Shown one piece after another: positions 1 through 64,000 of a stretch of 64,000 nucleotides of DNA. Positions within the stretch are counted from its first letter, which is position 1, and each line of letters begins with the position of its first letter. The notes under the pieces were generated by a model. That model did not search any database, was not told where the DNA came from, and saw only the letters and a program-made list of their open reading frames with translations. A program made the position numbers and the translations under genes. This DNA comes from Dacryopinax spathularia. Taxonomy: Eukaryota; Basidiomycota; Dacrymycetes; Dacrymycetales; Dacrymycetaceae. The DNA lies in assembly GCA_037974965.1 (NCBI GenBank), contig JBBPFI010000004.1, positions 1,860,001 through 1,924,000 of the forward strand, given 5' to 3'.

Positions 1-62
1 AATGATGAGAGATATGATTCATGCCGGCAATCGTCAAGAGAAGTTGATGGGGGTCAGATGTA

Positions 63-533
63 AGGTTGATCCTATAGGACTAAAGGTCCCTTTTTGCGCC
101 CAAATTGCCCTTTTGCTGTGGCAAATGGACTTCTGCTGAAGCAGAAGCGGGTTTGCTGGAGCAAAAGACCCTCTTGCCGCAGCAAAAGGGCTTTTGCTGC
201 GGCGAGAAGCACCAGTGGCCGTGCGTGCTTCTTAGCTTCTTATCAGGGACCCGTGGCTTCTTTGCTGACACTGTGGGCAGGGGTCCTGGCTTTCACGCCC
301 CGAGAAAAGAAGGACCCCGCAGGATGCACTGCACCCGACATTTTGACGAGAGCAAAAGGAAGCGGAGAAGCAGCACAGCCCCACCTGCTTCTCGCTGCAG
401 CAAAAGCCCTTTTGCTGCGGCAAGAGGGTCTTTTGCTCCAGCACACCCGCTTCTGCTTCAGCAGAAGTCCCCTTTGCCGCAGCAAAAGGGCTTTTGCTGC
501 AGCAAGGGACCTTTTGTCCCATAGGATCAACCA
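63..533. mobile_element. MITE-like foldback element, about 0.47 kb, with long terminal inverted repeats
   Basis: The two ends are inverted copies of each other: GGTTGATCCTAT at the left (from 64) and its reverse complement at the right (to 532). The arms run about 150 bp each (about 64-216 and 388-532) and look roughly 90% identical by eye. A TA dinucleotide flanks both ends (61-62 and 534-535), a plausible target-site duplication of the Tc1/mariner type. Each arm holds smaller nested palindromes built on CAGCAAAAG and CTTTTGCTG. The 170-bp centre has no transposase-like reading frame. ORFs that cross it on both strands result from the inverted symmetry and are not genes. A non-autonomous DNA transposon is the best reading; the superfamily is not certain. 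Confidence 0.8.
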
Positions 534-971
534 TACAGATGGCGCCATTTGACGCGTCTCTGTAGCAATACAGTCTGCTACTAACACATATAACTCGACC
601 GTGCAGGCTCGCGCATTTCCTTTCTGCCCCTTCAGTTCGGTCTGCTTTGTTTCGATGTCTGCTTACTGTCGCTGTCTATTATTGCTGTCTCACTCTGGAC
701 TGTTCAGGATGATGTTGCGGAGATGCTGTCACGTTCCACCTGGCTGATTACGTCAGGCGCCGCCGATCCCCGACAATCCTGGGCTCAGAGCTGTTTGTCG
801 GCGACGCGACGGCGAGGGCTCGCCGCACATACAGTGCCGTGCTCAACGCGTGTGCCCCTGCCGTGCTCGCTATTATCATCGTGGATCTATACTGTCCTTC
901 GACTTGAAGTCCAGTCTAGCCTGCTATTGTTACTCCTCTCTTGCTGTCTGTGACGCAGCCGACTAAGTACG
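534..971. other. Intergenic region and probable promoter/5' UTR of the first sulfotransferase gene
   Basis: No convincing coding frame is seen. The stretch is pyrimidine-rich towards the start codon at 972, as in many fungal 5' leaders. I see no clear TATA box and no CACGTG box. Confidence 0.4.
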
Positions 972-1858
972 ATGTCGGACTCGAAGTTAACTGTCTCGGC
1001 TCAGCCGAGCATCAAGGTCATTGGTGCTGGTCTGGGAAGGACTGGCACGATGTCGCTGTGCGTTGCAGTCCGAGGTGTGCTTAAGGGGTCATGCTGACTA
1101 TCGATCAGCAAGAAAGCACTAGAGATATTGGGGTTCGGACCGTGTCATCATATGTCTGTCTTGCCAGGCAGGCCAGACCAAATTCAGGGCTTTGTCGATG
1201 CATATCAAGGCGCGTTTATCTCCTGCAGTCCACCTGATACGCGCTAACATTAGTCTTAGGCAAGCCCGTCGACTTCAAGAAGCTCTTAGCTGGCTACGGC
1301 TCCATCCTTGACAATCCTGGATGCGACTTCGTGCCCGAGCTGATGGCCGCCTTCCCCGACGCCAAAGTCATCTTATCTGTCCGCGATAGCCCCGAGGTCT
1401 GGTGGAAGAGCGCGTCGGATACCGTGCTGCGAGCCATGACACCCTATATGCGTCCCTTGACGTTCTCTCTGGGACCGAGGCTATTCGGATTCATGCGCGT
1501 CCCGCACGAAGTTCGACGCGCCTGGATCCGCAAGTACGGCGAGCTGGGCCCCAACACGTACACGAAGCACAACGAACGGATGCTGCAGATCATCCCGAAG
1601 GAGAAACTGCTCGTGTTCAACGTCAAGGAGGGATGGGAGCCGCTTTGCAATTTCCTCGGCGTGCCAGTTCCAAAGGAGCCGTTCCCTAAAGTCAACGACT
1701 CTGCGCATTTCAAGAAGATGATAACGAGAATGCAAATGATGGCGGGCGCCGCATGGGTTGCCGAATTGAGTGTTCTCGGATTAATCATCTGGCAGATCAC
1801 GAAGCGAAGGCTTTGGGAGACGTTCAGCCTCAGAAAGCTGTTTGCCTCGTGGCACTGA
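972..1858 (+). CDS. Sulfotransferase-family P-loop protein with C-terminal membrane anchor (copy A)
   Basis: Exons 972-1057, 1109-1209 and 1260-1858 give a 261-residue protein. It has the fungal sulfotransferase layout (the family I know as Sulfotransfer_4). A PAPS 5'-phosphosulfate-binding loop, GAGLGRTGTMSL, lies near residues 20-31, followed by a GFGPCHHM motif. A 3'-phosphate-binding segment, SVRDSPEVWWKS, lies mid-protein, and a PFPKVND motif lies towards the end. The last 40 residues hold a hydrophobic segment ending in basic residues (KRR), so the protein is probably tail-anchored with its catalytic part in the cytosol. Family members are expected to move sulfuryl from PAPS to a hydroxyl or amine; the substrate is unknown. 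Intron 2 (1210-1259) starts with GC instead of GT. The paralogue at 2424 shows the same exon borders and fixes that choice. It lies just upstream of three CYP505 genes. Confidence 0.88.
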
Positions 1859-2423
1859 GAGCGAACGTGTTCTGCTTGCTGCCCTCGGGGATCCATGCTA
1901 CGTATGTCCCTAATTTATCATGCTTTATACCATATTTGAGATCTGCTCTTGCCTGCCGCGAATGCACAATTTGGACTGGTTATTGCGCCATTGCTCTTTT
2001 CTTTGTCTCGACGAAACTCTCGACGAACTCTTGTCTTTCAACCTTGACGACCACGAAATGCAGCCTTTGAGCTCTATTGACCTACTCAAGTTCAAAGATA
2101 ATATCCTCGCAATGGTAGTCTGTCTGGTAGCGATGACGTCGGACCTATATTGTTCATCCGCGTCGCGTGTTCTCTGCTTCCTGGGACTTCTTTCGCCTGA
2201 GACCAGCTACCTAATGGGGACGTCTTACTGCTGCGCACCTCTGTGACATGCACCTGCCTTCTACCGATAAATCGGTGCCCGCAAGTACGGCTGACGTCTC
2301 TCTGTGCTGCACGTATCGTGCATTGCCGACAATGCAAGTCGTCTTTCGATGATTTAGTTCTGAAGCTCGCAAGCGGTCGAGCGACGTCTCGGATCGCGTC
2401 GCATAGTTCCTACCGCCAACAAC
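1859..2423. other. Intergenic region between the two sulfotransferase paralogues
   Basis: It holds the 3' UTR of copy A and the promoter of copy B. Short ORFs on both strands show no recognisable protein features. I see no clear regulatory motif. Confidence 0.4.
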
Positions 2424-3287
2424 ATGTCAGACACACCCCCACAACTGCGTGTCGTTGGAGTTGGATTGGGGCGCACTGGAACGAGGTCTATGTGAGTGAT
2501 TATCATGCAATAGTTCTATCGAATGCTGACCGTGTTCTCCAGGAAGGAGGCGTTGGAGATTCTGGGTTTCGGGCCATGTCACCATATGGTCTCCTTGTTT
2601 GAGGATCCCAGGCGAGTCGATATGTTCCTGGATGCCTATGCTGGTGCGTATCTCGCTTGAGGGCAGTGGACTCTCAGAACTGATCATTGTCCAGGCAAGC
2701 CAGTCGACTGGCACAAGGTCATGGCTGGCTTCGGATCGACTGTCGACCATCCGACTACCGAGTTTGCGCTCGAACTGCTCGACGCATTTCCAGATGCGAA
2801 GGCGATCCTCACGACGCGCGACAATGCCGATGTTTGGTGGAAGTCGTTGACCGCGACGATCTATGCCGGCATGCGCTGGCAGACCCGGCTTTTGACCCTG
2901 TCCCTGCCCAGCAACTGGAAGTTCTCCGGTATTGGGAAAGGGGTAGGGGACTGGTATCGCCGGAACTATGGACCTATGGGACCGCAAAGCTACGAGAAGC
3001 ACAACGCGCGTATGATCGCGTCCATCCCGAAGGAGAGGCTACTCGTCTTTAACGTCAAGGAAGGGTGGGAACCGCTTTGCAGGTTCTTGGGCGTTCCGGT
3101 TCCCAATGTGCCTTTCCCACGTTTGAACGATAGCAAGGAGTTGTCAGCGAGGATCAGGAAGAACCAGATGATGGGAGTTGGGATGTGGGTTGTCGAGCTT
3201 GCCGTTGTTGGGCTGCTGGTGCGACAGGCGATCCGTGCAAGGGTGTGGGATTCGCTGCCCATCGGAAATATGTTACGTCTGGGATAG
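2424..3287 (+). CDS. Sulfotransferase-family P-loop protein with C-terminal membrane anchor (copy B)
   Basis: Exons 2424-2491, 2543-2643 and 2695-3287 give 253 residues. It is a tandem paralogue of the gene at 972 with identical intron positions and phases. The phosphosulfate loop reads GVGLGRTGTRSM near residues 11-22. The second PAPS element reads TTRDNADVWWKS, and the PFPRLND motif is kept. The C-terminal region again has a hydrophobic stretch (VVELAVVGLLV) followed by arginines, which predicts a tail anchor. Both copies keep the residues expected of an active enzyme of this family. Sulfation of a hydroxylated product from the neighbouring P450s is an attractive inference from context only. 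Confidence 0.88.
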
Positions 3288-3630
3288 ATGCCAAGCTTCT
3301 CGTTGCTACATCAATATTGCACCTACAGTTGGCATGAGAGGAGCCTGCACATTATGCAACCATGACATCATGTTCAAGCACGCGTTTTTCTTCTTCGTTC
3401 TGTACGAGATCAACTGTACTTACACCGGCTTTCGAATTTACTGTAGCGGACCATGTTCGCCTCAGCGCTTACTATGATGGACCTTACGCGCTGCAGACTA
3501 GGGAGAATATGGCGTACAGTATAAGCATCAATGTGGAGTAAAATTTACACACGGGCATAGGCCAATTGGGATCTGGGCTGACGGGATTGCTTCTTGTCCA
3601 ATAAGAGCACGAAGCGGCCCGAGAGAGGGA

Positions 3631-3643
3631 AACTGTACAGCAC
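3631..3643 (+). promoter_or_regulatory. Shared 13-mer AACTGTACAGCAC upstream of CYP505 copy 1
   Basis: The 13 bases are identical to 8317-8329. They contain the 8-bp palindrome CTGTACAG and lie 559 bp before the start codon; the twin lies 557 bp before its own. The regulator is unknown. Confidence 0.5.
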
Positions 3644-3820
3644 TCATCCCTCTCCCCGGCCTTGCCCGGATCCTTCTTCCGGCGATCGGCGAGACGGGAC
3701 AACAACACCTGCAGAATGCGAGGTTGTTCCAAGCAGGAAGATAGCGCTCATTAGTATGCTTTGCCGCAGTTTGGGTGACGATGCTTACGTGTTGATGGCT
3801 TGGATTGGCTCGATGCGGTC

Positions 3821-3828
3821 TCACGTGA
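3821..3828 (+). promoter_or_regulatory. TCACGTGA E-box upstream of CYP505 copy 1
   Basis: The palindrome TCACGTGA has its CACGTG core 368 bp before the start codon. It is a typical bHLH or Cbf1-type site. Comparable boxes lie 371 bp before CYP505 copy 2 and 367 bp before the GMC gene. Confidence 0.5.
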
Positions 3829-4107
3829 CTTCCTTGATGCGGGGTTGTCCAGTGGACGCGGTCCCTTACCTTCGAGAACGACCATCAACGTCGATCCACG
3901 ATTGGTACATACCTGCCGTCAACAACCCATCAACCTCCGGATTATCATGCGCCCAAGCAGTGCTGCGCTTACACGCCGGGCCAGATGGACCGTACTGTAC
4001 TTTTGTGGACCTTCTGGCCGCACGTTCGCCTACCACAGTCGGCCGGGATCGCGGTCCTTCCTTCAGCTGTAGGGACGAACCAGGGTGCACCCTAACATCC
4101 AAAGTCA

Positions 4108-4114
4108 TATAAAG
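4108..4114 (+). promoter_or_regulatory. TATA box of CYP505 copy 1
   Basis: TATAAAG lies 82 bp before the start codon at 4190, a typical distance for a fungal gene with a short leader. Confidence 0.5.
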
Positions 4115-4189
4115 ACATGGCGGTAATCGACAGAATCTAATGTGACCTCCTGCAAAAGAGCCGAGAACTGCAATTGCCGTCTGTGTACT

Positions 4190-7100
4190 ATGAAGCCGAT
4201 ACCAAGCCCGCCCGCTCTTCCCATTCTGGGCCATGTCGGAACAGGGCAGCTCGACCCGAAGCACATGGTGGTGTCGTTCCATATACTCCGACAGAAGTAC
4301 GGCGAGATCTACAAGCTCAATCTGGTGGGCACCGTCCTCATCATCTGCTCGTCCCAACGCATCGTCAACGAGCTGTGCGACGAAAGCCGATTCCACAAGC
4401 AAATTCGCGGGCCGCTGGAGATCTTGCGGAATGGTGGAGGAGACGGACTGTTCACTGCTTATGATGGCGAGGAGAACTGGGGTCTTGCACGTACGTACAT
4501 ACTGGGTACTTTGCATCGGCTTCGCTCATTGTTCTTCAGATCGGATTCTCATGCCGGCCTTCGGACCGTCCAAGATCCTGAGCATGTTCGACGACATGCT
4601 GGACATCAACTCTCAGCTCCTGTTGAAGTGGGAGCGCTTCGGTCCTGACGTCTCATTCGACCCTGCCCAAGATTTCACTCGGTTGACATTCGATACGATC
4701 GCGTTATGTGTGATGAACTATCGGTTCAACAGCTTCTATCGGGAGGACATGCATCCGTTCATCGGCGCGATGGTCAATTTCCTGTCGGAGAGCGGGTTCC
4801 GGTTTCAGCGACCCAAGCTCATACAGAGCTTAATGACTGGTACCAACAAGAAGTATGAAGAGGATATTAAGCTGATGGTCCAAGTATGCGATGACAGTAC
4901 GTCAATTCAATCAGGACCCTTACTTTTATACTTACCTACCCTAGTCGTCGCACATCGGAAATCCCATCCGCTGGAGGGGAAAAGTGACTTGCTCACCCTC
5001 ATGTTGGAAGGCAAAGACCCGAAGACGGGGAAGAAGTTGCCGGACTCGAACATCCGCAATCAACTGATCACCTTTTTGATCGCGGGGCACGAGACGACCT
5101 CTGGCCTCTTGAGCTTCGCCCTCTATTATCTCGTGTCCAATCCGCCGACATATGCTGCTCTGCAGAAGGAAATTGATACAGTGCTGGGCAAGGAGCCACT
5201 CAATGTGCATCACTTGTCGAAACTTGAGTACGCGAATGCGGTCCTCCGAGAGTCGCTTCGTCTCTCGCCCACCGCTCCTGGCTTCGGCCTCAGTTGCGTC
5301 AAAGACTCGGAGGTTCTCGCAGGAGAGTATGAAGTGCTCAAGGACTGGACATGCGTCGTGAACCTTCACGATCTCCACCGCGACCCCGTCGTATGGGGTG
5401 ATGATGCCGAGGAGTTCCGCCCTGAGCGCATGCTCGTCGGCAAATTCGAGGCTCTCCCTCCGAACAGCTGGAAGCCCTTCGGCAATGGAGCTCGCGCTTG
5501 CATTGGTCGCCCACTCGCATGGCAGGAAAGCTTGATGATGCTCGCTACCCTGTTCCAGCGCTTCGACATCCGCTTCGACGATCCGAGCTACCGACTCAAA
5601 GTCAAGCAGACGCTCACCATCAAACCGGAAGGGTTCAGAATTCGTGCCATCCCTCGTCAGGGCATTCGACCACTCGCGCTTCCCGGTAGTTTGGGCGCCG
5701 CTGCTGGTGGTGCGGCTCATACCAACGACCTCGCTTGGGAACGGAAGAAGCAAACCACGGTTAGCGGAGGTGTACCCATGCTCATCCTCTTCGGCAGCGA
5801 TAGCGGCACCTGCGAAAGCTTCGCTCAGCAAATCGCTGGTGATGCCGGCGGACATGGTTTCTCTCCGAAGATTGGCTCCCTCGACACCGTCGAAGACGTC
5901 AAGCTTCTGCCTCGCGATGGACCTGTCGTAATCCTTACCTCCAGCCGCGAGGGACAGCCACCCGAAAACGCCGTTCACTTCGTTCACAGCATTGAGAACA
6001 TGGACACGACAAACAAACCCCTCCAGGGTGTGAGATACGCCGTTTTCGGTGCAGGCAACCACGATTGGGCACGTTCGTTCCAGAGGATACCCAAGCTTGT
6101 GGACTCCCGTTTGGAGGATCTGGGTGCTGAGCGGCTCGTGCCGCGCGGCGAAGGCGATGCTGGTGGGCCGGACCTTTTTGGCGCCTTCGATGAGTGGGAG
6201 AGCGCATTATGGTCAACACTGAGCAAGGCCTTCAAGACGACACCCGCTTCTCCGGCGGACGATAACGAGAAGACAGGAGACCTTGTTGTGACAGTCACTG
6301 GCACGGCTCGGAATATCCTCCTTCGCCAGCCGGACTTGACCGAAGGCAGATGTATCGAGAACCGCCTGCTCACCGCGCCCGGCGCTCCTGAGAAGCGTCA
6401 CGTCGAGTTCCGGCTTCCCGAGGGAATGGCATATCGTCCCGGAGATTATTTGGCAATTCTTCCAGTCAACCCGCCTGAGCTCGTTCGCCGTGTTCTCACC
6501 TATTTCAACCTGCTTGGTGAAACCAAGGTCTCGATTCGCACAAGCACCCCCACATCACTGCCTACCGATGAGCCGGTCAGCGTGAAGGAACTCTTCTCGG
6601 AATACGTCGAACTAGGTCAGCCAATGACGCAACGCAATTTGGACGAGCTCCTGCGTTATGCGCCGAAAGAAGGCAGCGAACGGCAAGCTTTCGACAAACT
6701 GGTCGCCAACGCCAAGGCCGAAGTTTTCGGTAAACGTTTGTCATTGCTAGACTTCCTGGAACGTAGCCCATCTCTGAATGTGCCTCTTGGTGTATTCATC
6801 AAGCTTCTGCCCGCTATGCGTATCCGCCGCTACTCGATCTCCTCTTCGCCTCTTTCGAAGCCCGGCCACTGCACCCTTACCTTCTCAGTCATCCGGGGCC
6901 CCTCCCCGGGTGGCAATGGCGAGTTCATCGGCGTGGCAAGCAACTATTTAGCGTCTCTGAAGCCTGGAGATGGTGTCTCCCTTGCCGTACGCGCAAGTGC
7001 GGTGAACTTCCACCTGCCTGCCGACAGTACCAAGCCCATCGTCATGTTCTGTGCCGGCAGTGGGTTTGCGCCGATGCGCGGCTTCATCCAGGAGCGTTCG

Positions 7101-7557
7101 GAGCAGCTCGCGGCGGGTCAGAATGTGGGGAAGGCCTTGCTTTTCTTCGGCTGTAGGGATCCCGAGAAAGACTTCATCTATGTGGATAGCGACCTTGCCG
7201 AATGGGTTGAGGCCGGCGCTGTGGACGTGCACCCTGCTTTCTCGCGCCACCCGGAGCTCTCGGAAGGCTGCAGATACGTTCAGGAGTGAGTCCCATTATT
7301 ACCTACCATTAACACACCTTGCACATCGTACTCACGCCCTTGGAAGCCGAGTCTGGAAAGACCGTGAACTCATCCGACCACTCTTGCTAGACGAGTCGGC
7401 CCGGTTCTACACCTGCGGTATGAGCGAGATGGCCCACGCAGTGCGTGAGCGATGCGTCGACATCCTCGCGGATTCCGGCCAGTATGACAGAGCGCAGAGT
7501 GAGGAGTTGTTCGACAAGATTATTCAAGAGAGGTTTTCCACTGACGTGTTCGGATGA
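4190..7557 (+). CDS. CYP505-type self-sufficient cytochrome P450/reductase fusion (copy 1)
   Basis: Exons 4190-4490, 4540-4896, 4945-7285 and 7347-7557 encode 1069 residues, the usual length of the P450foxy/P450 BM3 family. The P450 half shows the I-helix AGHETT (about 265-270), the K-helix ESLR (about 321-324) and the haem loop FGNGARACIG with the cysteine near 404. A linker leads to an FMN domain (LFGSDSGTCESF, from about 490). An FAD/NADPH reductase follows, with RRYSISSSP, a GVASNYL motif and the NADPH-binding FCAGSGFAPMRGF, ending in the family's DVFG tail. Such enzymes hydroxylate fatty acids near the omega end using NADPH with no separate reductase. The start MKPIPSPP matches its paralogues. 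No membrane anchor is seen, so it is probably cytosolic. Confidence 0.95.
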
Positions 7558-8289
7558 GCATTGCTTGAAGTGGCTAACAAGGTGTGGGTTAGGAATCTTC
7601 AGTTACGTCGGCAGCTGTTCTCAAAATCGTTGTGAATGTCATGATTTTTTTAAGCGCCGTTGAAATCGAACCAGGCCACCCAGCGTAGCTGGCCCGTGGT
7701 TCCGAGCCAAATTCGCAGAGCCTCCAGAGGAATAAGAACATAGTACTAGTAGGATCAGACGTCTGGTCAAAGTACTTGGACCTGGATAGGGTGCGGGCCC
7801 CGGGAGAGAGACTCGAAACCTACTCTGCATGACATCCAATGTTACATTGCGTCCTCTCAGTACTCAATGAGCTTTTCTCGGGACAGACCTCTGGAGTGGT
7901 GCTCGTATTTCAACCGTAATTCATTCGTTTGACCGCTGACTAGTAGGCTCGCGCTTGTCTCGGACATAGTTCGTCGGAACCCCGACCATATAATCTCACT
8001 TTCGGCAGGAAACGACCCGGCATTACGTGGCCTGTTCATGCACTCTTTTATGGGTTAGCTATAGCAGGGACCTCTCACTTGGCCAGAGAATCGAAGACAA
8101 GAACTGCAGTGAGTCGTGCGCGGTAGAGGAGTTGCCCGCGAGCTGGGGCGGCTGACTACTGATTACTATTGTTACGGCATGTCATATAGTAGAGATGAAC
8201 AACCAATCTGGATTCCTGAGCGGCAAGAGCCATCTCTACCGCTTTGTTGTTCTGGAAGAGTAGCTGAAGACCGCCCAACAGCGCAGTTA

Positions 8290-8297
8290 TCACGTGA
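8290..8297 (+). promoter_or_regulatory. Distal TCACGTGA E-box upstream of CYP505 copy 2
   Basis: A perfect TCACGTGA palindrome lies 584 bp before the start codon at 8874 and 27 bp before the shared 13-mer. It has no counterpart at that position in copy 1. Confidence 0.45.
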
Positions 8298-8316
8298 TTC
8301 GAAACCCGCGACCGAG

Positions 8317-8329
8317 AACTGTACAGCAC
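8317..8329 (+). promoter_or_regulatory. Shared 13-mer AACTGTACAGCAC upstream of CYP505 copy 2
   Basis: It is identical to 3631-3643 and placed 557 bp before the start codon (559 bp in copy 1). The spacing from it to the proximal CACGTG box is also alike (186 bp here, 191 bp in copy 1). Confidence 0.5.
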
Positions 8330-8501
8330 CAAGTCGTCTTCTCCGGGCCAACACCGAGTTCGTTCTCGGACTTCGCTGGCTTCGGTGCTGGCTACGGGGC
8401 GCGGATGGAGCTGGTCAGCGGCCCCTCACAGGTGCTTTGCCGTCCTTTACCAGTCAATGCTTACGCTATACTCTCAGAAACTGGCGAGCGATGGCATGCT
8501 G

Positions 8502-8508
8502 TCACGTG
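8502..8508 (+). promoter_or_regulatory. Proximal TCACGTG E-box upstream of CYP505 copy 2
   Basis: The CACGTG core starts 371 bp before the start codon, close to the 368 bp seen in copy 1. Confidence 0.5.
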
Positions 8509-8785
8509 CCAAAGTGATAGCAGGGTCCCCTACCGTGGACCGGACGCGTCTGTTCGCGCAGCTTGACCACAGTAGTCATGAATATCAAAGCAGAAGCTAA
8601 ATCTCCACCGAAAGGATCGGTCTATCATGCTCTGCATGTCTTCTGCCGGCTGCGACGGGCTGTACCCAGCGCTGGTCCTGTATACACGGCATGAACTCGT
8701 CATCTGGCGGCCGGACACGTTGTCCGCTCACGTTGCGCCTGGAGTTGACACGGCCCGCTCGAGCACGGCTCAACAGTGAGAACAG

Positions 8786-8793
8786 TATATAAT
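8786..8793 (+). promoter_or_regulatory. TATA box of CYP505 copy 2
   Basis: TATATAAT lies 88 bp before the start codon at 8874; copy 1 has its TATA element at 82 bp. Confidence 0.5.
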
Positions 8794-8873
8794 GGCAGCC
8801 AGGCTGAAGCTCGAACCGGCATACCAAAGATCCTACACTCTCAGTGATTTTCTCTTGAACAAGATCTCTAGCG

Positions 8874-11800
8874 ATGACTGCTGTTGCGGCGATTCCCAGC
8901 CCACCAGCTCTTCCGCTCCTCGGCCATGTCGGTACGGGATTGCTCGAGCCTGCACATATGCAAGCATCCTTTCATCTACTGCGCCAGAAATATGGCGAAA
9001 TATACAAGCTTAATCTGGTTGGGAACGTCGTCGTAGTCTGCTCATCGCAGCGCATCGTGAACGAGCTCTGCGATACGAGTAGATTCCATAAGCAGGTCGC
9101 TGGAGGACCACTCGAAGTACTTCGGAACGGCATTGGAGATGGACTGTTCACGGCCTATCATGGTGAAGAAAACTGGGGAATCGCACGTAAATTGCTACTA
9201 CTCTGCATGCGGGCGTGTACTGACGGCACAATTGACAGATCGTATCCTCATGCCGGCTTTCGGGCCATCAAAAATCTTGAGCATGTGCGATGATATGCTT
9301 GATATCAACTCGCAACTGCTGCTGAAGTGGGAGCGATTCGGACCCGACGTAGCTTTCGACCCTGCTGAAGATTTTACACGGTTGACGTTCGATACCATCG
9401 CACTGTGCGTCATGAACTACCGCTTCAACAGCTTCTACCGAGAAGGCATGCATCCTTTCATCGGAGCAATGGTCAACTTCCTCCTTGAAAGCGGGCTGCG
9501 TAGCCAGCGACCCAGTCTCATCCAAGGATTGATGACCAATACAAACAAGCGGTACGACGATGACATCAAGTTGATGGTGGATGTATGCGATGAAAGTGCG
9601 TTTTCCATATCTTGCCCCACGCAACTCTTGCTTACTTTGTTCAGTCGTCGCGTATCGTAAAGCGCATCCGCTTCAGGGCAAGACCGACCTCCTTAGCCTC
9701 ATGTTGGAAGGCACAGATCCGAAGACCGGGAAGAAACTGCCTGACTCGAATATTCGCAATCAGCTTATCACGTTCTTGATCGCCGGTCACGAGACCACCT
9801 CCGGATTACTCAGCTTCACACTGTATTATCTCGTGTCTAACCCATCCGCCTATGCTGCCTTGCAAAAGGAGATCGATACTGTTCTGGGCAAGGATCCGCT
9901 CACCGTGCAGCATCTGTCCAAGCTGGAGTACACCAACGCGGTGCTCCGCGAAGCACTTCGCCTTTCGCCAACCGCCCCGGCATTTGGGCTAAGCCCGAAC
10001 AAAGACAGCGAAGTGATCGCTGGAACGTACGAGGTCTTCAAAGACTGGACATGTCTTGTGAACCTCCACGACTTGCACCGGGACCCTGCCGTATGGGGAG
10101 ACGATGCGGATGAGTTCCGTCCTGAACGGATGCTGGACGGCAGGTTTGAAGCCCTTCCGCCCAACAGCTGGAAACCGTTCGGTAACGCAGCCCGCGCTTG
10201 CATTGGTCGCCCGCTGGCGTGGCAAGAGAGCTTGATGATGCTCGCTACATTATTCCAGCGCTTCGACATCCGTTTCGATGACCCAAGCTATCGCCTCAAG
10301 ATTAAGCAGACACTGACGATCAAGCCTGAGGGTTTCAAGATCCGAGCCATTCCTCGTCATGGCTCTAGACCAATATCGTTTCCTCGCGGTCTAGCCGCTC
10401 CTTCACCCGCCAATGGTCCCGCTAATGGCTCGGCACCTGAGCGCAAGCAGACCGCCATCGCCGGAGGAGCGCCTCTGCTGGTCTTGTTTGGCAGCGACAG
10501 CGGCACGTGCGAGGGCTTCGCACAGCAGATTGCCGGCGACGCCGGAGGGCACGGATTCTGCCCAACCATTGGATCGCTGGACACAGTTGAGGACGTAAGA
10601 CTACTCCCCCGCGATGGGCCTGTCATCATCATCACCTCGAGCCGCGAAGGTCATCCGCCTGAGAACGCTGTACACTTCATCCACGCTATCGAGAACTTAG
10701 ACCGTTCAACGAATCCCTTGCAAGGGGTGAAGTACGCTGTTTTCGGTGCCGGAAACCACGACTGGGCTCGCACTTTCCAGCACATTCCGAAGACGGTGGA
10801 TCGACGCCTCGAAGAACTGGGCGGCGAGCGGCTTGTGCCACGCGGCGAAGGTGACGCTGGTGGACCCGACCTCTTTGGCTCCTTCGATGAATGGGAGGCC
10901 AGTCTATGGCCAACCTTGGTCAGAGCTTTCGACGCGAAAGCTCCCGCCACGACGGAGGACGACAACAAAGTAATGGACCTCGTCGTGACTGTCACGGGAA
11001 CCGCCCGCAATGTTGTCCTACGCCAGCCAGAACTGATCGAAGGAAGGTGCATCGAGAACCGCCTCCTGACCGCCCTTGGCACACCTGAGAAGCGACACGT
11101 GGAGTTCCGCCTCCCTGAAGGGATGACATATCGCCCTGGGGATTATCTCGCCATCCTGCCCGTCAACCCGCCTGAGCTCGTGCGTCGAGCGCTCAACTAC
11201 TTCAACCTGCTTGGAGAGACGAAGGTTGCGATTCGAAGCCAAGCACCGACGACTCTGCCGACGGACGAGCCGATCAGCGTCAAGGAGTTGTTCTCGGAAT
11301 ATGTCGAACTGGGTCAACCGATGACGCAGCGCAACCTCGACGAGATTATGCGTTACGCTCCGAAAAAAGGACAAGACCGTGAAGCTCTCGACAAGCTAGC
11401 CGCAAATGCTAAAACAGATATCTTTGCTAAGCGACCTTTCTGTGCTGGACTTCCTGGAACGGCATCCTTCTGTCAACCTCCCGCTAGGCGCCTTTATCAA
11501 GCTTCTGCCCTCCATGCGCATCCGAAGATACTCCATATCTTCTTCGCCGCTCTGGAAGCCTGGGCACTGCACCCTCACGTTTTCCGTCATCCGCGAGCCG
11601 AACCCCGACGGGCAAGGCGAGTTCATCGGCGTAGCGAGCAACTACTTAGCCTCGCTCAAACCAGGAGACGGCGTCTCCCTGGCAGTTCGCGCGAGTGCGG
11701 TTAACTTTCACCTACCCGCAGATACCAGCAAGCCCATTGTGATGTTCTGCGCTGGAGCTGGATTCGCCCCAATGCGTGGGTTTATTCAGCATCGTGCGGA

Positions 11801-12247
11801 ACAGCTGGCAGCGGGTCAGAATGTGGGGAAGGCGCTCTTATTCTTCGGCTGTAGGGACCCGGAGAAGGACTTCATTTACGCTGACAAGGAATTGGCGGAA
11901 TGGATCGACGCCGGTGCAGTGGACGTACGGCCTGCGTTCTCCCGCCGGCCGGATCTTTCCGAGGGCTGCAAGTATGTGCAAGAGTAAGTGTTTTCGCTCT
12001 GCTTTCTTCGCACAACCGAGCTAACGCGTATAACAGTCGCGTGTGGCACGATCGCGAGGCCGTCCGCCCTCTTCTTATGGACGATTCCGCCCGATTCTAC
12101 ACGTGCGGGATGAGCGAGGTGACGCATGCCGTACGAGAGCGATGTGTCGACATCCTTGCTGAGGCACGAGGGTCTGATCGGAAGGAGAGCGAAGAGATGT
12201 TTGACAAGATCGTCCTGGAGAGGTTCTCTACCGATGTGTTTGGCTGA
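8874..12247 (+). CDS. CYP505-type P450/reductase fusion (copy 2), with a one-base frameshift in the FAD domain
   Basis: Exons 8874-9186, 9239-9595, 9645-11983 and 12037-12247 match the exon plan of the flanking copies. The P450 half is intact (AGHETT, REALR, haem loop FGNAARACIG), and so is the FMN domain (LFGSDSGTCEGF). At 11435-11436 the text reads CGACC where both paralogues show the equivalent of CGAC. This extra C breaks the frame after IFAKR, and the conserved LDFLERHPS resumes in the next frame. The rest, including the NADPH site and the DVFG tail, is intact. Without the extra base the product would be 1072 residues. The break is either a recent inactivating change or a sequencing error. 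As written, the product keeps the P450 and FMN parts but ends in about 90 unrelated residues. Confidence 0.88.
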
Positions 12248-13303
12248 ACATGCCGCCAAGTACAGCCGCGTGGTGATTGGGTAAAGGATAGACAACAATA
12301 GAGATATTGTTCGCGTTCCATAGATTCTCATGGCATGCCATGTTTTCCGTTGCTGCTTGAGAGGGCGTCGATGGTCTGATTGGGTGTCCCTTGCAGTGCC
12401 GGAAGTGGGGTGCGTCGACGCGAACGAGCTGAAACAAATAATCCTGCGGTGATCGGACGGAGGTTACTATCCAGTTCTATGCGGGTGCATGAGGTGTTTG
12501 GCAGTAGCAACAAGCGGTACCGCAGGCTCCGAGGTAAGTCCAAAGGGAACGATGTCAGAATATACGGACATCAGCTAAGCGCCGGTATCACCGGGTGGTG
12601 CAGAAAACATGGGGGTACAACAGCACCCTATCACCGAACTCCCCTGCCAGACATCTCCCGTCCAACCGCGAATCCACCGGACGTCCGGCGCCGTTCTTTT
12701 CTCGGCCCGTGCTTCTCTCTTCGACAGTCGGTATTCAAACCCCAAACGATGACCTGCTGAGATCATCGCCGTCCCTTTCTGTAACCCGGTCAGCCAGACC
12801 CGTCCAATTCACACGCAAACATAAGCGCACAGCCGGCTGCATGTGAATTTCCCCAACACGCGCACGGACCCCTAGAAGCCGATGCACGGCGCGTCACACT
12901 CCCAATTCACTCCTCCTCCCCCAAGCGCCCACTTTCCGGGTGTTGGGCAGTGCCGTGCAGCAGCACCCTCTTTCTTCATCTTTTCGACTGTGTGGGTGGG
13001 AATGGGGGCCGAGGTCGCCGTTGGGTTCTTCGTCGCCTGTTGAAATGATGCGTGGGGGATGACAACCGGGGTCAATGGTGAGACGTTCGGCTGCAGGTGA
13101 CAGAGCAGGGAGGCGGGATGCATATAAGTCGGGAGGCTTGAAAGCACTGTATTGGCATCCAACAATCGCATATCATCGACTACCACTGACCACCTCTCTA
13201 TTTCATCTACCACCGAGCTGCTAGTCTACTCGCAACTCTTGATCTGAACCCCAACCCTTTCCCGAGTAGCGAGCGACCCGACAGCTGAAAGCACGAAAGG
13301 ACC
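12248..13303. other. Intergenic region between CYP505 copies 2 and 3
   Basis: No gene is supported in this 1.06-kb stretch. Neither the 13-mer nor a CACGTG box is present, unlike upstream of copies 1 and 2. A TATA element is at 13123. Confidence 0.45.
13123..13128 (+). promoter_or_regulatory. TATA box of CYP505 copy 3
   Basis: TATAAG lies 181 bp before the start codon at 13304, which implies a longer leader than in the other two copies. Confidence 0.35.
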
Positions 13304-16300
13304 ATGTCACTCAAGCCGATCCCCTCTCCTCCCTCTTGGCCCCTGGTGGGACACGCCATCACCGGCCTCGTCGATCCAGCGAACACCCAATCCTCCTTCC
13401 GACTCCTTAGGGCAAAATATGGCCCGGTCTACACGCTCAACTTCTTCGGTCGCGTCCTCGTGCTTGTCTCGTCGCAGAAACTGGTGAACGAGCTATGCGA
13501 CGAGAGCCGGTTTCACAAGAAGGTTGAGGGTGGTGTACTGGAAGTAGTCAGGAATGGAGCTGGAGACGGGCTGTTCACGGCTTACGATGGCGAGGAAAGC
13601 TGGGGTATCGCTCGTACGTCAAAGCTCCCCTCTCGAGGTGCATACATGCTGATAGCAGGATCGACAGACCGCGTTCTCATGCCCGCCTTCGGGCCCTCCC
13701 AAGTCCTAGGCATGTTCCCCGCCATGCTCGACATCAACTCCCAACTCCTCCTGAAATGGGAGCGTTTCGGGCCCGACACGCCCTTCGACCCGGCAGAAGA
13801 CTTCACCAGGCTGGCTTTCGATACGGTAGCGCTATGTGCGATGTCATATCGCTTCAACAGCTTTTATCACCAGGAGATGCCGCCGTTTATTGGTGCTATG
13901 GCGAGGTTCTTGCTCGAGTCTGGGCTGAGGATGCAGAGGCCGAAGGTTGTGCAGAATTGGATGAGCGAGACGAATAGGCAGTACGAGGCGGATATTAAGC
14001 TGATGGTGGATGTATGCGACCAGAGTACGTCTTCATTCTGTTTAGCTTGCACGGTGCTGATCATTTCGGTACAGTCGTTGCATACCGCAAGTCCCACCCA
14101 CTGGAAGGCAAGCCCGACCTGCTCTCCCGCATGCTGGAAGGGAAAGACCCCAAGACCGGCCGTGGCCTCACAGACGCCAACATCCGTAACCAACTTATCA
14201 CCTTCCTCATCGCAGGACACGAGACCACCTCCGGCCTGCTCTCCTTCACCTTGTACCACCTTCTCTCCTCCCCAGCCGCCTACGCCACTCTACAAAAGGA
14301 GATTGACGACGTCCTCGGGCAAGATGCTATCACTCCCGCCCACCTTCCAAAGCTCGAGTACACCAACGCCGTCCTACGCGAATCTATCAGACTCAACCCT
14401 CCCGCAGGGGCGATCGCCGTCGCCCCCGTCGCGGAGACCGAGATCCTCGGTGGAGAATACGAAATCCGGCACGAATGGAGCTGCGTGATCGATATCTACG
14501 GGCTGCACCGCGATCCCGCCGTCTGGGGCGAGGACGCCGAGCTCTTCCGGCCCGAGCGTATGCTCGGCAACAAATTTGAGCAGCTCCCCCCTAATGCCTG
14601 GAAGCCTTTCGGGAATGGCTCGAGGGCTTGCATTGGAAGGCCGCTGGCGTGGCAGGAGAGCGTTATGATGCTCGCCACCTTGTTTCAGCGGTTTGATATC
14701 CGGTTCGATGACCCGGGGTATCATCTCAAGATCAAGCAGACGTTGACGACAAAGCCGAAAGACTTCAAGATCCACGCTATTCCGCGGAAGGGAGCTAGAC
14801 CGGTTGCGGGGCCTGGAGGCGGACCAGCTACTGCAGTGCCGGAAACACCTGTGAGAACGCAAACTGCGCCACTCACCCCGCTCGACTTGAAGGGGAAGAA
14901 GACCTCGCCGATGTATGTCTACTTTGGGAGTAATACCGGTTCTTGCGAGGGATTCGCACAGCAAGTCGCGTCTGACGCTGCCGCGCACGGGTTTGCGGCT
15001 GCCCTTGCCCCGCTTGACAGTGTCGAGGACATCTCGACATTGCCGAAGGATGGACCCGTGGTTGTCCTTACTGCGAGCTACGAAGGTCAGCCGGCCGACA
15101 ATGCCGCCCACTTCGTCCAAGCGCTCGAGAACTCTTCGACAGAAAATTCACCGCTGAAAGGGGTGAAGTATGCCGTCTTCGGAGCTGGCAACCGCGAATG
15201 GGCCAGAACGTACCAGCGTATCCCGAGGCTAGTCGACGTCAGGCTCGAAGAGCTTGGCGCGCAGAGGCTTGTACCTCGTGGTGAAGGAGATGCAGGCGGG
15301 GCAGATCTATTCGGCGCATTCGACACGTGGGAGAAAAACTTGTGGCCTGTCCTCGCTCAGGTATTCGGCACCACAGCACCTTCGCCCAGCAGCCTCGAGG
15401 CTGAGGACGACCTGGTTGTGAGCGTCACCGGCACAGCACGGACGATCCGCCTGCGCCAGCCTGATTTGGGGCAAGGAAGATGCGTCGAGAACCGCCTCCT
15501 TACCGCACCAGGAGCGAACGAGAAGAGGCATATCGAATTCTCCCTTCCTGAAGGTGTGGAGTACCATCCTGGCGACTACCTCGCCATCCTCCCTCTCAAC
15601 CCTGCCGAGTCGGTCCGTCGCGTGCTCAGCCACTTCAAGCTGCTCGGCGAGACCAAAGTTGCAATTAAGAGCAAAGGTCCGACCACTCTCCCGACAGACG
15701 AGCCTATCAGCCTACAGGAGCTGTTCACCGAATACGTTGAGCTCGGCCAGCCAATGACCCAGAGGAACCTGGAAGATATCATGCATTACGCGCCTGCCAA
15801 GGGGCCAGAGCGAGAGAAGGTCGACAAGCTGGTACAGAACGCCAAGAGCGAGATCTTTGACAAGCGACTGTCGGTGCTCGACCTGCTCGAACGGTATCCG
15901 GAGCTGGACGTCCCACTGGGAAAGTTCATCAAGCTCCTTCCCTCGATGCGTATCCGACAGTACTCCATCTCTTCCTCGCCGCTCTGGAAGGCGGACCACT
16001 GCACGCTCACAATCTCTGTTCTCCGTACGAAGGCCTTGCACGGCGATGGAGATTTCGTCGGCGTGGCGAGCAACTACCTCGCCTCGCTCAAACCAGGCGA
16101 CAGCGTCTCCCTCGCCGTCCGGCCCAGCGCGGCTCACTTCCACCTTCCAGCAGACAGCACGAAGCCCATAGTGATGTTCTGCGCCGGAAGCGGGTTTGCC
16201 CCAATGCGCGGGTTCATCCAAGATCGCGCAGAGCAGATCGCGGCTGGGCGGAAAGTGGGCAAGGCGCTCCTGTTCGTTGGCTGCAGAGGTCCGGAGGAAG

Positions 16301-16674
16301 ACTTCTTGTATGCTAATGCTGAGCTGAGTCAATGGATCGAGGCTGGTGCTGTGGATGTAAGGCCGGCGTTCTCGCGTCACCCTGAGCTTTCGGAGGGATG
16401 CAAGTATGTGCAAGAGTACGTCCTTGCCTCCTCTTCCCTTTCTATCTGTGCTGATGCCAGATTCAGCCGTGTATGGCGCGACCGCAAACTGCTCAGCCAA
16501 TACTACGAAGCAGGCGCGCGCTTCTATACCTGCGGTATGCTCGGCATGTCCCAGGGCGTCAGGGAAAAGTGCATCGAGATCATCGCCGATGCAACTGGAT
16601 GGACTCGGGAGAGGGCAGAAGAAGGCTTCCAGAAGTTGTCGCTGGAGAGGTTCTCGACGGACGTGTTTGGTTGA
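13304..16674 (+). CDS. CYP505-type self-sufficient cytochrome P450/reductase fusion (copy 3)
   Basis: Exons 13304-13613, 13668-14024, 14075-16415 and 16467-16674 encode 1071 residues with the same three intron positions as copies 1 and 2. Motifs are complete: I-helix AGHETT, K-helix ESIR, haem loop FGNGSRACIG, FMN domain FGSNTGSCEGF, FAD site RQYSISSSP, NADPH site FCAGSGFAPMRGF and a C-terminal DVFG. After ESIR it reads LNPPAGAIAV where the other copies have LSPTAP followed by FGLS. That is a substrate-proximal segment in BM3-like enzymes, so its substrate preference may differ. Its upstream region also lacks their shared motifs. It is clearly a paralogue but has diverged most of the three. 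Confidence 0.95.
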
Positions 16675-16854
16675 GACGGAAAATTGCGTAGGATTGGGAA
16701 GGAGGTGATAAATTACTGGAATGGATTCGTGTACTTGTATGGAAGGTTGATAAATACTATCTTGTCTCTCCACACTCTTCTCCTGCCTGTCTCAGTTAGA
16801 CAGCTACCAACGTGGGACGACGCGGTATGAAGGTTGTAGCGACACGCTGGGGGC

Positions 16855-17553
16855 TTAATCGCAGAAGGTGATCGCAATGTTGACCTATTGCACAACACTT
16901 TGTCATCTCATCTCCTTGCGTACACCCCGGAACAACTAAACTTACATTATCAGAAGTGCATTGCCTCTGAGCCGAATAATCCGTCGACGAGCAGAACGCA
17001 CCATACGGGCAGCAACTCGCGGACGTGCCTGCCAACCAACCTCATCAGCTCCCCGTCCTCCCCAACCCCTTCCAAACAAAAAAAAAAAAGGAAGAGCCAC
17101 TCACAATCATTCCCCACCCCATCACACCCCCCATAAAACCCAAATCCCGCGGTGTTAGAGAACGCATGCGGCGGGATCAGACTAACATCCGCACTGGACA
17201 TCTTCCCCCCATTGGCATCGGGGTTAAAGAGGCTAAACTCGACCGTCGTGCATCCTTCGCCGTTTTCGCCACAGGAGCCCGTTTGGAGGTAGGCGATTGC
17301 TGCCCCGAGGGGACCGGAGGAGGTGTAGGGCGAGCCGGTGGAGAGAGTTTGGCCGGATTGGAGGAGGGTGGGGGTGCCGTACGCACAACTTTTGGAAAGG
17401 GCGTGAGCGGGATACGGGCAGAGGGGGAGGGAGGGAGAGAGAAGGAAGGGCGTACTTGTTGGTGAATGTTACGGTGTGTGATTCGGAGCGGCTTACGACG
17501 GCGCCGGAGACGGAGGTGAGTATGGCGAGGAGAAGTAGGGCGAAAGAAAGCAT
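16855..17553 (-). CDS. Small secreted cysteine-rich 'glycopeptide' family protein (copy 1)
   Basis: Read on the minus strand, exons 17456-17553, 17105-17388, 16946-17028 and 16855-16884 give 164 residues. A hydrophobic signal peptide (SFALLLLAILTSVSGA) precedes a mature part that opens with HTVTFTNNC. It continues with YLQTGSCG, a SLIPPHAFS motif, a GNDCTSASCC cluster and the C-terminus AITFCD. Ten cysteines are likely to form disulfides. The same exon lengths (284, 83 and 30 nt for exons 2 to 4) occur in the paralogue at 27341. Agaricomycetes have many such proteins annotated as glycopeptide. The opening and closing motifs recall thaumatin-like proteins, but I cannot show a common fold. It acts outside the cell; its role is unknown. 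Confidence 0.85.
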
Positions 17554-18556
17554 CTTTCTAGCTACAGAGAGTGGAATGTGGGCCCTTTGGGAATGCTCGA
17601 CGAAGGGCCGGGGAGTTGGTTGCCTTCAGATGGCTCGTGCATGAGCAGTATTTGTACTTTGCTAGATTGGAGACATGAGTTCGGTACAGTTAGAGCAGAA
17701 CCAGATCAATCAGGCTTCCTTCCTTCGCACATGGTGACTACAACTCTGGGTCATGTCGCAAGGAGCTCAGGATCAGCCAGGAGCATCCCGAGTCCCACTC
17801 CCAGCGGCAGAGCAACTCCAGGAGGGAGCAGCGTCAAGCATGTTCGACAAGCAAGGAGCTGAGGTCGAGCGGAACAGCGTGCGAGTGAAGGATGCGTAAC
17901 AGACTTTAGAAACCGGAGCTGAACTATCGGCGAAGAAGCACCGAGGGCAGTGCGACGAACGCGGAGCGTCAGATCATCCAGCAAAACTGGTCGGAATTGA
18001 GGCTGTCAGAGAGACATCAAAAAGCGCTCGCCACAAGGAGTTGCCTTGCAACAGGCGCCTGGAAAGCAAGGGACAATCATGAGTTGCGTCGCAAGTACCA
18101 GGAGTGTACGAGGAGCAAAAGGGTGTCAGAAAGAAGATCGCCAAAGTCGCCACGAATTCATCACTCCTCTTATCAGTACAGCCTTTTAACACGTGACCTA
18201 CTAGAAGCCAATCAACGGAGAAGCATCATTGTCCATCACTGATGACGAGAAGAACGAACAAGAAGAACAGAGAAGGACAAACTCCACACATCATCTCCTT
18301 CTCTGGGGTGAGAACGCCGACACCAGCGGGAGTAGTCGGCGATAAGTAGTTCCCGATGCCGATCGCCGCATACATAGCCGGCGCTTTCCCGATCGAAAGG
18401 GATCGCGTCAGCCAAATTGCCAAATCGGTAAACCCATCCACCGATCCCGGGGCCATCGAGTCGAGCTCATCACCGTCTTCTTCACCTCTCCTCGTCGTCT
18501 TCCTTACGTCCTACCAACGTCCTTCCCCCTCCCAGAGTTAGAGGCAGAAGTGGGAG
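17554..18556. other. Intergenic region, divergent between the glycopeptide gene and the GMC oxidoreductase gene
   Basis: No gene is supported in this 1.0-kb stretch. A CACGTG box lies at 18190-18195. Small ORFs on both strands have no family features. Confidence 0.4.
18190..18195 (+). promoter_or_regulatory. CACGTG E-box upstream of the GMC oxidoreductase gene
   Basis: The core starts 367 bp before the start codon at 18557. The equivalent distances in CYP505 copies 1 and 2 are 368 and 371 bp, which hints at common control. Confidence 0.4.
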
Positions 18557-20782
18557 ATGCCAGACGATCGTGCTCCATCGACGTCTTACGCTCTCTTTCT
18601 TGCGGCGTTATGGCGCTGGCTTCAGTTTCTGTGGTGGTATTTCCCCCGAGTTTTGGCGGAGAGTACGTATCCGGAGGTGAGGCCTGAAGATGTCGGGATT
18701 CCCTTGAAGGTTAAGGAGGATGTGGTGAGCGTGAAGGACTTGCCGGGTGAGGGGGAAGAGGAGGGTGTGTGGGACTATGTTGTCGTCGGAGGTACGTCTG
18801 CTTCTTCTGCCCAGGAGACGAGAGGGGTGACCACGAGGATAGGTGGGACCTCAGGATGCGCCTTAGCTTCAAGACTGAGCGAAACTCCCAATGTCCGTGT
18901 CCTACTGCTGGAAAGAGGCCCAGTATCAGACACGTTCCTCTCCCGCGTCCCCCTAATCTCGACCAACTTCGCCCGTGCCAACTCACCAAACTACCGCTGG
19001 CTGCCCGTCCCCCAGCCAGAGTTCGACGTCGGCTCTTCCTTTTCCTCTTCCTCTTCTTCGTCGCAGGATGGGATGAAGAGCAGTTCTTATACCTCGAATG
19101 GAGGGGAGAGGGGAGGGGACGAGCAGGGGAAGGCGGATATGGCTATGGTTAGTGGGAAAGTGTTGGGAGGGACGAGCAGGATCAATAGTATGCTGTATAC
19201 GCGCGGAGCTGGCGAGTGGGAGGCGATGGCCAGAGCCGGGCGAAAGGGGTGCGTCTCCTCCATTTCCTCCTTTCTCCTGCTTACGTCTCTCGACGGGATG
19301 CTGATGCATGATTAGATGGGGCTTCAACGACGTCCTCCCCGACTTCCTCAAATCCGAACGCGCCCTAGGGCCCCTTTCCCTCCGACCAGGACATTCCCAA
19401 TCCGGGCGCTGGCAAACCCGCACATACGGACATTACCTTCTTCCATCGTACAACCCGTGCGTCTCGGCCGCCCAATCCGTCGGTCTGCCCTATATCAAGG
19501 ACCTCAACGCTCCCTCGCGAGCGCCGTATGGCGTGGGAGATGTGGACGTCAGTATTGACGGGAGGGGACAGAGGTGTAGTGCCTACACCGCCTTTTTGCC
19601 CGCGGAGGTGGCGCTCGAGCGGAAAGGAAGGCTGGGAGTATGTACGGAGACGATCGCCCGAAGGATCATATTCGACGAGCAGGAGGGGAAGGAGCCGAGA
19701 GCGGTAGGGGTCGTGATAGAGGACGAGGACGAAGAGCAGGCGAGGACGAAGGGCAAGTTCGTGGTTCGAGCCAGGAGAGAGGTGATCCTTTGTTCGGGGG
19801 CGATTGGGAGTCCGCAGTTGTTGCAGTTGAGCGGGGTGGGGCCGAGGGGTTTGTTGGAGGAGAAGGGGATTAAGGTGGTGAAGGATCTCCCTGGGGTAGG
19901 GGAACATCTGGTTCGTCTCTCGCCTCTGTATCTTTCTTTTGTGATTGCTAACATGGCGCCTGCATGTAGCAAGACCACTTCGGCGCCGCCGTCCAATACC
20001 TCACCCCCCTCACCCACTCCTTCCACGCACTCGAACGTCCCCTCTACGCCCTGCGCGATATCCTCCGGTACATCCTCTTCGCTTCCGGGATCTTCCTCGC
20101 GCCCATCGTCCAAATCTCAATCTTTACCAAATCCTCCCTCATCTCACCCGTCGACGGGACGTGCACTGCAGCGACCAAAGCGGCCCAAGCGGGGGAAAGC
20201 GCGCTCGATCCGGCTAATATCCCGGATGTGGAGATCATGCCTATGCCTGCTGGGCTTTCGGTGCCTCCTCCTCCCGGAGAGGGGGCAATGTCGTTCCTCA
20301 CTGTACTTGCTACTCCGTATTCGAGAGGAAGGCTGAGGATCGAGAATACGAATCCGCGCTCAAGACCTGCGTGCGAGCTCAATTTCCTTTCGGACCCGAG
20401 GGACTGGGAAGTCATGAAGCGCGGTCTCAAGCTCTCGCTCGCCATCGCCGCTCAGATGAAGAAACAAGGTTATCCGTTAAGGGACCAATGTACGCTGCCG
20501 ATGGACGCGAGTGACGAGCAGGTGAAGCAGTTTGTGAGGCGGCATGGGAGGACGACGTATCATTATTCCAGCACGTGCAGGATGGCGCCTGAGGAAGGGG
20601 ACGGGGATGGACCGGGGGTGGTGGATGATGAGCTGAGGGTGCATGGGGTGAAGGGCCTGAGGGTGGCGGATGCGAGCATCTTCCCGAGCATATTGAGTGT
20701 CCATCTGCAGGCGCCGTGCGTTATGGTCGGGGAGAAGTGTGCGGATATGATCAAGCGGGAGTGGGGAGATGTGGACCAATAA
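18557..20782 (+). CDS. GMC-family FAD oxidoreductase with N-terminal membrane anchor
   Basis: Exons 18557-18791, 18843-19248, 19316-19910 and 19970-20782 encode 682 residues. Residues 11-34 form a hydrophobic, Trp-rich segment that predicts a signal anchor. The ADP-binding fold is DYVVVGGGTSG (73-83). The first GMC signature is near VLGGTSRINSMLYTRG and the second near GAIGSPQLLQLSGVGP. The catalytic histidine pair should be the H of HYSSTCRM and the H of SVHLQAP. A Ser-rich low-complexity insertion (SSSSSSS) sits before the first signature and is not usual for the family. GMC enzymes oxidise alcohols or aldehydes with FAD. The substrate is unknown, but a hydroxylated product of the nearby P450s would suit. 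It is not a classical secreted aryl-alcohol oxidase, because it has an anchor rather than a cleavable signal. Confidence 0.9.
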
Positions 20783-20941
20783 TGGTGGTGACGGTGTAAC
20801 TCCTGCGATTTTCCGCACGAACATTCACCTCTCCTCTTCGTAGTATGATTGTTAGTATAATGGGATGGTTTTGCTAGCTCTACAGATTCAAGTGAAGTTG
20901 CGGCGGTTCGGAAGTTGCCGCTATCTCCGATACGGAAACCG

Positions 20942-23028
20942 CTAAGTCCGATCCTCTGTCGCTTGCTCGTGAGGGGCATGTCTCTTCTCCGCTTGTGTCA
21001 AGGCTGGTCGCGGTGGTTCCGCGATATGTTCCTCGTGCATGGCAGGTATTGTCATGGGTGCTGTATCGGGCGCAAGGACCTCCGCATTCTGGACAGCCTT
21101 TACGCCGATAACGCCGATGCCTCGTAGAAGGACGAAGGCAACCACCGCAGCTGAGAAATATCATAAGCACGAGTAGAAAGCAGAATTTGACGACGTACCT
21201 CCTGCGGCGAAACCGAAACATGTCCACTGCGCTCTTCTGTAGCCGTACAGCTGGACGTCGAGGGGTGCATTCGAGCTGTCGGCGTTAAGTGTCAAGCCTT
21301 GGGCGGCCATCTGCTTGCGGACCGAGGTGTCATACACGATCGTCGTAATAGTCGTGGTAAACGAGACGCCGAGCTGAAGAAGAGTCAGCGCTGAAGCACG
21401 CATTGAGAGGTGCTGACTTACCGTTATAATCGTGTTGAAAATGCCTCCGGCGAGGCTCTGCTCCTCCAGCAGGGCAACCTTTGCTACGAACAGCGCTCCA
21501 CCGCCCATCGTCGTATCAGCACCGAATACGTCCAGCACTGCCGCAGGGAAGCCGTACGCCCAGTATATCGCATTGGTGTCGATGATCGCGAAAAGAAGAC
21601 AGGCAATGGCCGTGCCGATGCAGCCGATTACTGAAAGGGGACTCAGCTTCGACTAACAGATAGATGCCAGGAATACGCACCAATCAGGAGATGCCCCGAG
21701 ACATGCGCCGCGATGAGAGCAAAGAGGACGTTGATGGAAATTCCCACAATCTGCATGGGGATGAACCGAACGGTCGTCTCGATTGGTTCGAATTGTTTGT
21801 AATCCTGATAGCTGCGGAGTAATCAGTACAATGGAGGGTATTCCGAAGCAAATGAGCACTTACTATAGAGTGGCCCAATATTGCCAAGCGGAGAAAGCGC
21901 CCATAACCAGGAAGGCGACGAGAAGCATCGCTGCGAGCTTTCCCTTGCCCCTCTTGAAAATGTTGAGGCGGATCAAAGGCGGAAGCGTCAACCGAGTTTC
22001 GACGTAGTGTTCCCATGCGAGGAAGCAAGCGAATAACACTCCAGCGAGTATAAGAAGTGCGATGATATCTGAAGATGCATGTGAGCTGGAGAAAATATCG
22101 GGAAAGAAGACGCGTACAAGGTGTCTTCCACCCCTGAGGAGCGATCTCTCCCTGCCCGAGGCAGAACATGAGGAAGATCAAGCTTGCAGTGATGAAGAAC
22201 GCTCCAAGCCAGTCCACGCGCTTGTCCTCAAAATGGCCAGGATGGTTCGGGAACGCCAGCAGACCCATGATGAACACAACTGCACCGATACCCGCGGAGA
22301 CGAAGAAGATTGCTCGCCAGCCTACGGGCGCATACTGGGTCGTCAGACCACCAATGATGCTCCCCAGGGCTCCACCGGTAGGGGCTCCCGCTTGGAAAGT
22401 AGCGAATGCGATCGTTCTTGCCTGACTCGGAGGGAAGGTGTGCGCTAGGATTCCGACCGCACTCGGTACGACTGCTGCACCGCCCATACCGCCCAGAGCG
22501 CGGAGCATGATGATCCCTATGCCATTCTTGGCGAAACCGCATCCGAGGGTGAACGCGACCCACCAGACGGTGCCGGCGAGGAAGACAAGCTTGCGGCCGA
22601 ATATGTCTGCTAACCGGCCGAAGAGGAGCAGGAAGCATCCGGATGTCAGCGCGTAGGCTGTGACGAGCCATTGGAGCGATGCGGAGTTGATGTTGAGCTC
22701 TTGCTGCATTGAGGGAATCGCAATGACCAGTGCTTGGATTGACGAGCTCTGATACACTGTCAGAAGAGCACCATGGGGCGACGCGGTATACACGCATACA
22801 TTCATCATCATCGCCAACACAGCACAGATGATAATGCTGAGCGAACGCACGGACGCCAATTTTGGAACGACCTGGTGTGATCGTCAGCACTTTCAAGCGC
22901 ATACATTTGCGATACAGGCGCACCAGAGGTTCCTTGTGTTCCTCAACGCTGCCTGCTCTGACAGGCTCAGCCAGCTCCTCCATCTCCATCTTCTCACTGT
23001 CCTCCATATGCGAACCAGGAGCCGCCAT
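20942..23028 (-). CDS. MFS transporter, drug:H+ antiporter-2 (14-helix) type
   Basis: Minus-strand exons are 22924-23028, 22800-22871, 22118-22748, 21864-22068, 21681-21811, 21422-21630, 21199-21373 and 20942-21150, giving 578 residues. The intron between 22800 and 22748 is 51 nt and in frame. I infer it from its GT-AG ends, a CTGAC branch site and the better fit of the first helix to the family. Motif A, GRLADIFGRK, lies in the loop after the second helix, and an antiporter motif C-like GAPTGGALG follows. The N-terminus is acidic and cytosolic, and about 14 hydrophobic helices can be traced. It would sit in the plasma or vacuole membrane and export small molecules against protons. It runs convergently with the GMC gene, only 159 bp apart, as expected for an exporter attached to a metabolite pathway. 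Confidence 0.88.
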
Positions 23029-23706
23029 CTCTGATCTTATGGGCAGCGTCTGGAGATTATCGGTGTCCAGTCGGACGCGGGTGTGGTCGAGAGCTTGCTG
23101 TGTCTTGTTGAAGCCTCTTTTGCCTCGCTGCGCTTGCCCGATACCAGCCCGATAACGAGACTTTTCCCACAAACCGTACCACCGACAGCCAGCCAGATGG
23201 TGGAGGTACAAACGATCCCCTCCCCGGTCCTCCCTAATCACCCCCCCAACCCAGAAGAGCAAGAGCGGCGTCGTACACCCCGCATCCCAGCGTCGGGTAA
23301 GAGATAATTACGCCTGAGCATATTCGGGCGCTTTGACGGGCGCTGGATGGCGCCTAACGTTGCGGTTCCGAAGTCGTTCCGCTGGCATACTGAGCGCGGG
23401 GATATTGGCGAGAGACTTCGGGTGAATGAACTCGCGAGCTGTTTTGGTGGGGAAGAGTAGAGACGCGACAGGGACGATAGATCTTCCACGGCGCGTCTTT
23501 CGTTCTTGCGATACATAGGCGCTCATCTCTGAGATGACAACTCAACAATGACATGATATTCAAACGATATGGATATGCGTCTTCTAGACGACCTACGGTG
23601 GACCTGCACAGCAAAGAATGGGATGCTCGGCATCCTGATAGTAGAAGTTCAACCGAATCAAACGGTCTAAGGATATCGGGATTGACGGCCTAGCCTATAG
23701 GCGGTT
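23029..23706. other. Intergenic region upstream of the MFS gene and downstream of a thaumatin-like gene
   Basis: No supported gene. Overlapping short ORFs on both strands carry no family motifs. The first half should be the MFS promoter. Confidence 0.4.
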
Positions 23707-24374
23707 TTAAGGACAATAGACGATGGTGAAGTCCTGAGCACTGCAAGCCTTCACAGGAAGGTCGATGACCGCGCCGCAGCCTTGCTCCTCTACAAATACG
23801 CATTTAGTACAAGGGTACGAGAATATCAAGTGGTAGAAAGACGTACGACCGATGGGGTACGCCTGATCGCACGGGCAGTTGGCGCTCGTGCAGGTCACAG
23901 TCTCGCATTCCCCGGAGCTGGGAACGATCTCCTGCGGAATGGTATACCCTTCAATGTTGGAGATGTCGTAGTACGCCAGACCGCCGTTGTCCATCTACAG
24001 ATCCGGTAAGCAACTTTGAATGCGGGCGGTGATGAAGACGTACGTTGAACTCAACCATGCTCTCCTGGCCCCAGCAGTTCCCGCAGTCATAGTTATGGCA
24101 GATCCGGCTGTTCCATCCCGAGGGAATCGTAATCTGGCTCGATTGGCCAGGCTGGAGTTTGAGATTCCTCGACCCGGTGTAGGCCACGCTGCCTGGCCAA
24201 GAGTCACTATTGACATTGTGTTAGCTCCGAAAGTTACAGGACAGCTTGGGACCAGGAGACGGACATGTAAAGGGGAACAGCGTAGCTGCATTGGTTTTGC
24301 AGAGTGAAGGTGTGCGCACTGGCGCTGATGGAGAGAGAAAGGAGCGTAGTGAAAATGAGGGTGAGTGCGAGCAT
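23707..24374 (-). CDS. Small thaumatin-like secreted protein (copy 1)
   Basis: Minus-strand exons 24265-24374, 24044-24206, 23847-23994 and 23707-23789 encode 167 residues. A signal peptide (LIFTTLLSLSISASA) is followed by the mature start HTFTLQNQCSY. Thaumatin-type landmarks are the IPSGWNSRICHN segment, the GLAYYDISNIEGYTIP core (compare the YDVSLVDG of plant thaumatins), a run of VTC, ANC and CPC cysteines, and the C-terminus IVYCP. Eleven cysteines are present and the size fits small thaumatin-like proteins. Family members are extracellular and can bind or cleave beta-glucans or act on other fungi, but an activity cannot be read from sequence. Its tandem paralogue is at 24980, with identical intron phases. 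Confidence 0.87.
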
Positions 24375-24979
24375 CGCGGTGTTATGTTTTCAAGGAGTGT
24401 GAAGGACCTCTACTTTGGAGGCTTTTGCAGACAGGAGGGGAATGAGGAGGATGTGCAGGGCAGAAACGGGCAGTCAGGCACCGGGCTTATGTGCCTTTGT
24501 AAGGGTATTTCGATTTGAACTGAATCTGCTGGAGGCGCTGTTGGACCTGGCAACGGTTACGACACAGAAGGAATTGAATGCCGGTGCGGTAGTTACGCAG
24601 GAGTTCTCCGGCATGCCTGCCAGGAACGAGGATGCAAAATGCATACCGTCTTGGTAGAAAATGCAGAACTTGTAGAAAGCAAGCAGTTCACGATGTACAA
24701 CTAGACCATTGATGACTTGGGTTGGTAGTGGATGATGGACAGAGCCAGGCTTATCGTCAAAGTTTTGACTACCCATTGTCGCCATGGTTCCTGACCATCA
24801 CGTGCAGATCAATAAATTCATTCGGCGTGTCACACATTCCAGCGCGTCTCCGTCTGATCCGTCCCTTCATGCAAAACACATCACATTCAATCACTCGTAT
24901 CATGCTACACATTTGTCGTTTTGAACTATGATGTCAACTTTTATTTTGGATCTTTGAGCGATCATGCAACAGCTCATGC
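24375..24979. other. Intergenic region between the two thaumatin-like genes
   Basis: It holds the promoter of copy 1 (minus strand) and the 3' UTR of copy 2. One CACGTG box lies at 24799-24804, 430 bp upstream of copy 1. No gene is supported. Confidence 0.4.
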
Positions 24980-25636
24980 TCAAGGGCAGTAGGTGATGGT
25001 GAAGTCCTGGTCACCGCAAGCCTTGACCGGCGCGTCGTCACCGCATCCGCTCTCATCTGCAACGCCCATAAGCGATGGTCTCAAACTGAGAGTAATAGAA
25101 CGGCATACCTCCAACGGGATAAGCCTGCGAGCAAGGGCAATCGGCGCTCGTGCAAGTTACAGTCTGGCAGCTGGGGTCGGCCGGCGCGATCTGCTGTGCG
25201 ATGGAGAAGGCACGGATGTTCGAGATATCGTAGTATGCCAGGCCGCCGGCATCCATCTACGCCGATTTCAAGCTCAGTCACCGAGCAGAAGGACGTTCAT
25301 GGAAAGAAAGACATACGTTAAACTCGGTCATGGAATCGGCTCCCCAGCAGTCCCCGCCATCGGCGTTGTGGCAGATCCGGCTGTCCCATCCCGAGGGGAT
25401 CGTCAAGCCGTAATACTGGCCAGGAGCGAGTGTGCCAGGCTGGGGACCAGTGTATGCGACCGATCCGGGCCAGGAGTCGCTATGCATCCTTGTCAGTAAT
25501 CCGCAGATCGAATAGAAGGCGACGGTACAGACACATAGACCGGGACGCTGTACCCGCAGTTGTTGTGCAGGGTGAAGGAGTGCGCCGAGGCGAGCCCAGC
25601 AAGAGCGAGAACGGGAGCGGCAAGAAGTGCAAGCAT
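24980..25636 (-). CDS. Small thaumatin-like secreted protein (copy 2)
   Basis: Minus-strand exons 25533-25636, 25317-25479, 25109-25256 and 24980-25056 encode 163 residues. The signal peptide is Ala/Leu-rich (LAAPVLALAGLASA) and the mature part starts HSFTLHNNCGY. It shares the IPSGWDSRICHN, LAYYDISNI, CPCSQAYPVG and ITYCP landmarks with the neighbouring copy. Exons 2 and 3 have exactly the same lengths (163 and 148 nt), so the pair arose by tandem duplication. Ten cysteines match the count of small thaumatin-like proteins. It is secreted; possible roles are in the cell wall, in stress or against competitors. Confidence 0.87.
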
Positions 25637-27340
25637 CGTCAAATGTATGCGCTATGGACTGCTGAATCTCCTGAAGAGATGAGGATCACTCCAGACGTCG
25701 GTCGTCCTTATATCCTGCTTTGCCTTGCCAGAAAGGGTAAGTGCGTCTCCACCGGGGTTCTGGTCGTTGTTCGGAACGCTTCTACGACGAACATCATCGG
25801 CATCATCCCTTCCTTCGATCCATGGAGGAGGTCGTGAGGCAGCAGCATGTTCGACGTTAAAGTTCGCCGAGGTCCGGGAGTTGAGCGCACCGGCGCATGC
25901 TTCACCTCGTGGGTCTTCTGTTCGGGGTTCTGTTTCACGTTTGTTCGGACAATGCGAACGTTCGTCATGCAAGCATCGTCCATCTCAACCGGGAGGGCAG
26001 TACCATCTCGGAGCAGCCTTGCCGGGAGTTCGAGATCCCTACGCGTTGGAATCGCTCTGCCGATCTCGCATCACTCGAGGAGCATCAAGCTCGACCGCCG
26101 ACATTTCATCCCCTCCTGCCCTTTCAAGCAAGTAACGTGACGTCGCACGGTCAGCACGCGCATGGTCGTCCAGCACCAAGTTCAGTCACTCGAAAGAATC
26201 TTACGTCACTTGGGGATATTTCTGCCGTCGGCGAACGCTCATTGTTCAAAGCGCTGGGGTGCTTCTGATAGATTCGCAGGATCACGTGCGTCCGCCCTCT
26301 GATGCCCTTAGCGACCAATGCGGTACAGCCCTATTGCTCCCGCGGACATGCATGCCTCCGCTGGCTTCCTTCCCTAATGGTCCTTGTGCTCGTCCTCCTC
26401 TGAACTCGCTATAAACCGCTTCGCTTGTGTACAGCAGCTCCGGTTCTCGGGAAGTCTGGACCTCAATATACTGGAACATACTGATTGAACGGCATGGTCG
26501 AGACCTGTGCACGAACCATAAGGTCTTGATGCCTATTGACGCAAGTTATCCGCTGCCCGCGGGAATCAACATCCATTCTCGTTCGGGCAGTGTGAACATC
26601 GTCCTTTACCTCGGCTCGGTCGAGCACAATGCTTCGTATCCGACAACTGCATGATCTAGATGGTTCGAAGACGGCCTTTTCAGATGGCTATAGCCGCTCC
26701 AGCGCGGAGCATCTGATGCGTCTACGTTGTCTCTGGGGTCAGCTGGCTAAGTGGCTTGCTGCAAAATGATTGTCGGTCTCGAGGCTCGGTCTTGAGCGCT
26801 TGTACTGCTTCGCATCACTGCTTGTCCTGGAATCCCGATGCTTACGTAGAACGTCCATGCCGGTAGATGTCTTGCCGGGAAAGTGCTGGACATGTGCTGC
26901 TCGGAGCTTGCGGTGCAGGAAGCCTGCGTCATGCTGTTCTTCTCCAATGATTCTCCTTGGGCAATGTCCCGAAAGGTATGACTTTCCCTCGGAACCCCCC
27001 GGGCAAGTCCATGCTGATGTCTAGTCACATCGCCGGACATTACGCACGTTGATGGATCGGCGGTGCTTGGAGGATCAGATGCTCCTGTTCATGGTGGGCC
27101 CAACAACGTCGCTCCGAAAACAACTACCCTCTGGGTGTCACGTTGCATGACTGTCGATGGTTCTAGTAACTCTGTCCTCTTTGGGATGTCCTTCTACCGC
27201 TTGGACAAGGCCGTCCATGGGCGATCTATTGTATAAATACTTGCCCTTTCGCTCTTGATATCTGCACATCGCGTCGCGCCGGTCTCATCACCTCACGCCT
27301 CAACGCCATCCACGAAAATCCACACATTCAACCGATCAAC
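25637..27340. other. Long intergenic region, divergent between thaumatin-like copy 2 and glycopeptide copy 2
   Basis: This 1.7-kb stretch has only short overlapping ORFs without protein-family features. It contains a CACGTG box (26283-26288) and a TATA box (27233-27240) that belongs to the gene at 27341. A small unrecognised gene or a non-coding RNA cannot be excluded. Confidence 0.4.
27233..27240 (+). promoter_or_regulatory. TATA box of glycopeptide copy 2
   Basis: A perfect TATAAATA lies 108 bp before the start codon at 27341, followed by a pyrimidine-rich leader, as in strongly expressed fungal secreted-protein genes. Confidence 0.6.
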
Positions 27341-27989
27341 ATGAAGGGATTCATCACTGCTGTCGTCTCTTTGGCGGTCGCCATCGCCGGTGTTGCAGCG
27401 GAAACGCACACCGTGTCTTTCACCAACAAGTACGCCTTCTTTACCTGATGTGTGACCCGAGTGACCGTACCAACACTCCTTAGTTGCGGCTATGGTACGC
27501 CCATGCTGATCCAGGGAGGCAACGTCCTCTCCACCGGCGGAGCGTATACCTCAAACGGACCTCTTGGTGCCGCGATCGCTTATCTGCAGACCGGGAGCTG
27601 CGGCTTCAACGGCGAAGGCTGCACGATGGTCGAGCTCAGCTTGTACAACCCGGACACGAACAACGGCATGATCTCGTCGGCCGATGTCACCCTGATTCCG
27701 CCGCATGCGTTCTCCGTGACATCCGGCTTCGGCTTCTACAACGGCTGCGACGGCGTCGGCAATGACTGTAAGTTTACCGATACCCTTCTTTCACGAGCGG
27801 AGATATCTGATTCTCCATCGCAGGCACGTCGGCCAGCTGCTGCCCTAACGGTGCATTCTGCACGCCTACCGACTATCAGGCTCAGAGGCAGTGCACAGCT
27901 GACAACGTAAGCGCTCAACTCTTTCGCATCAGGCAGAACAAGCTAACGCCACGTAAAAGGTCAACCTGGCTGTTACCTTCTGCGACTAA
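27341..27989 (+). CDS. Small secreted cysteine-rich 'glycopeptide' family protein (copy 2)
   Basis: Exons 27341-27429, 27484-27767, 27824-27906 and 27960-27989 encode 161 residues. A signal peptide (TAVVSLAVAIAGVAA) leads to the mature start ETHTVSFTNNCGYGTP. The core carries AIAYLQTGSCGFNGEGC, SSADVTLIPPHAFS, YNGCDGVGNDC and TSASCCPNGAFC, and ends in AVTFCD. Ten cysteines are conserved with copy 1 at 16855, and exons 2 to 4 have the same lengths. A strong TATA box suggests high expression. The protein is extracellular with no enzyme motif, and its function is unknown. Confidence 0.9.
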
Positions 27990-28391
27990 GAATGGAAAGC
28001 CCCTCGCAGGATTCCAAAAAATGCCTGATGAAGTTCGTAAAATCAGAAAAAGGCCGTTTGCAGTAGTCCTTCGGAATGTAGCCTGGAATAGTAACAACGA
28101 ATTGAAGATGAAGTTGTATGCATGACTGATGCCTTCGTTTCTTATGAAATGTGCGGGAAGTTCATCACCTTCCGCCGAGCATGATCTTCGGAATCGAAGT
28201 CATGCCTGATGCTGCCCCCGCATATCTGGTCCGCGAGAGACGGCCTTCATCAGACGAACTTGATAGCTATTCTTAGGTTGCCGGAAGCCCGATAAATAAG
28301 GCGAGAACTCCCTCGCAGTGTTTTGCAAGAGTCGCTTGGGCAAGCGAGCAAGTCCTCGACTAAGAGCCTCTTCTAATTCTGCTACTTCCAG
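27990..28391. other. Intergenic region between glycopeptide copies 2 and 3
   Basis: 3' UTR of copy 2 and promoter of copy 3. A weak TATA-like ATAAATAAG lies near 28291-28299. No gene is seen. Confidence 0.35.
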
Positions 28392-29007
28392 ATGCAGATG
28401 AAACTCTTCACTACCGCCTTTTGTGCCGTCATTGCTGCGGCTGCGGTGGTAGCTGAAGAGCACACTGTCAGCCTCACGGACGAGTTAGTACCGCCCAAGT
28501 CGTACATGCCTCGATGATCTTGACAATATGGACTGTAGCTGCGGATATGGCACAACCACTCTGGTACAGGACGGAGAGATCATATCCACGGGCGGTGCAT
28601 TCACAACCAATGGACCGATTTACAATGTTATAGGCTACCTTCAGACCGGCTCGTGTCGCTTCAACGGCGAGGGCTGCACAACTGCAAACATCACCCTGTG
28701 TAACGAGGGCGATCCCGGCTGCAACGGATCGAGCGTGATAGTATCATCGGCAAGCACGGAGTCGATCGGCGTCACCTGGTCCTACGCCGAGTGCAATACC
28801 CCGGGCACGGGTTGTCCGTCTGACGGCCAAGGGGACCAGCATAGCAAGCTGACTCTTTACAGGTCACGGAAATATTTGCCCCGGCGATATCGTCGGTGAA
28901 CCGATCGTGTGCGATTACTCGAACGTCCGTACATGCTCCTCTGCGGCGGGAAGAGCTGACACTGATGATATGATCAGGTCGGTGTCGAAATCACCTTCTG
29001 CGGGTAG
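28392..29007 (+). CDS. Small secreted cysteine-rich 'glycopeptide' family protein (copy 3, divergent)
   Basis: Exons 28392-28483, 28539-28810, 28863-28924 and 28978-29007 encode 151 residues. A second in-frame ATG at 28398 could also serve as start. The signal peptide (LFTTAFCAVIAAAAVVA) is followed by EEHTVSLTDDCGYGTTT, then a YLQTGSCRFNGEGC core and the C-terminus EITFCG. The middle differs from copies 1 and 2: the PPHAFS segment is absent and a TWSYAECNTPGTG stretch takes its place. Nine cysteines are present. The last exon is again exactly 30 nt and the intron phases agree, which confirms the relationship. Confidence 0.85.
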
Positions 29008-29183
29008 CCAGATCAGGCCGGAAGTCTTTATTGCAGTGTAGCTGTTGTAGGCTGAAGAAGAATGCACGAAGTCATAGGAGTTCCGATGTCCACAAGAGCG
29101 AAGATCCCTGGATATGATATTGTAAATGCTGTACAATGCATGTGAGAGCTCAACGATAAAATACAGGCATGCCCTCCCAAAGC

Positions 29184-31381
29184 CTAGCTCCGACGCTTGT
29201 ACCTCCCACCTCTCTCAGCCTCCCGCTCAATCTCCCTCTCCTTCTCTCTATGCATCTCCGCAGCCTTCTGATTAATCCTCTGTGCTTCAGGCGTGCTGGG
29301 AAACCCGATATCCCAGTAATTCGGCGGGGTGTTGGATTTCTGCCATGCATGGCGGTGCCGCGAGACTTCTTGTTTGTGCGCTTGGATCGCTTCTGCGAAA
29401 TCGTCGTGCTCGTTCCCCGGACTGACGAGCTTAGGTGCGGGAGGGTTGAGGTTGAGCTTCCGTTTCTTCCGAGGAGATGGCGATTTCCAGAGCGGTGGTT
29501 GGAGACGTGGAGGAAGCGGGCCGACGGCGTCGTAGTACTTGCGACAGCATTCGCAGTCGACACCATGCATCTGTTTGCGAGCTTCGCGATTACGGACGAC
29601 TTCGTCGTACTGGAAGTCCATGCCGTTGTTCTTGCTCTTGTCGATCTCGTAGCGTGAGTTGATGCCTTCTTCGCCCGGCCTGTTGGAGTTTCGTCAAATA
29701 ATAAAATGCAACTGCGTGACGGGCACTTACCTGGGAAGGTTACCAGAATACCGACCCCGTCCCTTGAATTCCTTATACTGGTTAAGATACTCAGTCTTCG
29801 GCAACTTATTCAGATCTCGCAAAGCCTTCGCCCTTTCATCCCGATCCGCAGGAAGCTTCGCAACTGGTGTAATATTTTCTGATTTAGTGGGAATAGGCGC
29901 ATGAGGGTTCCGGGAGAAAGCGGTAGGTGTTGTAGTACGAATTGAGTCGAGGTCTGTATGGTCGCCTTCGCGTTCCGCTTGCATGAGGCGTCTTCGAGGT
30001 GCCGGTTCGGCCGATATACCGTGGGCAGGCTTGGGGGTGACCAGTTCGGGCTTGATGATGGCACGCGAAGTGGACGCCGATGCAACGGCGTTGAAATGGC
30101 TGGTAGAAGGTGCATTGGCAGAAGGTAGAGGACTGAATACCATCCGTGAGGAGTGAACAGCAAGAATCGGTAGATTACGTACGGTAGATTTTGCTCCTCC
30201 AGATCAGTCTCGGAGGACGCGGGCACGAGAACCTGGCTCTTGGGCGGAGCAGGCGGTGCGACGGCGTTTTCCGCCTGTGAGGAAGGAGGCATCGAGTCCT
30301 CCTCATACTGAGTCTGCGATTCAGGAAGAGCGTTGCGCTTGCTGGGTTGGCCCATGCCCGTGCCATCCCTCTTCCTCGGAGTGACTGGAGTCCCTTCACC
30401 AGCTAGGGTCTTTCGCCTCTTTGATGGAGTAACTGGATCGCTCTGGACTTCCCGCTTTCTTTTCGCGTCCTTGGCTTGTTGTCGCTTTTGTGCAGCCCAA
30501 GCCTCCTTGAACCCTTTCCATAACTTCTTTTCCTTCGTTCGCTGACGCACGTTCTCACGATGTATGCGCAGGAGGCTGTCGTAGCGTTCTTGCAGATCCT
30601 GCAGTTCGGCTTCTTTCAGTTCGAAGGCGTTCGAGGCGTCTTTCTTTGGTGTCGATGCAGCAGGGCCAGCTGGGGTGCGCGGAGATGAGAGGATGAAAGA
30701 GGATGACGGAACTTGCAGTGATGACGGGCTGGACGGAAAGGCGTTCTCCTTGCCAGTGGTCTGAGAAAGGAGGCGGGTCTTGAATGGTGCTGTCGTCGAT
30801 CGGAGCTTAGCGATCATCGAATCTCTCTCGTGCAGCTCGAGGGTGAACTCGGCAACTTGGCTCTCGTACTCCGTTTGCTCCCATTGTCGGCTGATGGTGA
30901 TCTCCTTGAGGTCGTCCTCTAGCTCCTTGACACGTTTTAAGGCGGCCTCGTGCTCCATACGCAGTCGATGGAATGCCTCGGCCTGTATCAAAGCATCTTC
31001 TTCCAGATGGTTGATCTGTTGCCTGGCTTTATCGTACTCGCTCTGCAGCTCGAGGAGGGTGATGTCGCTATCCGCCAGTTGAGTCTCCGCCTCCTTGGTG
31101 TCTCTGAACCCAAGCCGCTCGGTCGCCCATCGCAGCTGGTTCTCGAGCTCAAACTTGTCCTTCAGGAGTTCGTCGTTTTGGCGTCGGACGTAGTTGTACT
31201 ACAATCTCCATCAGACAGACTGATATGGACTAGACGCCAGATGTACCTTTCTATTCAGCTCTGGACGATCTGTCAGCTATGCAGCATCACCCGGTCTAAC
31301 ACGCGCACCTTTGATCTCCCTATCCCTCTCCACAACCGGATTCCCATTCGTCAACGGCACCGCTCTACCTCCTCCGTTCAT
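29184..31381 (-). CDS. SAE2: CtIP/Sae2/Ctp1 DNA-end-resection factor
   Basis: Minus-strand exons 31309-31381, 31247-31260, 30183-31198, 29731-30132 and 29184-29679 encode 666 residues. Exon 2 is a 14-nt micro-exon, needed to keep the frame. The N-terminal third is a long coiled coil (from about residue 29), as in CtIP, where it mediates self-association. The middle is rich in S/T-P sites (GTPVTPRKR, SDPVTPSKR), which suit cell-cycle kinase control. The C-terminal 120 residues form the Sae2 domain: the zinc-hook-like GVDCECCRKYY, then SRHRHAWQKS and TPPNYWDIGFP, where the TPP threonine matches the CDK site of CtIP. The protein should stimulate the Mre11 nuclease at double-strand breaks in the nucleus. 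It shares a 275-bp divergent promoter region with the kinetochore gene. Confidence 0.9.
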
Positions 31382-31656
31382 CTCGAGCGTCCCAGACAGA
31401 GAATAGACAAGCAATAGGTTAGACGCTGGTTATGATGATAGGCCAGCACATCCAGGAAGGTGTCGACATCATGTCGGAAGCTCCGGAAGCAAACGACGCG
31501 TCGGAGTCTCATTGACACGCGACGCGACTGATTTCTGGAGCGCGTGATTCCGGCCCTGAACACGGTCGACGACTCAGCTACCAACGACATCTTCAACAAG
31601 CATCTATTGCTATTTGATTCTCTTTTTCAGCTATACTTCTTGGTATATAGAACATA
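31382..31656. promoter_or_regulatory. Divergent promoter of SAE2 (minus) and MIS14-like gene (plus)
   Basis: A 275-bp gap separates two divergent start codons, so both promoters must lie here or overlap it. No clear TATA box is seen. Both products act in chromosome maintenance, so cell-cycle co-expression is possible but unproven. Confidence 0.5.
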
Positions 31657-32477
31657 ATGGACCGGGACGACATGCCCCGTATTGGGGTTGACACATTCGA
31701 GGATATCGAGCGGATAAAAAACGACTTTACGCGACAGATGTTGAGGCTGTTCCAGGAGCAGCTTGGGCAGAGCGGGGGGGGCAGTGAAGCAGATGCGGTA
31801 AGAGCGCATCTCGCAGCTGTCCGTACCATCATTTTGCATTTGCTCTGTACATTTGCTGACAAGAAGTGGTAGTGGCGAGATCGTACGTTCGAGCTGGCCA
31901 AGCCTAACTTGCGGGTAAACGGGGTGAACTACGAAGACCATAACCAAGAGGCAGACGGTACGCCCTGCCGCTTCTCATACCACTCCGATACATCCCTTAC
32001 GCTGCCAATAGAAACCGAGCCCTTCGACGAAGCCCTCGACCGCCAAATTTGGGCCAACCACGACGAGAAGCTGATATGGGACAAGACGCTCGCCGATTCC
32101 CGCCGGATCAAGCCCGTCCAGATCCAGAAACTCGTCGAGGACCTGCTTGTTAGGCAAAGGGTGGAGGAGGAAGTGGAGGAGAAAGAAGGTGATGAGGATG
32201 GGGATATGGATGACTTACGTGCGTGCTTTTCTTCTTTTGACGGTGAGTGATGGGTTGCTGATGGGGTGATAGCGAGTCCGCCGCCGGAACTGGAGGAGAT
32301 CGAGAGGACGCATAGGCAGACGATGGCATATTTCGAGGAGGCGCAGAAGGTCTGTACCATCCCATACCGTCGTCCGCAATGTCAACCTGACAGCCGCCGC
32401 AGAAGATGCCGGAGATACTGGAGAAGGTCGCGAACATCACAAAGGTCGAAGAGGATATGAAGCGGCTTGAACCATAG
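31657..32477 (+). CDS. MIS14: Probable Mis14/NSL1 subunit of the MIND/Mis12 kinetochore complex
   Basis: Exons 31657-31797, 31873-31957, 32012-32218, 32273-32349 and 32403-32477 encode 194 residues. The 54-nt intron 31958-32011 is in frame without a stop, so the unspliced form would add 18 residues; I prefer splicing because of its GT-AG ends. The start DTFEDIERIKNDFTRQML and the later EPFDEALDRQIW segment resemble fungal Mis14, where PFDE precedes a helical region that binds the other MIND subunits. The rest is helical and acidic (EEEVEEKEGDEDGD). No membrane segment is present. It would link centromeric chromatin to Ndc80. The assignment rests on short motifs and size, so it is probable but not certain. 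Confidence 0.68.
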
Positions 32478-33113
32478 TTCTGCGAGCATTTTTGGTTACT
32501 GTCTTTGGGTATTGCTGGCGCTTGTATACTCTATTTCGTGATCTTAATGTATACCATCGGATGGCTGGACGCATCATTCTGCCTAACGCAGCCAATGTTC
32601 GCCTGAATCACCTATACGTCGGTTCCGTGTGAGAGCCAGGCTTGGACTCGTCGGGATACGAGGTGACAGATTTTCAACCCGACTAAGAATGCTTAACACA
32701 TAAAACGGTATCAACTGGCATACAGGAGTATCAACGTGCGTAACTCGAATTTGAGGGGAATGTGGCATGATGCGTGTTTTTGCAGATTGGGTCATGAACA
32801 GAGGAGAGGATGGGAAAGCATGAGACACAGGAACCCGAGATTTGCAGGACAAGATGGAAACCATAGAAAAAGGAAATGATGGCCCGCGAATGTGGTGCAG
32901 TCCGTCAGTGTCTGGAGCGACCAGGAAGAAAAGAAAAACGGGAATGTACAACAAGTGAACAGGATTAAAGGTTGCGTCGTTAGGTCCGGAAGCCTTCCCA
33001 CATTTTGCGAGTTTGCAGGTCGGTCACCCTCGTGAAATAGTACTCGTCATATCGGTCGCCGTCGTTCGAGATTTTGCAGATCGTCCTCTTGATTTATGAG
33101 AGCCGGCTGAGGC
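32478..33113. other. Intergenic region between convergent MIS14-like and RING genes
   Basis: It should hold both 3' UTRs. It is more AT-rich than the coding parts, and no gene is supported. The two genes end tail to tail 636 bp apart. Confidence 0.45.
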
Positions 33114-35611
33114 TCAGAGCGCGGAATTTCCTGTCCCCGCTCTCCCACTCCAGTTTCCCAGCCTATGTGTCCGCTCGAACAACGCCATCAGAGCATCCCT
33201 CGTGCGCAGGCTCCCCGCCGGTTCCACACGCGTCGCCGGGTCCACAGCTCCGGCAGCACTTTCCGGAGGAGCGCGAGCAGGCCAAGGGGCGGTGCTATCA
33301 ACCTGCCTTTCACCAGACGCACCAGTCCGTGACGGTCCCGCATGCTGGTATAAATTGACAGGGGGGTGTCCTTTCCCCGCCGCGCTCGTGCTAGGTCCCG
33401 CCACGGGTGATTGCTGCTGCTGCTGCTGCTCCTCAGCTCCACCTCGTCCGCTGCCAGCGCCATCAACGCGCAAGGAGCCGGAGCCCAAGGGACCAGGGGG
33501 GAGTCGCCTTCCCTCGGCAGGAGCAGTCGAGGCAGACCGAGGCTCTTGTGCCCTTGGTGCAGTTTGCGTGGTGGCAGTCGCCGCGGCAGCCTGCATCTCA
33601 GCGTCGATAGCGCTAAACCGAGCCTCGTTAGCGCGAAGCCGAGCCTCAATTGCTCGGATGAACCCCGCGTGGTCGGCAACCCTCCTCGGCGCCTGTTCAG
33701 CCTCGACCCTCAGCCTCTCCGCTCTGGCAGCGTGCCCCCGCTCTATATCGCGCCAAAAAACTTCGGCCTCTTCCATCCCCCTAAGGAACCGCTCATCCAG
33801 TGGTAGGTTCCGCGCTGCTCCGCCTGCTGGGTTCGGTGGTGGTGGCCGAGGCGCTGCTGCTCCGCCTCCTGCTAGTGGCGCGGGCGGTGCTTGCGCAGGA
33901 GGCGGTTGAGCAGCACCAGGCCTCAAAGCAGCATCGACCGCCACCCCACCCGGATTTCCTGGGGCAGGTTGGGGCCGGGGGAAGTTCATCCCTCCCACAT
34001 AAGCAGGCTGCGTCGCCGCTGCCATTCCTTGCTGAATAGGGAGTGGGAACTGAAGTTGAGGCCGAGCCTGGGGCTGTGGCTGTTGCTGAGGTTGCTGAGG
34101 TTGTCGTGGTTGAGGTTGCGCGTAGGCCAGTGGGACATGCATATAACGCGTGAACCCCGGGAATTGAACTTGCACGACCCTTCTCTGCGCGTTCGGCACC
34201 GTTACGTACGCTCCTGCTCCGGGGGCGGCGGAGGCGGCAGGTTGCGCTGGTACTTGCTGGGGACGCGGGGGAGGAGGCATGGGCTGAAATAGGCCTACGT
34301 CGAATGTGTAGTCAACTACGGCTAGGGGCTGCTGAGGTCGAGCTTGGTTTAGTGCTGGTTGCGGTAGCTGCTGCTGCTGCTGCTGCTGAGAATGATGATG
34401 ACGATACTGAGGTGCAGCAGCCTGCTCCGCCACAGCGCGTTCTTCTCGCTCTCTCAATTGGTCTTGTTCCTGGAGTACCCGCCTCCACATTCGTGCGCGT
34501 TGCTGCGTTTGGAGTGCGTGCTGCTGGAGGTGTAGGGCGTGGAGTTCTCCAGCAGTGGGTTGTCTGGGTGCGGCTGGTTGGGGCTGTGCTGGGATAGGTC
34601 GGGCGTCAGGGGCGGCAGGGGCGGCGCCTTGCTGATTGGGATTGGGATTGGGATTGGGATTGGCGGGGACGGCGGTGTCGTCCGGGAATATACCACTCCA
34701 CAGATCTTCGGCCGTCCTTCCACCCGACCCTTCCGACGGCTGCCCCTCAGGAGGACGTCGAAGCGCCAGCAGCTCCTTCCCCTCCTTCGCCTCCACCAGC
34801 GCCTTCAGACTCCAATTCACAGCCGGCCGGCCCCTCACAACGCCATTACAAAACGGACACTTCTTTTCCCTCATCAACAAGCTCGGGTGTTCACCCATTC
34901 CCACAGCCTTATTCCGCCACCACTGTGCAAGGCAGGTCCCGCAGGCCGTGTGGCCGCAGGACATGACCCGGGGGCCGGAGAGCGGTTCGTAGCAGAGGTC
35001 GCATTCGAGCTGTTTTGTGAGTCCGCTGACGAGGGAGTCGGTCGCTGCGCTGGCGAGCTGCTTGGTTTCGGACCGGTGGAGAGCTTCGGTGAGCCGGTCG
35101 ACGGTGGCGAGCGCCTTTGCGAGTGCAGCATGTGTGTCTCTGGATGTAGCGACGAGGGAGTGACGGAATTGACGTGCGCGTTTTCGCGCTGGCGATCCAG
35201 GCGTGGACGAAGATGCGGTGGTAGATGCCTAGTACGCTATAATCTCCACAGGCATATGAAAGCTATGGAGGTAGCGTACCTCCGTGCCTCCAACCTCGTG
35301 CTCCTCATCGTCCTCCGATGACTCGCTGATGCTCAGAGCTCGCTATATGCGCATATATCAGCATTCCATGCGTTCGACGAGGATGGGATGAGGAGCGGAC
35401 GGACCTTGCGTTGACCGATGACTTGGATCTCCTCCTCTCCGTCCTCCTCTTCGTCGTCGTCGTTCTGCTCCTCCTCCTCCTCTTCTCCGCGGGCAGACTC
35501 CATATCGACATCAGTGACATCAGGTAGTGGCACCGTGCGAAGTTGAGGTTGGGCTTGCTTGCCTTTCCGAACAGCTACAGCTACGGTTTGGCCTCTTGTG
35601 AGTCGCACCAT
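33114..35611 (-). CDS. RING-finger protein with long Gln/Pro/Ala-rich tail (putative E3 ubiquitin ligase)
   Basis: Minus-strand exons 35405-35611, 35280-35342 and 33114-35228 encode 794 residues. An acidic N-terminus (EEEEEEQNDDDEEEDGEEE) and a helical stretch precede a C3HC4 RING at about residues 166-217: CDLC, then SCGHTACGTC, then CPFC. The tail of about 570 residues is low complexity, with NPNPNPNP, polyglutamine runs, many prolines and a C-terminal region with charged helices. RING proteins of this type pass ubiquitin from an E2 to a substrate. The acidic stretch and basic patch (SPARKRARQFRH) suggest a nuclear protein. I do not recognise a specific orthologue; general resemblance to CHFR-like RINGs is weak. 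Confidence 0.85.
33412..33430. repeat. CAG/CTG triplet repeat in the RING gene
   Basis: About six TGC units on the plus strand encode a short Gln run in the tail of the RING protein on the minus strand. Confidence 0.8.
34367..34388. repeat. CAG/CTG triplet repeat in the RING gene
   Basis: Seven GCT units on the plus strand encode a second polyglutamine run (QQQQQQQ) on the minus strand. It is likely to vary in length between strains. Confidence 0.8.
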
Positions 35612-36555
35612 GACTCACCCGACGAGGAAGGGGGGAGATGGTGGCAAGAGACAAGCGCCTCCCAAACCAAGCGCCAGCACCCTGCCTTATATACCCCCAC
35701 GCCCAAAAGCCAAAAGGGATCAGATCCCCACCCGAAAGCCAAAAGGCAGACGAAAGGGCAGAAGGCGCTAGCGCGGCCTTGCCACAAACCGCTCGAAGCG
35801 CCGTTTGCGTGCCGGTGATGGGATGGTGGTTTGATCAACGGAGTGAGGACGGAGACGGAGGCAGAGAAGGCGCTAGAGGGCAGACGGTCAGCGGGTGAAG
35901 TCACGCGTCAGGTACACGGGCTGGATTAGAATTGACTTACTTCGGGTTACTTGCTTGGAATTGACTTACTTCGGCTTACTTGCTTGGAATTGACTTACTT
36001 CGGCTTACTTGCCTGGAATTGACTTACTTCGGGTTACTATGGCGCGAAGGCGCGGCGTCATTCCGCGGCGCGGTGGAATGCGGTAAAGTATGTGCTGGAC
36101 TATATGGTACGGTTAACCGGACGGTACTGCCATCTGACCGCGACCGCGGGTTTCACTTTCTGACGCTCTTCGAACGGCAACGACAACGAATTAAGTCACA
36201 AAAAATATCCGGACTAAGACAGAAGAGGAAATCCACGAAGGGTTCTAGAAGTGGGAAATCCGGCGATGCCGAGCATCCTCCCGGATATGCACCGAGCACT
36301 CTCCTGATGAATGTCTCGGAAACGGTCTCGGGGTCGGCGTCTATTCCACCTTTCTTTCCTTTCTTAACGGCAACGATCGGAAATAGGATGCATAATGAGG
36401 TATCGATATGTCCCCCTCCGTACATCTAGTACAACAACAGCTCCGTATTCTACCACAGCACATCGTCATGCCCCCTCAGCCATCTGCCATCTGCCATCAG
36501 CGGGATGGGCGCTTAGGGTCCGTGGGTAGTGGGGAGAAACGAGGTAGGAGCTGGA
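35612..36555. other. Intergenic region with tandem repeat, upstream of the RING gene and downstream of CDC45
   Basis: No gene is supported. It contains the 29-bp tandem repeat at 35930-36038 and a short CATCTGC repeat near 36480. It should include the promoter of the RING gene and the 3' UTR of CDC45. Confidence 0.45.
35930..36038. repeat. 29-bp tandem repeat, nearly four copies
   Basis: AATTGACTTACTTCGG starts at 35930, 35959, 35988 and 36017, an exact 29-bp period. The copies differ by G or C at one place (CGGGTT or CGGCTT) and at one T/C near the unit end. The last copy is cut short. Confidence 0.9.
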
Positions 36556-39196
36556 TCACCCAGCCCGCATAGCCAGCGTCTCCAAAAACTTATGCAAGTC
36601 TTCCTTGTTCACTTCTACTACGCTCGTGTCAAATGTCACTTGTCGTGTGCGCGCGCCGGACCGGTCTCGGGCTTCGAGGAAGGCGAGGTTGAACGTGCTA
36701 TTCCGTATCGTCAGCACCGCTGGTGAAGGAAAAGGCCGAATAAGGCAAGGGGGCCATATATGGCAGGTTGACCAAATAAGGGAAGAAAGCTTAAATAGGG
36801 GTGCAGAAGCGCAAAGTCCGCGGGAGAAGAAAACACAGAGAAGACACAAGGCAACGAACGGAAAGGAAAGGAAAGGGGACGCAAGGCAACGGAAAGAAAC
36901 GAAATACAAGGCGACGAAAAGAAACGGAGCACCAAGAAAGGAAACGCAACGCAAGCAACGACCCGAAAGGCAACGAAACGACTCACTTCGGCTTAACATC
37001 CCCCATCTCCTCCGCCCCCGTAACACCCACAACAACATAAGTCCCCGCCTCCTCCTTCGCGCACGCCACCACGAACGGCAACAACCGTTTCCGCCTCCCG
37101 ACCTGCATGCTCTGTACCCAGTTCCGCGTCGCGTCCACTAACCACAGCGCCAACCGCGAGAGAGTGCTCGGGTGCGCGAAGAGGCCGAGGTCGGGGCCTT
37201 CTTTGATTGTTGCTAGGCGGAAAGAACGGGTTTGGGTTATGGCGCGCTTGGAGATTAGGGAGGTGCCTTGTCGGACTATGGCGCGTTGGAGGGCCATTGC
37301 CAGGGGGAGGGAGTTTCGGAGGAGGTTGATGCTACCCGCTCTATCAGCTGCTGTCCGGGGGAAAGATGGGAGCAGAGGATGGAGAAACCGGAAAAAAGGA
37401 AAGATGACGCACTTCATACCAAGCGCATCGTACGCCGCCCAGAAATTAGCGACCCACCACTCCTCCTCCTTCTGCTCCCTCTCCTCTTCCTCCGCCTGCT
37501 GCGTGTTCTTCACCGTCTCAGCCTCTTTCGCCCCACCCGCCCCATTCCGCCCATTAGCCCCAACGGGTTGGTTCTCCTTCCCCTCCCCCCTCCCCGTCCC
37601 CGTCCCCGAGCCCGAGCCCGGCAAGCTCCAAGCCCTCATCCCGCCAAACCACTCCCCCCCGCCCCTCCCCCCCTCCAGCTCCACCTCCAGCTTCACCCCC
37701 TGCGCAGCCTCCAGCAACGCCCCCACGCCCTCTACCACATCGGCCGCGCTGAGAGGCTGGAGGCGGAAGCCGAATGAACGTGTGAAGCTGGGGTAGGCGA
37801 GTTCGACTAAGCCGTATTCGGGGGCGTAGTTGTCCATTTTTGAACGGAGGGAACGTTTGAGGTCTTGGTCCATGTGCGTGAAGGCTTGTTGACATTGTTG
37901 GAGGGAGAAGCTGCGACACAAGCCCATCAGCAAGCAAGCGAGGAGCGAGAGCACAACAGAGAGGAGGAAAGGAAGAAGGAGAGAGGAACAGTAGGGAGGA
38001 GAGAGTGACAAAGGACGGTGGAGAGAGACAGAATGAGAGCAAGAGCACGCACCCCATCTTAGCCAACATCCCCCCCAGCTGTTTCTTCCCCTTCTCATTC
38101 CACGCCCTCAGCCGACTCATCACATACGCCGAATGATACATCGCATCCCAAAGATTCCAATGTCTAACCAACATAAACCTCAGCTCCTCGCTCTGTCGTA
38201 TCCCCGAATCGTCCGCCGTCAGTTGTTGTTTCCCCCCCGGCTCAGCTACTACGCCCGGGGGGAGAGCGTTCAAGCGGGCGACTTCGTCGGAGAAGAGCTC
38301 GTGCATCTGTTCGTACGTGCCGCGCTTGATACGCGAGGTGAGGTATTGATGTGTTAGGCCGAGGATCGCTAGCCAGAGAAGGGCGTTGTCTGCTCGTTCG
38401 AGGGCGGTCGCGAGGACGTAGATTATCCCCGCGCTGGACTGGCCGTACGAGGTGCCGGAGGCGTAGTATCGCTCTAGACGCTCGAGGTATTCTTCGCGTT
38501 TTTCCCGGCGTTCGCGTTTTGACATCTTCCCGACTTTGGTCAGAGTCCGTACAGAACAAAGAGAGGGAAAGAAAAACGCACCCCTCCATTGAGCTTCCGC
38601 TTCTTCCTCGGCGTCCCTTCCCCATCTTCGTCCTCATCCTCCTCATCTTCGTCCTCATCCTCATCCTCGTCAGAATCAGAATCACTCTCACTCCCATCAA
38701 ACATCGTCTCCTCAAACGCCCTCCTCTCCTCGCCCATCCTACTAACCTCGCCATCATCCCACACCACCACCCTCTCCTGTCTCTCCCCCACTCCAAAAAG
38801 GTTCGGCAGGCTCCTCGGTCTCCTACTATCAACGACATGCACTTTCACCCCAGGCCCGAACTCGCCAAACCAGTCTTCGCTCGCCAGGTCCAGCAAGCTG
38901 CCAATATTAAGCAATATCAACGTGTGCAGTTCCTGACTCCTTTGCAGCTGGTCTCGTAAAGCCACGAGAGCCGGATAGCCAGAAACAGGCTCGATCCGAT
39001 GTTGTACCCCGTCCCGCGTGAGGAGTGAGGCGAGCATCCGACATGCGCAGAGGGAGTCGACTTCGAGTGCTGCGAGGAGGACGACTGCGGAGGGGGTATT
39101 GGACCGTGTTCGGCGTTGGGCGAGGATCTCGCGGTAGGCTGTGAGGTATGTTTTGCCCGCGTCGTGTGCGGAGGTTGGGGGGAGGAGGTATACCAT
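36556..39196 (-). CDS. CDC45: CDC45 replication-fork helicase subunit
   Basis: Minus-strand exons 38582-39196, 38053-38525, 37413-37910, 36987-37340 and 36556-36697 encode 693 residues. Conserved parts align along the whole length of human CDC45. The N-terminal DHH-like region reads LEVDSLCACRML (human DVDALCACKIL), then VQHRIEPVSGY and a VHVVDSRRP motif. An acidic linker (DEDEDEDEDEEDEDED) follows. Next come ERYYASGTSYGQS, LRFMLVRHWNLWDAMYHSAYV, the KMGFSLQQC segment and, at the end, LPFVVACAKE and DLHKFLETL. It acts in the nucleus in the CMG helicase with Mcm2-7 and GINS, and is essential for replication. I chose the start MVYLLPP at 39196. An in-frame ATG extends the frame upstream, but with non-conserved sequence. 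Intron 4 is long (289 nt) and purine-rich on the plus strand. Confidence 0.95.
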
Positions 39197-39577
39197 CCCG
39201 CTTGGGCCAAGTGGGTAGTGGAAGGGAGAAAAGGAAGGGAGGATGGAGAGGGAGGGTGATGATGCTGCGAAGGCGTGTAGGCTGCTCTGTGGGTATTGGG
39301 TTACGGGAGCGGTAGGGACGTCGCGTGCCTTTGAGAATGAGACGCGTCGATTACATGACATCAACCAAAGAATGGACGCGTCTCGGCGTTAATGCTGGAC
39401 ATCATCCTGTCGGCGTTAGATGCAAGGACGGAAAAGGCCGAAAGCGCGTCCATCCTGCCCCCATGCGAATGCGATCTGCAACTTGCAATGGTATAAATTG
39501 CTCATAACACGGGCCGAGCAGTCCTAGCGAATGAAGACCGATATAAAAGCGAGTAGCTATGCTCTACGCTCTACGCG
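39197..39577. other. Intergenic region between CDC45 and NOP4
   Basis: Both genes are on the minus strand. This 381-bp gap holds the CDC45 promoter and the NOP4 3' UTR. It contains two ACGCGTC-like stretches (MluI-box-like) near 39340 and 39375. ACGCGT boxes drive G1/S genes in fungi, so they may control CDC45. Confidence 0.45.
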
Positions 39578-42500
39578 CTACGCCTTCCCACCCCTCTTCC
39601 CCTTCCTCTCCTTCCTCTTCTTCCCAATCAACGCCCCCAGATTCTTGCCCAACGACGTATCCCTCGCAGGCTTCCCATTCTGCGCGACAGCCTCACCCTT
39701 ACTCTTCTCCTTTCTATCACTTGGCCTTCCCTTCCCCCTGGGCGGCGCGTCATCATCTCTGGACTGCTTTGGTGCGCCTTTACCGATCTTCTGACGTTTT
39801 CTGGGCCGTTCCTCTGCTGCATCGCCTGCTTCGGATTCCGTCTGTATCTCTCAGTCAGCAAAGCGATGACAGGGAAGAAAAAGAGGATAGCACCTGCCGA
39901 CGCTTCGCCCTCTCCCTACTCCCCTCCACCAACTCCTTCCTCCTCTTCACCACCTGAACATTCTCAATCGAGAACTCCAAGATCAACCCCCTGCCTCCCC
40001 CTTCCCTCCCCCTTCCCCCTTTACCCTCCTCACCATCAGCAGCAGCAGCAGTCTGCCCCCTCTCCTCCGCCTCCTGGATCAACTTCACCCTCGCCCGAAT
40101 CTTCCTTATCCTGTCATTCAACTCCTCCTTCTTCTCCCTCTCCTTTTCAGTCTTCAGCTGCTCGTCAAGCTTCTTAAGAGTGTCAAGGAGCTCGGTCTTC
40201 CACCACCCCGACATAAGCGGCACCACGTCGGGGTTATTATTCGCCCATCTCAGCACTCTCAGCGCATCAGCATGAGACCGCATCTCCAAAAACCCATATC
40301 CCTTGCTCTTCCCCTTCCCCGACAGGGGATCGACGCGCTCCGCCTGCCTAACAATCTTACTCTGCACAACGGCAGTCTGCCTCTCCCCCTTCTGCTTTTT
40401 CTTTGCTGGGCCGGACGAGGGAGGCGTATCGTCCCCCAACTCGTCGCTCGTCAGCCCTTCCCTCTCGCCTCTCTTGACTTCATCCTCGAACGTCCGCACG
40501 GCGTGGATCGCGAGTCGTTTTAGCGTGCGGTCGGTCGCGAACGTCGGGATTTGGCGGACGGAGAGACGGGTTTTGGAGATGTAGAGCGAGGGGTTTGAGC
40601 GGAGGAGCGTGCGGCGGGTGTTGAAAGACGCTACGCGGCGGTCTAGTTCGGCGGGGGGGATTGTTGCGGCTGCGGGGGTGTTGGGGAAGATTACTGTTTG
40701 CCACCATCAGATCAGCTTCTGTCAACGGACACCACCAGGAAGGGTGACGTACCCCCCTCGCGCATGAGGTACAGATTCCGCTTATCCTCCTTCTCCCTCC
40801 TCTTCTCCCCTTCTTCCTTAAGCCTAGCAGCCTCGTCCCTCGGAACAGCCCTCGCAACACTCAACGTTCGTCCATGCAACACCAGCCTGCTCGCCAGTCC
40901 GCTACTCGGATCCGGCGTCAACAAACTTTGGACCGCGAATGGGTTCTGTCGTTTTTCCTTTTTCTTCTCCCCTGCGCCCGGGAGGGAAGAAGAGAGGCCG
41001 GTTTCAGAGGCAAGCTGTTCGGCTTCGCGGATGGCGAGATCGGCGTGCTCTTTTTGCCAGAAGCAGACGAAGCCTGTTCCGCGGGAACGGCCGGTGATGG
41101 GGTCGAGGGTTATGCGCGCGTAGCGGAGGGGGCCGAAGGCTCGGAATCTTTGCACAGGGAGGTTAGCTGTGTAAAGCGAGAGGGAGAGGAAGGGGGAGGG
41201 AGAATGGGAGGAGGCTTACGTGGTGCGGAGATCGTCTTCGGTCGCTTCGAAGGGGATGTTACGGACGAAAAGGGTGGTGCCGACGTCTGTTTGGGGAAGG
41301 GTAGGGCGGGTTTTGGGGCCGTCTTCGTCCTCGTCTTCCTCGTCTTCGTTCCCTTCCTCATCTTCCGAGTTGCCGGCGGATTCCTCGTCATCATCATCGA
41401 CCTCTTCGTCCTCCTCTTCATCTTCGTCATCGTCTCCATCCTCCTCTTCGTCATCTTCCGCAGACTCAGCATCTTCTGCCTCAGCATCCCCCATCTCCAC
41501 ATCCCCCCATCTCTCCCCCTCTCCCTCTGCAGCATCTTCCTGCCCCTCCTCCTCCACTCCCTCGTCCCCCTCTCCCACCTCAGCCACCTCCCTCTCCCAC
41601 CTCTCCTTACTCAGCGCCCAATCAACAGCCACGACCCTCCCCTCCTTCCCCTCTTTCTTCCCCAGTACCTTCCCATTAACGCCCTCAATAGCCCGCTGCG
41701 CATCGGACTTACTCAACATCCATACGAATGCGAATCCCCGGATCTTCGGTTTCCGCTTCTTCTCCTTTCCCTTGGATTCGTCGGCGTTGGCGGCTGCGGA
41801 GGATTGGGAGGCAGGGGAGGGAGAGGGAAGGGTGGGTATCTCGATCGAGTAAATCGGGCCGTACGGCAAGAACGCCTCCCTCAAATCACGTTCGGTTATG
41901 TGAAACGGCAAGTTTCTGACAATCAACCTCCCAGCCCTATTGGGCTTCGCCTTCCCCACCCCCTGCCCAGCAGTCCCAGCAGCAGCGCTGGCGTCTTCTG
42001 CATTGGACGCCGGTACGATGGGAGGGACGATTTTCAAGGATGCGTCCAGCCGTTTCTTGAGTACGACGCTCAAGAGAGAGCCCTTGAACGTGTGCGCATG
42101 CAGGGCTTGTACGGCTGATTGGGCGTGGGCGGGGGTGTCGAATAGCACATGTGCGGTGCCCTCCACAACGTCTCTCCCATCACCTTCTTCTCCCTCAGCC
42201 GCACCCTCTGCTTGAGCAGCAGCAGCAGCAGCGGCAGAGGAAGCATAGACGGGAAAGATGACTTTCTCGGCCCCAGCTTGTTTCCGGACTTTTTTCCAGA
42301 TCTCTTTGTTCGTTATTCCCGTTGGAAGGCCGGTGATCACTATGGTGCGGATGGCGTTGGGGTCTTTAGGCGTGGGGAGGGGTTTGAGGGTACGTTTTGG
42401 GGTGGGCTTCGGTTTGCTTGGGGTGTCGGGTTTAGGTTGGTCGGGCTGGATTCGAGGGTCAGTATTCCAACAGCCGAAAAAGAAGAGAGCAGAGATGGTG

Positions 42501-42895
42501 ACGAAGAGAGAAAGGCAATGGACAGACGCACCTTAGTCCCAGGCCACTGAACCCTCACCTTCCTCCCCCCCACTTCAAGTCCCGCACTCAATTCCTCCAC
42601 GAGGCGCTCCGCGTCCTCTCTCACCGCGAACGTGACGTACCCCACTCCCTTGCTCACTTTTGTCTCTTTGTCCAGCACTACGAAGGCTTTGCGGACGGGT
42701 GCGTGGTCTGAGAAGAGAGTTTGGAGGTCTGTAGATGTGTAGGTGTAGGGGAGGGAGGTTATGAAGAGTGTTGAGCTGCCGATATCGTCAGCTCTTGGCT
42801 TGGGTTCCATAGCGGAAAGTAAGAATGTACCCATGATGTTCCTCGTTGGCAGCCTTAGGCTCTTCACCATCCCTTTCTTTCCTTTTGGTACCCAT
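39578..42895 (-). CDS. NOP4: NOP4/RBM28 nucleolar ribosome-biogenesis factor with RRM domains
   Basis: Minus-strand exons 42831-42895, 42532-42775, 41220-42445, 40753-41147, 39894-40693 and 39578-39841 encode 997 residues. Several RRMs are visible. RRM1 has STLFITSLPY and GVGYVTF, the second has RTIVITGLP, the third has GRLIVRNLPFHIT with RGFAFVWM, and the fourth has TTLFVRNIPFEAT with RGTGFVCF. Long acidic stretches lie between the third and fourth. The segment MREGVIFPNTP followed by LLRSNPSLYISKTRLSVRQIP is diagnostic of Nop4/RBM28. The tail is lysine-rich (GALIGKKRKERKGKRGGK). It should act in the nucleolus in 60S subunit assembly and 27S pre-rRNA processing. Reading phase and the VIFPN motif fix the donor of intron 4. 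Confidence 0.93.
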
Positions 42896-43174
42896 CTTCT
42901 TATAATAACAGGGAGCTCACAAACTGGAGGCGTAAGAAAACAGCTCTATGATGGGCCGCAAGGGTCCATAACTTTTCCTCTCATTCGACTTTCAGCTGCT
43001 TCTGCATAGCCACAAAGGGCTTCTCGAGCGGAGGCTTTTGGGGGACGCGTCGTCCCCGTCCCCGATGTTCGTGTGTGCATATACGGTGACGACGCCTTCC
43101 TTCCTCCTCACTCTCCTCCTCGCACTCTCGCCAAACCCCCGCTTATCCCCCGCTACAAGAGATACTTGCCCATC
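42896..43174. promoter_or_regulatory. Divergent promoter of NOP4 (minus) and PUP3 (plus)
   Basis: A 279-bp gap separates the two start codons. No TATA box is evident. The PUP3 side is pyrimidine-rich. Confidence 0.5.
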
Positions 43175-44066
43175 ATGGTAGGCATCTTGAGGACCGAGAA
43201 GAGAGAGCCGTAGCTGATGCAGTTGGGCAGTCGATTATGGAATATAACGGTGGCTCCGTCATAGCCATGAAAGGCAAGAACTGCGTCGCGATCGCCTCTG
43301 ACCTGCGGCTGGGTAATCAGGCCATGACGGTCGCTATGAACTTTGAGAAGGTGCGCGGACACCTGGTGCTTCCTCTATATGAGTATTCGGCTGACGTCCC
43401 GATGTAGGTGTTCCCGGTGACGGATAGCTTGTACTGTGGGTTAGCCGGGCTGGCGAGTGACGTTATCACTCTGTACGTATATGCGTTTGGGGTGGTAGAG
43501 TGAAGAGCTGATGATATGCGTATGACAGGCGCGAACGATTCCGCTACCGCGTCAACATGTACACCATCAAAGAAGAGCGTCAAATCGAGCCCTCCACGTT
43601 CGCCCAACTCGTCTCCTCCACCCTCTACGAACGCCGCTTCGGCCCCTACTTCGTCGAGCCCGTCATCGCCGGCATATCAAAGAAGACCAACGAGCCCTTC
43701 ATCGCCGCCGCTGACCTTATAGGGTGCTTGAACTTCGCGAAGGACTTTGTGGTGTGTGGGACGGCGAGCGATAAGCTTTTTGGCGTTGCGGAGGGGCTGT
43801 GGGAGCCTGATCTGGAGCCGGAGGACCTGTTTGAGACTATTAGCCAGACGCTGATGAATGCTGTGGATCGGGATGCGTTCTCCGGGTGGGGGGCGGTCGT
43901 GCATGTCATGTGCGTCTATCTCCCTTTCTCTTCTCTTTCTTCTCTTCTCTTCTCTTCTCTTCTCTTCCCCGAGCTCCTCATTTTGCATGTTGGAACGCGA
44001 ACTGACTTTTGGCGCAGAACACCGGAGAAGGTGATATCACGAACGCTCAAGGCACGGATGGACTAG
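43175..44066 (+). CDS. PUP3: 20S proteasome subunit beta-3
   Basis: Exons 43175-43177, 43231-43350, 43408-43472, 43529-43909 and 44018-44066 encode 205 residues, the same length as human PSMB3. The start codon alone forms exon 1. Splicing the 53-nt intron gives [23 protein letters not shown], against MSIMSYNGG in human PSMB3, which strongly supports this structure. Later landmarks are [45 protein letters not shown] and the conserved end RTLKARMD. Beta-3 is a non-catalytic member of the inner rings of the proteasome core, without the active-site threonine. It works in the nucleus and cytosol in protein degradation. Confidence 0.97.
43926..43967. repeat. TCTTC microsatellite in PUP3 intron 4
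   Basis: About eight TCTTC/TTCTC units form the pyrimidine tract of the 108-nt last intron of PUP3. Confidence 0.8.
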
Positions 44067-45099
44067 AGTGGCCGTAGTACACGTAGAGGAGGAGAGAAGA
44101 GAAGAGAATGACATTTCCAGCCACTACGACATCACGCCCCATTCCCACTTCCCTGCTCGGCCGGGTAAGTATCCGACGAGTGACCCAGTCGGACCTATCC
44201 GGCAGCGGATCGGGTCTTGCCTGGCGGCACAGTTGGATGCCCTACTACGCTGTGGGAAGAAGCCACCCACCCATGCCACGTCCTTGATCTGTTCTTTGAT
44301 CTGTTCTTTCTTCCCTCCTGGCTGAGCATCTTCGACAACGACCATGACGGGTCGATGTCGAATATACTCAGCCGGCTTCTCCCTCCCGCTGCTTTGGAAA
44401 CGCCGTCCGAAGGTCGGACACCAGCATGACAACCTTTATTGTGCATTCTGGACGTTTATAAGGCACACAAAAAGCGGGGCGTGCCTGCGTATCAGAATGA
44501 GTCCCCCGTAGGACCAAGCTGACTCGCTTTATATTTCAAAGTCCTCCGAGGAGGACTGGATCTACAGAGAGCGCTCTTGTGAGCTTACGGCCCCTGAACT
44601 CGAGAGGGGTGGTGCGCAACAATGCAGCTTGATTCAAATAATGAGGGGATAGTGAGAGATCGCATGATTCTTGCACGGCTGAGCTGGTTACTGGTTAATG
44701 CGGTGTACTAAGTTCAAGTGCTACTAAGTTACTACTGTACTAGTAACTTAGTAGTTTGTGGTTGAGAAGTTGCAATCTGGATGTTTCTCCGGAAATACCA
44801 TTGACTGAAGTCCATTCCCACAAGTCTACAAGACAATTCCAGCTATTCATCATCTCCCGCTGTCTGACTCCCTAGCCAAAGGTCAAGCTTTTGATGGTGT
44901 TCTAAACGCCTTTCCACTGAGCTGAGAGACGGTAGTGAGGATCCATCTTGGCGAAGCAAGCGCCCACTCACGCGGAAGCAACTGCGCCGCGTCGTATCAC
45001 CTCTCCCTTCCCCGCTACGAGTGGTCATCATCAGCATCAGCATCGCCAGCTTCTGCTCTGCTGTCCAATTAGTTAGGCAGAGAGAGAGAAGGAGGAGTG
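44067..45099. other. Intergenic region between PUP3 and the FYVE-protein gene
   Basis: No gene is supported. It holds a perfect 14-bp inverted repeat (44721-44754) and a smaller palindrome AGTCCTCC/GGAGGACT at 44540-44557. The sequence around 44630-44850 is more AT-rich than the rest. Confidence 0.45.
44721..44754. repeat. Perfect inverted repeat, 14-bp arms with 6-bp spacer
   Basis: CTACTAAGTTACTA (44721-44734) and its exact reverse complement (44741-44754) flank CTGTAC. In DNA or RNA it would form a strong hairpin. It lies about 345 bp before the FYVE-protein start codon and could be a transposon footprint or a regulatory element. Confidence 0.85.
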
Positions 45100-48085
45100 A
45101 TGGACTCCCTTCCTGTCAATTATAGGCCATATCAGGTACGCTACCCCCCTCCCTATCACTCGGTAACCCCCAGCTGATCTCGTGTGCGCTGTTGTGCTGT
45201 GTACAGAGCAAACGACACTCGCGCTCTCATTCTTCCATTTCGGTCAACTCGACTACTTCAAGCTTGAGGGCGACTTCTCCGCTGTCAAGGCAGCTGTCAG
45301 CGACGGGGAGCGAGCTCAGTCCGCCGGGGTCGCTTACTCTGGGCTTCAAGGGCGTTGAGGGAGCCGGGGAGAGGGAAGGAGGTGGGGAGAGGAAGTGGGA
45401 ACCGGTGTTCTTAGAGGAAGAGGACGAGAAACGGCTATCCGACCGCATAGGAGCACCGACGACAGTGCAGGTGGTCATAACGCCAGAACCGAAAGCGAAC
45501 GGGATGAACGGCACGAGCATAGAAGAGAAAGGCAAATCCGCCTCCTTCTCCTTGCCGGGAGCGCGCCAATCCCCACCTCCTCCTAAAGCGAGTCCACCGC
45601 CATCCTCAACAGCCTCTATGACCTCCGCTTCCCCTCCTCCGTCCGTCCACTCCACCCAGTCCCTCGCCACGTCAGCCGCAGGAGGCCCCTCAACCCCCGA
45701 GCGTCCTCAGCCCGTCCCCCGCCCATCCTCTACCTTCAGGCACGTTCCCCTGAGGGGAAGAGGCGGCCACACTCCTTCCCCACTCCGACCTGGTTTGCCA
45801 CCCGTGACGAGGAGCTTTCAGGCTCCGCCGCCTTCAGCGGGTGGGAAAGCTACGACGACGGGAGGACCAGGGAGGGTCGAGCCCGGGAGGACAGTTTCGC
45901 AGCCTGTGATCCAGCTCCGCTCGCAGCCTTCCTCCTCCACTGCACCAGCATTCGGACCTCAAGCCTCTGCGCCTCCGCCTCCGCCCCCGAAAGACAACCC
46001 GAGCAACTCCCAAGCACGAGCAGCCCCAGCGCCAATCACGTTTGGAAGAAGCGCATCGAGCATAGCGCTCGTCTCCCCTCCCTCAAGCTCCGCTCCGACC
46101 CCAAGCCTCCTCTCCACGCCCTCCCGCGCTCTCTCCCCCTCCCCATCTCCCTTACCCGTGCCAGCACCAGCACCCTCCCCAGCACCGACCCTCCCTTCCG
46201 CCTCACATTCCGCCACGTCGACCTCCTTCCAACACCAGCAAGCCCAGCAAATGCAAAGCCAGCATGCTAGGCAGACCCCTTATAGGGCGGGGTTTCAGCC
46301 GAAACCGCTTTATAGGATCAGGACGGAGGAGTTCTTAGAGGTGAGGGGGAGGGTGAGCGATAGCAGGAAAGGGGAGGATAGGAGGTTGGAGAGGAGGTTG
46401 GAAAAGGCACGTCTCTGGCTCTCTTTCTTCTCCCTTCCCGCCCTCCCTACCCCCACCCCTCACCACTCTCCATCACTCTCGCCCTCCGCTGTTCCCCCTC
46501 GCTACGCTCCTGCGCAACAGCTTGCTGACCCCGCGCATCTAGTTAATCCAACTCCACTTCGCCCCCAAACCCTCCTCCTCAAACCCGCCAGCTCTCCCAA
46601 GGTCCACAAGTCTCCTCAACGAGCTCAAAGGCGCCGCGGCGCAGGAAGCGGCCGAGATCCGCGCTGCCGAACAGAGGATCGCGCCGTGGGAACCGGATGC
46701 GAGTGTGCGGGAGTGTCGGTTGTGCTCGTGCGTCTCTTTCTTCTTCCTTCTCCTATCTCATAACTCCGTCACCTCCGTCGCCGCCCTATCCCCCCTTAGG
46801 TAGGATGCCAGCGGTGGGATATATGCTGACCTAGTTGTGCGACAGGACGCCCTTCAACGCCCTCACAGTCAGGAAACATCATTGTCGGCTCTGCGGCACC
46901 ATAATCTGTTCCCAACCTCCAAACCCAAAATCTTCCAGCCCGGCCCGTCGGCTGCCCTGCTCAGTGCTAATAGCGGCAGACTACAAGACCGGCCGGGTAT
47001 GGGACGTGAAAGAGGGGATCGCGTATGGGGTCCAGCCGCGCGGTGTGAACGGAGTTGGAGTTGGGAAGGGAGGTAGCGGAGGAGCAGGGGGAGCAGGGGC
47101 AGGAGGCGGAGGGAAAGAGGAGGAGAAGGGGGTGAGGGTGTGTAGGGAGTGTAGGGAGAAGGTGAGGAGGATCCAGTATGTGCTTGAGAGGAGTAAGGTT
47201 CCCGCCGTGGCGCGGTTATACGAAGTGCGTAAGCTCTCCATCTCCCTCTCCCTCCGCTTCCTCTCTCTCCTTCTCTTTCTCCCTCTCTCGTCTACTCTGC
47301 CCCTCGCACGGCCGCTCTTTGCCCTCTTACCCCTTCTCGTCTTTGTCCTCGTTCCCAGAGATGAGACGCTCACCCGAACCCACGCACGCAGGTCCTCCTC
47401 CAACTAGAACAAGACCTCTCCTCCCTCTCAACAACATATACCGACCTCCTCCTCTCCCTCCCCTCCCCTCCCACCGCCGCCGCCCTCGCGCCAGCACAGG
47501 AAACTCGGAAACTGATATTGGACACGTGTGCGGACTACGATAAGGTCGCTAGACGGATCTTGGAGTTGCCGGCGGTCAAGGGAGGGGAGGGGGAGAGGGT
47601 GCAGCGGGCGGTGTGGATGCGGAGTAGGGGGGTGCTGCAGCGGGAGATGGGGGGGTTGCCGGTGCGTTGTTGTCCTCACCGTCTTTGTCACTCTCGCCTT
47701 GCTTCTTTCTTCGGTCTCCTCGCCACCGTGTGCATATCGACCTTCTGTCTCGCTACCAACTTCGGGGCAAGGGGCCCTATATGCGCATCCGCTGACCAAG
47801 TACGCGCAGGCCCTCCCCAAACTCCCCTCGCACAAGAAATCCAAGTCCACCCACTCCCACTCCCTCCCTGGCTCCGGCACCCACACGCCCAGCACCCCAC
47901 AAGCAGACAAAGACGCCGAGCTCGCCCATCGGCTCCAGCCGCTCCTCGAGCAAGAGGCTTTGTTGGACCAGTATGTCGCCGAGGCTACTGCTGCGAGGAA
48001 GTTTGAGGATGCGAGGGCGTTGAGGCAGAGCTTGGAGGAGATTAGGGAGGAGGTGGGGAGGTTGGTTAGGGAGTGGGGTGGGTGA
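45100..48085 (+). CDS. VAC1: Vac1/Pep7-Rabenosyn-5-like FYVE protein
   Basis: Exons 45100-45135, 45207-46406, 46543-46727, 46846-47224, 47392-47661 and 47810-48085 encode 781 residues. Residues 1 to about 400 are Ser/Pro-rich and disordered. A FYVE finger starts near 461 with WEPDASVRECRLC, then VRKHHCRLCG and VRVCREC: the WxxD, RKHHCR and RVC signatures that bind PI3P are all present. An unusual Gly/Ala-rich insertion splits the finger. The C-terminus (AELAHRLQPLLEQEALLDQY, then DARALRQSLEEI) resembles the Rab-binding hairpin of rabenosyn. It should tether endosomes together with Rab5 and Vps45. Intron 2 (46407-46542) starts with GC; the frame needs this, and the nearby GT gives a frameshift. 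Confidence 0.88.
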
Positions 48086-50270
48086 GTGGGCGCGGGGGGT
48101 TCATTGTCCACTCTCTCCGAGGCGGGCGAGGCTTAGCGGTTCTTGGGTTGAGAGAGAAGAGGAGGCAATATACCACGATAGCGCAGCCCTCCGTCGGTGC
48201 TGGTTCCTTTCATTTGTAGCTATAGGACAGGACTCTGCGGTATAGACTGTACACTATCCTCTCCCTACATTCTCAATCCTTCTCTCTCTGCTCTCCCTCT
48301 CTTTCTCCCATCTACTCACACCATCACTCCAAACGTAGCGTTACAGAAGCAGCACGCACGACTGCATTAAATCATGTAGCAACAGCCTGCACCTGGTACC
48401 AAGAACGCTCAAGAAGCAGCAAGAGTCCTACCGCAGATGGGAAGAGCGGGTCATCGTCTACGACACACAATTTTGTCAGCTGCACCATGCCCGCAACTGG
48501 TCTCTGCTCCTACATGCAGAAGAACAGCGGAATACATATGCCAGGGAGATCCGAGATCTGTACAATGGAGAGGGGAATCCGTGCATTAGAAGTTGAGTTG
48601 GTGGACACACAGAGATGGATCATGGGTGCCTCTTGTGCTCACCCCTTTGACTCTCACACGTTGCTAACACATCTTCAGGGCCGATTACTGTGGCTCGTGC
48701 ATAAAACACAATTCAGAACTCTTTTAACAGCCAATACAATGTGAACATGTGCCCAAACGACAATTTGCTTAGCTCGCTGGGGAAGGCTGCTGCCTTGGTG
48801 GTCGGACTGGTCTTGAACTAGGGTACTTGCACCTGCCTGCTGGTTCTGTGTCGTGGAGCTGGCTGTCAGCCAAATGCATGCATATCAGAGAGGTTATTTC
48901 TTCTCATCATATTGTGCTATGGCAAATGAGAAGCATGAGACGTCAACCGAGCAGATATTGCATCCAGGTCAACCCACTTTGGGAATATGGGTTGGTATGA
49001 CCTCATCCAGCATCTGAGAGTAGACTTACACAGCTCTAGAGTATCGAGATCTAGTCAGTGTTGGAGAAGCCTGTGGAGGATTGCTCAGTTCCAATGCCTG
49101 TCCAGTGGAGAAACAGGGAATGGAATTGGTCCTGAAAACTTGTCCTGTCACTACCCAGGACAAGGGTTTGGATTCAGTGTTGGCTCGTCCCCCAAGGTGG
49201 TGTTTGTGTTGTCCTGACTCCAGTCTACAGCCGACTCACCACTAGATGGTTGATCATCCTGGTTTGCTTGTATTTGGGAATGACATGGCACCATTTCTCA
49301 CTGCCAATTGATCTCGACTTGCACTGCCATATCTTCAAGCCGGCTTGGGCAGCAAACATGAATTGTTTTCAAGCTTGATGTTGCCCAAAGTGTCTGTCAG
49401 CTGGTAAGGTGGAGTAGGTGGGAGACATGTTTGGGCTTGCTAGAAGGGGAAGGAGCTTGGTGATGCATACGAAGTTTGGAGAAGTGTAGGAGGTGGTGCA
49501 TGCATGTAGAGCGAGATGGACGACAGGCAGCAGATTGAATAAGGACCCAAGGCAGTTCTCCCATGCAACAAGGGCTGTACAATCTTGATCAATAGTCAGC
49601 AAATGCTATGGGCGATGGGAGGCTGGTTGGGCACACTCAATGTTGTACCCCCCTGCCTCTCCAATACTTTTTCCGAGGTAGTTCCTTGCCATGCCTCCAT
49701 CATAATCCAAGTACCTGAAGGGGTCGGAGGCCTATAAGACCATGGTGGACCTATGTGGGTTTATAACCCCTCTGTGATGAAGGTTGACAGTGCTTACCTG
49801 ACACCTGGGTCACAAGTTCCGCCGACTTTTGATACAAAGCAGGAATACCGTGTAAAAACAGCTACTTGAGCAAGAAAGGCCGGGCGTACCACCTCCGCCA
49901 TCTAGGATTGGGCATTGCTCTCATCTCCCTAGGTTGTTCTCATGAGTGAGCTGGTACCTCAAGATGATCAGAAAATCACCTTGTCTTGGTCAGCACATGA
50001 GGAAGCGGCCGAGTTCAGTTTGCTTCATGCCAGTTGGCCAAGCTCATCATGCAAACCATCAGATGCTGCTGTAGAGTGGGCCAACTTTATCGTACTTCAA
50101 GGTTGCATTGTTCTCTCTGCTGTGTACTGATGCCTACACAAGATTGTCTGGCTTTTCCTATATAAATGCGCCGGAATGGCATCTCGGCGCCCATCAACGC
50201 TCCTTGCCGTCGCAAACCGACTGATGAGCTACCAAGCCGCCGGCCAGAAGAGTTCTGCCAACGCTTATTC
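48086..50270. other. Intergenic region with a CpG-depleted island
   Basis: This 2.2-kb gap between two convergent genes has no supported ORF. The first 300 bases look like the 3' UTR of the FYVE gene. From about 48600 to 49800 the sequence is CpG-poor: by hand I count 20 CpG in 1200 bases, where about 75 would be expected at this composition. It is rich in TG and CA. This fits a decayed, once methylated repeat, but I recognise no family, terminal repeats or coding remnants. Confidence 0.6.
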
Positions 50271-51627
50271 CTATTCCTGAGGAACGACCCTCCTCCCCGG
50301 CCTAGCAGGCCTCGCAAACCCCCTCTGAGCGCTCATAGTAGCCGCGAGCTGGGCCTGGCCAGTATTGGCGTTCGGATCTGTTGTCCTCCTAATGGGAGCG
50401 GGAGCGCCGCTGTCGACGGCAGCGGGGGTGTTGGAGGGGAAGAGCTCGGAGAGGAGGTGTGGGTGGGTCAGTTCGGTTAGGTCGGAGCTTTCCATCTACG
50501 AAACGTCAATGTCAGTCGCGGACAGAGGAAGAGAGACAGCGCAAGACGTACCCTCCGCGCGGGTTTGCACCCCACCGCTTCAGCTTTGTTGATTATGTTC
50601 CACCTCGAGGCGGAGTAGACCATCTTCTCCTTGAGTGAGGCGTCGTTCGGGCACGCATATATGAACACTGCACCCCATCAGCGCCCTCTTCCACTTCGAC
50701 AAGAATAACGACGCACGAATACTCCTCTCCCCACCCTTACTCGCCGCCCAAAACACATAACTCGGCTCCCCCTCCTTCAACTTCCCCACCAGCCCCTCTC
50801 CCTCCCCAAGCTCCTCAGCACTCTTAAGAACAATCACGTCCCCCTCCTTGCCCGTCCTCACACCCAGCACGACCAGATTCTTCCCTCCTCCTTCCTTAAG
50901 GTCCTGCAGTGCTTGCTCGGCCTCGGTCTCCCAGGCCATCTCACCCGCCTTTAGGTGACTCCTCGGCGTCTGGCTGCGAGCCCGCTCACGCGCTTCAGCA
51001 GCCTCGATTTCGGCGATCTCTTTCTCCCTTCCGCTCAGCGGGATAAGCCCCGGAGAAGTGACGGCTCTTGCTGGTCCGGAGCTGCCGGTGCTACCGCCCG
51101 ACGAAGAGCGGGAAGAGAGTGTGGAGGCGAGGTCGGAGGAGGAGGAGACGAATGCCGAGTCTGTGAAGCTTGATGCGCCTAGTCCGCGGGTGAGAGCGTT
51201 CCGGGTTGAGGCGTAGAGCATCTGTTGCGCGCCATTAGTATGGGTTCATTAGGACCATTCGGCTGACGCAGGGAAGGGAGACGCACCTTCTGCCGTACGC
51301 TGGCGGTGTCGGGCACGTAGGAGACGAGCGTCCATCGGGATTTGTTGTCCTGCTGAACGAGGAGGTAGGCGGGGGTGTCTTTCTCTACTATGCTGGAGAT
51401 GGACTGGACGTCGCTCGACAGGTCGGATTTGAGAGGGAGAGTAGCGGAGACGACGAGTGATTCTGATGTATGCACAACAGGCGTGATTAGGATTGCCCGA
51501 GCTCGTGGCAGACTGTGCGAGACGCACCATTATCAATGGACACCTTGATCACTCTCGTTTCTGAAGAGTTCTTGAACGCATTTGACAGCTCCTCGGAGAC
51601 CGTTATTCCTGACGTTACGCCCGACAT
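50271..51627 (-). CDS. TWF1: Twinfilin, actin-monomer-binding protein with two ADF-H domains
   Basis: Minus-strand exons 51528-51627, 51287-51462, 50741-51221, 50552-50667 and 50271-50495 encode 365 residues. The first ADF-homology domain starts MSGVTSGITVSEELSNAF and contains PAYLLVQQD and WTLVSYVPDTASVRQKMLYAST, the actin-binding long helix typical of twinfilin. A Ser-rich linker follows. The second domain has PSYVFWAAMFIYACP and LKEKMVYSASRWNII. The tail is basic and Pro-rich (FARPARPGRRV), like the capping-protein and PIP2-binding tail of the family. It should sequester ADP-actin and act at cortical patches. The start matches the conserved N-terminus. Confidence 0.93.
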
Positions 51628-52845
51628 CGTCTACCAATAATCTTTTAGAAAGAGGGAGCGTGGACGTCGTCGTGGGATGTTGAACGTTGATGCACCCTTC
51701 GCTGCGGAATGCCGCGCCGCGAACATCGTTCTCAACATGGACATTACGACCACCGTCTCGTCTCAGCCTTTCCTTCACAACGGCGTCCTACCCTCCGAGC
51801 TCTGTTCGACCCTGCTTCTCTGACTATCGGCGGTCCTCTTACTCAGACAATGATGACCCCTGCTGAACATTATAACCATCTATGGACATCGACTTCCATT
51901 GCCACTGCGGGACGGCGAACTACTCCCGACAATCCCCTCGCATCAATGCCATATCGGGCAGTCGTGGCGCTTCACCAACTGCCAGCTGGCACGTAGCAAC
52001 ATGGCAACACATGGACGTCGGAATTGTTTGAACCCCAAGTTGGTTGCGATTGTCTAATCGCCATCAAACCGTCATCAAAACAGACGTACGGACGAATGGA
52101 TTCCAAACGCTTCTGCTGACAATACGATTTTCCGGCTTTTTCTTTGCTTGCTCTGGGCTCGGCTATGCATTTCCCTTGCTGGTTGAGCCGGTACCGCCCG
52201 CTCTCTGCTGCTGGGTTTAGCTTGAAGCCACGCGTCCTGGATCAATAGCCGATGTGATCAGACTGTCCTGCGATTCTATCAGAGATACAGTCAACAACGC
52301 TCCAGACTCCCAACTGCTGGAGCCTCGCCGCCGCCAGCACCTGCACCCCAACTTCCTCAACACACTGGAACCTTTGTTGGCCAGCACTTACGCTTCTTGA
52401 TAACCCGACGATCCTACATCAACCGTACGACGCCATAAGGACTATCTACCCGATTTGGCAGCCCTCGTCCCCCCTCAGGCACAGCATCTCACTCTCAACA
52501 AGGCAGCATGACAGCGGCGATGCTCGCCGTCAAACAGCTTCTCTCGCAGAATATGGAGCAAGAGTATGTTCGTTGCCAGAAACTCTTTCGCCTAATGCGT
52601 CAGTTCCTGCTTGCGGATTCCTTCGCCTTCGGCCCTCTGCTCGGGCAGGTTGCAAGTCTTTCGTCTTACGTTGGAACATGTGGACGGACTGTACTTCTAC
52701 ATTTGCGGTCAGATCTGGGTATATAACGGGCCTTGTCCCCTACGCTGTCATTAGCAGTCCAGCCCCTGTCTGTCAACCTCAGCGCACCGCCCGCCGCCCG
52801 ATTGCAGCCCTCCACCCATCGCCTTTACTGCCGTAGGAGAACAGC
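51628..52845. other. Intergenic divergent region between TWF1 and the first seven-helix gene
   Basis: No gene is supported in this 1.2-kb stretch. A 72-codon ORF at 52508 has no family features and probably belongs to the leader of the next gene. Confidence 0.4.
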
Positions 52846-53990
52846 ATGTCAACCGACATAGGCATCGACACCGCAACGATCGTCGCCGCCTGGGCAGAAG
52901 CGATCCTTTACGGCATCTTCCTCTGCCTATTCGGGGTGAACGTCTATGTTCTCTGCCCGCTCTCGAGGCGCACGACGGGGTGCACGAATGTCCCGCTTGC
53001 CGTGCAGTCGTTCGTCTTGCTCGTACTGCTTACGGCGCATACGTCGATCTCGCTAAGAAGGCTGCTGGAGGCGTTCGTGATGAGTGAGCCTGTGCCGGGC
53101 GCTGTGGCGTACCTAGCCGACACCACCCGATGGACAAAGCCTGCTACGTGCGTCGTCTCGTCCAGTTCCTCGTCCTCCGCCTGCTGACGCCGGAAGCAGG
53201 GATATAATATACATGCTCGCCACCCTCCTAGGCGACGGCGTCCTCATCTACAGATGTTATATCGTCTGGTCCCGCCGACTGTGGATCATCATCCCCTCCA
53301 GTCTTCTCTGGATCGGCACCGCCGTCACCGGCTTCCGAGCAGTAGGGATGGAGTTCCAGCTCGCGCCGAGCGACGGAATTTTCTGGGGTCAGATCAGGCC
53401 GTGGTTCGAGGGGACTTTGTACGTCTCCGTTCCTTCTTGATCCGCTCTCCGGCCTAGCGCTGACAGGACCGATGTCTGTAGTTCGTGCACGATGGCCGCT
53501 AATGGGCTCACTACCCTACTGATCGCATGGCGTATCTGGAGGACGAATACCGAAGCGCACAAGTTCGGTACATCAAACCTTGGCCCTGTCCTCGCTGTAG
53601 TACTCGAATCGGGCGCGGTGTACAGCATAACCGTCTTCGTTCTGCTCATGCTCTACGCCGCCAAGTCCAACGCGCAGTACATAATCCTCACCATGACGAC
53701 TCCCATTATCGTAAGCTCCTTCTCGCCATACCCTGCCTGTTCGATGCTGAAAAGGAACAAAGGGACTGGTCTTCGGCCTGATCATCACCCGCATGGGCCT
53801 GAACCGAGCCATGCGAGCGGCTGAGTCTGGCATGCTTAAGACTGGGCCGCATAGGTCGAACCTGATCGGGTCTGGGCACGGGCACGAGCTTACGCATGTC
53901 TCGATCGCGAAGACTGTTGAGGTGGATAGCTTTGACGATAAGATGCGGGATAGTAGGGATATGAAGGGCGGGGTGGCGCATATGGTCTGA
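52846..53990 (+). CDS. Seven-helix membrane protein of a basidiomycete family (copy 1)
   Basis: Exons 52846-53147, 53200-53418, 53482-53710 and 53763-53990 encode 325 residues. Seven hydrophobic helices can be traced, including ILYGIFLCLFGVNVYVL, LATLLGDGVLIYRCYIVWSR, IIIPSSLLWIGTAV and VYSITVFVLLMLYA. A cytosolic C-terminal tail of about 65 residues follows. The GDGVLIYRCYIVW motif in helix 3 is typical of large multi-pass families of unknown function in Agaricomycetes (related to the DUF6533/6534 groups, as far as I can tell). The topology resembles a receptor, but no ligand or G-protein feature is proven. It is a tandem paralogue of the gene at 54769. Confidence 0.82.
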
Positions 53991-54768
53991 GCGCTTCCTT
54001 AATTCACATACGCGCACGCGGAAGGGACAAGCTTTGTTGTATGTTTCGGCTTTGGGACAGGTTACACTAGAACCGGCAAGGCGAATTGCCGCTTCCCGTA
54101 TGTTTTGGGAGAAGTGGCATACTGCTTTTTAGTTTACTTTCGTAGTTTCATAGTATACCCTACTTGCACGCGATTTTCATCTGACGAAACAAGAATATAT
54201 TCATGCATCTCTTTTCAGAGACGCCGAAGCAGGAGCTTCTTTTTTCCGTCCGCCGGCCAGCAGGAAAGCACGGTGGTGGTAACGCTCCGAGCCTGTGACA
54301 CCACAGCCCCAGCTGAAACAGGTTAATTTCCTTCACTTCATCTTAGAAGTTCTCATTATTAGCTAATGGATGTATGACAATACCTCCCTTGCAGTGCTCC
54401 AGCTGGCAATCTTCCCCTCCGCCGTAGGCAATACGCGCGGAGGTGCACTTGCGAGCTGCCAGATCGGGAACTGTAACAGTTACCCCAGCACAGCATTTCC
54501 TTCTTTTAGGTTCTTCAATCGGGCAAGTAGGCTCCTCTTCTGATGACTCGCATCATCGCCGGCGCTGTCCAGGGCTTGCACTCGGCGACAATGTGCTCGT
54601 CCGCCAACATCTTCTGTTGAAGCACCCCTTGGGAGTGGAACAACCTGTGCTGTCAGAGGTGGGATGATGGATATGAATCGCGCATATAAGCATCCTCGAA
54701 CAGCAGCGGCTGAACCATTCGTCTGGGTAATTTGGTTGCCCCGTTTGCCGCATTCGCGCTTGCTACAA
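53991..54768. other. Intergenic region between the two seven-helix genes
   Basis: 3' UTR of copy 1 and promoter of copy 2. It is AT-richer near 54100-54200. No gene is supported; short ORFs lack features. Confidence 0.4.
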
Positions 54769-55916
54769 ATGACGGACATCGGCTTGGATACCGCGACGAT
54801 CGTTGCTGCTTGGTGCGAAGCGGTGCTCTTTGGTGTCTTTCTGGTCTTGTTCGGTATCAGCGTGTATGTCCTTTGGCCGCTGTCACTAAAGACGACGGGG
54901 CGGGTCAATGGACCGCTGCTGGCAACTTCGATCGCGCTGCTCCTTCTCATAGGAGGACATGGCGCTGTCTGCTTGCGACGAGTCATCCAGGCGTTCGTGG
55001 ATAACGAGCCGACTCCGGGGGCTGTCGAGTTCCTCAGCGATACAAGACAATGGACCGAACCGGTAACGTGAGTACTTGATCTACCCCGCTGACCATTCCC
55101 GCTCATCCACTGCAGGGATCTCCTTTACGGCCTAGTCACGCTCTTGGGCGACGGCATCCTCATTTACCGATGTTACATCGTCTGGTCAAGGAAGTGGTGG
55201 GTTGTCATCCCATCGATGATCCTCTGGATCGGGACCGCCATCGCTGCTCTTCGAAGCGTCGCGATGCAGTTCGAACTGCAAGGCGGAGAAGGCATCTTCG
55301 CGAGCCAGCTGAACGGTTGGATCGAGGCATTCTTGTGAGCCTTCTTTGCCCTTCCCATATCTGCGATCGCTGACCCTGTGGCCAGCGCTTGCACCATGGC
55401 CACGAACGGATTGACCACTCTGATGATCGTCTTCCGCGTCTGGAGGAGCGACGTCGATGTTCGGCGATTCGGGCAGTCCAGCCTTGGGCCTGTGATTGCC
55501 ATCATCCTGGAGTCCGGCGCGTTGTATAGCGTGACGGTCTTCATTCCCCTCATGCTGTACGTGGCGAAGACGAATGCCCAATATATCGTGCTGGCCATGG
55601 AGATCCCGATCATTGTGCGTCCTTCGCTTGAATGTTGTGAAACCTAAAAACTGATGAATAACGCTAGGGGATCGTCTTCTCTTTGATCATAGTGCGCGTC
55701 GGACTGAATCGGACCATGAAGACGAACAGCGGGCTCCGAGGGCATAGTCAGACAGCTCGATCGCTCAGCTTGCGTGGCGTGAGCGTCGCCTCGAAGGATA
55801 TGCACGAGATGCGCCGCGTGGCCATAGCCAAGACGGTCGAAGTGAGCAGTTTCTCCGACCCGGAGGATCTGGTCGACATCAAGTCAACCAAGGCGGAGGG
55901 CGAGCAGATGGTGTGA
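54769..55916 (+). CDS. Seven-helix membrane protein of a basidiomycete family (copy 2)
   Basis: Exons 54769-55067, 55116-55334, 55386-55614 and 55668-55916 encode 331 residues. The start MTDIGLDTATIVAAW matches copy 1 (STDIGIDTATIVAAW). An upstream in-frame extension is not conserved. Exons 2 and 3 have exactly the same length as in copy 1 (219 and 229 nt). Seven helices are again visible, with GDGILIYRCYIVWSRKWW, SGALYSVTVFIPLMLYV and an IVFSLIIVRVGLNR exit from helix 7. Both tails share an IAKTVEV(S/D)SF motif, which may be a binding or phosphorylation site. Function is unknown. Confidence 0.82.
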
Positions 55917-56209
55917 AATGTCATAATCCAAGCCTTTTCCCTTTGGAACGGAAGCACGCGCATATATGCGCTAAGGAAAACAAACCTTCCTAATGTAGAA
56001 TTAGTTCACAGAATGTGTCGTACGGTAGAGCACTTACTTTAATCATCGCCTTGGCCGCTGCTCAGCCGGTTTGTATCGATGGTATGTCTGATGAAAGCCC
56101 CTCGCATTCTCTTTCAGCGTAACTGTCCGCCGCCACGCATATGGATAGTTATAGATACACCGATGCTCATTAAATGCAACAGCCCTAGACAAAGCATACA
56201 AGACAAACA

Positions 56210-59200
56210 TTACCAACCACCGCCACCACCACCTCCCCAAGACCCACCAGCAGGGGTCGAAGCTGGCGGCGCACCCCAACCACCGTTGGAGGGTGTAGCA
56301 CCACCAGCGCGAGGGTCGTAGCCGTATCCTCCTGCCGGTGCCACAGGTCGTGGCGTTTGGCCGTAAGGATTAGGGGTATGTGCCGCGCCACCGCCGTACG
56401 GGTTCGGTGTTCGGCCGACGGGCAGGTGAGAGGACGTCCGATAGCCTGGGGTGCGAGCGGAGGGTGTAAGACCGCCAGCGCCATAAGGGGTAGTACCCGC
56501 CCCATAGGGTGTCTTGCTTCCCGAAGGACGACCAGACCCAGCTTGGCTGGACTGCTGTACATATCTGGGGCACGATGAGTCACCAGGCGGTAATCAGGGA
56601 GGGGGAACGTACCTCATCTTGAAGGCATTGCACAATTCGGGCACGGACGGTACCTCACCACCGTCGAGCAACCGGTATCCACGGGGCGTGACCTTGATTG
56701 GCTATTGCGTACGTCAACAAAAGGCATTACTACACACGCTGAGAGAAATGGCGCACCCAAGTCTGCATCGGTATATTCTTGTTGACCATGAAGTCAACAA
56801 CGAAGTAGCCCGGATGTTGACGATCCAAGCCAAAAGCGTAAATACTCTTGTTGGGGTTGGCCATGACGAATTCCGTCAGGTATTGGCGCCGCTCCGCATC
56901 GACCTTTTCTGGGCTTGTGCCCTTGTAGAACTTTTCGTGCTCCATCAGATCGCTGACGCGCTTAGCCATGGCGTTCACGTGATTGACCAGCAGTTCATCA
57001 AGATCCGAGTAGACGTATTCGCCAACCACAAGTCGATGGCCAACGCCACTCTGGTCGTTTCCGCCGTCAGGGTCATACACGTCTGCAGATAGGATGAGTT
57101 CAGTACACGAGAAGTATGACTATGGAACGTACCGATATGCTGGAAGAGTCCGTTCTCGACCTTCCACGTGACGACCAGATGATCAGGACCCTTGCTTGAT
57201 GGCCGCACGACCACATCGCCGTTCGGCCTGGTAGCAAGATACTGTTCTGCCTGCCCAGCATTGAACTTGAAGAACAAGGGATGCTTGATGATCCTGCGAG
57301 TCGCGTTGAGCTCTCGCCGCTTCTTGCGCTGTAGGGCTTCTTGGTCATGGGCATGTCGCTCCCAGTCAAAGTCTTCAATGCTGCCCTTCCCATATAAGGG
57401 CCGAGCGCTCTTGAGAGCCGTCTCGCTGGTCGCAAGCTCGACCTGGAACTGCTCGGGCTTGATATCGATGACGATACCGTTAACTGCTTGTCCCTTGGAG
57501 AGGACTTCCTCTATCCTTGCGCCAGGATCGTCGGACAGATTGGCCTGATTGATAACAGCTTCGACACCGGAATCCAGGCGGGCCAGGGCGAAGTGCTGCT
57601 TCGTCCGGAAGACGATGGCCTGAACGGGGCGACCGTGATACAAGGTCTTCCTCGTCTCCCCAGTAAGCATCGTCAAGACGTCCCAAGGCTGTGGCACTGC
57701 GAACGGAGCGCGTTTCTCGCCGTATGGACGGAGCAGTTCTTCCTTGAGAAGATCGAGTGTGTGTCGCTTGCGATCGTTCATGCGCTCAAGCAGGTTGATG
57801 GCGAAGTCATCCAAACTGAGATCATCCAGCTTCCGGGCGGCGTCATCGTCTTGCATAAGCTGCGCAACGGGTGCCGACGGGTGCTCATTGACGAAGTCAT
57901 CTTCCTCCAGATCCAGGGCATCAGTCGCCATCTTGCGTGCCAGCTCATAGTCTTCTGGATGGATACGTGTCTCATCGAGCGGATCAGGCTGGTTGTCGAT
58001 TTCCTTCGATTTCCGGTTGATCTTGCCCCGTTCCTGCAAGATATACAGGAAGGCAGCGGCGTTGACGAAGACCGTCCAGCTCAGGATCTCATCCTTGACG
58101 AGTACAGCGCGATTTTCAACAGTACCACCCTAAACAGAGGTTAGTCATGCATATCCATATCGCGGTCCCCGACTCACATGTCGAATGATGTTAGCGACTA
58201 GCTTCTGGGCTTTCCGCGGACCAAGACCACACACGAAACGAAGCAGGTGTTGGTAGTACGGGTCACTGGTAGCGCGCAGGATCTCAACGCCAACCCGGTT
58301 GACCATCGATACCAACGCCCGCTCCATCGCAGCAAGCAGCTTCGGCTTGGGCAACTACCAGGTCCATCAGTGACCGGCTACAAGCAGGACGTCGCAAAAC
58401 ACTCACCAGCTTCTGATCCTCGTCACATTTGACAATGGCGATATCCTCCCCCAGGGCGGCATACTCGTTCAGCGGGTTCTGGACATACCTCGCCAACCCT
58501 ACACAATACCGTCCAATAACCGGCAAGCTTCCGAACTCCTGCGCAGCACGGGTCGTGTTCTGGTATATCCGCGCCACCTCATCGGGGACATAGATGATGT
58601 CCGGGTTCTTGGTCTCGCTGTCGTCGCCGCTGGTACCGTTCGTGCCGGAGCGATTGCCCCATCCGCCGTCGTTTCCACTCCAGCCTGCGTTGGCTCCCGA
58701 ACCAGCTCCGCCGCCGCCGCTACCCCAGGCATCACCACCACCACTCCCTCCACCTTGGCTGCCCCAACCACTCCCTCCACCCCCGCCTCCTCCGCCCCAG
58801 GCATCGCCTCCCCCTCCTCCTTGAGAGCCCCAAGCACCGCCCCCCGCCCCATCCCCATCTCCACCAGAAGACGGCGACCCATACATCCTCTGCAAATCCT
58901 CCATAATCCTCGCCGTATACGTGCTGAACCCCGCAACGCCAATAACGTCCGGTTTCCTCCTCGTCACAAACTGGCGGAACTCTTCCATGGGCTGCTCGTC
59001 TCGCAGGTTATCGACTTTGATCCATTCACGCATTCGACCATCTTCGTCCATGTAGACGGCGACGACTGCGTCTTGTGGCTCGCCTTTGCCGACTGAGAGA
59101 GCGATCACGCGCGGTTTGTCGTCTTCCTCCATGTGTTTGGTGCGGTACGGCGCGGCGTCGAGTCTCTGCTCAACGCGTTAGCCTTGCTTTTTGAGACTCC

Positions 59201-61960
59201 GTTGGAGAGAAAGAGGGTTTGGATGATCGCGAAAGAGGTAGCGGGGGACAGGAAAGGAGATGATATGGAAGAAAGACGCACCCGCTCAAGTTTCTCTGTC
59301 ACGCTCTCCGACAAGAAATCCTCCTCCTCGTCCCTCAACCACTCCCTCACCCACCTCTGTCCACACGGCACCAAATGCTTCCCCAGCGCCTCATCGACCA
59401 CCTGTCTCCTCTGCTCATTCCAAGCCAAGGCAACATCGGAAAACCGGTCAGACGTGTACGCTTTGTATAGGTCGTTTTGGAGGTCGCTGAGCTTGTCGGC
59501 GGGGAGGGAGATGTCGACGTGCAGGAGGCCGGCTTGCTCGGCTTGCAGGATCTGGAGGAAGAACGTGTTGGTTTGGAGCCGCTGGACGGGCTTCTTGGAG
59601 AGGTATTTGATGCGCTACAACGCCCACGCGGACCATCATCAGCATCCACGTACCCTGAGGGAGAGAGGTAGAGGAGGAAGGGGAGACTCACGAAATACGG
59701 ATGATACTCGTCAATCTTGACCACTCCCTGCTCCGTCGGCCTCGTCGAGACAACCGCCTCCCTCTCAAACCTCTCCCTCACATGCTGTCTCAACAGCGGG
59801 TCCTTCCCAAACTCCGTAGCGAGTATGAATCTCGCCCTCGCGAGGATATCTTCCGTCGAGCCGGCGAAGTTGGGAGGGGCGTATTGTTCTGCTAGTGCGA
59901 GCGGAGAGATTTCGGGCTCGTGTGGCGCAGGTTGGACGCCTCGCTGGAGGAAACGGAGGATCGCGTCCGAGGGGGGCATGCCGAAGCTCTACATCAGACG
60001 AATCAGTCAGTCTCATGCACCTGCAGCACGATATCGCGAAGCGAAGAACAAAAGAGAGCCACAACACGGATGGACGGAAAGAGGGGAAGGAAGAGAGAGG
60101 GATTGGGACGCACATCAGCCAAAGCAGCCACAGTCGAAGCCCTCGCAACCTCATAAGCGCTCTGCCTCGCGGGTCTCTTCATCTTCCCTTTCCCCCGCCC
60201 CTGCCCCTCAACCTCTCCATCCCCATCCACTCCAGCTCCACCAGCACTAGCCAGCTCATTCATCTCCTGCACCTCCCTCAGCCTCTTCGCGTACCGCAGC
60301 CCGACCCACTCCAGCGCATCCGCGACCATCTCTGCGTTCTCCAGTCCTTCCCACATGTGTCCACTAAAATATGCGTCTTCCATTCCAACTGACTCGAACG
60401 TCTTTTTCAGCTGGGAGCGGCGTTCTACCAGCGCGCGATAGCGGTACCCCAGGGACTGGATCTTCCATAGTTCTTCTAGCGTGAGCAGGTCCGTACGCGT
60501 TCGGGAGCCGGAAGAGTCAAAGTGGGATATATAGTCGCGCTTATGTTGCCAGATATAGGGCACCTCCCATTTATTCACCAGGATATACTCGAGCGCCGTG
60601 CGCACCGCACTGACCAGTTCGGAAAGCAGGCGATGATGTTCCCCCCCCGGGACGAAAAAAGTCTGCTTGATGCGCTCGCCGAGTCGGCGGGTGACCCAGT
60701 CTGATGCTGGGTCGAGCTCGGTGGGCGGGAAAAGGGGGAAGGGGACGTAGGACGAGGAGCTGGAGAGGGTGGAGCCGGAGAGGAGCATGCGCTCGGGGAC
60801 GTCGGCGGACCGGATTAGGTCGTCTTCCGCTGTCATGAGGCGCGCTTTGATCTCGGAGGGCTCGAAGACCTGCGTTGTGCGTCATTATAGGTAAGGAGGC
60901 GGTGGGAGGGAAGACAGAAGGGGACGGACCTCGTTAACGGTCGCACGCGCCTTTCTGGCTGCGGCGGCTTCTTCGTCCTCTTCGTCCTCTTCCAGGAACT
61001 CGTCATAGTCGTGTCCATCACCAAACACGTTATTCAACTCTTCCCAGGCGCTGTCCACCGCTCATCAGCAGTCATCTTCAGGCACAGTAAGAAAAGCAAA
61101 CGTACGACTCATCGATCCCGACCAGTTCGGGCCTAGCACCCGTCAGCGCTCTCCTCTCCCGCCTCTCTTTCCTCCGCTCCCTCCGCCTCTGCTCTCTCTC
61201 TTCCTCATTAAGCCCCCTCTCATCCTCCATCTCATCCTCCTCATCCTCCTCAATAAAATCGTCCAGATCGTCCTCATCCCCCTCATCGTCCTCCCTCTCC
61301 TTCGCAAAGATATTCGCGAGCTCGTCAGCGCTCGGCAGGTCGTCGTCCGACCCTGAACGGGCACGCCGGCGACGTTTGGGCGAGGGGGCGTCGGCGTCGT
61401 CACCTGGGGAGGGGGAGCGATTTCGCCTAACACGGGAGAACCGTTCGGGCTCGATACGTTGGCCGGTGTTTTCTTCGAGCAGCATGAGGTCGTCCTCGTC
61501 GAGCTCTTCGTCCATATCCTCATCGGGCTCTTCCCGGCCTACGCAACATCAACCACATCAGCCTCCTGCTCACAGCACCGCAATAGCAAAAACGAGAAAA
61601 GGAGAGGAAAAGGGAAAAGAACGCACGCCGATGTCTCCTCCTCTTATGTTTCTTCTTCCTCCTTTTCCTCCTCTCACCCTCGTCCTCACCCCCCCCATCA
61701 GCATCTTCCTCCTCCTCCTCTTCCTCATCCTCATCAACGATAAACCCCTCCCGAACCTTCCTCTCCTCCTCGGGGTCTTCCTCCTCTTCCTCACTAGAAT
61801 CATCGTCCATCACGTCGTCTCCCTCGCCTTCTTCTTCCTCTCCCTCTCCTTCCTCGCCCTCGCCGCCGTCGTTATCGGGGTCAGGGGCATCACCGTGCAG
61901 CTCAGAGTCGAGCGGGAAGTCGTCGTTCGTATCATCTTGCAGGCCGACGGGAGACGCCAT
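56210..61960 (-). CDS. SPT6: SPT6 histone chaperone/transcription elongation factor with WG/GW-rich insertion
   Basis: Twelve minus-strand exons: 61627-61960, 61106-61538, 60930-61050, 60114-60869, 59692-59988, 59282-59614, 58407-59165, 58178-58354, 57133-58129, 56757-57082, 56613-56701 and 56210-56564, giving 1658 residues. Order: acidic N-terminus, a helix-turn-helix region, the YqgF domain (PDVIGVAGFS to EFGSLPVIGRYCVGLARY), the HhH domain (CGLGPRKAQKLV), the DLD, an S1 domain (AVEAVINQANLS) and tandem SH2 (HPLFFKFNAGQAEQYL, then GPDHLVVTWKVE), which binds phosphorylated Pol II linker. A Gly-rich insertion at about residues 858-930 in the YqgF domain has six tryptophans next to glycine. 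The C-terminus (TPYG, TPNPYG repeats) ends in further GW motifs. It shares a divergent promoter region with SRP54. Confidence 0.95.
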
Positions 61961-62338
61961 CTTTAGTGGGCGGCCTGCTGTGGGTAGGGAGGGAGGTGAG
62001 TTGTGTGAATGCACGAGTAAAGAGAAGGGGACGCGGTGGGAGGATTGCTCAGCCACTCGGAGGTAACACAGCCACTGAGAGCGAGAGGTTCGTGTGACTG
62101 ATTTGGGTGCGGGCGGTCGTAAGGGCCCTCCCTCTTAGTCCTACTCGTTTTGGTGGTGTTGTCACTATTGCTCTGGCTATTGATTGACTTTGTATACCCT
62201 TGTTATTCTTACTACGAACTGCAGTATCTCGAGCTCTTCATAGAAGCTCTTCAGAGTTGCTACCTGACGAAGTCCACCCTGGCCTTCCGAAGACCAGCAT
62301 AACCCTCCCCGACCCCCTCACCTCCTCCATCGCCCACG
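61961..62338. promoter_or_regulatory. Divergent promoter of SPT6 (minus) and SRP54 (plus)
   Basis: A 378-bp gap separates two divergent start codons of highly expressed housekeeping genes. No TATA box is clear. A pyrimidine-rich stretch precedes SRP54. Confidence 0.5.

Positions 62339-64000
<1,662 letters not shown>

Follow-up and report, generated by a model that had tools for sequence, protein, structure and literature searches.

Two sulfotransferase genes in the fungus Dacryopinax spathularia lie directly beside three genes for cytochrome P450-reductase fusions, raising the question of whether these enzymes act on common compounds. The initial annotation of the window, the whole stretch of 64,000 nucleotides analysed here, had combined them with an oxidoreductase and a transporter into one candidate gene cluster that could oxidise, sulfonate and export lipids. 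In the spliced gene models, this set runs from position 972, the start codon of the first sulfotransferase (ST1), to position 23028, the start codon of the MFS transporter gene. Spliced models and Pfam matches agree on the presence of the two sulfotransferases, the three P450 fusions, a GMC oxidoreductase and an MFS transporter. The features are as follows.

59..537, no strand: foldback (inverted-repeat, MITE-like) element upstream of ST1 and outside the pathway, recognised by arm complementarity.
972..1858, plus strand: ST1, PF17784 sulfotransferase of 261 aa, exons 972-1057, 1109-1209 and 1260-1858 (spliced model, Pfam).
2424..3287, plus strand: ST2, PF17784 sulfotransferase of 253 aa, exons 2424-2491, 2543-2643 and 2695-3287 (spliced model, Pfam).
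4190..7557, plus strand: CYP505-type P450-reductase fusion 1, 1069 aa, 4 exons, intact (spliced model, four Pfam domains).
8874..12247, plus strand: CYP505-type fusion 2, frame interrupted near 11,430, giving pieces of 817 and 252 aa (Pfam search of each piece).
13304..16674, plus strand: CYP505-type fusion 3, 1071 aa, 4 exons, intact (spliced model, Pfam).
16930..17553 (3' end approximate), minus strand: candidate gene for a small secreted protein (start resembling a signal peptide; this and the introns assigned by eye).
18557..20782, plus strand: GMC oxidoreductase, 682 aa, 4 exons (spliced model, Pfam GMC_oxred_N and C).
20942..23028, minus strand: MFS transporter, 578 aa, 8 exons (spliced model, Pfam MFS_1).

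The firm unit of the locus is the run ST-ST-P450-P450-P450, five consecutive genes that are all on the plus strand in the spliced models. Introns in the gene models measure 48-67 bp, which fits a fungal source. Both tandem arrays are real duplications, as indicated by identical intron places together with 53% identity between the sulfotransferases and 68-83% among the P450s. A single 22-kb cluster is doubtful because the gene that separates the P450s from the GMC gene belongs to a local family of small secreted proteins. Ten selected open reading frames in or beside the gaps gave no family above cut-off, the one weak match scoring 15.2 bits against a cut-off of 26.2, and thus no sign of hidden extra genes among these ten.

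ST1 and ST2 match Pfam Sulfotransfer_4 (PF17784) with E values of 3.1e-63 and 3.5e-61. The scores of 213.9 and 207.2 bits are above the gathering cut-off of 22.8, and the alignments cover positions 1-215 and 1-214, respectively, of the 215-position profile. ST2 is a tandem duplicate of ST1, and the pair shows a dN of 0.45 and a dS of 1.99. Intron 2 of ST1 starts with GC. The residues without variation across 80 of 80 aligned bacterial PF17784 relatives are retained in full by both proteins, including the P-loop residues R17 and T20 and, further on, D74, P76, R98, W104 and S107 (ST2 numbering). We take R17, T20, D74, R98 and S107 to constitute the PAPS-binding P-loop, the invariant aspartate and the R...S 3'-phosphate site. 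Since every invariant residue is retained, ST1 and ST2 look active.

The solved relatives of ST2 in the PDB are 9kf1, SgdX2 (8y9p) and Schistosoma sulfotransferases. The two closest are 9kf1 and 8y9p, the latter with an E value of 2.8e-41. SgdX2 reportedly serves sungeidine biosynthesis and is said to be termed an "activating sulfotransferase" in the title of a paper; its sulfate reportedly departs to yield a double bond or a rearranged product. Sulfonation could likewise be an activating step at this locus rather than the end state, with loss of the sulfate introducing a double bond or rearranging the product. The rank of SgdX2 among the relatives is in favour of such a step, but no feature of the locus points to elimination, and we regard it as very unlikely. 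The Schistosoma enzyme sulfates the small molecule oxamniquine (PMC9323829, available portion).

The alignments with solved relatives span residues 1-207 of ST2 and stop ahead of a hydrophobic C-terminal stretch, which had been read as a membrane anchor in both sulfotransferases. On the Kyte-Doolittle scale the C-terminal 19-mers reach 1.73 in ST1 and 1.84 in ST2, whereas no 19-mer of P450 copy 1 or 3 attains 1.6. On an octanol scale the same 19-mers give only -4.0 and -2.3, no stronger than P450 stretches that reach -6.8. Tail anchors are plausible but marginal. We consider it decidedly improbable that the ST-ST-CYP505 genes form a pathway devoted to alkyl sulfates, sulfated on the chain by enzymes tethered to the membrane through a C-terminal helix.

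Copies 1 and 3 of the P450 array each contain the p450, Flavodoxin_1, FAD_binding_1 and NAD_binding_1 domains, combining a heme domain and an FMN/FAD/NADPH reductase in one chain. Both carry the I-helix AGxxT, ExxR and FxxGxRxCxG motifs, the last of which reads FGNGARACIG in copy 1. The three CYP505 fusions claimed at first are thus two intact genes and one broken gene. In copy 2, the Pfam domains are divided between two frames, each piece representing one part of the protein, and the heme stretch FGNAARACIG differs from the motif by one residue. Old decay of copy 2 was rejected, since its dN against copy 1 is about equal ahead of the break (0.120) and past it (0.112); for the same reason, the break looks recent or like an assembly error.

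The three copies have three introns per gene, and pairwise dN is 0.11-0.24 with dS of 1.5-3.3 or not computable. Here and in the sulfotransferases dN is far below dS, showing purifying selection on both families. Over 451 residues, copy 3 shares 51% identity with 7p6l, a solved heme domain that we take to be fungal CYP505A30. Copy 1 shares 46% identity with the solved fusion P450 9wuk, presumably of the CYP102 type. Under the naming rule, a CYP505 must share over 40% identity with an already named member. In P450 BM3, Arg47 and Tyr51 hold the carboxylate. The equivalent residues, located by eye from a BM3 motif, are T/I in copy 1, N/V in copy 2 and R/L in copy 3. Because the two are not both kept in any copy, a fatty acid substrate is uncertain. 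The activity described for the CYP505 family is subterminal hydroxylation of fatty acids (PMC4950769 and PMC3505482, available portions).

The P450 array is followed by the small secreted-protein gene, which has no Pfam match. It had been noted as the one such gene in the interval, but its local family has three members, the others lying within 27.3-28.9 kb. A relative at 27,527-27,911 on the opposite strand is 65% identical. The gene is probably not a pathway member. The GMC enzyme had been called membrane-bound: its W-rich N-terminus scores strongly by the octanol measure but stays below 1.6 on the Kyte-Doolittle scale. The transporter had been described as a 14-helix DHA2 exporter. DHA2 is still its best NCBIfam model (TIGR00711, DHA2 EmrB), but the 135.3 bits fall below the cut-off of 230.2, and the helices appear as 14 partly overlapping rows in the Kyte-Doolittle scan versus 12 separate segments on the octanol scale.

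These genes bear on the view that the whole 22 kb is a dedicated biosynthetic cluster, which would hydroxylate a lipid, sulfate or further oxidise it, and export it as a surfactant-like product. Gene content and order fit, but the secreted-protein gene, which belongs to a local family, separates the P450s from the GMC/MFS pair, these two genes are convergent and of kinds common in fungi, and a backbone enzyme is absent. We consider such a cluster unlikely, and an export route devoted to surfactant-like products purely hypothetical. Fungal lipids with an alkyl-chain sulfate, whose pathway is unknown, have been reported (PMC11677658, available portion) and speak for the cluster.

The upstream regions of seven genes were compared by counting exact words against shuffles. 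The 7-mers common to at least three regions number 124, versus 97 in shuffles, a count reached by 0 of 200. The excess is a mild sign in favour of joint function, whether of the whole cluster or of the five-gene run, and includes paralogous promoters. On the other side, 8-mers common to at least three regions show no excess (11 versus 8.4), and no exact 9- or 10-base word is common to at least three of the seven. The 10-base words common to the ST1 and GMC upstream regions were discarded, as their ST1 copies sit inside the foldback element. The arms of this element are 78% (50-104/492-546) and 93% (127-224/373-470) complementary, and the element as a whole aligns with its reverse complement at 77.7% across 489 columns. 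It has no second match in the window at an E value of 1e-4.

The foldback element marks the left edge of an accessory stretch in which two secreted-protein families are duplicated. To the right, a block of genes with wider conservation starts near 29 kb, with matches to SAE2, RING, CDC45, RRM, FYVE, SPT6 and SRP54. This setting suits a chance neighbourhood, in which CYP505, PF17784, GMC, MFS and secreted-protein families expanded independently next to the conserved block. Further in its favour, a CYP102/505-like P450 neighbour was found in 0 of 80 bacterial PF17784 loci with flanks of up to 8 kb, and the five CYP505 genes of Phanerochaete chrysosporium are ascribed to duplication (PMC1184071, available portion). 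Yet the sulfotransferases directly adjoin the P450s on one strand, and the chemistry is complementary. Chance is a serious possibility, though we lean away from it.

Among the same 80 bacterial loci, another P450 neighbour occurred in one (by a motif scan that may miss some), a GMC relative in one and an MFS relative in seven. Viral contigs gave 59 sulfotransferase and 75 P450 pattern matches, with no relatives among them. Sixteen plasmid records contained sulfotransferase relatives, all bacterial by name and none covering 80% of the query. No published work joining CYP505, basidiomycete and sulfotransferase was found in a search that missed most subscription papers, and no basidiomycete cluster of a sulfotransferase and a cytochrome P450 was recognisable by title in the literature searched.

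Our preferred reading, held tentatively and at somewhat short of even chance, is that the locus serves oxidation and sulfo-conjugation of lipophilic compounds by CYP505-type P450s and PF17784 sulfotransferases, two adjoining families that duplicate in tandem. The P450s would hydroxylate an aliphatic chain close to its end, in a fatty acid, fatty alcohol or other lipophilic compound, and the sulfotransferases would transfer a sulfo group from PAPS to a hydroxyl on compounds of this kind, resembling a phase I and then a phase II conversion. The neighbouring GMC oxidase and MFS exporter may share the task as weaker members. Substrates, step order, shared regulation and export are inferred. Complete domains in two of three P450s and both sulfotransferases, the retained invariant residues, the five same-strand genes, purifying selection in both families, small-molecule substrates of sulfotransferase relatives and the subterminal hydroxylation known for the P450 family argue for this reading, as does a P450-then-sulfotransferase order that works elsewhere (CYP128A1/Stf3; PMC7404182, available portion). 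The broken copy 2, the incomplete BM3 residue pair, the lack of longer upstream words and the bacterial neighbour counts for P450, GMC and MFS genes argue against it. The initial annotation is partly supported, in that its enzyme classes and chemical logic hold: a P450 makes a hydroxyl, which a PAPS-dependent sulfotransferase caps.

Fungal sulfation is little studied. Intact-looking PF17784 sulfotransferases adjoining lipid-oxidising P450s in a fungus are a concrete, testable candidate for the formation of sulfated lipids in fungi. Should the pair prove conserved, it would guide the search for sulfated metabolites in fungi thought to be without sulfotransferases. An alkyl-sulfate pathway, if true, would supply a genetic basis for fungal lipids of which 12-sulfoxyheptadecyl resorcinol is a reported example, and a fungal sulfation route via PF17784 enzymes rather than PF00685 SULTs.

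Schistosoma SULT-OR and SgdX2 are similar in sequence to ST2 residues 1-207, but come from other organisms and have other substrates. A fungal survey queried with PF00685 recovered SULTs from Ascomycota alone and states that Basidiomycota may lack them, partly blaming sampling bias (PMC11677658, available portion). HwSULT and AsSULT are PAPS-dependent fungal sulfotransferases with small-molecule substrates, a role predicted for ST1 and ST2; unlike these PF00685 enzymes, ST1 and ST2 belong to PF17784. Tandem CYP505 arrays are already known: P. chrysosporium has five CYP505 (P450foxy) genes in 43 kb, compared with three in 12.5 kb here (PMC1184071). The genes there have 17-22 introns each, compared with three here, and the available portion of that paper mentions no sulfotransferase neighbour, whereas two adjoin the present array. 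In Mycobacterium tuberculosis, menaquinone-9 is hydroxylated by CYP128A1 and then sulfated by Stf3 (PMC7404182). Although that pair is bacterial and its P450 is of another family, its route to sulfomenaquinone follows the order proposed here: hydroxylation of a lipid by a P450, then sulfation by the enzyme of a neighbouring gene.

The enzyme genes of the candidate oxidation-sulfonation-export cluster are real and mostly intact. The window comes from a eukaryote, and its gene models contain numerous short introns (48-67 bp). Exons were spliced by hand at GT-AG junctions, or GC-AG in one case, with complete frames. The following models are supported by Pfam.

972-1858, plus strand: ST1, PF17784 (Sulfotransfer_4) sulfotransferase, 261 aa
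2424-3287, plus strand: ST2, tandem PF17784 sulfotransferase, 253 aa
4190-7557, plus strand: P450 copy 1, P450-reductase fusion
8874-12247, plus strand: P450 copy 2, frame changes near 11,430
13304-16674, plus strand: P450 copy 3
18557-20782: GMC oxidoreductase
23028-20942, minus strand: MFS transporter

The introns of ST1 and ST2 are 50-51 bp long and occupy two matching positions, one of them directly 3' of the P-loop motif. The ST1 intron at 1210-1259 is modelled with a 5' GC instead of GT; the equivalent ST2 intron starts with GT. The P450 copies contain three introns each at identical positions, and exon 2 measures 357 bases in all three.

Sequence comparison indicates that the P450s likely belong to the CYP505 family. 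Copy 3 aligns over 451 residues, at 51% identity, with the solved structure 7p6l, which we take to be fungal CYP505A30; for copy 1 and 9wuk, a solved fusion P450, identity is 46% across 449 residues. The initial annotation described three tandem CYP505 fusions; the tandem arrangement and the domains bear out fusions of CYP505 type, but the frame of copy 2 is broken near 11,430. The 5' piece of copy 2 (817 aa) contains p450, Flavodoxin_1, and part of FAD_binding_1 in Pfam, and the 3' piece (252 aa) contains the remainder of FAD_binding_1 and NAD_binding_1. Relative to copy 1, dN is 0.120 over 810 codons before the break (dS 3.3) and 0.112 over 252 codons after it, where dS was not computable. 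Either constraint lasted until recently or the frame break is an assembly error. The heme loop of copy 2, FGNAARACIG, differs from the motif at one residue.

Among solved structures, the nearest to the sulfotransferases are 9kf1 (a 'sulfotransferase family protein', E 5.2e-42) and SgdX2 (8y9p, E 2.8e-41); Schistosoma SULTs match at E 2.5e-23 and weaker. Scanning bacterial and archaeal genomes gave 521 pattern matches, of which 490 were relatives; the matched parts of the best 80 of 490 were aligned. G14, R17, T20, A26, G31, F32, P34, H37, M38, D74, P76, R98, W104, S107, L173, W181, L184, P193, and P198 (numbered as in ST2) are invariant in 80/80, and both ST1 and ST2 keep every one. Because the scan patterns FGPCHHM and FNVKEGW bias some of the aligned columns, the invariants outside them, which include R17, T20, D74, R98, and S107, are better evidence. 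These invariant positions presumably serve PAPS binding or catalysis in the family.

In both ST1 and ST2, the domain is followed by 48 residues that contain a single hydrophobic stretch, scoring 1.73 and 1.84, respectively, on the Kyte-Doolittle scale; P450 copies 1 and 3 have no stretch of at least 1.6 by this measure. Among the 80 bacterial relatives (best 80 of 490), three have a C-terminal stretch of at least 1.6, with values (2.0-2.3) above those of ST1 and ST2, and 64 have a tail shorter than 20 residues. Both enzymes were earlier described as tail-anchored; on an octanol scale, their stretches (-4.0 and -2.3) are no stronger than those of the P450s (to -6.8). A membrane tether is plausible and, if present, would be compatible with a lipid substrate.

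In the PDB list, the GMC protein matches choline dehydrogenases and alcohol oxidases at the top and fatty acid photodecarboxylases lower down; choline dehydrogenase models match with scores under their cut-offs. The proposed DHA2 exporter retains DHA2 EmrB as its top NCBIfam model, but with a score under the cut-off.

ST1, ST2, and the three P450 copies are consecutive on the plus strand, and ten selected ORFs within or adjoining the gaps gave no family match over cut-off. This speaks for a cluster, but three things count against the proposed full extent of 22 kb: a small secreted-protein gene intervenes, a second secreted-protein family is duplicated at 23.7-25.6 kb, and GMC and MFS are convergent. 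The intervening gene, previously described as the only one of its kind between the cluster genes, belongs to a local family whose other members lie at 27.3-27.9 and 28.4-28.9 kb. All secreted-protein genes are listed below (all ends approximate).

16930-17553, minus strand: family 1, between the P450s and GMC
27341-27910, plus strand: family 1, 65% identity over 405 columns to the inverted 16930-17553 gene
28398-28960, plus strand: family 1, spotted by eye
23709-24374, minus strand: family 2, cysteine-rich, 66% alike to its partner
24982-25636, minus strand: family 2, cysteine-rich, 66% alike to its partner

The three family 1 genes are of the type CGYGTP...LQTGSCGxNGEGCT, and the family 2 pair looks thaumatin-like. 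Pfam searches with two family 1 members, including the 16930-17553 gene, and with two family 2 fragments gave no match. From ~29 kb onward, SAE2, RING, CDC45, RRM, FYVE, SPT6, and SRP54 families are matched. Given the duplicated secreted families, the convergent GMC and MFS genes, and the SAE2-to-SRP54 matches beyond ~29 kb, the region 1-29 kb resembles an accessory segment of local gene duplicates.

Words present in at least three of seven upstream regions (560-600 bases each) were counted and compared with 200 shuffles. No exact 9- or 10-base word was common to at least three of the seven. The 8-mers numbered 11 versus 8.4 in shuffles (matched by 45/200), and the 7-mers 124 versus 97 (matched by 0/200). 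The 7-mer surplus is mild and takes in paralogous promoters and, at ST1, part of a MITE-like foldback element.

59-537: foldback element, nested inverted repeats with arms 78% and 93% complementary

Its region contains a 20-base repeat unit at 394-516, and no other copy was found within the window at E 1e-4. Elsewhere, a tandem repeat lies at 35929-36038 (unit 29 bases, 3.8 copies, 96% matches), and 53196-53356 and 55112-55272 are 72% alike over 162 columns; six ORFs from the region of this pair (48-56 kb) had no Pfam match.

In bacteria, a CYP102/505-like P450 was found near the sulfotransferase relative in 0/80 loci (best 80 of 490; flanks up to 8 kb, shorter at contig ends). The window-P450 profile detects close relatives only, since it missed a different P450 present at one of these 80 loci. 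A GMC relative is present at 1/80 and an MFS relative at 7/80 of these loci (same best 80 of 490). A pathway joining the sulfotransferases and P450s is unproven, and a literature search found no paper joining CYP505, basidiomycete, and sulfotransferase.

A 2024 fungal survey with PF00685 as query reports SULTs in Ascomycota only; it states that cytosolic SULTs may be absent from Basidiomycota, with uneven sampling as a likely reason, and that a fungal alkylresorcinol carries a chain sulfate whose sulfation pathway is unknown (PMC11677658). A review that terms PF17784 'S. mansonii-type' gives a FungiDB count, pooled over six entries, of 1,747 sulfotransferase genes (PMC11625862). The entry for PF17784 is one of the six, so that this count may already include PF17784 genes of fungi. 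CYP505 activity is described as fatty-acid hydroxylation at subterminal positions (PMC4950769, PMC3505482), and CYP505D6 has a broad substrate range according to a review (PMC8594250). Five tandem CYP505 genes within 43 kb were reported in 2005 (PMC1184071). At the present locus, the pairing of PF17784 genes with a probable CYP505 array is of note.
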